The notes below the pieces were generated by a model that had not been told where the DNA came from, made no database searches, and was given only the letters and a program-made list of their open reading frames with translations. Shown here piece by piece: positions 1 through 64,000 of a stretch of DNA of 64,000 nt; the stretch's first letter is position 1, and each line of letters opens with the position of its first letter. The position numbers and the translations under genes were made by a program. Where the stretch lies: the NCBI GenBank assembly GCA_033182465.1, contig CP137325.1:1736001-1800000 (forward strand), in the 5' to 3' direction. The DNA comes from Sanghuangporus weigelae. Taxonomy: Eukaryota; Basidiomycota; Agaricomycetes; Hymenochaetales; Hymenochaetaceae.

Positions 1-3000
1 CGCGAGATGCTTGCGCAGTCTGGAGTTACGATATCAGACTCGGACTATCGAAGCACGATTATTTCCTGCTTACCTCGTTTTTTGGCGAACTTCGCGTCCT
101 CCCAACTAACTTCCGCCAAAATTGCATCTCGTAACTTGTTGCTTCTCAGCCAAACTCCACCTACTCCAGATCAACTCGAGAGTGCAAAGTATGTTGATCC
201 CAAAGTCCTCATCCACATCATTGTAGACGAGGCAGAGCGTCAGAAGCGGAACAAGAGGGGCGAAAGATCAGTTAAGTCGGGAAAACAGCCCAGAGATGAA
301 GCTCTGGCTGTCAACCACTTCAAATCGCCCAAACGGAATGTTAAGTACACACCTCAAGAGCCAAAGCTCTGTTGGACGTGCGGCCAGGCCGGTCACTTCA
401 GATGCAAGTGCCCCAAGAACAAGGGCGGCTTTCTGAAGCAAGTTGGTGGCCAGCAATTCAAGCCGAAAGATTCTGCGAATGTCGTGTACGACTCGGACTC
501 GGATGGCGTATGGGACTGTGCCAATGCCGCCTGGGAGTGGTCTGATGACGAGGAAGACAACTCGCCTATTGAGAGCACTGGGGCATCTTGAGAAAGTCAA
601 GCAAGAACTTCAGATATGGGAGTCTTCGAAGGGCATGACTGGGACTTACTGGTGGATGTCTTTGAACCAGACGAAGGTTTGCAAGAGGAACCCCTGTGGT
701 GCTCTGACGACGAATCTGAGCAGGATGAGTCTGATCGTGAGGAGGCCGAAGTTGTCATGATCCACCCAGATCGCGAACCCAAAGGAAGAAGAGCGATTTT
801 CGATTCAGGATCGACGAGACACATTACCCCTTACCGCGGTGACCTGACAAAGTACGAGGACATCCCGCCGAGGGCTCTGTATGCCGCAAATAAGCATGTG
901 TTCCATGCGACTGGACAGGGAAATTTGGCGATGCCACTTCCAAATGGCTCATCGCAAATGGTACTCACAAACGTACTGTACTCCCCTGAGATCCAATATA
1001 CTTTGATTTCTGTTGGTGAGCTGGACAAAACCGGACATGAAATGAGATTTGGTGGGGGCAAATGCCGCATTTTCGACCCTCTTGGTGCCCAAATCGGCGA
1101 AATTGCACGCTCTCCAAAAGGGCTATACAAGTTCATCTCAGAATCAGTCGAAACCGACCTGAAGGACAAAATAAATCTTACTGAGGATGGCATGATGGCC
1201 ATGGATCTCCATGCCCGCATGGGCCACATTTCGCCTTGCATGGCCGAGGAAATAGTCATGAAAGGTCTTGTCACTGGTGTTTGCCTCGTACTGTCCGATC
1301 TCTCGGAAGCCTTCTGCAAGAGCTGCTTGTATGGCAAGACAACGCGTAGTCCTATTGCAAAGGCAAAATCAAGTCCTAGAGCTAGGGACTTTGGTTCGGA
1401 AATCCATTCGGATGTATAGGGACCATCGCCAACTCGCTCACTGGGTGGCCGCCATTACTTCGTTTCCTTCACGGGTGATGCAACGAGAATAAGTAAAATA
1501 TACTTGTTGAGAAGAAAATTGGACGTACCCGACACATTCAAGAAGTTCGAGGCCTGGGTAAACACCCAGCATGGGGCCAAGATACAAGTATTCCACTCCG
1601 ATCGGGGCGGCGAGTTTACGGGCAATGAATTTGTCAATTACATGAACAATAAAGGAATACAGCAGAAACTCACCGTCCATGATACCCCAGAACACAATGG
1701 AGTCGCGGAGCGACTCAACCGAACCTTACTTGAACGTGTCCAAGCAATGTTGCACGCTAGTCAACTGCCCAAATTCCTCTGGGCAGAAGCGGCTAGACAT
1801 GCTGTTTATCTGAAGAACAGGCTTCCCACGAAAGCCCTGGGCAATAAGACTCCCTGGGAGGCACTTACGAATGAAAAGCCGAACATAGCGAAGATTAGGG
1901 AATTTGGAACAAAGTGTTGGGTACACGACCCAACACAATCAAAACTGGCAGTACGGGCGAAAGAGGGGCGTTGGCTTGGATTCGACGATTCGTCGAATGG
2001 CCAAAGAATCTATTGGCCCCAAACAAAATCGATCAGCGTGGAACAAAGTGTTTACTTCTCACCTGGGACAAATGCTGATCGGCTCGAGGGGGAGGAGCTG
2101 GATGTTGGAATGGATGACAGTGTACTGAGCGATCCAACAGCTACCCCTATAAGTCAAATTTCGTCCCGCAGCACTTCCGAATCTCCAACCCCGGCAGTAG
2201 AACCTTCTGCTCCCATGGTCGTAACCCAGCCCCAAACATTTGAGACTGAGTCTCCTGAGCCCCATGACTCACCTGGTCCTGGAGATCAGGGAACAGGAAT
2301 GTCCTCACAAGGGCAAGCTGCTCGTACAATCACTGACAACTCTGCGTCATTGAGGAGGTCAGGTCGCACAAAAGCTCCATCAGTACCATGCAAGAACAAA
2401 ACATATTGATATAAGGTATCATTTTATTCGTTGGATAGTCGAACGAGGCTCTATCCGAGTTGTCTACTGTCCTACGGGGGACATGGTCGCCGATGCACTC
2501 ACGAAAGCGCTCCCATCCTTCAAGATCAAACACTTTGCAAACTGTCTTGGACTTCGCTCGGATTGAGGGGGAGTGTTGGAGTACAATCCGGCGAAGTATC
2601 CCGGGGGATGCACGGGATATGATTTACCTTGGATCGGCAGGAACCACCGAGGTTACGGACTCACCGCCTTCGTTGCAAGGGCACGAGGCATTCTCTTTCT
2701 GTATTGGACACCGCTCGTGGCCGAATGCCTCGCCCGAGCTTATCTTTGTTGCTTCTATGTTTACCCTTTCTTCGTGATCATTTCTCGGGGAGTTTGTTAC
2801 CCCCAGTTTTGTTTTTGTATTCATTCATGTGTCTCTTTTATGCTTGGTGTTCGAAACCATTCATTCCCATGAAAACCCCATTTTACTGTAGTATAAAAGT
2901 GTTGTATTTCACTCAGCAACACCTCAGACGATTGCACCGCTCGCAATCCATCTGAGGTGAGCTTCGAACCTTTTTCACTTTTGTTCTGTACTTTATTTAC

Positions 3001-3137
3001 ATACGTTCTCTGGTAGAATACATTTGTTTTAGGTATGTTACGCAGACAATTGCGCCGCTCGCAATCCATCTGAGAATACATTTGTTTTAGTGTTATTTTG
3101 CGTGCTCGTCTCCTCGCTAAAAATTTCTTCTTCTACA
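1..3137 (+). mobile_element. Ty1/copia-type LTR retrotransposon, broken, right part with its LTR
   Basis: This is a fossil copia element entering from the left window edge. Recognisable parts in order are a Gag region with a CCHC zinc knuckle (CWTCGQAGHFRCKC, about 370-410), a pepsin-type protease motif FDSGSTRHI near 800, a GAG-pre-integrase region to about 1419, integrase from about 1504 to 2409, a short RNase H end (motif DMVADALTKALP, about 2480-2515), a purine-rich tract just before 2574, and the right LTR. The order protease, integrase, RNase H is diagnostic of Copia rather than Gypsy. It does not look whole; there are several breaks, so it is probably not recent. The left LTR lies outside the window, so age from LTR divergence cannot be judged. 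Confidence 0.9.
2574..3137 (+). repeat. Probable right LTR of the copia element
   Basis: The segment starts TGTTGGAG directly after a purine tract and plausibly ends TCTACA at 3137, giving TG...CA termini. The left LTR is not in the window, so both borders are inferred. Inside it, a 32-bp block (2925-2956) recurs at 3043-3074, and an 18-bp block at 3015-3032 recurs at 3073-3090, so the 3' part contains a short internal duplication. Confidence 0.6.
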
Positions 3138-3541
3138 GGGACTCGTATGTATTTCCGGTCGATCGACTGAGAGATGCCACAGCACTTTCTAAACAAGTTT
3201 GATGATCCTATGGGGCGATCATGGGATTCAGCGTCATATGCAAGTTCTTGAGTAGTTCAGGGCATCCGGAGATTTGCACATCAAGTCGTATGAGCTGCCC
3301 ATCTCATTCACGTCAGAGCACTGAGAGCTCGCAGGCGTTCCGCGTGTGTGGTAGGTACTCCTTCAGGTATGCAATATAGTAAATAAAACAGCTCCAGTAC
3401 TATTTACCGCTCCTATATCTCAGGTTGACTTGCAATTAAGCTCATTACCTTCGGGTACAGATTCAAGTTAACCTGGACCTGCTGACTCGTACCTGCTCTC
3501 ATTGCATGCTCTGTTATATGATGTCCAATAACTCATACTCA

Positions 3542-4631
3542 TTACAGCCGTTTGCAAAAGTAATGAGAATCACGTGATTTCACCACTTTTCTCGCCATGA
3601 GAGCCTCAAAACACAGATAAAATCATATCTCACCCAAATCTCAACGGTTTCACATCATCTAAGTTGCTAAATTCATCTTTTCGAAAGGGCTTTCGCTTAA
3701 AGAAAACTGTAGAGAAAATAGAGCGAAAAATGACCCTAAAATGGCGAAAATATCGGTTTTTGCCTCTTCCTTGCATGTGCAATTTTTTCTGTGATCCCTG
3801 CTGGTCCAGCACCTCCCCAAAGCTATCCAGAATGATAATATGATTATAAAATGAATTTACAGACTGAGTTTGAGTTGAATTGTGTACCAGAATGTGCTAC
3901 TTTGAGCCATGCCTGAATCACTCAAAACTCATCATTTCCCCCTAGCCTCCCAGGCTCCAGGAAAAATTCTTACAGGCCAGATTCATGCATGTAAATTCAT
4001 TTTGGATATAATAGACTAGGTTTGTGTACTAGCTAAGGCCTCAGCATCCACTGGTGAGCTGGGCTGAACAAGTGATTCTGGTTGTATGCATCATTTTAGA
4101 CAGCATCTTCCCAGCTCACCAGTGGATGCTGAGGCCTTAGCTAGTACACAAACCTAGTCTATTATATCCAAAATGAATTTACATGCATGAATCTGGCCTG
4201 TAAGAATTTTTCCTGGAGCCTGGGAGGCTAGGGGGAAATGATGAGTTTTGAGTGATTCAGGCATGGCTCAAAGTAGCACATTCTGGTACACAATTCAACT
4301 CAAACTCAGTCTGTAAATTCATTTTATAATCATATTATCATTCTGGATAGCTTTGGGGAGGTGCTGGACCAGCAGGGATCACAGAAAAAATTGCACATGC
4401 AAGGAAGAGGCAAAAACCGATATTTTCGCCATTTTAGGGTCATTTTTCGCTCTATTTTCTCTACAGTTTTCTTTAAGCGAAAGCCCTTTCGAAAAGATGA
4501 ATTTAGCAACTTAGATGATGTGAAACCGTTGAGATTTGGGTGAGATATGATTTTATCTGTGTTTTGAGGCTCTCATGGCGAGAAAAGTGGTGAAATCACG
4601 TGATTCTCATTACTTTTGCAAACGGCTGTAA
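3542..4631. repeat. 1.09-kb near-perfect palindrome (fold-back element, TIR-like)
   Basis: The left arm 3542-4063 and right arm 4110-4631 are reverse complements over 522 bp with no length difference; every segment I compared matched, and both arms encode the same 60-residue open frame on opposite strands. The loop is 46 bp (4064-4109). The ends read TTACAGCCGTTTGCAAAAG and its complement, so each end carries a TA dinucleotide next to CAGCC, as expected of a TA-inserting (Tc1/mariner-like) fold-back element. No transposase is encoded. Each arm also contains an ATCACGTGAT site (near 3571 and 4597). Identical arms imply recent origin or repeated arm-to-arm conversion. Confidence 0.9.
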
Positions 4632-4968
4632 ATAAAAACGCAGTTCCGTCGGATCTCTTGAGAATTGAGAATTGGAGTGAAAATGACAGAGAAATGCGCT
4701 TTAGAAAGCATGACATAGTTTGTAGAATGGCGTTGAGCATAGGAATGGTAAGTGGTAGAACTGATTTCAGACTGCACTGAGATTTATCGGTGATTCTACA
4801 GAATCGGCGAAGGTTCGTAAACTTGTCGCTAAACCTAAGTGCGTGTAAACTAAGGCCTTCGTCCTAGAACGTCGTGCCTATCGATATCGCTACAGTCTGC
4901 TTGTTACATTCCAAGGGCTCGAATAACAAACATAATACATCCGGATTGGATTACGTTTTAGAATTCGT

Positions 4969-5804
4969 TCAACTCGAAGAAGCACCAGCATCTTCTGCTC
5001 CTACCCTCAACTCCGCCCATCGTCCAAAACAGTTCCAGCCTGTGTACCGCGCACATCCGATCACCTCTAACCTGTCTCCACGTTTGAGGTTATCCCAGAA
5101 CTGCTTCAGGTCTTCTCCTTTGAGATTACCTTGATACTTTGTGGGTGTACCGTCATTTTCGACCGGGACGTCAACGATGCGCCACTGCAGCTTGTTCTTC
5201 TGTTCATCCTCCTTGCCGTCCTGCCTGATCTTCGCCTTCTTGTCGACTTGCTCGTTCTCCTGCGACTTCTTGTCATCTGGGACGGTCTCCTGCGGCTCGG
5301 GTTTCTTCTCGCTGTTCTCCTCAGCTTTATTCTCGTCCCGCTCGCTCTCCTGAGGTTTCTTCTCGTCGCCCTGGTTGTTGTCTTAGTGAACCCGTTTCTT
5401 AATATAAAAATCAGAAATTATTACTTTCACATCCTCGCGAATTATCTTAAGCTCGAACCAACTCTGTGACTTGTCTTGCTGCCAAGCATCCTTGATGACG
5501 AGCCTTCACCTCAAGATGTATGGGCGAGCCCCTTTTGCTCAAGACAGCCTCTTCGATTGGCGTCGTGCGGAACCAGGGACGCCTTTTCACTGCACTGCTG
5601 TTTCCTTGAACGCTAAGCTTTGTGTTGACTTCGGCAGTATAAACTTTGCGATCAGCGTCCCACTACGCGACAATGAGCGAGAACACCATTGGCCTTGTAG
5701 TAGTTATAACTTACGGATAGGGTAGGTGAAGAATTTTCTGTGGTGTCGCTAAGACCGAGACCAGAGCGGATGCTCTTGGAGATTCTCCGTATTACTATTG
5801 CCAT
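4969..5804 (-). pseudogene. Spliced fungal gene of unknown function, probably frameshifted
   Basis: The reverse strand reads as coding from an ATG at 5804 (MAIVIRRISKSIRSGLG). A GTAAGT donor gives a 52-nt intron. Exon 2 carries VYTAEVNTKLSVQG, RRPWFRTTP and IHLEVKARHQG. A 54-nt intron with an ACTAAG branch site follows IIREDVK. The last exon is lysine/glutamate-rich and ends in RGDRLEVIGCARYTGWNC and WAELRV before a TGA at 4969. The ARHQG / SWFELK / GDRLxVxxxARYxGW pattern recalls a family of fungal proteins of unknown role; I cannot name a domain. Between ARHQGCLAARQ and SQSWFELK (near 5480) the frame shifts by one base with no usable intron, so it is probably broken, or the base is an error. 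Confidence 0.45.
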
Positions 5805-6296
5805 TGTGAAGTGAACAAAGTGTTGGATTTTCGAGGCGCCTTCGAGCCCGGGAACTGTCTCGGATGCCCCCGGGGATATGTTTCAGATAAGAAAAAGGTA
5901 TATATGACATGTACTTTCCGTAGTTACACCCCATCTATTTTGTTTGCCCTCAGTGGTTACCAAGAGGGACAAACCGAAACTACGTTGTTGTTACAAGGCC
6001 GGCGACGGCTCTGTTTTCAACACAAAGATACTGTGGGGAGAAAGAATCATTGTCATTTACGGTCCTCCTCTTTCACAGGCACGCTAACACCTCTTCTCGG
6101 TGACTTCGAAAACGCACAATCTTACCATGACATTCTTCTTTGAACACAAACAGATATTTTCCACATACATACATCTATAAGCACTACCTTCTCAGTCATC
6201 TGACAAACATTTAAAAATGCATTATAGGGTAGTACAATACGCAGGTAACGATGTGATTACTAGGGTCGACGAGCCGAACTTCCTCACCATTCCATG

Positions 6297-9200
6297 TTAG
6301 CTGAATCTGATCCGTTTCGATCTAGCAGAAGTCCGTTTTGATGCCAATCGCACACTTCTCCTGGCTCCTTGACATGAAGTACAGTCTCCATTCTCCAGTC
6401 GTCGGGACCTAAGATTGTAGGTCCTTCCGGACCCATCACCCAAAGCAGAATCAGAGTTTGCTGACCTGATATCGACTACCTTGTGTCCTCTGGTCATGCG
6501 CTTTGCTCCTTGTCCCATATCTGTTTCGTTCACACCTCCATTCCGATCCAGAGCCTCGCGACGCCTACGCTTTCTTCGTCGACCCAAAACTTGTACCTCT
6601 GGATTATTAGGATAATCAGCGTCGTCCTCGGCTTCCTCTAGTATCCGTTTACCACGAGCTCGGTCGGCTCCGTGAGCTACGTGAAACTGGATCGCTACGG
6701 CCAGCAAACAAGTCCGCGTGCCGGGAAGGTTGTCATATGCCACTGGAAAATAATCCGAGACATCGTGTTCCGTTCTGTCGCAATTCGTAGTTTCGTCAGA
6801 CGAAAGTCTGGCATAGACCAAGGTACATAGTTCTCGAAACTTGTCCATAGTCCAAAGTACTGTGTCGCTTCGCATCTTGTGAGCCACGTGAGTTGTTGCC
6901 AGATATCTGTAGCCGGTTTCGAAAAACGATTGGATGTATTCATTCTCAAATTCGAATTTGCGAAGGAATTCCCTCCCGGAAAAGCCTTGCTGGATGAACT
7001 TCTCAGCTCCACCAGAGGCTTGCCCGTTCTCCCCTGGTTTGATATCGTTAAAGAAACGATACATCCAGCGCCCCAGTCCAGCTACGTGTCGTTGAGGCAG
7101 CCAGCGGAGACAACCATACATCACGACGTAAAACAATGATTCCATGTCATCCTCTTGTGTTTGATGGCAATCGTCGCACTCTCGAAGAATTCGGGCTGGC
7201 ATGAACGCCCATGTACCCTAACTCAGATGAATACTCACAATGAATCAAGAAATGTAAATAGATTGCTAACCGTATGAAGGCCATCCGTGGCCTTTCCTGC
7301 GTCGTCTACCACAGTCGAAAATTCCCAATCAACGAGGAGACCTCGTCTAGGCTGCGAGACTTCGGCTCGATAGAGGATAATATTGTCCAGACTGACATCA
7401 CGATGGATTCTTCTGCACTGCCTGTATGCCAAATCAAGTGCTGCAATCCCGTCAGCCATGAAAATTTCACATTCTGTTGGACGTTACCTTTAAGCGCGTC
7501 TCTAGCACCACCAAATAGTTCGCGCGATCCATTGAATGTCCTCAATGGGTAGCCCGCTTGCTTCAAAACAACTCGGCAATGCGTATGTTTGTACACCCGT
7601 AAACACAAACGATCCTGTAAGCACTCGCAAACCCAGTATTGGCTGATATAATCATTCGTCCTCGTACACTGGACTGTGCCTGCATCTGCCTCCATGTCTA
7701 CAACTGGAGACGAATTGCTCTGAGAAAAGTCCCTAGAACTATTAGGAAATTCGTCATTCTGATCATATTGATACGTCGCTTGCATATCCATGCTCGCTTT
7801 CACGCTTTCCTGCAATAACAACGTTAAGTAATGGTGTTTTACACCTTGTATTATTGTACGCACCTCGTTGTTCTCAGCTATAAATTCATAGCCGATCACG
7901 TCTCCAAAGGTCTCTAGTTCACAGATATTCACTACACGGCCTTCTCCCATTTCGCTGTATACCACACCCTCTTCTTTCACACAACCTAGGTCGATTCGCC
8001 AAACATCTTTCAAAAAACAGACCCTGCCTTCACCGGACCTTGTCATTTCAACAGCCCAATACGCGCGAGTCGAACGGCCGTCCGCAGATTTTGGCGAGGT
8101 CATGGGCACAGATACAAGGAAATATCGCAAGGAACGTCGTTTTTGGTCATAGACCTGCATCTTCATCACTTTCCCATTCTCGTAGTGAACTGCAAGTGCC
8201 TCGTCCAGCTCTCTGGAGTCTGTGTCGCTGAAGCTTAACTGCAATGCTACATGTCGTCGTACGCAAGCTCTGAACAATTTTTCTTCGGCACGAGAAGCCA
8301 CAATGACGGTTGGATCGTAACCACGTTGAACCGGATTGGCATGGTGGAACCTCCAGAGGAATTCGCACAGTAGGTCCGGCCGCTGTCTGTAATCAAACGA
8401 GGCTGTCACTATCCCTCCCGCACGATCCCAGCGCAGAAACCGAACGCGAGTACCAAAGATTAACATGGCGAAGTAGAATACTCGATGCTGTTCAGAACAT
8501 GCTATGGAGACACATCCAACACTTCGACCAAGATTTCGCTCCTCCTCCTTCCCGGCATCAAAGTCGCTCTGTTGTTGATACTTGTGATTCTCATACGCGA
8601 AGAAGCTCTTGCATATACTTCTGCTATATCGATCGTGCGAGTGGGAGTCGCAAAAAGGGTCTCCGCTCTTGCGAACCAACGCGAAAAGCTCAGCAGATCC
8701 AAGGCTCGGTTTAAAGCCAGACTTGAATGTCCTCTCATCTGGGTCACCGTCTTGCACAAAAGGTCCAAGCGATACATTATAACCGCAGACTTCCGGAGGA
8801 AGGATTTCAGGAGAGTGCACATTGTAAGAATCGGCGGTGGTGCAGAAATTAATGCTTGGGCAACGCTTGTCCTTGTCAATCGCAGCGATCTAGGCTTCTA
8901 TTAGCACCAGTATCAGAATCGAATGAAGCAACAGACACACCAAAACTCTGTAGATCTCTCTTTCGTCCTTAGGCCTCAGAGGAACGTTATTGAACGCTCC
9001 AGCAGACTTCGGCATACGCTTGTGACCTGGTGCGGAAGGCAAAAATTCATCGAGGAATGATCTGACCGGCATGGGTCCGATTATCACTTTTCGACCCTCT
9101 CTCGCGTAACGATGAATATCGTTGATTTCCGCCGCTTGAATGGGACCTTTTAACGGATCTTTCGGGGTTCTAGCAGTGGGTATATCCATCGGAATGGCGG

Positions 9201-9507
9201 CATTGTTAAGCGGGCAGATCATGGGCACTGATGACGACAAAGTTTGCTGGCTACAAGTTGAGCTTGTAGCCGAAGAGCTCAACAGACTTGAGCAAACGAA
9301 GCCCGCATGATGTCGATAAGAGAGATTCGAGACTCCTTTTGTAACATCGCACGGCAAAACTGGATCGTCCGGACATTGAGAGGACAGTGGCACAGCAGTA
9401 TTACATTCGAAAGGGGTAGATACTGAAGGGCTAGGGGACAGAAGATCAGACGTTTGGAGTTCTTCTAATTTTTGTGTATCCCGCATGCCTTGAATACAGC
9501 GTCGCAA
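6297..9507 (-). CDS. FK1: FunK1-type fungal protein kinase
   Basis: Five exons: 9507-8941, 8889-7864, 7809-7488, 7440-7271 and 7217-6297, giving 1001 aa with canonical GT-AG introns of 47-54 nt. The N-terminal motif is GRKVIIGPMPVRSFLDEFLP. The core contains FRW-like LRWDRAGGIVTASFDY and the probable ATP-binding lysine in FLKDVWR. The catalytic loop is HRDVSLDN in the 170-nt exon 4, followed by DWEFS in place of DFG, then GTWAFM and the C-lobe DDMESLFYVVMYGCLRWLP. The tail has RRRKRRRR, TYNLRSRRLE and RRSVRLASKR, which looks like a nuclear-localisation and basic region. All catalytic residues are present, so it is predicted active. FunK1 is known as a fungal kinase family; its substrates are unknown to me. 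An E-box lies 58 bp upstream of the ATG. Confidence 0.92.
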
Positions 9508-9564
9508 ATATAACAGATGGTGGTAAAAGATGAATATCCGACACCAGACGCAGGATGTGAACAG

Positions 9565-9572
9565 TCACGTGA
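9565..9572 (-). promoter_or_regulatory. E-box TCACGTGA upstream of FK1
   Basis: Palindromic TCACGTGA, followed in the sense direction by C (CTCACGTGACTG), 58 bp before the FK1 ATG. The same site sits at a similar distance before most FK genes here. CACGTG is the classical target of bHLH factors of the Cbf1/Pho4 type; the binder is inferred. Confidence 0.6.
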
Positions 9573-11179
9573 GACACCACGACCGTGGCTCGGAGTGGTG
9601 ACTGGCAATCCCTATATCAGCCGCGCGCCGAAATTTTTCTGTCGGAGCTTCAATAGTTGCTATTTCAGGAATAAAATGACAATCCTTGTTTCCCACTTTC
9701 TTGAACCATCTATGCACGCTCATCAGTGCTGTAATTCGGTATTAAGACATAATTATGAGCTTGGAAATTTGTCTCTTGGAGTGAATCAGGCCATTCTGAG
9801 CTTATTTCTCTCGAAAATTTCAACTATTTTTGGTACTATGGGAGAACAAATGTTGTACTGGTTTAACCAGAACAACATCCTGCTAAGTAATGGTCCGAAC
9901 TGCTGTAGAAAACATCAAAGAACGTTATCATTACTCTGAGAGACGCACTATGCTCAATTCTGAAGGTCTGGCCTTGGTGAATGACGCAACGATCTCAAAC
10001 AAGGTTACACTCAATACGGAGGTTCGTGTCCCTAACTCTGATTTGTCTCCGGCTTAACGAATCTACCTTTTGAAGCTCTCTAGCCATTTGCCACACTTCA
10101 CATGCCACGTGGGATACTCTGTAACAGGCTGCGGATATATCACTCAGATCCTTCAGGTAACTACTCCAGCTGGAAGGCAACATGTATTGGAGCGAACAAT
10201 GGAACAGTACAACGCTTGCTCAGGCAGGAGTACAAGGGCAAAACTATGCTTGTATTTGGTACATAGAATGCGAGTCAAGGCTGATCAGGAATTTGGTAAT
10301 GGTAGGGGGCCCAAGGGTCTCCTGTGTGATCTTCGCATAGGCCTTGACGAAAAGGCCGTGCTCGATGTCTCGCCGGCTGCCTCAGTAACGACCTCAAAAT
10401 TCTCCCGGAGAACACAAAGGAGGGCCTGTATTCTGGCGGGATTGTTCTTGACGTTGCCGTCCGTGGGTATGTCCAAAATGTTATTCTTGTATTTTCGTAA
10501 CTTATCCAGCTGGTTCTTTAGATCTACCCCCTTCATTGATTGGATGGTCTCGGGATTCAGCTCGACGGTAAGTCCACGGAGTTCTTTGTCTCGTGCCTGT
10601 CTCTTCTGATAAAATACGGTTCGTTTTTCCTGCTTTTCTTTAGATTCTCTCACGATTGCTTCAGTGACTTCCCGCCGACGTTTCCTATCCTGGCCCATCT
10701 CGTCCTCAACCCGTGCCCGTTTCATTAAAAAGCGGTGATGTTCGATATTGGTGAGTTTCTCTTGTATAAATGTTTCTGTTTCGTTTCTTCTGTACCTGAA
10801 CAATGAATTGAACAGTTTTATTGAACCGTTCGGATTTTTTCGTGCAAAAACTCGATAGGAGCCAAGGGCCCCTTCGTTTGCATTGTTCGTTGCTGGCATC
10901 CAGGCCAGCTGACATTCACCTTCGGTAAGTGCTGCAATAGTTCCATCGTCGTTAAATTCTGCTGAGAATCGCTCCCAGGTCTGCAAGGCCCCTCTCAGAA
11001 AGGCCTTGAACAGCTCCTCAAGCTTTGGGAGCTTTTCATCGGCAATGAAGACTTGTATCGCACTGATTGTATCAGGGCGGTCCCGGTCCTCATTACCACA
11101 CAAGGTGGCTTCCTGAGGACTGGAACTGGATGATAGAATGATCTGTGGATCATCTATCAGTTTGCGTATATGCGCCTGG

Positions 11180-11243
11180 ACCTGTTGTAAACATGCGAGA
11201 CTCGAGTAAGTACCTATACAATAGATCCTAGCTGAGTATATGT
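11180..11243 (-). repeat. Second copy of a ~58-bp exon/intron segment (partner at 13620-13684)
   Basis: On the minus strand both copies begin ACTCAGCTAGGATCTATTG and continue in near identity through GTATA, GTACT, ACTC, AGTCTC and ATGTTTA to an AG acceptor. The 13.6-kb copy spans an intron acceptor and the start of an exon of the decayed gene. The 11.2-kb copy sits at the far end of the 2-kb intron, directly before the exon starting VQAHIRKLIDD. It looks like a partial duplication of the gene's own exon edge. Confidence 0.6.
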
Positions 11244-11479
11244 TAGGGAGTAGGCCTGGGGTTACACCGGTTCGATCCTTTTGCCTAAGCAGCGGTATGT
11301 TGTGCAGAGGTGATCTTATCTACCCACGTCTGGCTGTACCATGCGGTCCCTTACTAGCCTTCCTAGTCACGGTCCGAGTTATGGATGCTTTCAGATACGA
11401 GGTGATAGTAAAGCAGATTGGGATTTCCAAGAGGTGTGATAGTACAAAGCACACAGTAATAGTCTAGTTAGGACTTTAC

Positions 11480-12420
11480 ACCAGTGTGTTAAGAGGATCG
11501 AAAGATGGGGAAATGAGGGCCTAATCCTACAACTATTTATGCTCCCAGATATTCCATTTTCCGTCCTATTTCTTACTCATCCTGTCTCCACTTTACTCCA
11601 CTTTTCTCCACCATTACATCTGTTCCTTTGTCATCCTGCTGCGCTTCGCTCCACTTTGCTCCAATCTTTGTAAGGTCGTCTCCACTATGACAGAATTCTT
11701 TGGAGTTGCTGACTGAGACAATAGAGGTGGTGCTCCGATATGGAATGCTCCACTGTCAGTACTCCATAACGATGTCATTGCCGTCATTGAGTGGCATCTT
11801 TGCTCTTGGAGCGATGTAGGCTGCTCGGTATGTGATTCTTCAGAATTCATCTCGAGGTCCAGCAAGGGTAAGCATAACTCGCACGTCTGTGTTAAGGTGT
11901 CGGGTCGGTGTAGAGTATGGTCCAAGGCATATCATGAACTGCATAAGCTCTGCTGGCAGGTTCTGCTGGGTTCTGGTGACTAGCCATACTTTGCCTTCAT
12001 ATCATATGTCTCGAATGTAATGCCATATCCTTCGTTGTATAAGGAGTTGTAACTGCTTGGTCTCCAGGTTTGCATCTCTCGGTAAATAAAGGTTTGCCTG
12101 TATTGTAGATGCTGGACATGGTGTGTGCAACTCTGGTCTATACCATCCAATCATTCTCCAGGTTATTGGGTTCGCAATTCGAGGGGTTCGAGTTGTGATC
12201 GTGAATTCCTCTCGTTTCTTGGGTACTACTGGGTTTGGTGGATTGGAATGCATTGTATCTTGAAGGTGTCGCTCAGTTTCGATGTGACAGTCACGCGTAC
12301 CAACTGTTGCCGTGCATACTATGTAGTATACTTCATAAAGGACCATGTAAACTCGTGCACAGACTTGACAGTGCTGAAATGCCAGTGAGGTCTCCATAAA
12401 CCTTATTAGCCTTTAGCCTT
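11480..12420. other. Inserted DNA inside the 2-kb intron, no gene recognised
   Basis: This stretch and 12908-13228 lie between two exons of the decayed gene. A 131-codon open frame on the minus strand (12397-12002) shows no domain I recognise. The borders of the original insertion are unclear. Confidence 0.3.
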
Positions 12421-12423
12421 TTA

Positions 12424-12904
12424 GGCCCTGTTCGGTACAAAAAATAACGGGTGGATAAGGGCAGATAGCGGGATAACGAGTTAACGTTGTGAGATCCGGC
12501 ATTTTCCCTAGGTATTTGTTACTATTTGTTCAGTTGATATTATTCGTCACACTTTTTGGTTCCGCTCCCTTCCGGTGAGTATAGTCTAGAAATGGGCCAA
12601 ATGGCAGGGTCCACCTTCATTCACACCTCTAGAAATACATGCAGAGAGACATTTCTAGCAATTAGCCCACATATTCAGAGACTCAGTACCATAATTGATG
12701 AATTCCGCAGATCAAAGGTAAGAAGAAACTGGTCAGAGGTATGTCTTCCAGCTATGGTAAGTATGCTAACCAAAGCCGTCACATAGTAACTTGTGCATGC
12801 CGACACCAGCCGACCTCTTACCTCATCGTCAGGAAGACGCCGGATCTCACGACCTTAACTTTTGGATAAGCTATCCGCCGTTATTTTTTGTACCGAACAG
12901 GGCC
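12424..12904. mobile_element. MITE, PIF/Harbinger-like (TTA target-site duplication)
   Basis: The ends are inverted repeats: GGCCCTGTTCGGTACAAAAA at the left is matched by the complement at the right, with identity of about 28 bp (to AATAACGG) and weaker similarity further in. The 481-bp element is flanked by TTA at 12421-12423 and 12905-12907. A 3-bp TTA duplication and GGCCCTGTTCG-type ends fit a PIF/Harbinger (Tourist-like) MITE. No transposase is present. It lies in an intron of the decayed gene 10285-15641. Confidence 0.8.
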
Positions 12905-15785
12905 TTAGCGTTTAGGCTTTAGTAGTTGTGCTTCTGGACTTCTAAGAAGTTTGATCGCTTCTTTTGATCGAGGTCGCTTGGGTTACTTGGTCGGCAGCGT
13001 TAGAGTGGTAGTCTGCGGTAATAGGCGGTCGGCGGTGTTAGCTGTTAGCGGGATTACGTATCCGCTTCGGTGCTTCTAGCGCTCGGGTGGTAACGGGTTA
13101 CTGTTGCCTAGGCCGCTCGATCGCTTGGGCCCGTGATAGCTGGCTTGGTTACCGGTCGCATTTGGGAAGCTGATCGTGTGGATCTGCTGATTGCGTCGAT
13201 CCTGATGCGAGATTTTGAGCGGATCCTTTCAGTATAGTCTTACTTTTTGCAACAGTGGTCCGAGTTCAAGTCCATTGACATCTTCAAGAGAAGTACCGCA
13301 TATCGACCGAATGTGGGGAACTGAAACAGCCTCTCGATAGAGGGCAAGACAGGCGAGCTCGGTAAGTGTAGCTGGGTCGTTTAGTCCTTTCTGAACGTTC
13401 GACTCAAGATTGTTCAGCCCAGGCTTTTCTTTGTGAAATTCAATGAATTTCATAAAGCCGGTGTACAAGTCATGGTGTGCGAGCGTCTCAGTGGCAGAGT
13501 CAAGGTATGATGAATATCTGGTGTTCGTTGTATCTGGATAATTGACGAAGAAACCCAGAATCAAAAGGCAATAGTCTCGAAAGACGTGGTGGTATCCTTG
13601 TGTATAAACATATGAGACTTGAGTCAGTACGTATACAATAGATCCTAGCTGAGTATGATCTGACCTTTCTTGTCATCTTTGTCATTCACTAGGGATCCAG
13701 TAAGGCGTCTGATCTGAAACCCGCCGCATTTTGTGACTTCGCGGGCTCGCTTTTCCGCAGCGGTCGCAGCTCCCGAGCTCCTCTCATCTCCATTGTCCAA
13801 CCCATCCTCCTCTTCTGCCAGCTCTAAAATGGCAGCGTTATCTTTATTCGCAAACAGTACTGGTGAGATATCGTGATTTTTCCACTCTTCACACATCGCT
13901 GCTTCTCCGCCTTTCACTGCATTTAGATCTTTATGCATACCGCATCCAGTCCAAACGAACATCTTAAAACATCGCCTCTCATCTTCCGGGAGCGTTTCGA
14001 GCGTCCAATGCGCAAGTGATTCGGTGAGTTCATTCATCATACCCAATTCTTTTTCCTTCTGCGCATCGATACTCATTGATTCCCAGACTGACAAGCCCCC
14101 AAGGCTCTGTATCATTCGTATAAGTGCCTCCAGAATAAGCTTGTACCTATCACCCGGGCCAAGTCGAAGGGTAACGTTTTCAAGAACAAACGTGTAGGCA
14201 AAGTCAGCCGAAGGGTAACGTTTTCAAGAACAAGCGTGTACCTTTCATCAGCTCCAAGTGAGTTCAAGTACTTTGCCCCCAGTCCTCGCAGTGTCATCTC
14301 TTCTTTCCAGGCGGCGAGCAGTCGGTGCTTTGCCTTCTGATCCTCCGCATGGTCCCCGTGTGTTCCATGGTACTTCATTGCGAGAAACGAAGTGCTGAGA
14401 GGAGGTTCGGACTTGTGCATGGCTAGTGGACTCTGGTTGAACAGATCCACTACTTCCTCCATGTATTCTGTTTCTCCGTGGACTTGTGTCGAGGATCGAT
14501 GATTCTCAGCAAGTCATAAGTTCCCAAATCGAATGTGTTGAGTCAAATTTTGGGTATGGTTATCCGTTTGACCTGTCTCTGCAAACTGAATGTTGTAATG
14601 CAGAGAATCAAAATTTTGGCTCTTGTTTGTAGTTCCATCGCCGCCAGAAGTAAAACCTGTCAATTCAAGGTGAGTATTACCACAGAGAAAAGGAATGTGA
14701 AGCTTACTTTCTGATTCTTTCAGTTCCACAGCAGTCTGAAGCTTGGATGCAACACTCGCTTCTCCAATGAAGCGGCCAACCGTTCTAATGCTCGGAATTC
14801 AAACCTTCGATACATCAACTTGCACAGCCTTGCCAAACACCTCAATGAAGAGACCAAGGACAGTTCCACACTTGGTCAAGGGGATACCAAATGAAACGAG
14901 TCTTCGGACGAGAGAACGAACTTCAGGCTTGTAAAAACCTTCCTGGGTGAGTTGAACCGCCTCCCTAGCTTCCTTCTTGAACACCTTAAGCTGATCAATC
15001 TGTTGCTGAGCCCTTGAGAGCTGAGATGTAAGTGTATGACACTTGTATCTGAAGGAGTCGGTTTCTTGCTGTAAGTTCAACAGTTTCTGCTCGTAACTTC
15101 TCTGCTGACTCGTTTTATCGTCTGTCAGACACTGCACTCGATCTTCCAAACTTTTCACATCAGTGATAGTCTTGTACATCGCTCTATTTGTGTATTCGAG
15201 ACTCTGAGACTCGAGGGAGGCCTGAAGAACGCAACTTTCGAGTTCGGTGAGCTTTGTTTCGGTTTTCGAGAGTGAGTTGACCAATCGCTGATTTTCATCC
15301 TGAATTGCAGAGTATTGCTCTTTTAAGTACTTGTACTTTCGGCGGGCACCCCTGAGCTCACGAAGAGCGTTCGAGGCTCAAGTACTCGCTTTGAGCAGAC
15401 GGTTTGTGATGAATTTCTGCGTTTTTCGAGAGGTCCTGAGTTGTTTCATAAATTTCTCGTTGCGTTCCTCGAGTGTTATGGTGAGATCTGTCAGCTCTGA
15501 CATTCGCCTCCAATCTATGCTGATTCTCTTGTCTGCTTCACCAGTTTGCCCATCGTTAGAGACTTGTGTCTGGTCTAGACGGTCGTTCCAAATCTTTGTT
15601 AGGTGATCCCTCTGTAGCTTCAATCGATGTCGTTTCGGCATCTAAGAATCCACAAAAAAACTTGTAGGTATCCCTTAATCACTATATATCACACTGTGTG
15701 TACTTACATGTGCTTTCAGGTGATTGATGGTGAGTTTTGTCCTGGTTGAGTCGCAACTGAAATTCGAACCATGAACTTCTGTCAA

Positions 15786-15793
15786 TCACGTGA
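15786..15793 (-). promoter_or_regulatory. TCACGTGA site upstream of the decayed gene
   Basis: Same octamer as at the kinase genes, 145 bp before the ATG at 15641. Its presence here shows that the motif is not limited to kinase promoters in this genome. Confidence 0.45.
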
Positions 15794-16644
15794 GCGTTTT
15801 TTTCCTTTTTCCTATAAGAACTTCTTCAGGTTCTTCTCGTTGTAAACAATTCATTTCCCCCTCAATCCATTTCAAGATTTGTCACAAAAATGCATTTTTG
15901 GAACTTTCAGGATAGGATCTTCAAATTGTTGAAAAAAAAATTTCAAGAAATTGCTTAGATCTTTCAAAACCACTTGTACATATGCTATATTTCACTCATT
16001 TTTTGAAGGATTTTTTTCGTTCTTGTTGGAGCATGTACATAAAATAAAATGGTGCTTATATACATAATATTCTGGAGATATTCTTGTGTTGTGGAAGCTT
16101 GAGCATACACGAAATGTCGAACTCAAAAAGTGGAGAATACCCGAGTCGCGGCATCTCATCGGCATTGATGCCGAGGCGCGTGGGAATAAACAAATTTACA
16201 TGGGGATTGCCAGTCACCACTCGGAGTCGCTATCGTTACTTCGTCGGTATCACATATACGATAATCTAACCTGACGAGCATGTTATGATAGAATCAAAGC
16301 GATAATTGAGTTTTAGACGTGGTCCATTTACCAAGTATAGTAAGGAAAAGCATGAACGTAATGATGAAATCTCGTAACTAGCTAACGCGAAGCAATTGTA
16401 TTATAATTTATAATGTCATCATGCCTACTTCAGCTGTGCGTGGAACGCGGTGCCTCTAGTCGCAATGCATAATCTATCAGTCACCGTGGCAGAGCATCTA
16501 TCGCATCCTTCCGAGTTAGTTACGCTGGGTTTCTTGTACCTGTCTGACTAGACGAACAGGGCCTTTCCTTTGGCTCAAGTGTACATTTGGATGTTGAGTG
16601 CATCGCTGACTTGACTCACTTGAGCCCACATCCCCCGTGCTGAA
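15794..16644. other. Intergenic, no gene seen
   Basis: AT-rich spacer between the 5' end of the decayed gene and the 3' end of FK2. Short open frames near 16084-16274 have no recognisable content. Confidence 0.4.
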
Positions 16645-19616
16645 TCAAGGACGCACGGTCTCCGGTCGTCGTTTCTCGGCCTTCTTCAGGAGCCTTTCTG
16701 ACCGTCGACGAACTGATTCTTCATTGGTGATGACATCTTCATGGTTTCCGTTGTCCAGTTGTATGCGTTTGGTTTCCGGTAGCCGAAAGTCTCTGCCCTC
16801 TGCTCGCCTTTTGCCTGACCGTGATGTCTCATGGGTGTCATTCTGGACCTCCTGTGTGCGGCTCAAAGCGGTGTGTGTTCCATAATGAAATATCTTTGGT
16901 GGCTCGAAGTAATCGGAAACGTCGTTCTCGGTTCTGTCGTATTCCGTATCGCTCGTCTCGCAAAGACTCTTGCATGCATCGTCAAAAATATTCCGCACGT
17001 TATCGCTTGTCCACAGGCTTTTATTGTAGCCATTGTCAATGCCTTGATTGACATATCCCAGGTACTTGTAACCGTTCTGGAAGAACAATTTGATGTGCTT
17101 GTTTCGAAACTCGAATTTCTTCAGAAAGCTCCTTCCTTGTTCGAGCTGATGACAACGCTTCTCTACTCCGCCTATGTCCCGGCCCTCCTCATCTTTCTCA
17201 AAACTATCAAAGAAACTGTGCATCCAGGTTCCAAGAGTCTTCATGTCGTTATGAGGAAGCCACCGTAGACTGCCGTACAGGACAACATAAAACAATGACT
17301 CCATGTCATCTTCATGTGTTTGGTGGCCGTAATCACTGTCACGCAGAACTCGGGCAGGTATAAAGGCCCAGGTCAGCTGAGCTAACATGATATCAATTCT
17401 TGAAACAAATACTTCAAGTGGAATACACTCACGGATCGAAAATATTCTCCTGGGTCTCGTACTACATTTGCTAACGTAGAAAACTCCCAGTCAATCAGAA
17501 GTCCACGTCTACGGTCGGAGGCCTTGTCTCTGTAAAGGACGATATTGTCCATAGTAACATCACGATGTATTCTGCCACATAACTGATAGGCCGAATCAAG
17601 AGCTACGAGATGCGTCAGTGCTGAGATCGTAATTCAGTCATGCACAATACCTTCTAAGGCGTCCCTGGAGCCACGGAATAACTCACGGGAGCTCTTAAAT
17701 GTCTTGAGAGGGTATCCAGCCTGAGTCAACACCAACCGACAGTGTATACGTTTGATAATTCGAGTTTTTAGTCCTTCTCTCAGGCAGTCACATACCCAAG
17801 GTTTATTGATATAGTCGGTCGTCCTCGTGTATTGGATTGTGTCTGCTAACCTGCTCAAACAATCTTCATTTGATTCGGTAGTCGCAACACATTGAGCTGA
17901 GGGTTTGTCGCAGCCACCAACTGCTTCCTGTGAGGAGTCCTGTTCACAGTTTTCCTGTTAAATCATATAACTCATCCTATCGCGATAATCAATTAAAAGT
18001 CATACCTCATTGTTACTTTCTTTCCGGCTGAAATCCGGCAAGTCGCCGTACATTTCGAGGTCACAGATATTGTTGACTTTCTTCTCATGCATCTCAATAT
18101 ATATGCATCCTTCCTCCATCACAGTGTTTTTATCAAGGCGCCACATGTCCTTGAGAAACCGTACGTTTCCTTCAGTTGGACTTATCAACTCGACAGCCCA
18201 ATAGGATCGCGTAGAACGGCCGGCTACCGACCTTGGTGATTTCAAAGGTACCGACACAAGGAAGGCTCGAACAGTACACTGACTTTGATCATACACTTGG
18301 ATTTTCGTCACCTTTCCTTCTTCGTAGTGAAATTTCACTGCTTGATCCAGTTCTTTTGTGTTCGTTTGGCTGATATCCAACTGGAGTGTAGCGTGCTGTC
18401 TTATGAGTGTCCTGAATAGTTCCTCTTCTGCCTTCGACGCGACAAAGACCGAAGGATCAAAGCCACGCTGCACCGGTGTTGCATGATGAAATCGCCAGAG
18501 AAACTCGCACATGAGCTCGGGTTGCTGTTTGTAATCAAACAAAGCTGTTGCTATTCCGCCGGCGCGGTCCCAACGAAGAAATCGAGCGCGAGTTCCAACA
18601 ACCAAAACAGAAAAGTAGAATATGCGATGTTTGCGTGAAAAAGCTGCGGAAGGATAATTAATGGATTGTCCAAGGTTTCGGCGTTCTATCTTGGCAGAAT
18701 CGGGTTCATTCGTCGGTGCTGTACGCTTGTGATTATCGTACGTGAAGAAGCTCTTTTTAATGGTAGTCTTGAGTGGCTCGTGCAAATGATCTTCGCATTC
18801 GCATAGAGGATCACAATCCTTCTTGACCTCTATCAACGTCTCCGCAAGGCCAAGATTCGCAACGTATTTATCCTTGATGTTGTCCTTCACAGTTCTGGTT
18901 CTTTTATTCCTTTTGACCCGTTTTCTTTTTCTGTTTTTTTTGGAACTTCTGCTTTGGCTTCACATACTGTATATCTTTGCAATCATAACCACATACGTCG
19001 GGCTTGAGGGAACCATCGCCAGAGTTCTGCGCATTGTCTGCTGTGATGCAAAATTGGACACTTGGGCATCGCTTATAATTGTTGATAGAGCTAACCTGCA
19101 CCTAAATTAGTATCAATGCAGACGACAAGAGCTGAGAAAACTCGCTAGTGGTTCATAGATATCTCGCTCATCCTTTGGAGCCTCAGGGATCTTGTCAAAT
19201 GCTCCTGAAGGATTGAGCATCGGCTGATCCGCGGGGATGGGAGGTAAGAATTCATCAAGAAATTCCTTCACTGGCATAGGTCCAATTATCACGCCTCTGC
19301 CTTCCCGTGCATGTTGGTCGTTATTATCATCCGCCTTGTTTGAAAGGAAGGCATCCTGAAGACCACTTCTCTTTCTTGCTACAGGGGTATCCTTCCATGG
19401 AGGGAGTGAATCCAGTCCATGTAAGCGAGGGCCAGGGGTGCAAGGAGGTGTTGAGATTTGCTGGTTCGGTTCGTTTGGACTTCCCTGACTGCAAGGAGTG
19501 TCAAATTTGGCCTCTTGACGTGACGGAGTTCTCTGTAAAGGTTCCTCGAAATGCGATGAAAAGGGCAAAGCATCATTACTTGGGAGAAATTCTGAAGAAA
19601 CTTGGGAAACAGACAT
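16645..19616 (-). CDS. FK2: FunK1-type fungal protein kinase
   Basis: Exons 19616-19146, 19101-18006, 17954-17651, 17602-17433 and 17376-16645. Motifs: EGRGVIIGPMPVKEFLDEF, FLKDMWR, IHRDVTMDN, LLIDWEFS, LTWAF and DDMESLFYVV; the tail has KRRAE and RRRSERLLKK. Intron 1 starts with GC instead of GT (GCGAGT...CTAAT...TTAG, 44 nt), a rare GC-AG intron. Inside exon 2, after YDCKDIQY (about 18935-18970), the frame is only kept if a 37-nt GTATGT...ACAG intron is removed; otherwise there is a one-base shift at a run of eight A's. With that intron the product is 911 aa. All catalytic residues are intact. An E-box lies 70 bp upstream. Confidence 0.85.
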
Positions 19617-19685
19617 GGAGTGATTTTGAATGAACGTGGTCGCAGAAGGTCAAGATGCTGTGGCCGTGGCTTGAAATGCGCAACG

Positions 19686-19693
19686 TCACGTGA
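19686..19693 (-). promoter_or_regulatory. E-box TCACGTGA upstream of FK2
   Basis: Sense context ATCACGTGACGT, 70 bp before the FK2 ATG. About 17 bp after the octamer, in the direction of the gene, lies TTCAAGCCACG, a block also found just downstream of the E-box at FK8 and FK10. Confidence 0.6.
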
Positions 19694-21158
19694 TGCATTA
19701 TGCTAGATCCATAATGAAAATAAAAATAAAATAAAAGAATAGAGAAATTGCCGGAATCTTAGCCAAACCTACACAATATCCCAAAGCTCAGCACATGCTC
19801 TGACCTATCAGAGGAGCAGTTGCAGTAGAGACTGGAACTGGTCACTTGCAGGCGCTGATATCAAGTTACAACAGATCAGATAGCTTGTGCGTGAAAGATG
19901 AAGTGGGCACCCGCACTGTCATGCCATGCGGGGACTTCAGGATAAGCAGATATACCGTAGAAGACAAGAAACAATGTCAGAACTGGAGCCATAACTATCC
20001 CATAATAAAAACCATGAGCATCCTAGTGGTAGGAAAAGCTAGATTGGAACATGCTTCGATCAAAGTGTGCCGCAGAAAAGAACAAGATCTTGCCTAGACA
20101 TGATAGATTTTCATAACATCTGTATTCTATATCGAAGATGAGAGAACACTGGATAAGGCTGATTTTACGACCGCTCATGCGCTGTAGCGCACTGGCTCCT
20201 CCTGTGCCAGTACACTCATACTATGGCTCCCTCTTACTGCAGATACCATATCCCAGCACTGCCGACACCGGAGAGTGTGAGGGCACACTCCTATTGCACT
20301 CGGGACATCATTTGAGCACGTATCCATTGATTCCAGCACACGTACTGTACTGCGGCGCCCTTCTATGACCCAAATCGATCCGCCGATGGCTCCCCGACAC
20401 TCAGACAGGTCCGCCGACAGCTCCTACCCAGCACCAGGCACTATAGGACACATCCCTCAGTGACTACGTGCCGCCGATCTTATGATTTACCATACGTACA
20501 GCCGTGCGGCGACTCTGGATGCCTCCGAGTCTTGGCGCCGATCAATGCGGCGGACACTCAGACATCCTCAGGTACCCTCGCCGATGCCTCCTACAGCTTA
20601 CCAAGCAGTCCCCCATTGTCTAGGGAGCTATATATTGTCATATGTGCTTACATGCCTCATTACGATGTATCTGCCACCAGTCCGGCAGTCCCCCACAGCA
20701 CTGCCGCTCCGGCCACTCATATTAGTCACTAGGGATCGCCCACACTCTGTATTGAGTGCCGCCGATGCATCGGACACCTCAGGGACATCGGCTGATGCGC
20801 CCTTTGTCTCATATACGCGATATCAGCCTCCAATCATCGGTTCCGATGTTTCCCGACTTCCCCCCGACGCGGCGGCCCCCATTAGACCATGTATGGAAGG
20901 TAGGCATGTGGTACATTGGCGTGCCAAGCCACCGACTCGCACCGCCAAGCCCAACTCCGCCGGCGCCCATGTTATTGCAGATACTCAATATTTCATGTGA
21001 TTGGATGCCCCCCTCACGTTGCCGCTCTCAGATTTCACCTGGGCGCTCCGGCAGCGGCCCTTGGCGACCCAGATGACTCAGGAGATGTTGTCAGACAGTA
21101 GGATGTGTCGGCGACAGCAGTAGAGTATATATAGAGCTTATACTAGCTTGTAGACGAA

Positions 21159-21247
21159 AGGATTCCAAGCCTAGCAAGGATTCCAAGCCTAGCAAGGATT
21201 CCAAGCCTAGCAAGGATTCCAAGCCTAGCAAGGATTCCAAGAGCATG
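21159..21247 (+). repeat. Minisatellite, 18-bp unit, four full copies plus a partial
   Basis: The unit AGGATTCCAAGCCTAGCA is repeated head to tail four times without visible change, followed by a partial fifth copy that diverges at AGAGCATG. Confidence 0.9.
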
Positions 21248-21465
21248 TACCAGACCGAGCGCCAGAGTTCGAGATATCCCTCACTCTGAGTCTCCCCTCA
21301 TGTACTGAGCCTCCCCCTTGACTATATACTATCCTTGACATCTCCTCTTGTTTGACTCCACATTCTACTTGCCTTCGCCGCCTCCGGTACGCCTCTGCCG
21401 CTCTGACGTTCAGTGAGTGAGTAGGGCTCGGGATTTAACCCTGAACCTCCTCCCCACACTTTATA

Positions 21466-21840
21466 CCTGTCCGGCGCCCCTCTATTTGACGTCGGCGACC
21501 CTTCGGCGACCCAGGCTTCTTATCAGACTCCCCTTCGGCGTCCTTTCCAGCCTTTCACTCCAGTTTATCCCATATATTGATCTTATACGGTCTTTTCCTC
21601 TCATCTATCGCATTTACACTACTTCGGCGGATACCTGCGGCCTCCCCCTCAGTCCGGCACCCCTCTATTCGACGTCGGCGGCCATCCGACAACCCAGGCA
21701 TCCTATCAGACGACCCAGCGGCGCCTTCTCCAGCCACTCACTCCATTTTATCCTTTATATTCATCTTATACGCTTCATACCTTCCTGTGGCCGAGTTTAT
21801 ACCACGTCGGCAGCCTCTTGTGATCCCCCCTTTTGAGCGG
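21466..21840 (+). repeat. Imperfect tandem duplication, unit about 190 bp
   Basis: Two successive blocks share CCGGC(G/A)CCCCTCTATT, GACGTCGGCG, CCCAGGC, CTTATCAGAC-like and CTTATAC(G) segments in the same order (about 21466-21655 and 21655-21840). They are diverged, so this is an older duplication. Confidence 0.55.
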
Positions 21841-22249
21841 CGGCCCTGTTATCCTATTCCCTTTATCCAGCGGCATCCTTAGACCCATCCATTATGTCTC
21901 CGACGGTTCCTGGCACCTGCCGGGTAGTAGGTCTTTGAGAGTCTGATAGCATCGGCATCCCATTTTTGGAGGTCCCTTCATACATTCAGCACCCTTAGTA
22001 GGACGGACATCTGTAGCACCTTCAGATACGACACCGCCGATCGACAGCGCCAAACATGAACGATGGCACTGCTAGAATTGTGATGTGCATACAAAACCTG
22101 TTGTCAGTGCTGCACTAGCGGGAACATCGATCGCATGAAAACTCTGGCCAGATGTATTGCGTGTGCTTAGAGGTAAGGGTACAACAGGTTGCCAAGCGCA
22201 GGCGGCAAACGGAGTAAGGGAAAAGAAGCCTTCATGTGAGGAGAATTAG

Positions 22250-22731
22250 GGTGAGTAATCTGACTTTCTATGACCGACCGAACCCTGATTGCTTACATTT
22301 TCTGAAATACACATCATGTCCATTATACGAGCATAATAGCACTGGCGGTGAAAATGAGTAGGCTGAATGTAGTCGTGGAAGCAAGCACTTACCATCAGTT
22401 CCTGCCGAACGCATCCTGGGATTTGGATTGTTTCTGGAATAATCAAATCCATATGTGAGCAGTCCATCCACTGTGACGGTATGCAAAGCGGTTTTTGGAA
22501 AAGGATCCGACACTATGCTGGCTGCATATCAACTGGTTAAGTAGTAGTATTTAGGTAGGTAGGTATCGATGTCGTCAGCACAGGCAAGAATCGGAGTAAT
22601 AGGTGTGTGACGTGATTGATCCAAGGTTGTGACATTCCCTTAGTCACGATTTTGCTCCGTAAACGGTAGTGTAATCTCAACAGATTCTCCTCGAGTATAC
22701 CTAGTACTTGTGCTTGTTCTTCGACGCTCAT
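22250..22731 (-). CDS. Possible small spliced gene, unknown
   Basis: An ATG at 22731 opens a helical peptide (MSVEEQAQVLGILEENLLRL). A GT-AG intron of more than 100 nt could join it to a second stretch with PFPKTALHTVTVDGLL and TYGFDYSRNNPNP near 22440-22500. I recognise no domain and cannot fix the 3' end. It may be a remnant of a gene disturbed by the nearby repeats. Confidence 0.18.
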
Positions 22732-22908
22732 TGTCCTTCTAGAAATCCCTTAAAAATCGTAATGACTGTGTGTCTCTTGAGGCACACTCCTTTTTCTTTT
22801 GAGAAATCGCCCGAGCTCATTGATCCTCCGTAGCTTCGAGTGAGCCGGAAAAGGCCGCTGGCCCTTTATGATACTGAGACATTCCTGGCTCCTTTGAAAC
22901 GACCAAAG

Positions 22909-25897
22909 ATGCTCGTGCCTGCTTTGGAAGATTGTGGACCTACTTCTATCCCGAAGGATATTCCTATCTCTCGGAATGCCGATGAAACCTCACCAGACCT
23001 CAACGTATACCATCATGCGAGAAGTGGGAGGAATGTGATAATTGGACCTATGCCTGTAAAGGCGTTTCTCGATGAGTTCCTTCCTCCTGCTCCCGTGGGA
23101 GAACCTATGCCTGAACCGGTGCGAGCGTTTGCAAAGGTGCCTCGAAAGCCAAAGAATGAGAAAGCCATCTACGATCCTCTGGTGCGTAGACATTTGCAAA
23201 TTTCCCCCGCGTAGCTAAAGCTTACTGGCTGTCAGATTGACGCGATCAATAGCGAAAAGCGCTGCCCGAGCGTAAGTTTCTGCAGCGCTGCGGACGTGCC
23301 CGAGGACCCTTCTTCGCCAAACTTCAGACCGAGTATATGCGGTTATACCCACAGGGATATGCAGCAACTGTCTCGAGAAACGGAAGGACCAAGCTTGGGT
23401 TTGGCCGAGACCTTTCTCATGGTTAAGAAGGGCCATGATCCGTTCTGCGATTCTCATACCCATTCCAAGTCCTCATACAAGAGTTTCTTCGCTTTTGAGA
23501 ATCGCGACTACGAAAAAGAGAAAGATGTCGATTCTGGGAGAAATGAGAAACGGAACCTCGGCCAATGCGTCGCTTACGCAGTTGAGGCGTGCTTGCGACA
23601 GCATCGCAAGTTTTACTTCTCAGTTTTGGTCATCGGTACTCATGCTCGGATTTTCCGATGGGATCGAGCTGGGGCGATTGTCACGAAGGCATTCGATTAT
23701 AGAAATCACCCGGAATTGTTATGCGAGTTTCTCTGGCGCTTCCATCTCGCTAATCCAGTCCAGCGTGGCTTCGATCCTACAGTCTCCGTCGCTTCACAAA
23801 CGGAAGAGGATCTGTTCAGGACGTTGATAAGGAAGCATGTCGCGTTGCAGCTGGGTATCAGCGAGGATGACTCCGAGAAGGTAGATAACGGTCTGAGACA
23901 GCATTACGAGAAGGGGAAAGTGATGAAAATCGAGGTCTACGAGCGAGGCCGGTCGACTCCCGACTTTTATCTCGTATCAGTATCCCTGACGTGTCCGAAG
24001 TCGGTGTCTGGCCATTCCACTCGTGCCTACTGGTCCATCAAACTTACTGGACAAAATGAAGGAATGTGCTGCTTTCTGAAAGATACATGGCGCCTGAATG
24101 GGGACGCTATGAAAAGCGAGGGTGGCATATATGAGGAGTTGGGAGACGTCGGGGTGGAAAACATATGTGACGTTGAATGTTATGGGGATGTCCCTGAGGT
24201 TTGTTTAGTCAATGAAATGACTGAGGTGTGTTCTCGGAAGACATGCATGGAACTATCAAATTGATTAATATACTCTAGGAGCGGAGCCTATGCAACGAAC
24301 TGAATGCTAGCAGCGATGTGGTTACGACTTTATCCAGACCGAGGGAAACCTCTGAAAGGAAGTCGCCTATCAATATGATCGACTCAGAAGAAATGACCAT
24401 TTCAGCACAACGAACAAGAACACAGGAATTCATTGATGCCGCTTGGGTCTGCAAGTGTCTACGAGAGGATCTAGCCTCGCATGTTTTCCGGCATACGCAC
24501 TCCCGCATGATCCTAAAGGAGGCTGGATACTCATTGAGAACGTTTACCGGATCACGGGAACTGTTTAGCGCGGCTAGAGATGCGCTGCAAGGTACCAATA
24601 TCGCTTCGATAAGCTTGCCAGTTACTGATGCATTTCAGCTCTCGACTCCGCGTACAGACGATGCCGGAGGGTCCGCCGCGATATCAGCTTGGACAATATT
24701 ATCCTTTATCGACTTGAACCGTCAGGACCACGGAAAGGTCTGCTTGTCGATTGGGAGTATTCAAGCGTAGTTGATTCATCCGGACGTGTCGCGGACAAAC
24801 TTCGTACCGTAAGCACATTTTTGTCGTTGAAACGACTTCCTTACTAGTATTTCTCGCAGGGGACGTGGGCATTCATGTCGGGAAATGCCTTATGTGGCCT
24901 AAAGAAATTTCGTCATGCGATTGAGGATGACCTAGAATCTTTATTCTATGTCGTTATGTATGGCAGTATCCGCTGGCTGCCTCATAATTACGTATCTCAG
25001 CTAGGTCGCTGGGTGCGTAGCTTCTTTTATGAAGCCCTGCCAGAAGGGATCGGTAAAACCATCGGCGGGACGGATAAACTTCTGCAAATATCTTTTGGTG
25101 GCTCAGAATTCTTCGATAAATTCTCGTTTGAAAATCGCTTCGTTCAGGACTGGTTCTGGGTTGCTTACAAACTGCTAAGGACGACCTCCCTTGCTTCCAA
25201 GGACGTTGGCGGGAAATGTCTATTGACAACGGAAAAGATGCAAGAACTATTCACAGTCGTGTGCGAGGACCTGGCTAGAACTGACGATACGAACATCGAC
25301 CGAACTGAGCATGAGCTTGAAGGCTTTGCCGGTGCGACTCCGCGCATCCAAGGCACCCATATTTCTCTGTTCATTGCAGCCAGAAATTTCCGGCTCACCC
25401 ACACGGAACCGGAATTTCTCGGGAAGCGATCATTGGATGAGGAATTTGAAGATGAAGATGGCATCGAGAATGATAGTAGTGAAGTGCAGGTCTCACCGAC
25501 ACGAGACGTAAAACGTCGGCGGTTGGTTTGTCAGGATAATGATGACAATGTGAATGGCAAAAGAGGAAAAGACGAACAACCAAATTCGAAACGTCTTAGG
25601 GACAAGCGCAGAACAAGAAACGAAAGATCCAGGAAGACGAATACGAGCAGGAGTGGTTCGGATTCGGACGATTCTCGCCGGTCAGGTGGACGGATTCGCT
25701 CTTTATCCAGTCAAGGGCCGAGGAGAAGCCCACGACTCAAGGCAAAATTTGATTTGTCTAAGCGTGCACGACCCGTCCTCGGGCGTGGCGATGATATCGT
25801 GCCTAACAAAAAAATGAATCACAAACGGCCAAACACGAATCAGCTTGGAGATAAGGTCAAAACAAGAAACCGACTAGCCGGGAACTCTCCCTCTTGA
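22909..25897 (+). CDS. FK3: FunK1-type kinase with altered HRD motif
   Basis: Exons 22909-23181, 23236-24225, 24279-24591, 24639-24808 and 24860-25897 (927 aa from the first in-frame ATG). Motifs: GRNVIIGPMPVKAFLDEFLP, FLKDTWR, GLLVDWEYS, GTWAFMSG, DDLESLFYVVMYGSIRWLP; the tail has KRRRL and RRSPRLKAK. Two oddities. The reading frame is open 5' of 22909 only back to a stop at 22831 and has no upstream ATG, so the N-terminal stretch that sister copy FK6 has is missing. The catalytic loop reads RRDISLDN, because the histidine codon is CGC at 24674-24676 where FK6 has CAC. The catalytic Asp and Asn remain, so activity is uncertain rather than excluded. There is no E-box of the family type upstream; TGACGTGA at about 22608 is the nearest match. 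Confidence 0.85.
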
Positions 25898-26725
25898 CTC
25901 GGGTATTGTCAGTTCTCGTCGATCGACTAGATGCTCTTCGTTGATACAACGAAAGAGGAGAAGTACGCGACTGGAAGCCAAGCGCGGCTCAACCTAGTTG
26001 TAATGCCTAACGTCTTTCGGTTATTAGATATGGTCTTTAAAGTCATCCGCGTTAGATTCATGACCTTTGTTCTTCCTGTCTTTGAGAAATTCTTTGCCTT
26101 TCTGTTATCCACTTTTGTTGTAGTTATGCGAATGCGTTTGGTTTCCCCGAAGATGACACTACCGAAAGCCCGTAATGCCTGATTCTCTGTCGAGGGCATC
26201 GTGCTTGAAACTGGATTAGAGGCAAAAATAATCTTGCAAGATTCAAACTGACCAAAAAGTATAGAGAAATATCAATATTAGTTGGTGGGCCCCCCAGCCA
26301 ACACTGTCGGTAGAGCTCTGACCAATATCCAGACATATAACGGCCATTTTGACGGCCAATGCCCAGGTAGATCCGGTCAAATCGGTTCCAAATTCGGTCT
26401 AATGCCTGGCTAACTTAGGGTTGGGCCGGACGATCTACGTCTATGCCGGTCAGCATCTGGTCGGAGAATGATTTATCAGCTTATATAACAACTTGACCTG
26501 TTTATGTGAGGCACGCGTATTATCAAAGCCACCATGGTTTGCAAAAGCTTATCGAAAGAAATACATTGATACATTTGTAGAAAGATTAGATTGCCTCCTG
26601 TTACGTCTGTGCTGATTTAAGTATCCTCGTGTTGTTTAATCGGAAGGGAATAATCGATGCAAATGTCATCCAGATAATACATGATTTCGAAAAGAAATAC
26701 TGTAAAATCCGAGAGCAACGTCACA
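25898..26725. other. Intergenic spacer, no gene recognised
   Basis: Between the FK3 stop and the FK4 promoter. Short open frames on both strands at 25927-26199 are hydrophobic or basic and have no family resemblance that I can see. Confidence 0.35.
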
Positions 26726-26733
26726 TCACATGA
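26726..26733 (+). promoter_or_regulatory. E-box variant TCACATGA upstream of FK4
   Basis: Sense context ATCACATGACC, 104 bp before the FK4 ATG; CACATG variant of the family site. Confidence 0.5.
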
Positions 26734-26836
26734 CCAATAAACTCGAATCATTCATTCACGACCACCGCGGCCGTCTTTCAACTACTACTAGTTCTACTAC
26801 TTCTGACGTCGTCCCACTGAGCTCTTTACTTACGAT

Positions 26837-28851
26837 ATGTTGGCGCATGAACCCGGTTCGGCAGTATTACTACCGCGTGCCGACCGTTCTTTGTCTCTGG
26901 CCTGTTCCAAATCGAACGATTCGGGGTGGCTCAAGTCACCACTCGAGGCAAAGGACCGTCCGTGTTTCCGTCGTCAACATCAGCATTTCTTCTCCACCAT
27001 CGACTCTACTGATGCTATGTTGGTTGATGTGCCTATGAACAAACATTGCATGACCTCATCTGTATGCGAGCCTCTCCGGGGAAGGACGGCCGTCCCAAAG
27101 GATATTCCCATTTGCGGAACGACGAACGAAATCTCGCGACACACTCAATCAGAGTTCAACTTTTACCGCCATGCAAGAAGCGGGAGGAAAGTGATAATTG
27201 GGCCTATGCCTGCGAAAGCATTCCTTGACGAGTTGCATTTGCTAAAGTACCTCGAAACCCGAGGAATGAAAAGGCCGTCTACGATCCTCTGGTGCGTAGT
27301 CATTCAAGGCTTCTTCTCTATATTATCTATGTTTACTTGGTCTCAGATAGAGGCGATCGACAGGGGCAATCGTTGCCCAAGCGTAAGGTTCTGCAACTCC
27401 TCTGATGCACCCGAAGATTCTTCCTCGCTGGACTTCAAGCCTAGTGTATGTGGTTATTCCTACAGCGACATGAACCTCGTCACGCGGGAAGTGGAGCAAC
27501 CTAACTTGGGTTTGACGGATACTTTTTTTGTGGTCAAGAAGGGCCATGATCCGTTCTGCGATTCTCACACCTATTCCGAATCCTCGTACAAGAGTTTCTT
27601 CGCTTTTGAGAATCGCGACTACGAAAAGGAGAAGGATGTCGATTCTGGGAGAAGTGAGAAACGGAATCTTGGCCAATGTGTCTCTGATGCAGTCGAGGCG
27701 TGCTTGCGACAGCATCGCGTGTTCTACTTCTCAGTCTTGGTGATCGGCACCCGTGCTCGGATTTTCCGATGGGATCGAGCTGGGGCGATTGTCACGAGAG
27801 CATTCGATTATAGAGATCACCCGGAATTGTTATGCGAGTTTCTCTGGCGCTTCCATCTCGCTGATCCAGTCCAGCGTGGCTTCGATCCTACAGTCTCCGT
27901 CGCTTCACAAACGGAAGAGGATCTGTTCAGGACGTTGATAAGGAAGCACGTCGCATTACAGCTGGGTATCAGCAAGGATGACTCCGAGAAGGTAGACAAT
28001 GGCTTGAGACAGCACTACGAGAAGGGGAAAGTGATGAAAATCGAGGTCTACGAGCGAGGCCGGTCGACTCCCGACTTTTATCTCGTATCAGTACCCCTGA
28101 CATGTCCAAAATCGGTGTCTGGCCATTCCACTCGTGCCTACTGGTCCATCAAACTTACTGGACAAAATGAAGGCATGTGCTGCTTTCTGAAAGATACATG
28201 GCGCCTGAATGGGGACGCTACGAAAAGCGAGGGTGACATATACGAGGAGTTGGGAGACGTCGGGGTGGAAAATATATGTGACGTTGAATGTTATGGGGAT
28301 GTTCCGGATGTATATACTCTAAGGTGGAGCCAATCCGACGAATTGAACGCTTGCTGTGGTGTGGTTACGACTTTATCCAGTCCGAGGGAAACCTCTGAGA
28401 GGAAGTCGCCTACCAGTATGGTCGACTCAGAGTCAGCGACCGTCTCGTCACAACGAACGAGAACACAAGAATTTATTGATGCTGCTTGGGTCTGTAAATG
28501 TCTACGAAAGAATCTAGACACGCGCGTTTTCCGGCATACGCATTGCCGCGTCGTCTTGAAGCAGGCTGGATACTCGTTGAGAACATTGACTGGGTCACGA
28601 GAGTTGTTCGGTGCGACAAGGGATGCTCTGCAAGGTATATTCTCTTCTCCGTGATCTTCTTGCTTGCTAATGTGCTCTCAGCTCTCGACTCCGCGTACAA
28701 GCGATGCCGAAGGGTCCACCGCGACATCAGCTTGGACAATATCATCCTGTATCGATCTGAACCGTCAGGGCCTAGGAGAGGTCTCCTTGTCGATTGGAAG
28801 TTTTCCAGCGTGGTTGATCTGACAGGGAAGGTCGCAGATGACCAAGATTAA
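26837..28851 (+). pseudogene. FK4: truncated FunK1-type kinase copy
   Basis: The start MLAHEPGSAVLLP matches FK6. Compared with FK6, a 46-nt deletion near 27233 removes most of the FLDEFLPP...GAF segment and shifts the frame. The shifted frame then reads on through intron 1 into exon 2, so one open frame runs 26837-28654. Exon 2 and exon 3 are also fused without the usual intron (PDVYTLRWSQS, about 28305). Exon 2 is almost identical to FK6. Exon 4 keeps HRDISLDN but has DWKFS, and stops after VADDQD at 28851. The whole C-lobe exon is missing; the sequence jumps into an antisense KB-type fragment. A truncated protein without C-lobe is not expected to work as a kinase. Confidence 0.85.
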
Positions 28852-28906
28852 TACAGATCGTCAGTCGCAAGCCATAAACTCTCCCGGAGTTTCCACCAAT
28901 ATACGT
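28848..28906 (-). pseudogene. Orphan C-terminal fragment of a KB-type kinase
   Basis: Minus-strand reading gives FWDVYWWKLRESLWLATDDLY then a stop at 28848-28850, matching the last residues of the fragment at 35891 (FWDIYWWKLRERLWFAADDLY) and of KB1 (FWDIYWWKAREKLW). Only about 20 codons remain. It abuts the truncated end of FK4 tail to tail, as the longer fragment does behind FK6. Confidence 0.7.
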
Positions 28907-29204
28907 CCCAGAACTTTGAGAAACGGTGACATGACGCTCCGAAACTGTAAATCTTCTCCGCAGTATTCAGAACAAAATTTACATGATTCAATTCGTACTG
29001 ACTAGCGTACAGTATATCTGATGATATTTTTCTTCATTCATTATAAATTTGAAATGCCATCACAGTCGTCATATTCGATCTCAGATATCCGTTCAGGTTT
29101 ACAGTTTCTTTCACTTCTCTCTGTGCACTATGGCAGTCAGTCAACTGAATTTGCGGATGGTAATAAAGTAACAACAACTCGGTATCGTGACGCTCTTGCG
29201 CAGA

Positions 29205-29212
29205 TCATGTGA
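29205..29212 (+). promoter_or_regulatory. E-box variant TCATGTGA upstream of FK5
   Basis: Sense context ATCATGTGACC, 124 bp before the FK5 ATG. Confidence 0.45.
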
Positions 29213-29335
29213 CCGCGAATTCAAACTTCGAACGCGTTCAGACTCAGAGCCACGGTCTCCTTGACATACTTCTAACCACAACACCTTTTGGCACACCTTC
29301 TTTTCTAAAAATCGAAATCCCTGGAACTCGGTCCT

Positions 29336-32300
29336 ATGGCTGCATCCGAAGCTATCACAGAACCGCTTAATACTGATGACATTCTACCTTTCTCGTTACA
29401 ATCTGGCTCGGACGATCCTGCACGTTACAGGACACCGAGTCCTTCTGGCTCTTTGGGAAAACGCTATGGAAAAATAGCATCTCGAATAAGGACCCCACAA
29501 CACAAGAAAGTGACTATCGCGAAGGATAATCCTATTGCACACAAACGCGATGGCCTTCACGATTCTTTCCAGGCGAACAAGTCAGAGGACTTAGCCTCCA
29601 GCCACGAGGCTGAAGGTCGCAAAGTGTTGATTGGTCCAATGCCAGCGAAGGAATTCATTGATGAGTTTCTTCCTCCTGTAACTGAACAAATGCCCGATCC
29701 CTCGGGAGCGTTTGACAAGGTGCCTGCGAGCGTGAAGGACGAGAAGGATATTTATGATCCATTGGTTAGTGTCTCGATTCTTATTTGCATCAGTTATATC
29801 TGAAGAAATATCAGACAAAAGCAATCAATGAGCATGGGCGTTGCCCGAGCGTGCAGTTCTGCATTACAGCGGACATAGCTGAAAAGGGGAAATCCGGGCG
29901 CGGTGCCCTGAAACCAGATGTCTGCGGATACACCCGCAAGGACGCGAAACGCATGAAACGCAAGAAACGCAAGGCGAAAGGAAAGAAAAGGCATCGCTCT
30001 AACAAAACTGCGGTTAAATATGAATCAAACTTGGGCCTCAGTGAGCTCTTCGTCGAGATCAAACGGCATCATGATCCGATTTGCGAGCATGATTCACATG
30101 ATGAGGAGAACAGAAAGCTATCAAAAAGCTTCTTTGCATGTGATAACCACTTGGACGGTAATAATCAAAACCCTCACAATGATCCTGCTAGTGCACAGGA
30201 GGAGAGACGTAACTTCGGCCAAAATGTTGCCTACGCGTCCGAGAACTGTGCGCGTCAACATCGGATGTTTTCATTTTCAGTCATGGTAATCGGCACCCGC
30301 GCTCGCTTTTTCAGATGGGATAGAGCTGGCGCGATCGTCACAGAGGCATTCGATTACAAGGAATACCCAGAGCTGTTATGCGAGTTTCTTTGGCGCTTTC
30401 ATCTCGCCAATCCTGTGCAACGTGGTTTTGACCCCACTGTCACCACCGCTTCGAAGGCAGAAGAGAAACTCTTTAAGAAGCTTATCAGGGAGCACGTTGG
30501 TTTACAGCTAGGTATCAGCGATGCCAAGTCAAAAAAGCTGGACGAGGGCCTCAAGCAGCATTACGAGCCGGATAAAGTGACGAAAGTCGAGGTCTACAAA
30601 CGAGGCCAGTCAACACCCGACTTCTATCTTGTTTCGGTGCCGCAGAAGTCTCCGTTGTCAGCAGCTGGTGAATCTACCCGTGCTTATTGGGCAGTGAAAC
30701 TGCAAGGTCAAAACAAAGGAGTCGTCAAATTCCTCAAAGATGGATGGCGCATTACCGTAGATGGTGCCGCACTAGAAGGTGATGTTTATGACGAAATGAT
30801 GAGGGAGGAGGTCGATAACATTTGTGACCTGGAAAGCTATGGCGACGTGCCGGAATTCGAGGTACGATTGGATGTTGCAAATTGAGTATTTCATCTGACC
30901 AGAAACATAATAGCAAGAAGCAAGTGATACAGAACAGGAGCTCTCTGATGAAGAGCTGCTCGCTGGGGATCGACCTGATTCTAATGACGTGATTGGAATG
31001 GGCCCCAATTCATATGCAGCCCAATCAACTAAAACAAACGAGTTTATCAATGCCGAGTGGGCATGCGATTGTCTGCAAAAGGACCTGGGGATGCGCATAG
31101 TCAAGCGTATCCACTACCGGATCGTTTTAAAGCAGGCTGGGTACACACTAAAGACATTCACGGGCTCGCGGGAGTTATTTGGCGCAGTCAAGAACGTGCT
31201 CAAAGGTATTATATTAATATTCATTTCATTACCAATGCCTAAATATATTGTAGCTCTCGATTCAGCTTACAAGAGATGCCGAAGGATACATCGAGATGTC
31301 AGTCTCGAGAATATCATCCTTTACAGAGACGTGCCTGCAGGATGCCGAAGAGGGCTTCTGATCGACTGGGCATCTTCGACGGTGGAAGATAGACCGATTG
31401 CACCAATGACATATTTTCGGACAGTAAGTTGGCCTTTTTGTTTCTTTTCTTTATTGACGCAAATTCATGTACGTGATTCAGGCATCGTGGGCATTCGTTT
31501 CCGGAAGAATCCTTAATGGAAATGGATTCGAGCTGCAAACTAAGGAGGATGATATGGAGTCCTTATTTTACGTCGTTATGTACAGCAGTCTTCGTTGGTT
31601 GCCTCATAACGATGTTTCGAACCTGGGGACTTGGATGTATGCTTTCTTCGACGAAACCGAAAGGGATGAGAATGGGCGAGAACATGGTGGAAAATCTAAA
31701 CTCCTGCACCAATCAAGCTCCGGGTCACATTTCTTCAAAAAGTTCTTCTTCAATAATGGCTTTATTCAGATGTGGCTAAAGGCTGGCTACAACTACTTGG
31801 AGACGATTTACAAGTCATTGGATTTAGGAAAGTGGACAATGGACAATCTTGAAGAGATAACCAACGTTGCATACGAAGGCCTCTGCCAGCAAGAAGGGAC
31901 GCTCAACGATAGATTTGAGCATTGTGTCTCGGACTATTTTATTGAGTCCAAGGCCAAGGACGTGCCCCGAGGCACGCATACTTCGCGATCTCATAATATT
32001 GACCGGGGATCGCAACAACCTGCAGACAGGGGACCTTCAGGCAATGCCGTCAAGCGGCAAATGGATTTGCAGGGGCCAGCTACAAAACGAAGACGCCTTG
32101 ACCCCGAGGGTCGGCAAGACTTGTTTCCGGATGCACCAGATGACCGCCAACGAGGAACATCAGCTTACAAGGAATCTAGCTCGCGGAGAAGATGTCGTGA
32201 TGATTTATCATCTGTCGATCCCGAAAGCTCTGGCCGGACCCAACTGAAGACTCGTCGGCAAGAGACAAGAGGCAGGGCTTCATCAGGTCACCATCCCGGG

Positions 32301-32360
32301 GCCAGAAGGAGCCGTCGATTAGCGGGAAAGGGCGTCGGTCAGGATATTGAAGAATCCTAG
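29336..32360 (+). CDS. FK5: FunK1-type kinase with altered DWEFS motif
   Basis: Exons 29336-29764, 29815-30861, 30914-31205, 31254-31423 and 31482-32360 (938 aa). Motifs: GRKVLIGPMPAKEFIDEFLP, a long lysine/arginine-rich insert KRMKRKKRKAKGKKRH after VCGYTRKD, RARFFRWDRAGAIVTEAFDY, FLKDGWR, IHRDVSLENIILYR, then DWASS where sisters have DWEFS, and ASWAFVSG where they have GTWAFMSG. The C-lobe has DDMESLFYVVMYSSLRWLP; the tail has KRRRLDPEG and RRSRRLAGK. The catalytic Asp, Asn and the metal-binding Asp are all kept, but two hallmark residues after the metal-binding Asp are changed, so activation-segment function may differ. An E-box variant lies 124 bp upstream. Confidence 0.9.
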
Positions 32361-32525
32361 TTTCACAGGGCATCAATCAAGATGCAGCAGCGATCAATGG
32401 ACTTGTACAGATCTGGAGTGTCTTCTACTGCATGTATCCATGACTATTAGTACAATACAGCACAGATGAATAAAATGACGTTACTGTAAATGTGACTAGT
32501 ACCTACCGTAATGCGAGCGGTCACA

Positions 32526-32533
32526 GCACATGA
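32526..32533 (+). promoter_or_regulatory. E-box variant GCACATGA upstream of FK6
   Basis: Sense context AGCACATGACC, 88 bp before the preferred FK6 ATG; same CACATGACC core as FK4. Confidence 0.45.
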
Positions 32534-32620
32534 CCTGCAGGTTTGTATATACCACACCCCGCGCCTACCATTGCTCGTCACCATCTTACAGCCACCACCA
32601 GACGTCTCTTTATTTGCGAT

Positions 32621-35600
32621 ATGTTGGTGCATGAAGTCAGCCCAGCAGTAATACTACCAGAGAGTGACTTCTCTTCGTCGATGACCTTTTCCAAATCGAA
32701 CGATCCGGCGTGGCTCACTACACCATTTTTGCACCAAGAGGACGATGCGGTTTTTCGTCATCAAGACGAGCATTTCTCAAGCAATTCAAGCTCCACCCAT
32801 TCTTCACAGCATGATGCTTCTCTAGATCAGCAGTGTGTGTCCCTGTCTTCTTATGCGTTGCGGACAACTATGTCCATTCCGAAGGATATCGCTATCTCCC
32901 GGACGATCAATGAAACCTCACGAGAGACTCAATCAGACTTTACTCTGTATCGTCACGCAAGAGATGGGAGGAAAGTGATAATTGGACCTATGCCTGTGAA
33001 AGTGTTTCTCGATGAGTTCCTTTCTCCCGTGCCAAATGGAGAGCCGATGCCTAAACCGGCGGGAGCATTTGCAAAGGTACCTCGAAATGCGAAGAATGAG
33101 AAGGCCATCTCCGATCCTTTGGTGTGTAGATATTTGCAGATCTCTCCCTACATCGTCGAAGCTTACTGGATTTCAGATCGAGTCGATCAATAGTGGGCGC
33201 TGCCCGAGCGTAAGCTTCTGCAACACTGCGGACGTGCCTGAAGACCCTTCCTCGTCAAACTTCGGTATATGTGGTTATGCCCACAGGGATATGCAGCAAC
33301 TGTCTCGAGAAATGGAAGGACCGAACCTGGGTTTGGCCGAAACCTTTTTCGTAGTTAAGAAGGGCCATGATCCGTTCTGCGATTCTCACACCCATTCCAA
33401 GTCCTCATACAAGAGTTTCTTCGCTTTTGAGAATCGCGACTACGAAAAGGAGAAGGATATCGATTCTGGGAGAAGTGAGAAATGGAATCTTGGCGAATGC
33501 GTCTCTCATGCAGTCGAGGCGTGCTTGCGACAACATCGCGTGTTTTACTTCTCAGTCTTAGTGATCGGCACCCGTGCTCGGATTTTCCGATGGGATCGAG
33601 CTGGGGCGATTGTCACGAGAGCATTCGATTATAGAGATCACCCGGAATTGTTATGCGAGTTTCTCTGGCGCTTCCATCTCGCTAATCCAGTCCAGCGTGG
33701 CTTCGATCCTACAGTCTCCGTCGCTTCACAAACGGAAGAGGATCTGTTCAGGACGTTGATAAGGAAGCACGTCGCATTACAGCTGGGTATCAGCAAGGAT
33801 GACTCCGAGAAGGTAGACAATGGCTTGAGACAGCACTACGAGAAGGGGAAAGTGATGAAAATCGAGGTCTACGAGCGAGGCCGGTCGACTCCCGACTTCT
33901 ATCTCGTATCAGTACCCCTGACGTGTCCGAAATCGGTATCTGGCCATTCCACTCGTGCCTACTGGTCCATCAAACTTACTGGACAAAATGAAGGCATGTG
34001 CTGCTTTCTGAAAGATACATGGCGCCTGAATGGGGACGCTATGAAAAGCGAGGGTGACATATACGAGGAGTTGGGAGACGTCGGGGTGGAAAACATATGT
34101 GACGTTGAATGTTATGGGGATGTTCCGGAGGATTGTTTAGTCGATGAAATGACTGAGGTGTGTTCCCAGAGACATGCATGGAACTATCAAACTGATGTGA
34201 ATACTCTAGGAGTGGAGCCAATCCGACGAACTGAACGCTTGCTGTGGTGTGGTTACGACTTTATCCAGTCCGAGGGAAACCTCTGAGAGGAAGTCGCCTA
34301 CCAGTATGGTCGACTCAGAGTCAGCGACCGTCTCGTCACAACGAACGAGAACACAAGAATTTATTGATGCTGCTTGGGTCTGTAAATGTCTGCGAAAGAA
34401 TCTAGACACGCGCGTTTTCAGGCATACGCATTGCCGCGTCGTCCTGAAGCAGGCTGGATACTCGTTGAGAACATTGACTGGGTCACGAGAGTTGTTCGGT
34501 GCGACAAGGGATGCTCTGCAAGGTATATTCTCTTCTCCGTGATCTTCTTGCTTGCTAATGTGCTCTCAGCTCTCGACTCCGCGTACAAGCGATGCCGAAG
34601 GGTCCACCGCGACATCAGCTTGGACAATATCATCCTTTATCGATCTGAACCGTCAGGGCCTAGGAGAGGTCTCCTTGTCGATTGGGAGTTTTCAAGCGTA
34701 GTTGATTCGTCAGGACGAGCTGTGGATGATCTTCGTTCGGTATGCACTTTCCTGTCATCATATTGGCTTTCTAACAAGTGTTTACTTCAGGGGACGTGGG
34801 CATTTATGTCGGGCGACGCCTTGTACGATCCTGAAGGCTTCCACCATACGATTGAGGATGACCTGGAGTCCCTGTTTTATGTCGTTATGTACGGCAGCGT
34901 TCGTTGGCTGCCTCATAATTATGTGTCTCGTTTAGGTCGATGGGTGCGCGGCTTCTTTGATGAAACGCTTCCGGAAGGAATTGGCCAAACTATAGGCGGG
35001 AGGGACAAACTTCTTCAAATTGCTTCCGACGGCTCAGAATTTCTCAATCTGTTTTTGTTTGAGAATCGGTTCATTCAGAACTGGTTCCGGGTCGGCTACA
35101 GATTGCTGGGAACGACTTCTCATTCTTCCAGGAAGGCTGGCCAGACATGTCTATGGACAACTGAAGAACTGCAGAGACTATTGACGATCGTCTATGAAGA
35201 TCTGGCGGAGACGGACGATACGAACTGCGACCGAACTGAGCATGAGCTTGAAGGTTATGCCGGTGCCAATTCGTGCAGCCAAGATACCCACATTTCTTTG
35301 TTCGCCGCAGCCAGGAACTTCCGCCTTAGTCACAAGGAGCCAGAATCACTCGGGAAGCGATCTTCGGATGAGGCATTTGAAGATGAAGATGGTATCGAAT
35401 ATGATAGCAGTGAGCTGCAGGTCTCACCGAGACATGACGAAAAACGTCGGCGGCTTGTCCGTGAGGATGATGACGACAATGTGAATGGTACAACAGGGAA
35501 AGATCAACAACCAAATACGAAATGCCTTAGGGACAGGCGCAGAGCAAGAAGCAAAAGATCCGGGAATACGAACACGAGCAGGAGTGGTTCGGATTCTGAC

Positions 35601-35711
35601 CATTCCCGACAACTAGATAGACCGATTCGCTCTTTATCTAGTCAAGGGACGAGGAGAAGTCCGCGACTCGAGGCAAAACTTCATTCGTCTAAGTGTGCAC
35701 GGTCAAGATGA
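32621..35711 (+). CDS. FK6: FunK1-type fungal protein kinase
   Basis: Exons 32621-33121, 33177-34157, 34210-34522, 34570-34739 and 34791-35711 (961 aa). I chose the ATG at 32621 because FK4 has the matching MLAHE/MLVHE start; an upstream in-frame ATG at 32543 is possible. Motifs: GRKVIIGPMPVKVFLDEFL, ARIFRWDRAGAIVTRAFDY, FLKDTWR, VHRDISLDN, GLLVDWEFS, GTWAFMSG, DDLESLFYVVMYGSVRWLP; tail EKRRRLVRED and RRSPRLEAK. All catalytic residues are present and every intron is canonical, so it looks functional. The exon 2/3 junction uses the GTGTGT donor at 34158. FK3 and FK4 are its close sisters; exon 2 of FK4 is nearly the same sequence. Confidence 0.92.
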
Positions 35712-35890
35712 TAAACATGAGAGCGTTGTATAGCCTTAAAGTCAATGCTTCATCAACTGTCAGCAGCTTTCATTCGATTCTCTGGTGTAAATATATCCGC
35801 CTTGTTCTAGTATTTTATTCTGATTATTTAACGACGGTTTCCGCGCTGGGGTTAGCTTTGCTGAATACACGGAGAAAATGCTGCGTTGGA

Positions 35891-36505
35891 CTAGAAATTG
35901 TACAGATCGTCAGCCGCAAACCATAATCTCTCCCGAAGTTTCCACCAATATATGTCCCAGAATATTCCAGTGCGATCGGGGAATTTATTTTGATCTTCCA
36001 AAGGCATTTCATCTGGGCGATCCACAGGGAGAATAAGCTTCGGGCGATCGAGGTCAGTAAATGAGAATGAATAGAACCAAATGACATACATTATCGCCCA
36101 TTGCATAATTTGTATCTCTACTCGTGGAACTCGGTCCTTCCTTGCCGGTCATCTTACGCCTTGCTTTTACTGTGAGGACTTTGCGGGACATCACCCTGTG
36201 CTGCGACTGACAATCACTGTAACCATCAAGGAGCCTAGACAAAAACAACACAGAACTTACAGGCCGCTTGTCTTGCTCAGAAGATCGTGATTCCATGCCA
36301 GGATCTTCTCCATAGTTCCACTCGTCCGGCAAGTCTACGTCGCCAGAACCCGAAGATGATGGGAAGGAACAGGCGTTGAACATCCATGAGACACTATGAT
36401 GGGGAACACGAACCGGCAGCGTATTCTGCTCTATGAATGCCGGATAGACGCTCATGTGTGAATACAACTCCTTCCTGAAGATTGATCGCCAGAGGCGTAC
36501 TTTTT
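35891..36505 (-). pseudogene. Orphan C-terminal part of a KB-type kinase
   Basis: An acceptor AACAG precedes an exon reading KVRLWRSIFRKELYSHMSVY, AFIEQNTLPVRV and a D/E/S-rich stretch (PSSSGSGDVDLPDEWNYGED). After an intron-like gap it ends LILPVDRPDEMP...GIFWDIYWWKLRERLW with a stop at 35891. The last block matches the C-terminus of KB1 (LPVDRPKEMP, FWDIYWWK). No catalytic domain is present upstream, since the FK7 C-terminus begins about 250 bp away. It is either a fragment left by duplication or a very small gene. Confidence 0.55.
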
Positions 36506-36753
36506 CTGTTCAAAGAATAACCAATACAAGATGTTCTCCAACGTCATTCATAATTGATCGGTGTTAATGATGAGCCAAATTCAAAATCCAGGAAATCGAA
36601 ACGGAGTAGAAATGTTTATTGTACGTGCAAAAGCTCATACCATATAAAAAAATCAATTACAGGCCACCCTGGAGAAAACTATAGTACAGGCGACTGTCAT
36701 AGAGTTGAACGCGCGTGCGTACAAAGAGCTTAACGGCTTCATCACGTTCCTTG

Positions 36754-39700
36754 TCATGCTGACTGCTTCGCATGTTTTGAGCTCGTTCTCGCAGCTAATC
36801 GTGAACTTCTCCGCTTTCCTCGATAATCCGAAGAACTCTGAGTCTCCAACCACCGGGATCTTAGGTTATATGGTCCACGAGGGCCAGGATCCAAGGCGGA
36901 ATCGGAATGGACAGACCTTACGCTAGAGATTACGCGATCGCATCTAGCTCCTTGTCGGCCATGAGCTGTTGCGCTGATTGCTTCGTCATGCCACCCTTCA
37001 GAATCAAGCCGCCTTCGTTTACTGTCACGTCGTTCAGAGCCGTGCAACTCGTCGCTGCCATATTCGCTGATATACTCGAAAATCTCGTTTTCTACCTGAT
37101 CGGCCCCAGTATTGAACGAGTCAAGGTTTGCACGGAACGTCTTGGCTGCAGCCCGGAGAGAAGTATCCGTGCCATGGCAAGCTCCATCCACCGCCGCGAG
37201 ATAATCTCCCATCTCATTTTCGACCCGATCATTGTTTGTGTCTTCTGTCGTAGAAAGACCGAGGCAAACATTTCTGAAGATGTCACGGAAATTGTTCATG
37301 GTCCAGAGATGTGCCACACCTTTTTGCTTTAGTATTTCGTGATCCGTCTCCAAATACTGATAGGCAGCTCTGAACCACATTCGGATATATGGATTATCAA
37401 ATCTAAATTTCTCGAGAAACTTTGATCCCGAACAAATCTGTTCGAGTTCTTTTCTGCCCCCACCAGCGAACTGTCCACGATTACCTACGGAGACTTCGTC
37501 GAAAAAATCGTAGATCCAACGGCCTAGTTGCGACTTGGAGTTATGGGGCAGCCAACGGACGCATGCATACATCACAACATACAGCAGAGATTCCATGTCG
37601 TCCTCTTTAGTGTGTCGAAACCCGTCGCTCCAATTCAGTGCCCTCCTTGACATAAATGGCCAAGTACCCTAGATCACATCAATATTGCAGGAGACATAAT
37701 GAAAGCCATACTCACTATCTGGGTGTCGTCTATAGCCTTTCCGTACTCGTCTACCAAGACTGAAAACTCCCAGTCAATCAACAGCCCTCGCCGCAGCTGC
37801 GAAGTTTCGAAGCGATATAGGATGATGTTGTCTAAGCTAACGTCACGATGCAACCTCTTGCAGTGAGTGCGCGCGGAAATAATAGCTGAAAGTTCAATTA
37901 GTGATAAATGACACTCTTGTGATCTCAGGATAATACCTCTAAGAGCATCATGAGTGGCGCCAAACAATTCACGCGAGCCTCTGAACGTTCTTAATGGGTA
38001 TCCGGCCTGCTTAAGGACGACTCGATAATGGGTATGTTTAAGTACGCAAAGGCGCAGAGACTCTCGTAAGCACTTGCAGACCCAAGGAGCGTCAATATAG
38101 TCATGTGTCCTGGTACGTTGTTCCGCAAGCGTATATTCGTCAAGCGCCATTTGAGAGGCAAATGGCCTATCTCGAAAATCGATATTCTTCCCCTGGACAA
38201 TGATCAGAAGAGACCTCAGGACAGCAATACCGTGTAACATACCCCATCACGTTGATCCATAGATTGGAAGGCCGGTACATCGCCGGAACATTCCAGGTTG
38301 CATACGAACTCGACTTTTCCGTCATCCAGTTCGTCATATATAGCTCCTTCTTGCGGCATATCGCCGTCGTCAATACGCCAAGAATCCTTCAAGAAGCACA
38401 CTGTGCCTTTGTTAGGCGCTATCACCTCGACGGCCCAATAAGCACGGGTAGAACGACCAACCACAGATTTCGGATATGCCAAGGGGACGGAGACGAGAAA
38501 TACGCGTGGCGCGGATCGTACTCGAGTATCATGTACCTCCATTCTTGTTACTCTCCCTCGTTCGTAGTGTTGTTTTAGCCCTTCTTTCAACTCCTTTGTA
38601 TCCTTCTCATCAACGCCCAGCTGAAATGAGATATGTTTCTTCACATGCTTCACAAATAAGTCCTCTTCGGCTTTCGAAGCAATCGTGACGGTTGGATCAA
38701 AACCACGCTGCACTGGATTAGCATGATGGAAACGCCAGAGAAACCTGCACAACAATTCTGGATGTTCTTTGTAATCGAATGCCCTGGTGACGATCCCTCC
38801 CGCACGATCCCAACGAAAGAAGCGAGCTCGAGTACCAATGACCAGTATTGAGAAATAGAAGACACGATGTTGGCGCGAGCACGCATCGGCAGCATGGTGC
38901 ACGCTTTGTCCAAGGTTGCGCTTCTCTTGTTTCCCGGCATCGAAGTCACTTTGCTTTACATATTTGCGATTCTCAAAGCAGAAGAAGCCCTCATGGCACG
39001 AGCCACTTTCGCATTGCTTGTGTACGTGGTGGTCGCAGAATGGATCATGGTCCTTCCTGACCACCACAAATATCTCCGTAAGCCCTAAGTTCGATTCGTA
39101 TCTCGTTCGGATGTCTTCCTGGATCAAATTGCTGTCGCTTTCCTTCATAACAGAGCGAATATCGTTATTTGCGTAACCACATAAAGCGGGTCTGGGAACT
39201 CTGCGACGAGCACATGCGCGCCTATCGGCCGTAATACAAAAGTTTACACTTGGGCATCGTCTATCGTTGTTGATGGCCTCAGCCTATGGGTCTTTAAGCA
39301 TTAGCTCTCGAGTTAAAGCAGATCAACAACGTACTAGAGGAATGTATATGTCCCTTTCATTCCTTGGATTTGAAGGCACTCCGTGAAACGCTGCAGAAGA
39401 TCTGGGCATTGGTGACTCGTCCGGCGCAGGAGGCAAAAAATCCTCCAGAAATGCCTTCACGGGCATTGGACCGAGAATCACTTTTCTTCCGTCTCGTGCA
39501 TGATGATATGGGTCGGGGTTATTCCGAAGCAGCGCCTCTAGACTTCCATTCTCGATCCGAGACAAGGGAAGATCTTTGGGAACAGAAGACCTTCGCCTTG
39601 GAGTTCTCCATTTTGATGCATGCACGTGGTCAGTATGAGCACTTGAAGGCAAAGGCCCGGGTCTGTTGCCAAGAGTAGCATGAGAGGCAGGAAAGCTATC

Positions 39701-39811
39701 TTTTCTGATGTCAGCAGGAGATGTTGGGTCACCTGGCTTGAGAAAGCAAGGAGAGAACGAAAGCAAACTGTTATACGACAAGATTTCCTTATCATCATTA
39801 GTGACAAGCAT
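36754..39811 (-). CDS. FK7: FunK1-type fungal protein kinase
   Basis: Exons 39811-39335, 39283-38243, 38192-37937, 37885-37716 and 37668-36754 (952 aa from the ATG at 39811). An upstream in-frame ATG at 39886 would add 25 residues but lies only 35 bp from the E-box; MLVTND at 39811 resembles the MLVHE start of FK6. Motifs: GRKVILGPMPVKAFLEDFLP, RARFFRWDRAGGIVTRAFDY, FLKDSWR, LHRDVSLDN, GLLIDWEFS, GTWPFMSR, DDMESLLYVVMYACVRWLP; tail SKRRRLDSEG, PYNLRSRWLE and RRSSRLAAR. Catalytic residues are complete and all introns are GT-AG, 47-51 nt. Predicted active. Confidence 0.91.
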
Positions 39812-39920
39812 CTCGTGTACGCGAGTCCTTGGTCTTGGAATTTGGAGCCAGGAAGACGACAGTATGCCGGTGGTTGTGGCCAACAAAAGACGCGACCACT
39901 ATTTTGTCGTCAGAGAACGG

Positions 39921-39928
39921 TCACGTGA
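39921..39928 (-). promoter_or_regulatory. E-box TCACGTGA upstream of FK7
   Basis: Sense context TTCACGTGACCG, 110 bp before the preferred ATG. Confidence 0.6.
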
Positions 39929-40102
39929 ATTGCTTACTTTATTCATTAGTAATAGTGATATCTTTTATTCGGACGGACTAAGTATCGGATCCCTGAACCA
40001 GCTTCAGTAAGTCATGATGAGCTCGAAAAGGACAGACTGGGCATCATGTGCAATGTGATTGATCATAGGCTATGCACTTGAATAAGTATGCTACTAGGTG
40101 AG

Positions 40103-43024
40103 TTAAGATCCGACACTATGTTTTCTGACTGCCCGTTTCCTCGCTGAGCGTCTCCCTCCAATCTGATCATCTTGCTCTTCATGATCTTCCGATCTCCTAC
40201 GCTTGATTGGTACAGAGTCGTTATATAGCCGTATCTGATTTGATGGAACTGGTCCTTCATTTCCAGACTTTCTGCCCAAGGACGTGTGCGTTCCGCGACG
40301 AGCTTTGTTCGCCTCCACATAGTAATCTTCCACGCTATGCTCCGTTCTGTCGTGTTTTGTTTCCTCAGTCATCATAAGATAATGGCAGACGGATGTAAAG
40401 AGCTCCCGGAGATTCTTCATAGTCCACTCCGATTTGGTCCCTTTCGCTTTTTCGCTTTCGTGAATTGTGTTCAGATAGCCGTAGGCACCTCTGAACCACT
40501 TGCGAATATATTTGCTCTTAAATCCAAACGTGTCGAGAAACTTTGATCCGGACACGGATTGTTGAAGTTCTTTATAGACTCCACCGGTATCCTGACCTTC
40601 ATCATTCTCCTTACTGCTGGAGAAGAACTCGTAAATCCATTGGCCCAGTTTAGGAACGTGTTCGTGAGGCAACCAACGGATGCTGCCATATGTAACCACA
40701 TACAACAGGGATTCCATGTCATCCTCTTGAGTATGGTGGAAGTTTTTCCCACTAAGTGCCCGGATCGACATGAATGCCCATGTACCCTGAATCCAACGAG
40801 TCACTTTGACTGCACGGTCATTTCCAGCAAACATAACGCTCACAGATCTGTAGTAGTCTGTTGCCACGTCTGTGTCGTCAACTGACGTCGAGAACTCCCA
40901 GTCGATAAGCAGGCCCCGTCTAGGCTCTGATGCGGCGAAACGGTATAAGATGATATTACCTATGCTCACATCGCGATGCAGCCTGCCGCATTTGCCATAT
41001 GCCGAGTCGAGAGCTGAAAGTGCGTCAGTAGAGATCAGAAGTCATGACATCAATAAATACCTCCGAGAGCATCCTTAGCACCTATGAACAGCTCACGCGA
41101 ACTGCGAAATGACCTTAGTGCATATCCAGCTTGCTTCAGGACTAACCGATTGTGTATACGTCTTGGTATTTGACTACGGAGATTTCCTCGTAGACAGTTG
41201 CAGATCCAGCGTGCATTGACATAGTCGTTCGTCCTGGTGCATTGAAATTCATTGTCTGCATTTAGTTCAAACTCCGGAAGATCCGTATTAGCGAAGTGGC
41301 TTTCCGCAGGTGTATTTAAGCTCTCGGAAGCTATTTCATTGCCACTTTCATTTTGTAGCGCATCCCGTTGCCCATATGTGTCTGAGTCGTCCTTGTCAAT
41401 AGGAAATCAGTTGATATCTCTTCCAAGAACAATTGACTAAGGTAGCATACCTCCTCAATTAGAATGATATCGCGCACGTCTCCGTAGGCTTTGAGGTTGC
41501 AGATGTTCTCAGCCTGCTTTTGTTCCATCTCGCAATATATGTCGCCTTCTGCTTTTACGCTCGTTCTGTCGACTCGCCATGAATCCTTCAAGCAGCGTAC
41601 TTTGCCTTTATTGGGACCTATCGGCTCAACAGCCCAGTAGACCGTCGTGCAATGGCCGGCCACCGAACTCGCGGTTTTCAGAGGTACGGAGATGAGATAG
41701 GACGTGGGTGAACGCTCGTTGCGATCATAGACCGAGACTTTCGTAACTTTTCCCTTTTCGTAGTGCTGTGAGAGGGCTTCATCTAGACTTTCCGCGTCAT
41801 CTTCGCTGATGCTCAACTGGAATGCGACGTGCCTCCTGACAACAGTTCTGAAAAGCTCTTCTTCTTCCGGTGAAGCCATGATTACAGTAGGATCGAAGCC
41901 ACGTTGCACAGCATTCGCGTGACCAAATCTCCAGAGGAATTCGCATAGTAGTTTTGGGGACTTCTTGTAATCAAAAGATTTACTGACAATGCATCCAGCT
42001 CGGTCCCAGCGGAAGAATCGTGCACGAGTGCAGACAATCATGATTGAGAAGTAAAATATGCGATGCTGACGCTTGAAGCATTCGGCTGCATACGTGAAGT
42101 TCTGCCCAAAATTACGCCTCTCTCGTTTTCCTGCATCGGTCTCGTTCTTTTCGTCAATATGCCTGTGATTAAAATATGAGATAAAGTGCTTTCTTGTAGC
42201 CTTCTTGCCTTCAGCATGAGAATGCACATCACACAATGGATCATCTTTCCTCTTTCCTTCCACAAAGAACTGAGCAAGGCCCAAGTTTGACTCATATTTC
42301 GCCTCGTCGTAGCCATCACGCAATATAAGGGGCACGTCTTCGAGGGAGAAGCCACCGATGTCTGGCTTGAGAGATCCGCGCCCTTCTTCGTCAGAGAGAT
42401 CGGCTGTGATACAGAACTGTACGCCAGGGCATCGGTGGTTGTGGTTCATGGCCTCGGTCTAAGACGGACTCTTGTCAGTAATCAAGCCAGAGACAAAGGA
42501 GATCGAATACCGACCAAAGGAAGATAGATATCTTTTTCACACCTCGGTTTTGTTGGGACTTTATTGAATGCTCCTCGGTGATCAGGCATGTTATCCAGTG
42601 GGGGAGGTAAAAATTCATCCAGGAATTGCCGGCAGGGCATGGGCCCTATTATCACTTTGTGCCCTTCTTTTGCATGATGATAAGCATTATTCTCAGCTTT
42701 GTTCGAGATAAGGGTGTCATCGAGTCCATTCAATTTTCTGACTACCGGAGCATCCTTCGGCGGAATGAATTTCGGTCTACGCGGACTCTTGAACATCGAT
42801 GTAAAGCGCCGTAGCTGACTAGAGGATGCAACATCATCATGAAGCCTTTGAAGAAGAGGTGAAGAGTTCAAATCCGTCTCGTCTTCCTCGAAATAAGGCA
42901 ATGCATCATTCTCAATCGCGCGAGGAGACGGAGTCTTGGCTTCGCAAGGACCAGATCTAGGAAGAGAACAGGCTAAGACATCCCCAGATAGTGTTGGATC
43001 GGCAGCGGCACTTGAATCTTCCAT
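40103..43024 (-). CDS. FK8: FunK1-type fungal protein kinase
   Basis: Exons 43024-42515, 42458-41451, 41391-41061, 41013-40844 and 40786-40103 (900 aa). An in-frame ATG at 43114 exists but is only 13 bp from the E-box, so the ATG at 43024 (MEDSSAAAD) is preferred. Motifs: GHKVIIGPMPCRQFLDEFLP, RARFFRWDRAGCIVSKSFDY, CLKDSWR, LHRDVSIGNIILYR, GLLIDWEFS, GTWAFMSI, DDMESLLYVVTYGSIRWLP. The tail is shorter than in sisters (IKRRRSEDHEEQD, GGRRSARKRAVRK). HRD and the Asn of the loop are intact. Intron 4 (40787-40843) is 57 nt, a multiple of three without a stop, so a retained form with 19 extra residues before GTWAFM would stay in frame. Confidence 0.9.
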
Positions 43025-43126
43025 ACAGTCTCCTGTAGCCTCTCGTTTTAGGATGGCCTTATCGTAGTTGTGGACAACGTTGGATGCCGTGGCTTGAAGG
43101 CAGGACCGAATCATAAGTAGACACGA

Positions 43127-43134
43127 TCACGTGA
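43127..43134 (-). promoter_or_regulatory. E-box TCACGTGA upstream of FK8
   Basis: Sense context ATCACGTGATCG, 103 bp before the preferred ATG. TTCAAGCCACGGC follows downstream, matching FK2 and FK10. Confidence 0.6.
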
Positions 43135-43139
43135 TCTGT

Positions 43140-43609
43140 GTACACCGTGTTTGTGACATGTGTTCGCTGTTCCAGCAAGTCTGGTGGCTGGCAATTCTTT
43201 TCATTCTTTGTGCAATATGACAATGAATCTACGGTGTACAATGGAGTTGGCATAGACAGAAAGCACAGCGAAAAGTTTCATTGATTCATTTGACAAGCAA
43301 TTACCTTGAATCAACAAAAAGATCATGAAAGTACCGGCTTCCTTGTTCGCAGGCAGTCAATAAACGCAATAATTAAATCGTCCGTCTCTAAATGCGGAGC
43401 TTTCTATAAGAGTTGGTCTCCTGTTCATCATATCGCTGTCCAATATTACGAATTTTAATAGTAAATCCATATCTGGTCCGTTCGACGAATAACCTCTTCG
43501 ATCAATTTTTGCTTTCTTAAGCTTGCTTGACGTATCTATTCAAATAGTACCGTAAGATATATCCGATTAATATCGAAACGGAAGAAATAACACCATATCC
43601 ATAGTGGTT
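43140..43609. other. Intergenic spacer, no gene seen
   Basis: Between the FK8 5' end and the KB1 3' end; AT-rich, no coding signal recognised. Confidence 0.4.
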
Positions 43610-46462
43610 CTACCTCCCACAAGTGACCCAGAGTTTCTCTCGAGCTTTCCACCAATAAATATCCCAGAAAGTCCCTGTCGGATCGTGGAACTTCTCCTTA
43701 TCGCTCTCTGGCATTTCTTTCGGGCGATCAACTGGAAGTACGAGAGTCTGGAGAACAATCTTAGTATGAACAGGTCGATAGCATGTACAGTTTAATACCT
43801 TACATTAGGACTTGAGGAGTTAACAAGATTATTCCTATTTCTTCTGCGCTTGCGATTCCTCGTGTCACCCTCCTTCCCCTCTCGTGTGCGTCTGGCCCTG
43901 GCGGTGAAAATTCCCCGGCTTCTCTAGAGGAAGTATTGGCAAGTAATTGAAACCTTTCTTGACCGAGATCCACTCACCGAACATTCGCGTCTACTGTACG
44001 CTGCCGACGCATCCTTCCTGTACCCAATCCTCCCGTTCAACTCGTCTCTCGAACATAAGAGCGAGGAGCTCAAGTACGCATCTTGGAGATATGTTGCTAA
44101 ATTATAAGACGTCTTTACCGGCAATGGATTCTCCTCGATGAAAATGGGATCCCCATTAGCCCGCAATCTCCTGATCTCCTTTAAAATAAGTCTTTGCATG
44201 AAATCATGCAAATGGAACTCGTATCGTTCGCCCCGACCTGTAGCAACGACATTGTACCAAGGAATCTTAATGTATGAGAACATTGTCTTGAGCATAGCAT
44301 AGAACGGTTCAAAATTTTTGCCGGTTCCGAAGCTGGCTCTACCAGGGAATACAAAGCAGACGGTATTGTCACATCTCCGTCCTGCAAAAATCTCGAAAAG
44401 TTTGCCTCTATTTGCCTCCAACGTAGGTATCTCCGATGGATCTACGTGCTCGTCAAACGGCCAGAGACGGCCGAAAAACAGGAGGCAGAGATAGAATACG
44501 GACTCCGCGTCATGGACGGCACCATGTCTGAACGATTGCACTAGCTTGTCGTCGTTGTTCAACGTCGGTTCGATTCTCCATCGAAGCTCGGCAAAGTTCT
44601 CGTAAAACTTGTCCCATTCGTGCTTTTCCTGACAATCGGAGTATTTGTCGATGCAATCCTTGGGAACTTCTCTTCGTACATTCTCAGAGAATCTGGAGAA
44701 TGGGGTCATAATACTGCCGTCGCGAACCGACAGAACGTCCTCTGCCATAAACATGGGTGTTCCCTGTCCCAACCAAGTAAGCGAGATATATTCGCTGTAC
44801 TCGGTCACAATATTGCTCACCGTTTTAACCATCAGGTCATCCTCCTCGCCAGTATGGATAATCGTAGCATGGTCAAAATCAGCTAAAGCCACTCGAACTT
44901 TCCATCTAGAAAACATGTGAGTCCAGGTCCTTGGAAAGAATAGGTTTTACGCACTTATCCTCGTCAAAAATGTCTGACACAAATCGATAGTTATGTGAGA
45001 TGCAATGTTCATTGTCCGATACAGATCGTCTACTGGACACCCTGACGACTCCTGTTTCTTGCAGGTCACAATATTCCTTCGGACGTATGAGAATATTGCT
45101 CCAGCTGACATCTCGGTGAAGAATATTTTTCTCTTGAGTAAGATAACGAAGAACTTGGGGAAATGTTAGGAACAGAATATAGGGGAACGAAGCGTCATGC
45201 TTGCCTTCAAGCAGGTCATACATGACCTCCAAAAACTCCAGAACTGATTCACATGCGCAAAGGGGATAGCCGATCGTCTTCAGTACGAGAAGGCTGCGCA
45301 CACGAGAGTCTTTGTCTAAGCTGCTAGAATCCACTGCGTTCACTTTCAAAGATGCCTCTGACAGTTCATCGTCAAGACGCACAATTCCGGGCGCATCCTG
45401 AAGCTTCTGGAGCAGTTTGCACTCCTGCCAGCGATCTGCCGTCTTGTACCACGAATACTTGAAGACTCGTACAACTTGGTCATCTTCCGTAACACCCAAT
45501 GCAACGAACGGTTTGCGACCATCACCACGCGAGAGGATCGGAAGCAAGCGAAACCGACGGCCAGCTGATATCGCAGAATACAAGCCGATTGTCCGTGTCT
45601 TCATCGTGATGACTTCCTTCAGCTTCGGGACAGCCGGATGATAAGGACGCACAGCTTCGTCGCGTATGAGTTTCACATAAGTACACAGCTTCTGGATTGC
45701 GGACGGATGATTCCAAGGAACTCTGGACCAGGTCCTTCGATATTCTAGGCCAACAGAAACGATCGTGAAGTCTTTTTTGCAAACCACAAGTCCATGCTGT
45801 TCATAAGATGCAGGTCTGTAGGAAGACAAAGAAAGCAGATAACTCATGCATTGATCTACGTCGTTAGAACTGCCTTTCGCGACTATTATGCTGACCAAAA
45901 GATGTAACGATGGGGTAGGGATGTCGATGTTGGAGTTTGCGCCGATGTGGTCACCACTGGCCAACTGCTCTGCTGCAGCACGAGGGGCGAAGAACGCAAC
46001 AATAGGCGACGAGTCATCGGAAGTGCATGGACCGAGACGCAGACTAGAAGAAATTTCCCTGGAAAAGACAAGCACCTCGTCGTCTTCCTTTGAGCTGACG
46101 ACCAAACTTGCCAATGTCAACACAAGGGAAACAGAGCCAATTTCGCTGGAAGTGACCTCAGGAAGCTGGGCTTTCAGTCGTTGATAAAATGACATTTCTA
46201 ACGGGCCAACGTAGTCTTCTGGTTCTCGCAGTGAGCAGGTGCCATTCATCGTAAGCTGCGATAAATACCACGAAGCCTGGAAAGTGGAAGGGAGATAAAA
46301 GAATTGGCGCGGGCACGTGACTTTCTCATCGTATAGAATAGCTTCGATGGGCCACGCATGCCCAATCACACTAGTGCTGCCTACTCGTGCTTCTGGTAGG
46401 CCATGTATCGCACGAGAAGTTAGATATACTCCGTCTATCCAGACAAAATGAATCTTCCTCAA
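43610..46462 (-). CDS. KB1: divergent FunK1-like protein kinase
   Basis: Exon A (46462-44955) encodes an unfamiliar N-terminal region, then VVRVFKYSWYK with a likely ATP-binding lysine, RLDDELSEASL, and the catalytic loop ILHRDVSWSNILIR. A 49-nt intron leads to exon B (44905-44821) with VALADFDHA, a DFD metal-binding motif. A 57-nt stopless intron leads to exon C (44763-44119) with GTPMFMAEDVL, GAVHDAESVFYLCLLFFGRLW and DFMQRLILKEIRRL. GTxxFMA and AVHDAESxFY are hallmarks shared with FunK1, but the rest differs from the FK genes. Short further exons lead to a C-terminal block LPVDRPKEMP...FWDIYWWKAREKLW and a stop at 43610. The junctions between 44118 and 43760 are not resolved. Catalytic residues are present. 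KB2 is its adjacent paralog. Confidence 0.75.
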
Positions 46463-46613
46463 GATAATGCAATCGTTCGTCTCGAGTTCAACATGCTACT
46501 AGTACTGCTAATCATACAATAACAAGAGAAGAAACTCCATTCTAACATTGCGCTCATACAGTGATACGGATTAACCCCAAAATTCCTGTATCAATCCGGC
46601 ACGACAGAAACCA

Positions 46614-49133
46614 TCACTTATCATATTCGGATGGCCTGTGTAACATATCCGCGACGAGCCAGGCCTTTTCACGCCTCTTAACCCAGTAAACTTCCCAGAA
46701 GAATTTTGGAGATAGCCCTTCTTCAGGAACTGGCATCTCTTTTGGTATACTGACCGGTAATCCATGCAACTGCAGACAGAGGTAGAACGCTGGTGGGTTT
46801 GCGAGAGAGAAATGAATTACGCACTTTACGAGTTGCTCCTGAACGCGGTTCCTTGTTCGCACAATAAAAGGTAAGTTGTTATAGTTTTCACCTGCAATTT
46901 AGGACTCACAGCTGTAAACATAAACATTTCAAAGCACTTGCTAGTGTAGTGATCTTCGGAAGTTCGGTTCGCCGTCGTCACTCCCACGGGATTCATCTCA
47001 ATGTACATGGGATCCCCACTGGATCACGATCTCCGAATCTCCTTCAAGATCAGTCTTTGCATGAAATCATGCAGATGGAACTCGTATCGTTCGCGCCGAC
47101 CCGTCTCAGCGACATTGTACCAAGGTACCCTAACGTACAAGAACATTGCCTGGAGCATGTTATAAAGCGGTTCGAATCTCTGGCCAGTCACGATGCTAGT
47201 TCTATCAGGTAGATAAAAGCGGATAGTGTACCTGTCACACACCCTTCGGAGGAAGAACTGAAAAGTTTTGCCCCTGTTCGCTTTCAACGCCGGTATTTCC
47301 GATTCGTCTATACGCTCGTCGAAGGGCCACAAGCGGTTGAGAAAAAGAAGACAGAGGTAGAACACGGACTCCGCATCATGGACCGCGCCCTGTCTGAATG
47401 ACTGCACTAGCTTGGCGTCATTACTGAACAATGGTTCAATTTTCCATTGAAGCTCGTCAAAATTCTCGTAGAACTTGTCCCATTCCTGCTTTTCCTGACA
47501 ATCGGCATATTTATCGATGCAATCGTCAAGAGCCTCGATTCGGATCTCATCAGAGATTCTGGAGAAGGAGGTCATGGCACTGCTGTTGCGAACGGACAGA
47601 ACGTCTTCTGCCATAAACATGGGTGTTCCCTGTGTAATTTGTGTGAGCAAAGGATATTTCCGCACTGCATCACAGTATACCTCACCGCCTTGTTCCTCAG
47701 GCCATCCTCCCTTCCAGTATATATATAAGAAGCGAGGTCAAAATCAGTTAAAGCCACTTGAGCTTTCCACCTGTAAAGTATCTTAGTCTGCTTCACCGAG
47801 AAGACAAAGTTACGCACCTATCCTCCTCAAAAATATCCGAGACAAACCGATACCTGTGAGAAATATCATGCTCAATTCTCGTCTCGAACCGTCTATAGGC
47901 ATCTTCAACGACTTCTTCTGTTTCAAGCGAATCATATTCCTTCGAGCGTATCAGAACGTTGCTCCAACTGACATCCCGATGAAGAATATTTTTCTCCTGG
48001 ATAGAGTAACGAAGAACTTGAGGAAGTGTTAGAAAGAGAAAAGAGGAGCACTTAGCATCACGCTTGCCTTCAAGCAGATCATACATAACCTCCAAAAACT
48101 CTAGAACTGATTTACATGCGCAAAGGGGATAGCCGATCGTCCTTAGTACGAGAAGACCGCGCGCACGAGAATCCTTGTCCAAACCGCTAGAATCCACTGC
48201 GTTTATTTCCAGAGATGCATCTGATAATTCGTCATCAAGACGCACGATCCCGGGTGCACCTCGAAGTTCCTGGAGCAGCTTGTGCTCTCGCCGGCAATCG
48301 ACCGTCCTGTACCATGAATACTTGAAGACTCGCATCGCATAATTTGTCCGTCTTCCGCAACAGCTAATGCAACGAATGGTTTGCGACCTTTCGCTCGCGA
48401 GAGAATTGGAAGCAAACGCAACCGGCATCCACCTAACTTCGCGGAATACAGGCCAATAGTCCGTGTCTTTATCGCAATGACGTCCATCAGCTTCGGGATG
48501 GCAGGGTGGCGAGGACGCATAGCCTCGTCACGTACGAGTTTCACGAAAGTACACAGTTTCTGAATCACGCACGGAGGGATTATCCCAAGACGTTTTCGAC
48601 CACGTCCTTTGATCATCTAAACCCACAGAAACAATCGTGAAGTCAGTTTCACAAACCGCGAGACCATATTGCACAGAGGATGCAGGCCTGTAAGAAGACA
48701 AGGATAGCAGATAATGCATGCATCGTTCTGCGCCGCTTGAGCCGACCTGTGTGACTATTACGCTGACTAGAGAAAACGATGATGGGATAGGAACACCGAT
48801 GCCATCGAAAGAGTACATTTTGACGTGAGAATCATTCGTCATTTACTCTGCCTTGGTGCGCGGAACGAAGTACGCAACAATAGGAGGCGAGCCACCAGAA
48901 GCGCACGGGTCGAGTCGAAGTTGAAAGAAAGTACCCTCAGTAAAAATAAGCACTTCATCGTCTTCGACTGAGCTGACAATCAAACTAGCCAGCGTCAACA
49001 CAAAGGCGACAGAGTCGGCTTGACCGGACATGATTTTGGGAAGTCGAGCTTCTGGTCGCCGACGAAGCGACTTTTCGAACGAAACGAGGTAGCCTTCTGG
49101 TCGCGTGTGAGTAAATTTCATCAAAAGACACAA
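46614..49133 (-). pseudogene. KB2: decayed paralog of KB1
   Basis: It follows KB1 over its whole length: VLTLASLIVSSVEDDEVLIF, LLSLSSYRPAS, IKTRTIGLYSA, RVFKYSWYR, ILHRDVSWSNVLIR, VALTDFDLA, GTPMFMAEDVL, GAVHDAESVFYLCLLFLNRLW, DFMQRLILKEIRR and a final FWEVYWVKRREKAW. Compared with KB1 it has an in-frame TAA at 48843-48845, a frameshift near 48600 (between WDNPS and VIQKLC), and another near 48335 (between DGQIMR and VFKYSW). The catalytic loop itself is still intact, so decay is probably recent. Conserved intron positions with KB1 show a tandem duplication. Confidence 0.8.
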
Positions 49134-49729
49134 TACCGAGACACGGGCGACGTGCTAATGGTGTAATCTAAGTTTATCAGTAGGACAAACTTACGGCGAA
49201 TTAACATGTTTTTAATTATGGGAGCTATTTCTGTCGATCGGGAATTGCGATTATGGTTAAATTCTCAGGGCGGGTCGCAAATATGATCTTCGAAACGTTA
49301 TGGAAGTAAGCACGAGACCAGAAAAGAAATATTCGATACGATCAGGAATGACTCGGATACCAGCAAATTTCGTCGACTGGGAGAATGCGCTCTTCGTGTA
49401 GTCATGGGACGAGAAAAAGTCTATGACTGAGCGCTAAACTTATGTAGTTCACCTAGGTCAAGACAGTCGAGTTGACGCTGCAGGGAGGTTTTGCGGTGCC
49501 AGTATTTCGTCTGCTTTCATCAATTTTCATTCGGTTTTCTGGTACAAATTCTGCTCCTTGTTATTGTTGAGCTTTATCGGAAAGCGCCTGTCCCACCAGA
49601 TAACAATCTCTTCCACTTCCGGGTCAGCACATATGAGATTTTGAGGCGCACAACTGCTCGTACGATAGCTACATGCGTCAATCCGCGCTCTCCCGGAGAC
49701 TAAATCAGTCCTAAATCTTGGATTACCTC
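49134..49729. other. Intergenic spacer between KB2 and ATG22
   Basis: No coding signal recognised. It contains the presumed 5' flank of KB2 and 3' flank of the ATG22-like gene. Confidence 0.4.
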
Positions 49730-52336
49730 TCAAGTTGCGGCACTATTGCCCCCGCATTTTTGCGGAACTCCTGAGATAGTGGTACGTTCAAGAATATCTG
49801 CTTCAAAATGGCTCGCGCCAAACGCAGCGCGACTCGCTTCAGCAGCGACAAACGCTTCGCACTCCTCCCTGCTCTTGCCTACATCGACCTTGTATAGCAG
49901 GATCATGCTCAGTACGCTCCTGACATTTTATCACAGAGATATCCATGAGTGCTCGCCAAGATAGAACGTATAATCGATGCGCTTACAGGGTAAATAAAAA
50001 CGAAAACGGCATATTATTATTTCCACCTGAGTCATCGATAATCGCGGAGGAGACGAACGGGCCTATGAAGGCTGACGTCTTTCCAACCTACACGAGCCGA
50101 AAGAATTCGTCAATTCATCGATCCTCACGGTAAGAACTAAGCACTCACAATGGAAAATAGAGCGAAGAACAGAAACCTGGACACCATACTCAGCACAGAA
50201 CGAAACGTGATATACGAATGGTTCTCCAAGCTCTTACATTTGCGAGAGTGGAGAAACCTCACTTATCATCGTCTGACTATACGCATACCACGGGCACACC
50301 ATCAGCCCGTAGTACGCCTGGTACAGCCTAATTACCGTCAATGCATGAGTTATTTGACAAGTCATGGGAAGTCCTCACCAAATCTCCCAAACATGCTTAA
50401 ACCCGAACCTGTCTGTATGCACTCCAACCAGACCCCAGATCGTCAGAATCTAGTGGATATGTTAGTTAATAACGGCTATCTTTAATCAGGAAGGCTCGAA
50501 AGACGCTAACAATAATCCAGATACAGTTGAAGGTGAGCATTGCCTTGGTCGAGATTTTATATCTCTTTTGGACCTGCCAGAATAGCCTGGTTACCAGGAC
50601 AATCCATGAGCGTATTTCAAAGGATGGCAAATCGGAACTGACCAAATTCCGAGCGCTTGAGTGAATATTCCTACTATCAATAGAAGCGTGAGCTGCAGGG
50701 TTGAGTATGATACGACACTGAAGAGGGTCATAGGTCTACTGGAGTCCTCATCAACAAAGTTTATAAAGCCCACCTGTTCTGCAACGTAGCAATAACAGTG
50801 CTATCATGATCATCATCAGTCAACACTTTTGCGTTTCCCGAGTGAAAGAAAATGAACTGACACAGTGGTATTCAGAACGTCTCCCATGACAAAATAGAAA
50901 ATAAGATAAAGGAACGTCTGTTTGAGTTTCATGCACTCTCGAAGTGCGACGTATGTCTGGCGGAAACCGATGGTCAACAGCGAAGTCCCAGGAGGCAAGC
51001 TCAGACCAGGTCTGCGTTTCTCGAAGAGGAACCAGGGTAAAGCGCAAAGCACTGAGTGAAAGAAACAACCAGTCAATACAAATGCACATACATATAAGCA
51101 TAAGTTGATGAGTTAACGCATAGAAGAACCTACACCAGACTCCACCGGAGAATGCAATCAAGACGCTGAAAGCCCTTGTATTACTCTCCGTACTTTCATT
51201 TGACTTCAGAGCTTTCAAGATCCCGACCATGACTGCGAGAATGAGAATCTCGCCCGTTGAGCAGATAGCAAAAGCGACATTTGAGATGCGGTTGCGTTGC
51301 AATGACTCAAACTTGGCATGCTCTTCTGGTCTGGGATATAAAATAGATTGCATCAGTAATGAAAATCACGGCGGAGTATGGTAATCTGCGTACGATTTAT
51401 CTCCGTTTTCGACTTCCTTGGCAGATGCCCGTACCTCGGGGAGGTCTCGGGCAAGGCCAGGAAAAGCTGCTGTCCAGAAGGTCAATGCTCCCTGATGCAG
51501 CCGGTTATAATGGTTGGATATCGTATCTCGAAAATACCCATCCATACCTGGTAGGTAATCACTGTCCCCGGGCCGGTATAAAATTCAGGACAAAGAGATG
51601 CGAATTTACTCAGAGTACTCACGCCCAAGAATATAGAGTGCTACTCCTGCCTTCCATTTGGAAGCATCTTCAACCCCAAGCCATGCAAATGAAACAGCGA
51701 CTGCGAGTACAGTAAAGAATATAGTTATATTCGGTCTGTTCAAGGAGTCTTTAGCCGAACAACGAAGGTGCAATGAGAAAGTGAATGGCACAATACCTCC
51801 ATCGTCCGTAGTCCGCCCACGCTCCGATCATGAGAAATAATACAGCCTGGATGGCAAAACTTATTCCATTCGTAACGAGAACGATAGAGTTGACTGTAAT
51901 CAAGGATTTCAATTAGGAACAAATATAGTCCCGACACAGGTTCTCGTGGCTCACTATCTCGTAGAACACCTAGGAAGGGCAATACGCATCCTGTATCACT
52001 TCCACAGGGTACTGAGAACGGAGGCTGGGCAGGATCGTATCCGGCAAGGAACAGAAGATTTTGGAACTGTGAAGGCCCAAAGTTGAATCCAGAGAGCCCG
52101 TTGTTGCCCTGGACGGCGCAAATATCTCATTCGTTGTTCCTGTGAAGATGTTGAAAGGTGCTTACTATGTAGAAGACATAGAACGCCCAAAGCTCGCGTT
52201 TTGTCGTCACCCATTTATCCAATTCCACCTCCGCGGAACGCAAGCTCGCAGATTTTGCATCCGCGAGCGCGTCTTCTTGTCCCGTCGACTTCCTATCAGA
52301 TCCAAGCTTGGCCTCGTTCTCGGAAGATTCGAGCAT
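49730..52336 (-). CDS. ATG22: ATG22-like vacuolar amino-acid effluxer (MFS fold)
   Basis: Sixteen exons join in frame with canonical introns to 563 aa: 52336-52166, 52108-51955, 51893-51797, 51735-51623, 51561-51548, 51491-51394, 51330-51134, 51051-50862, 50801-50775, 50717-50643, 50586-50511, 50449-50379, 50327-50238, 50176-50149, 50087-49987 and 49919-49730. Three are microexons (14, 27 and 28 nt). Landmarks: TTKRELWAFYVFYI, NNGLSGFNFGPSQFQNLLFL, IGAWADYGRWRPNITIFF, ALTFWTAAFPGLARDLPEVR, NRISNVAFAICSTGEI, FEKRRPGLSLPPGTS, MGDVLNTTVTVIATLQNSV, WYAYSQTMISEVSP and VGKTSAFIGPFVSSAIID. These are the conserved segments of fungal Atg22, a multi-pass vacuolar membrane protein that exports amino acids released by autophagic breakdown. 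It looks intact and is the one clear conserved gene inside the kinase array. Confidence 0.94.
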
Positions 52337-53220
52337 TTGTCGTCGTGGTGGAAAGGAAAGAAGACCGAGATAGACACACCTACAGCGATAGAGATAAACA
52401 TTGCATAGACCATGTGATGAAATATAATAATTGGAAATGAGATCAAATTTTTAAAGAGGACGCTCCAATGATCCTTGAATGGCGGAGGGTTTTTGTCAAG
52501 AGAGATTTGTGGAAACGCGATATGTGTACGGAAATTGCCGAATCGATTAATTTTGTCCTTCGTATCGTCGTCAGACCCTGTATCCTGGACCTGGATCTAC
52601 ATGTACAGTCTCGACTAATCGCGTGCATCGTCTTCCGATTTCTCCAACTGTCGCTCCTGATGAGCGAGACGTTACGGATAGAGTTGTTCCGAGATGCATT
52701 AGAAGCGAAATGGGCCAGGTTTGTAGTAAGTTCTATCGTGACTCCACGCTGCATCTCCGCACTAAATCTGTTTTGCAGATGCTTTATGAATCAAGGATCA
52801 CGCAATGAGAGGTCGGATGAATGCAATGCATGCAGACCGTGGAATTCGAAGGGGACTAGGAAGAGTAGAAAACGACGCCTATAGAGCCGGATCGACTTTG
52901 TCACAGGCAGCTAGGAGACAGCCGTCGACCGGAATGCCGTTGATAGCACCGCGGCTCATTAACGACATGCCATCGATTACCTCCAGCTCTCCGCGCTCTG
53001 GTCAGTGATACTAACTCAATATTCTCCAGAATAGCTCTCATCGGCGTGGTCACGATTCGATCCGATACATACACGTCGATCTGCTGAGCTAACGGACAAA
53101 ATCAAATTTATAAAGGTAGTAAGGCATTTCTACGACTCGGAATGTCTGAATTCTTTGGAGACTTCGAGTCCGAGTCTTGATGCATTTCCACTCCCGACGC
53201 ATGGCTTCATCTCACCCCAA
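52337..53220. other. Upstream flank of ATG22, no gene recognised
   Basis: A plus-strand open frame at 52468-52884 (138 codons) and shorter overlapping ones show no known family pattern. I would not annotate a gene here. Confidence 0.35.
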
Positions 53221-53229
53221 CCTCCAATA

Positions 53230-54140
53230 GCATGACATCCTTACCGAAGGATATACCAGCCTCCGGATATACAGATTATCTGTTGGAAATCCAAATTACA
53301 GAAGCATCAAGCGTTATTATCGCCCTTCCAAAAGTGGATAAGGACTCATTCCTGTGACGACGTTTCCAGACGAAGTTTCTCCTCCTACGCCCGACGACAA
53401 GCCGATGCTCAATTATTCCGGGATAATTTACAGGGTGTACTCAATACAAGAAGCTGAACAGAAAATGAGCGAAATTTTGGTGAGTTCTGCATCTGCCCGG
53501 TAGTAGTCCTACTTAGACTCTCATAGGTTATTGCCTTCAATTTGGCCCGAGTGTCAAATACTGCATTGTGTGCTACACTTATAATGCTCAGAGCTTGGAG
53601 GGTACTTTGCAGGTGAGAGTACTTCGTAGGTGTAGTACCGAACGTATGAGAATTACGAGAAATGACGTACTATCTCCGTTACGAATGCAGGACAAGACGG
53701 ACGAATCAGACCTAGGCTTAGTAGAGCTCTCGCCTTGATTCGCAAGAGCAGTTGGTACAATGAATCATACAGAAGAGCCTCTTTACAGGTGAGAACCACA
53801 AATACCAGTAACAATATAAGTACAATGACGCTGGAAGGGAGAAGCAGAACGAAGACCGAAGTGGGTCTCCGAAATTTGTTTATGACAGCATCGCATATTT
53901 TCTCGTCGTTACACTAGTACATGGCACTTGGGCTCGCTTTCTATGTTGAGATCATGCTGGAGGGATCGCAACTGCTTCGTTCGACTATAGTCAACGCGAG
54001 TTGCTGTGCTTTTCCTTTACGAACGTACCTGGACTTTTCATCATGCAAGCCTTGCCCAGCGCGGTTGCGACCTGGTATTATTATCGCATCAGATGCTGAA
54101 AAGGAGATGGTCTCTGCGTCCGAAGTTCCTGCTTGAATTT
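53230..54140 (+). pseudogene. FK9: heavily decayed FunK1-type kinase relic
   Basis: Pieces of FK exons 1 and 2 appear in order but in changing frames. SLPKDIP at 53240 corresponds to the SIPKDIPI of FK6. IPVTTFPDEVSPPTPDDKPM (about 53350) corresponds to the GPMPVK...FLPP..GEPMP segment. CPSVKYC (about 53550) corresponds to CPSVSFC, and SDLGLVELS (about 53710) to LGLAE. SLFTGENHKYQ (about 53780) corresponds to SFFAFENHKYQ. ARFLC.DHAGGIATASFDY (about 53940) and RGCDL-like HHANPVQRG remains (about 54050) follow. Nothing is seen of exons 3 to 5. Several frameshifts and stops make it a clear pseudogene and the oldest kinase copy here. Confidence 0.75.
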
Positions 54141-54473
54141 GCCAGCACATCTTCGATCCTTCTGTTTTGAGGTGGCTTGAACTTAAGCGTCCTCCAGATT
54201 GACAACATTACTGTCCTATCTCGGCTCAATCGGTTTAAGAGGGTCCATTGATAGCAATTACTGTGGTGGGGAATACGAATCGACAGTCGGAGTTTACTTA
54301 CACTGTCAGTTCAATCCACGAATCGCTTTCATCCTTATGAGCTGAAGGTGCAGATGTTAGCGCATTCTACTTGCGCTCAATCGTCGTCCATATTTTCAAC
54401 TAATCATACTTGACGCTGTCCAAATCGAGATTCTCGTAAAGACTAATACCGGTACCAGGCCACAACCCAGGAC

Positions 54474-54479
54474 CACGTG
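54474..54479 (+). promoter_or_regulatory. E-box CACGTG upstream of FK10
   Basis: Sense context ACCACGTGATCG, 127 bp before the preferred ATG. TTCAAGCCACGAC follows at about 54508, matching FK2 and FK8. Confidence 0.55.
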
Positions 54480-54605
54480 ATCGCTGGTATTTAATGCACT
54501 GGAATGCTTCAAGCCACGACGTCTGCGCTTTCTCTAAACCACGTAGCTCCTGCGACCTTATATTTCAAACCCACAAACAACAGGCACTGCTTCTCCAAGA
54601 AACTT

Positions 54606-57600
54606 ATGTCTACATCTGCGATTTTCGCGGGAGCTGACGGACCTGCATTCGATGATTCTCATCCTCTTCAGTCGTATGTCGAGAATGCGGATGGGCCGGC
54701 TCAGTCGAAAAGTCCGCGAACTCCTCCGCCTCGGGTACTCAAGCATGATTCCGTATCTGACCTTGACCAAGGTGATCCAACAGCATCAAGCTCTCCTTTT
54801 CCCGTGTCACCAACGGCCACGCTGCACAAGCTCCGAAAATATGCCAAACCTACTTCGTACCATCCTGTCATCTTTCCGAAAGACACCCCAGTTGCCAGAT
54901 CCCGAAATGGCCAAGCCGGAGCTTTCCTTCCCAATAAATCAGAGGATGTTGCGGATGACCATGCTAAGCTCGGGAAAAAGACTATGATCGGACCAATGCC
55001 CTTGAAGCAATTTCTCGACGATTTCCTGCCCCCTGTGAGTGAAGACAATTCCATGCCAGATCCTTCTGGTGCATTCGACGATGTGCCCTTGAAACCCAGG
55101 CACGAATCAGATATCTACGAGCCTCTGGTAGGATTTCAATTTATTATATAATTAGTACAGATGCTCAAGTGTCCTCAGATCAATGCCATCAATGAGGGAA
55201 AGCGATGCCCGAGTGTTCAATTCTGTATCACAGCTGACATTCCTGAAGGCTCTGGACGCGGAGTTCTCAAACCAGATTTCTGTGGCTATGACCATAAGGA
55301 TATACCATACGTTACACGACACGTAGAAACGACGAAGGAAGGAAGGAAGATCGTGGTAATCAAGTATGCGACAAATTTGGGTCGTGCAGGAATATTTGGG
55401 GAGATCAAAAAGGACAAAGACCCAATCTGCGAGCCAAGTGGTCATGTTCATCGTCCAAACGCTTCTTCGATCTACAAAAGTTTCTTCACGTGCGAAAATC
55501 ACAAGTACGACCCTCCGAACGAACCTGAGAGTGCTATTCAGGAAAGGCGCAACCTTGGGCAAAACATTAGCTATGCTTCCAACGCATGCTCTCGCCAGCA
55601 CCGCATGTTCTATTTTTCAATATTGGTTGTCCTTACGCGTGCGCGAATTTTTCGATGGGACCGTGCAGGATCCATAGTCACCGTTTCTTTTGACTATAGG
55701 GAACATCCGGAATTGCTTTGCGAGTTTCTCTGGCGTTTCCATCTTGCAAACCCGGTCCAGCGTGGCTTTGACCCTACTGTCATTGTTGCCTTGGAAGCTG
55801 AGGAGGAGCTTTTCAGGAGCGTCGTAAGAAAGCATGTTGCTTTCAAGCTGGCTATTGACGAGGACAATTCGAAAGAATTAGACGAGGCTCTCCAATTGCA
55901 TTATGAACCAGGAAAAGTTACCAAGATAATTGTACATGACCAAAAGAATCTGGCGCGACCACGTGAGTTCCTCGTATCCGTACCCTTAGAGTCGCCTAGA
56001 TCAGTGGTTGGTCACGGCACTCGTGGTTATTGGTCCGTGGAGATAACAGCACCAGGTGAAGGGAAAGTTTGCTTTTTGAAAGATACGTGGCGCGTAAAGT
56101 TGGACGAAGTGGTGGAGGAGGAGATAGCGTACAATGGGATGAAAGAAGCCGAGGTCGAAAATATATGCGATCTAGACGCTTATGAAAACGTTCCCAACCT
56201 TAAGCTAGCACCCCGCTGTGATACGGTATGTCTTCGCATTTCCCCTTTCTATGTACTACTGATCAGACATGAAACAGAGAGACGCAAACACTCGGGTGCA
56301 GAATCCGACTGCAGGCAAGAATGCCTCGGAAGCCGAGGTGGTTGAATCTCAGTGCACCAGAACCAATGAATACATTAACAAGTCGTGGGTTTGCAAGTGT
56401 TTACGAAAGGGTCTAAGAAACCGCATTGTTCCACATGTGCATTGCAGAGTGGTCTTAAAGCAAGCAGGTTATCCGCTAAGTACATTCAAAGGGTCCCGGG
56501 AGCTATTTGGGGGGGCTAAAGATGCGCTTGAAGGTTCGGTTTTCGCATATGGTTGTATCTGTATTTACTAACTATGTCTGTAGCACTCGACTTGGCGTAT
56601 AGTAGATGGGGTAGGATCCATCGTAATATAAGCATGGACAACATAATCCTCTATAGATACGACTCTTTGCAACCGAGGAGAGGACTTGTGGTTGATTGGG
56701 AATTCTCGACGCTGGATAATCGGTCATCTAAAGCTGCAGAGTACTTCCGTTCCGTGAGTTTCTTCTTGTTTGTAACCTTGGTTTGATAGTGATGAAAGTT
56801 CCGTTAGTTAACCTGGGCCTTTGTATCAGGAAGAGTTTTGAAAGGACGGGGGTACTTGCGCCAAACTATTGATGATGACATGGAGTCATTGTTTTACGTT
56901 GTCATGTATGGGTGTATCCGTTGGTTACCTCATAACGACGTGCCAAAGTTAGGCAAATGGATGTACAATTTCTTCGATGTTGCGGACGAGGACGAAAAAG
57001 GGAGGGACTTCGGAGGGAGGGAAAAATGTGCTGTGCAAATTCAAAAAGGTCGAGATTTCTTGGAAACCTTCAGCTTCCCAAATAAAAAAATCCAAGACTT
57101 CTTTGAAATCGGTTACCAACTTCTAGCGACGATTCATCCAGACTCTGTCAAAGAAGGGGAAAAGAAACTGTGGACCATGAAAATGGTACAACATCTCTTC
57201 CGCTCCATTCACGGTGGCCTTCTTTCGATAGACGACACAGCCCACGATAGAGTCGAAAACAAGGTGAACGACTTCTTCATATCAGCGAAGAATACTCGAC
57301 ACGGAACACATACTCCCTTGACTTCTGTGGATGGAATGCACAATCCTGCTCGCGGTCTATTGCAATCAGACAATAAGGGACCATCAGGCAAGGATGGGAA
57401 GCGGCCCATTCATCCAAACCGCACACCCTTGCAGCTGACAAATGGCAAACGGAGACGACTTCATCTCGACAATCAACGGCCTTCCTTTCCGATTGGAGAA
57501 TCAAGCACGACAAGAGTCACGAGGAGTGCTGCTAATATTCGGAGGTCGGCCCGCAATAACTCAGTGCATTATGATGCTGCAACGGAAGAGGGAGAAAACG

Positions 57601-57671
57601 GTACCAGATCATGCGACACTCGGAGGAAAAGCAGACGATTGCAGGAGAAGGCTGGTAAGAATACGAAATAA
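54606..57671 (+). CDS. FK10: FunK1-type predicted pseudokinase (HRD to HRN)
   Basis: Exons 54606-55127, 55179-56225, 56278-56533, 56584-56753 and 56808-57671 (952 aa). The ATG at 54606 (MSTSAIF) matches the short starts of FK2 and FK5; an in-frame ATG at 54504 lies only 25 bp after the E-box. Motifs: KKTMIGPMPLKQFLDDFLP, TRARIFRWDRAGSIVTVSFDY, FLKDTWR, then IHRNISMDNIILYR, in which the catalytic Asp codon is AAT (56625-56627). The metal-binding segment VVDWEFS and the C-lobe DDMESLFYVVMYGCIRWLP are kept, as is the tail KRRRLHLDN and RRKSRRLQEK. Loss of the catalytic base with an otherwise intact frame and introns points to a pseudokinase kept for binding or scaffolding, or to very early decay. 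Confidence 0.9.
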
Positions 57672-57977
57672 AGACTGTTCAAGGACGCAATAGTTATGAT
57701 TTAGGCTACAGGCCTAAGTGTAATTGACGCGATCACCGAGGTTCAGTTGCATCACGGCCGCCACAACATGTTATGTATTATATTTAATCGTTATGCAAAC
57801 AAGTAGGATAGTTATGGTCAATGAACATGATTGTTACGTGGTAATCCAAGCATCTATGAGTCTGGGGCAACAGTTGCCTTCGTATTTCAAGAAGATCTTG
57901 AAGTATGCACCAACGTCGGCAAGCAACAGAAGTAATCGAACGATTCGAAGTGAAACGAAGCCACCAAGAGGTACAGA
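57672..57977. other. FK10-FK11 intergenic spacer
   Basis: About 300 bp without a recognised gene. The open frame here reads into FK11 exon 1 but lies upstream of its E-box. Confidence 0.4.
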
Positions 57978-57985
57978 TCACGTGA
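57978..57985 (+). promoter_or_regulatory. E-box TCACGTGA upstream of FK11
   Basis: Sense context ATCACGTGACTG, 108 bp before the preferred ATG. Confidence 0.6.
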
Positions 57986-58092
57986 CTGTTCATATACCGA
58001 TGGTGCTCTGTTGGTGCGCTCAGACGCGACTCTACTTCCAACTTCTCAGTCCAGACACGAAATTATCGAACGGGCAAATCGCTTCGTCAGAA

Positions 58093-61000
58093 ATGCCTGA
58101 AATTGTCGTTTTGTGCAAGGATATATCATCCTTCTTGCTTCCTTCAACCCAGCTCAAGACTCCGCCTACCTTCGAGGATGCAAAGGCCGATCTCTCCTCT
58201 TCGCAGCGATCTAGTGGCTCGAGCTTTTCAAGCGCTTTGAGTTCTCCACCTCCCAGCACGCCTCAGGATCGGGACCTAATGGACATATCCTCACATCGAG
58301 CGTTACCTCTTGGGAGAGCCATCCCGAAGGATATACCGATCGCCAGACCTACGGAAGAGAATCAATCTGCTTTCGAGACATCATCTAGCTACGTCTTTCG
58401 GCGTGCGAGGGAGGGACGAAAAGTGATAATCGGTCCCATGCCAGTCAAAGCATTTCTCGATGATTTTTTACCGCCCGCACCGGATGTTATACCCATGCCT
58501 AATTCTGCAGCAGCGTTCGCGGAAGTGTCTTTGAACCCTGTCGTTGAAGGAGATATCTATAAACCTTTGGTAAGTACTTGATGTGCTCGGCCATATGGAT
58601 TTTTTATTTTTTGTTTGTTTTGTAGGCTTCAGCCATCAACGAGGGCAAATGGTGCCCTAGTACTGATTTCCGAATAACTGCTGATGGTGCTGGAGTACGC
58701 GACCGCCGAAGTCTCGAGCCGAGTATCTGTGGATATTCGCATCAGGATATTCTCTCCCTGTCACAAGTCCCAGCCAATGGAAATGAGGGATGCGAACCAA
58801 ATTTGGGTCTGGCAGAAATTTTCGCTGTGGTCACAAAGGATAATGACCCATTTTGCGACCATCACTGTCACGATCGGCACAGCAAAACGATACACAAGAG
58901 CTTCTTTGCGTTCGAAAATCACAGATATCAACGTGCAGAAGATTTTGAAATCGGAAGCAGAGAGAGAGCTAATCTTGGTCGGGTTGTTTCCTGTGCGTCC
59001 GAAGTTTGTGCGCGCCAGCATCGCATATTCTGTTTCTCCATATTGTTTATCGGCACCCGGGCCCGATTTTTCCGCTGGGACCGTGCAGGGGGCATAGTCA
59101 CCTCTTCGTTTGATTACACGAAGCACTCAGAGCTGTTGTGCGAATTTCTCTGGCGCTTCCATCATGCAAATCCGGTCCAGCGCGGCTTTGATCCCACGGT
59201 GACCATCGCTTCAAGAACCGAAGAGGAGTTATTTAGGGATCTTATAAAGAAGCACGCCGCACTGCAACTGAACATCGGCGAGGATAAGACCCAGGGACTG
59301 GACGAAGCTCTCCGACACCATTACGAAAAAGGGAAGGTTTCAAAAATTGAAGTATACGAACGAGGCAGACGGATGCCGCGAGTGTTCCTTGTATCTGTTC
59401 CTTCGACATCACCGAGATCTGTAGCCGGACGATCGACTCGTGCTTATTGGGCTGTGGAACTCACAGGACCCAATGACGGTGAGGTACAATTTTTGAAAGA
59501 TGCCTGGAGAATCGAAATGGGTGGCATGAGAAACGAGGGTAATATATATTGTGAGCTGGAGGAGGGAAAGGTTGCAAATGTTTGCCATCTTGAGACCTTC
59601 GGAGATGTCCCTGACTTTGAGATGGCAGGTGGAAACAAGGAGGTATGTTTCTTGGACTTGGCTCGACGAAGATGTGTTAACAACGACATCATCTTTCGGC
59701 AGAACTTCATTTGCGAGACACTCCTTCAACGCAATACGAACAATGCTGAGATCCCTATGGAACCTGGCACAGGTAGAGTCCCAGAACAGTGCACGAGAAC
59801 AAATGAATATATCGAGGCGCCGTGGGTCTGCGAGTGCTTAAGGGAGAATCTGTGCGCACATGTCTCCAGACATATGCATTGTCGAGTGGTGTTAAAACAA
59901 GCGGGGTGCTCTCTGAGGACATTTAGGGGGTCCCGAGAATTATTCGATGGTGCTAGAGATGCTCTTGAAGGTTTTATCCCTCCATTTGATTGTGTCGGTA
60001 CCTACTAATCATCGTTCGTAGCGCTTGATTCTGCATCCGAGCAATGTGGGAGGATCCACCGTGATGTTAGTCTAGATAACATCATTCTTTTTCGATCCGT
60101 AGCCTCGGAACCTAGAAGAGGATTACTAGTTGATTGGGAATTCTCTACGTTAGTTGATGAGACGGGGAAAGCTGTGGATGACCTGCGATGTGTAAGTTAC
60201 TTGGTTTCTCAGTGAAAGAAGAAACTTACTCCTTTTTCCAGGGGACTTGGGCCTTCATGTCAGCGCGAGCCCTGCGTTCTAGGCGGGACTTTCGGCATAT
60301 CATAGAGGACGACATGGAGTCGCTGTTTTACGTCGTTATGTACGGGTGCCTTCGCTGGTTGCCTCACAACGACGTTCCTCGTCTGGGCAAATGGATTCGT
60401 AGATTTTTCGACGAAGCCGTCGAGTATGGAGATGGCCGTGATATTGGCGGGCTGGATAAAATTATCAATCAGGCTGGCCGTGGCTCTGATTTCCGTGAAG
60501 CGTTTCAATTTCCGAACGAATTTGTCCAAGCATGGTTCGATATTGGATACGGATATCTAGCGACCAGTCATGTTCTTCGTAGGGACAGCGGCTCGGAACT
60601 GCTTTGGACAACAAGAAACTTACGACAACTGTTCAGAACTATTTGTAACGGTCTTGCTGCTCAAGAGGAGGCGGAAAACGATAGAATGAATCACAACATG
60701 CAGGGTTATCTCGCTGCAGCTGAGGATCATCACGGCATGCACACATCTTTGCTTGCTGGTGCAATTCAATTCCATGCGGCCCGCGCACAAGAACCAGTCG
60801 CTAGTAAGCAATTATTGGATGAGGCCATCTCCGGATTCGACAGTCCGATCGATACAAGACCAGAGGATCGCAGGCAACGAAGCAGGAAACGCAGACGACG
60901 CGACAGTCCAGCCGACAATGCAATTGTGCATTACGTTGGCACAAAGAGCCAGTGTCCGAAGTCAAATCGTGCAATCAAGAAACGCAAATTAAACAGCGCG

Positions 61001-61174
61001 AGGTCCACTCAGCCCGATTCTGCATTTGACAGCAGTATCGCAAGTACGTACAATCTTAGATCTAGACGAGGCAGAGGATGTTACTCTGCGTCTGATTACG
61101 GAACCAGAAGGAGTGCGCGACTTGCCTCCAAACGTAGCGAGCCCAGTTCCATGGCCACGAGGCGACACCAATAA
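58093..61174 (+). CDS. FK11: FunK1-type fungal protein kinase
   Basis: Exons 58093-58569, 58626-59642, 59703-59970, 60022-60191 and 60242-61174 (954 aa). The frame is open upstream to 57724, but ATGs at 57724-58000 lie before or within 15 bp of the E-box, so the ATG at 58093 (MPEIVVLC) is preferred. Motifs: GRKVIIGPMPVKAFLDDFLP, RARFFRWDRAGGIVTSSFDY, FLKDAWR, IHRDVSLDN, GLLVDWEFS, GTWAFMSAR, DDMESLFYVVMYGCLRWLP; tail RKRRRRDS, TYNLRSRRGR and RRSARLASKR. Catalytic residues are complete and introns canonical; predicted active. The tail resembles FK1 and FK7 most. Confidence 0.92.
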
Positions 61175-61576
61175 CATGACGTGTAAAGAGCAGTCGCTTG
61201 CTCGTCACTTTCTCAGAATGTAATCAAAGGACTAAATCACTTGCTTTTAACATAAAATGTTCCTGCCTACATGTTGTAATTGCTAGAGTATCCTCGATGT
61301 CAGACCGTTAATAACTTCCTGGTTTATGGACGCTTGCCCTGTCAGAAAAGTCGGCTAATTGCTTTTGCACAGGACAATCATCTTGCAGATCTTCCTTTAG
61401 AAGAAACTATTCGGCGCTGGTATCGAGGTTCGTAATCGACACTGTCAAGAATTGTTCAGCTGAGAGGATCAGGACGGCTCTACTTAGATGTATTGATGGC
61501 ATCCATGATGCTTGGCCAATATTAAGAGTAGGAATCAATGCTGAACGAATGAGAGGGACGTGTGGTCCAATGACTG
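61175..61576. other. FK11 3' flank, no gene seen
   Basis: Short spacer between the FK11 stop and the TIR element; nothing coding recognised. Confidence 0.4.
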
Positions 61577-61579
61577 CTA

Positions 61580-62953
61580 CTATGGTGCAAAGCGCCAAGA
61601 CCCAGCATCTCTGCCGAGGCTGTAATTTTTAGTTTTTTTATAAAATCTCTCAGATCTATCAGGAAACTAGCCAAAATACACAATTTCTCGCATTTTCGAA
61701 AAATGCCAAGACTGTTTCAAATTTCCCTGAGAAAAAAAATACGTGAAATTCAAGAAAAATATTCCTGAGTGCCAATGGTGGCTTGTGAGACTTTATTATG
61801 CCTTCCGGAAATGCAAGTTCATGCATTGTGAGTGCCAGAAGGGATTCAAGTGAAGCCAGCTGAGCTACCTTTACTTTGGGTCTTGTCTTTGTCACCAAAG
61901 ACTCTGATAAATCTGGGAATTATATGGATGGCAGCATTTGCAGTGGCAGTGGTGAAGAAATACAAATCACATCAATATGTTCCGGGCTGTGATGAAGTCC
62001 CTAGAGCCCTCCAGCAATTTAATACAGGCATTTACTGGTCCTTTGAACACCCAATACAGATCCACTCGTACACAACACCACAAACATTTAAAAAAAAATC
62101 TAATTACATATCTGAGTAGTCTGCTATGGAGGCTATATGCTGAAAAATTTTTGAGCTGTAAAATGTGCAGGAAAAATTGAATTGTGCGTGTGAAAAAGGT
62201 AGGGTAAATGTCACGAAATTAACTCCTTTGAACAGCTTGTGACATAACTGTCACACTAGCGCATGTATTCGCGAGATGAGATCCGCCCGATTACATAATA
62301 ATGTTGATAAGTCTGCCTGTCACGCTTTTCAAGTCACCTTTATTGTATGCCTTATATTAATTCATTGGATAGCTCTTTCGCCACAAAAACTAGGCTGCAT
62401 ATACTTACAGTAGTGGAGTACTAATATATCTGCTTTTGAGCCATGCTCAAAGCATGAATGAATAGCAAAATGCATCTGATTCATTGTTTCTCATTGAGTT
62501 TCACTGAAATTCAGCAGTAAATAATTTCTCTGTATTTAACGGGTCATAGTAATTTGCTGAAATTTCGCAGCATGACTCATGTGTATTATGTCCACCTATG
62601 ATAAAAATTTCAAGTTGCAAATTGGAGGTTCGAGTGAGTAAATGTAGGGTGTTCAAAGGAAGGGTACTGTTTAAAGGACCAGTAAATGCCTGTAAGTAAG
62701 AACAATTGACCATTGCTTACTAAATTTCCTTTTGGGGACAAGTTAGTCATACTTTTGCCAAGATGTTTCAATTTTTGTCTTGAAAATCTTCACCCCCACT
62801 CAAAATAAACTTTTGCTCAAAGATTAATATAATATTGGACATTCTCTATCTACTACAGGTATTTTCAGAGCGATTTATGCATTTGTGGAGGAAGACTTAA
62901 GTCGTGAAATTGTCGTGACTTGACTTGCCGCGACTTACCGCTTTGCACCATAG
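61580..62953. mobile_element. Non-autonomous TIR DNA transposon, TA target-site duplication
   Basis: The ends are inverted repeats, CTATGGTGCAAAGCG at the left and its complement at the right, flanked by TA on both sides (61578-61579 and 62954-62955). If TA is counted as part of the end, the match is 18 bp. TA duplication fits the Tc1/mariner superfamily. No transposase is visible in the 1374 bp. Inside are inverted copies of AGGCATTTACTGGTCCTTT, near 62028 (plus) and 62680 (minus), each next to a GAACACCC block, so the interior can fold back as well. Confidence 0.7.
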
Positions 62954-62955
62954 TA

Positions 62956-63531
62956 GTACTGATCCTATCTTCCTGCGAGCGTCCTCGGAGTTGGGTATCT
63001 TATATCAACGCAAAATCTGGTTGCATTGCAAAAGGTAACAAATATTGATAGGCAACATCGAAAGAACACAAGGCGAAACGTTTTTGGTCTTCGATTAAGA
63101 AAGGATCACTTCGAGCGAGGCTAATGATTTCGTACGTCATGTACGCATTTTCATACAGGGATTTTTAGAGAGAGAGATTTCCATGAGTTATGTACAATTG
63201 GACGGTCCTGCGTTACACAGAGATGACCTTTGAGCTGAATGAGGAAATCCCATAACTGCTTTTACGGAAAAGCTTTACTTCCAGGTTGAACTGGAAGCTA
63301 GGTATGGCCTGAGATTCTTGCGAGCAAAAGAGCGATCTTAGAGTAAAGATTACATTGAGGATACAGGAAGAAACATCACATAAATGCCGATGGATTCTGT
63401 TAGGGAATTTCGCTACTTATTCCTCTTTTTGTGTAAGAATGTCTACCGTTCTCCATAGACTTGTTCTAGCATTCAAAGTTTTGAAAGGTCGTGCACAGGG
63501 CCAAAGAGAAACTCGTGACAACTTTTCCAGA
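62956..63531. other. Spacer, no gene recognised
   Basis: Between the TIR element and the partial gene at the window end. Open frames here are short and lack known motifs. Confidence 0.35.
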
Positions 63532-64000
63532 GACTCGCCTTCGAAAGTTTCGGCTACCTCCATAACACCGAGGGTAAGTTGTACAGTTTACGCAAGCAAA
63601 ATGAAATGTACTGAAGTATGGCGCTGCACAAAAAAAGGACAAAAATAACCCGCAACGTCAGAGCTGGATGACTATGGAGATTCTTACCATCTTGTTCTGA
63701 GCTTTGAGGGATGATCATATCATTCGCTTCAGGTGAACCAAGCTTTAGAAAAGTTCCCATCAGCTCGCACAAATCTCATCCGACGGCCGCTGGTGTATTT
63801 GGTGAACCCCCAGTAATAGCTTACAGAGGAGGCAAATCGCCAAGGCTGTGGAGCATCGTGAATGCAACAGGGGGATTCAACTTTTCTCTTGACAATCGAT
63901 CTTCATGGCTAAAGCTCATTGATAAATTCGATGTTCCAACTCAGGCTCGTCCTTTCTATAAGCAGTACTTGGCGCATCATTCTCAGGGATTCAGATTTTC
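63532..64000 (+). CDS. Partial gene at window end, unidentified
   Basis: A CCAG acceptor near 63531 opens an exon reading RLAFESFGYLHNTEG, with a GTAAGT donor at 63574. After a 159-nt intron, an exon from 63733 reads GEPSFRKVPIS, then GEPPVIAYRGGKSPRLW, IVNATGGFNFSLDN and ARPFYKQYLAHHSQGFRF up to the window edge. The frame is open to the end and looks coding. The AYRGG...GGF spacing weakly recalls the first strand of ADP-ribosyltransferase-like folds, but this is not enough to assign a function. Upstream exons are not established. Confidence 0.4.

Follow-up and report, generated by a model that had tools for sequence, protein, structure and literature searches.

According to the account in PMC3591445, FunK1 kinases are greatly expanded in several fungi, and their function was then still to be established. 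A reported feature of the family is a serine that replaces, in the HRD loop, the lysine of other kinases (HRDxS; PMC3203195). Kinases also enter into composite proteins: as described in PMC5289972, a review that reports Zhang et al. 2016, roughly a sixth of the C-termini of Crinkler-type proteins link a domain of the REase superfamily to a kinase, which perhaps regulates the REase. The motif scheme of the PD-(D/E)XK nucleases, with its motifs II to IV, has been laid out in PMC1913061.

The window explored here, i.e. the whole stretch of DNA that was analysed (64,000 nucleotides of Sanghuangporus weigelae), contains what is almost certainly an array of FunK1 fungus-specific kinases under birth and death. 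Our account of it adds a two-gene unit and a pairing of nuclease-like with kinase domains. Taken as a whole we lean, if only modestly, towards considering it mostly right, a role in conflict being its weakest step.

Make-up of the array

Splice-aware profile alignment places ten FunK1-type genes (FK), nine of them open and one truncated (D), between 6.3 and 61.2 kb of the window. The same span holds one FK relic (R) and three loci of another FunK1 branch (KB): the gene KB2, which is open, the gene KB1, which is probably broken, and one relic of the KB type (Table 1). Together the array genes, with D, R and KB1 included, occupy 35,096 of 54,878 bases, 64% of the span. In the order of the DNA, with strands, they read A-, B-; C+, D+, E+, F+; G-, H-; KB2-, KB1-; relic+, I+, J+. 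The first-pass annotation had counted eleven FK loci, two KB loci and two fragments, with runs of two minus, four plus, two minus, two KB minus and then plus copies. This picture is borne out by ten gene bodies with the relic R, by KB2 and KB1 both located on the minus strand, and by the orientation of every run; the KB-type relic and the 62-nt copy of its edge may be the two fragments. The first-pass annotation had also assigned almost every gene to one family, which is slightly overstated in view of the share of the span just given and of the other genes interspersed. One of these, ATG22-like (110 bits), lies inside the span at about 49.5-52.4 kb and is unrelated to the array family; another, at 13.6-15.9 kb between A and B, is a possible coiled-coil gene, with profile matches below cut-offs.

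Table 1. Features of the FunK1 array, in positions of the window
Feature	Positions	Strand	State	PF17667 (bits)	Remarks
FK_A	6297..9189	-	open, subfamily 2	150.6	next FK gene downstream of B; longer in-frame start possible at 9486; motifs PE / LVR / RxxxC
FK_B	16645..19616	-	open, subfamily 1	134.2	PD / EVK / QxxxY intact; HRDVT loop; one additional intron; intron 1 with GC donor
FK_C	22909..25897	+	open, subfamily 2	151.4	HRD -> RRD
FK_D	26837..28851	+	truncated, subfamily 2		C-lobe missing, exon 1 damaged, start uncertain
62-nt copy of KB-type relic edge	28852..28913	.			behind D; 92% identity to 35901-35962
FK_E	29336..32360	+	open, subfamily 1	123.6	pair partner of F
FK_F	32621..35711	+	open, subfamily 2	159	canonical kinase motifs
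KB-type relic	35901..36443	-	3' end only		DNA match to KB2 3' flank
FK_G	36754..39811	-	open, subfamily 2	154	pair partner of H
FK_H	40103..43024	-	open, subfamily 1	178.5
KB2	43924..46614	-	open model, 841 aa	37.9	second FunK1 branch; N-terminal end uncertain
KB1	46868..49100	-	probably broken	31.7 (one ORF)	KB2 paralogue
FK relic R	53220..54083	+	relic		tblastn E 6e-13 to FK_A; stop and frameshifts
FK_I	54504..57671	+	open, subfamily 1	123.2	HRD -> HRN, catalytic Asp lost
FK_J	58000..61174	+	open, subfamily 2	139	pair partner of I

The spliced models, derived from the profile alignment, were then checked by strict translation. The nine open FK frames run over 867-987 codons (stop included) and have no internal stop. 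In all of these genes except A the start codon was taken at the furthest upstream in-frame ATG, a placement that is uncertain; for A a shorter start was picked. Introns of the open FK models are GT-AG throughout, save for one GC donor in B, and their lengths of 47-84 nt are consistent with a fungal gene. Three of them sit in all nine open models at the same alignment columns, 231 (phase 0), 701 (phase 1) and 758 (phase 0), while a fourth, of phase 0, lies in a variable linker. These shared positions and phases indicate that the FK copies arose through DNA.

Assignment to FunK1 had been proposed before any profile search; checked with PF17667 (Pkinase_fungal), the nine spliced open proteins, queried without leader and C-terminal tail, all scored 123.2-178.5 bits, above the Pfam cut-off of 24.1 bits, and the ORF of D gave 71.8 bits. 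The FunK1 serine of the catalytic loop is found in nine of the ten FK genes, B having Thr in its place, and in both KB genes, where the loop reads HRDVS. In E the DFG-like site has become DWAS, with its Asp retained. All nine open FK proteins further display, near the C-terminus, K/R runs of at least three residues and a tail of the RRSxR type; this basic tail resembles a nuclear localisation signal and suggests a nuclear site.

Two interleaved subfamilies in a repeated head-to-tail order

The protein tree divides the FK genes into subfamily 1 (B, E, H, I) and subfamily 2 (A, C, D, F, G, J), with support 100/99, and 99.9/100 under a second model. Taken by segment, the split returns with the N-terminal region (98.5/99) and with the C-lobe (91.6/84). 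It is not recovered with the N-lobe, which places E beside C, D and F (92/90), so that genes of both subfamilies probably exchanged sequence, or else the signal is weak.

What is new in the locus is this split, the arrangement of the two kinds along the DNA and the N-terminal signature described below. In the direction of transcription, all four subfamily-1 genes have a subfamily-2 gene as their nearest same-strand FK neighbour downstream: A follows B, F follows E, G follows H and J follows I. Two interleaved subfamilies thus stand in a repeated head-to-tail order. We think that the array would have grown largely by the copying of this unit, in which a subfamily-1 gene precedes one of subfamily 2, accompanied by inversions of whole units, by extra local copies (C and D), by gene conversion and by decay.

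Alternatively, this may be an ordinary FunK1 birth-and-death array in which genes were copied one by one and the subfamilies alternate by chance, a reading to which we accord a sizeable share of belief, short of an even one. The recurrence of the same order in all four pairs speaks against it, the more so as three of them (E-F, H-G and I-J) have intergenic gaps of 260-328 nt. The fourth fits it better, B and A being 7.5 kb apart with the possible coiled-coil gene in between. As for chance, an equally good pairing is found in 6 of the 210 possible assignments of four subfamily-1 labels among the ten genes, or in 1 of 70 when C and D, which are additional F-type copies and as such count for one-by-one copying, are collapsed into F. 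The resulting p of 0.014-0.029 is modest and comes from a test devised after the pattern had been seen, with KB1, KB2 and R left out, and this too leaves room for single copying. So do the trees inside each subfamily, where most branches have too little resolution to show partners copied together.

Close kinship among the FK genes is confined to C, D and F, at 81-91% protein identity and dN/dS 0.22-0.27, a trio that clusters on the tree with support 100/100. The remaining 42 of the 45 FK pairs share 43-57% protein identity; for 39 of these dS is undefined, and for the other three it is 2.3-3.2. The earlier proposal of birth and death through tandem expansion is upheld in its first part, local birth and death with gene conversion being evident, and incompletely in its second: simple tandem expansion does not explain everything, given that close kinship is confined to C, D and F and that one order of the two subfamilies recurs in four neighbour pairs. 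Divergence is also the ground on which we rejected an artefact of assembly, with alleles or haplotypes set in a row. One near-identical tract between D and F speaks for it; silent sites saturated or nearly so in the 42 pairs make it very improbable.

Exchange and decay among the copies

That tract reflects another process. The genes C, D and F are of mosaic make-up: windowed along the genes, dS between D and F starts at 1.03, drops to 0 in the central part and stands at 0.45 in the last part. Across 28348-28743, D and F match at 393 of 396 bases, a stretch that takes in an intron; within that intron D and F agree at 47 of 47 bases, as against 26 of 46 for C and F. Conversely, at 27347-27560 C is the closer match to F, with 182 of 205 positions shared as against 154 of 205 for D. 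The longest run of D=F sites, 43 in number, was not reached when the sites within 27347-28842 were shuffled 10,000 times. D and F have recently exchanged sequence, by gene conversion or an equivalent recombination.

Intact, truncated and relic copies are intermixed, as the first-pass annotation had it: beside the nine open FK genes stand the truncated D, the probably broken KB1 and the relics of both kinds. The profile match of D stops at position 572 of 847; its exon 1 is damaged, and a frameshift lies near 27233. Directly after D comes the 62-nt stretch that copies the KB-type relic's edge, which suggests a probable loss from D of some 1.2 kb, beginning in the kinase C-lobe and reaching into the KB relic.

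When the window was scanned with the FK profile, matches outside the known loci appeared only at 53.3-54.1 kb, with scores of 55-111. This is relic R, whose best tblastn match, known loci being masked, is with FK_A; its profile alignment requires one stop and three frameshifts. A scan with the single KB2 sequence yielded many chance alignments, of 50-108 units, and for this reason claims on relics are based here on BLAST E-values. For the KB-type relic between F and G, 111 nt at 35921-36031 match 43628-43738 in the 3' flank of KB2 (71% identity, E 2.5e-8). A coding piece, corresponding to KB2 residues 768-791, is found at 36443-36372; weak when taken alone (tblastn E 0.39), it lies 341 nt from the flank, as compared with 339 nt in KB2, a spacing calculated by hand on the basis of the exon models. 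An ORF at 36057-36509 in this region has no Pfam match.

KB1 and KB2 share 74% DNA identity over 2.1 kb. Relative to KB2, KB1 has two stops and three indels. We call KB1 only probably broken, because the indel at 47664 is perhaps an unrecognised intron. Aligned by hhalign, FK exon 2 and the main KB2 exon gave zero signal even in their kinase part, so that this comparison says little.

A nuclease-like signature and its likeness to known systems

In all four genes of subfamily 1, the region N-terminal to the kinase carries KPD, then ExK, then QxxxY, the last being a form counted among PD-(D/E)XK motifs. Subfamily 2 departs from this signature. In A, G, J, C, D and F, respectively, the Asp of PD has become E, A, S, S, S and G, and the Glu of ExK L, V, V, M, V and V; the Lys is kept in C, D and F and replaced by R, R and T in A, G and J. 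Gln and Tyr are jointly kept in C only.

How unusual this is may be gauged in several ways, with tests that are partly post hoc, as the motif positions were noted before the tree was built and after the sequences had been seen. The positions D, E, K, Q and Y were chosen because they are known PD-(D/E)XK motifs. There are 252 columns invariant in subfamily 1, of which only nine are kept by none of the six subfamily-2 genes; both D and E are among the nine (chance 0.0011). Of 100,000 random quadruples, only 14 are as poorly kept in subfamily 2 as D, E, Q and Y together. When the 222 ungapped aligned columns were shuffled 20,000 times, 0.9% of the shuffles contained PD..[DE]xK and 0.025% the complete signature, under spacing limits that we chose ourselves.

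We read this pattern of residues as that of an N-terminal domain that would be nuclease-like, intact in subfamily 1 and dead in subfamily 2. The region is still conserved in subfamily 2, consistent with a dead domain that was retained rather than left to decay, and the loss of the motifs follows one clade, so that it may have been a single event. We do not claim that the FK N-terminus belongs to the nuclease superfamily, only that the proteins may work as those with such a domain do.

The competing view takes the N-terminal region as part of a fungus-specific kinase fold, unrelated to nucleases, in which PD and ExK are the signature of a clade; we hold it possible rather than probable. The coincidence of motif loss with a single clade split counts in its favour, and it gains from the silence of the profile libraries searched, since none of Pfam, NCBIfam, PADLOC and PDB sequence profiles named a nuclease in the FK N-terminus. 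Structure prediction was uninformative. AlphaFold models of N-terminal exons, built on an alignment of ten paralogues that is too shallow, reached a mean pLDDT of 47 and 40, and Foldseek with the first of these low-confidence models returned as best match (E 0.11) an acetyltransferase of unrelated fold. Pattern scans for relatives in viral and prokaryote contigs, meant to deepen this alignment, gave 15 and 41 stretches, none of which was confirmed. Against the kinase-fold view stand the rarity of the signature in column shuffles, the loss of both carboxylates throughout subfamily 2, and the precedent of an REase-kinase fusion in Crinkler-type proteins, as described in PMC5289972.

A reciprocal decay, of kinase motifs in one subfamily and nuclease motifs in the other, was considered as well and rejected. 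The catalytic Asp is lost only in I, and three of the four subfamily-1 genes retain HRD.

Each open protein has an N-terminal domain, followed by the FunK1 kinase domain and then by a basic NLS-like tail. With the nuclease-like reading, the first of these would derive from a PD-(D/E)XK nuclease-like fold, whose presence and activity we infer from the residue pattern, an intact signature in subfamily 1 and the loss of metal-binding residues in subfamily 2. The two products of a unit would act as a nuclear pair, one partner with an active and the other with a dead nuclease-like domain, and their kinase halves would control or report contact with nucleic acids. Turnover might then be that of conflict or recognition genes. 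Our most tentative proposal, which we rate as rather unlikely in its full form, is that FunK1 kinases of this type would be fusions of a nuclease-like and a kinase domain, inherited as recurring pairs of an intact partner, with its metal-dependent nuclease signature, and a conserved dead one, and that the array would be a fast-turnover fungal system of intracellular conflict or recognition, rather than a group of signalling kinases of the ordinary sort.

A nuclease-like signature intact in one partner and lost in the other offers a concrete, testable idea of the function of FunK1 kinases and of the reason for their multiplication and decay, and it points to the residues concerned. Should the nuclease reading be wrong, the locus would still show in good resolution how kinase genes arise and decay, with gene conversion that can be measured.

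With the PD-(D/E)XK superfamily, four of the ten FK genes share the PD of motif II, the ExK of motif III and a Gln resembling that of motif IV; by contrast, six of the ten have neither of the two carboxylates, and similarity of profile or fold was not detected. The architecture that we propose for FK resembles that of Crinkler-RHS (CR) proteins in which an REase-superfamily domain is joined to a kinase domain, the REase fold being in our case putative. A CR motif of the LXLFLAK type is absent from all ten FK proteins (D as a partial protein), and for this reason we do not class them as Crinkler-RHS proteins. With FunK1 (PF17667) itself the likeness lies in the profile match, the serine of the HRDxS loop and lineage-specific expansion. 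In the parts of the FunK1 literature consulted, paired subfamilies or a nuclease-like N-terminus are not described, which does not prove their absence there. Those published accounts deal with counts, trees, expression or simple mention of the family, whereas what is presented here is a locus of two interleaved subfamilies.

The N-lobe of FK_E

In the tree of the N-lobe segment (29815-30861 in FK_E), this subfamily 1 FunK1-type kinase gene clusters with the subfamily 2 members FK_C, FK_D and FK_F, close relatives of one another (support 92/90), a placement which conflicts with the remainder of its protein. Judged from sequence, subfamilies 1 and 2 may have exchanged this segment.

Other genes and short repeats in the array

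The ATG22-like gene is apparently unrelated to the kinases, and its neighbour in the table is possibly a coiled-coil gene. Close to the latter lies a 52-nt repeat (copies at 11188-11239 and 13605-13656, 90% identity). An 18-nt unit is repeated in tandem at 21158-21241 (4.7 copies, 100% identity), inside a 2-kb stretch of raised GC.

Non-kinase features of the window
Feature	Position	Strand	Remarks
Copia-like retroelement pieces	1-2406		domain profile matches
Inverted repeat	3542-4631		two 522-nt arms, 46-nt spacer
Candidate coiled-coil gene	13645-15854	minus	between FK_A and FK_B; matches below cut-offs
ATG22-like vacuole effluxer gene	49500-52400	minus	between KB1 (probably broken gene, second FunK1 branch) and FK relic R

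Mobile-element remains and a possible fold-back structure

Among the Copia-like pieces, the cut-off is passed by Pol_BBD and SH3-like domains and missed by matches to a zinc knuckle, the gag pre-integrase and the integrase core. The arms of the inverted repeat are 100% complementary in the window sequence, with termini CAGCCG...CGGCTG flanked by TA; it is either an assembly palindrome or a fold-back (Tc1-like MITE) element.
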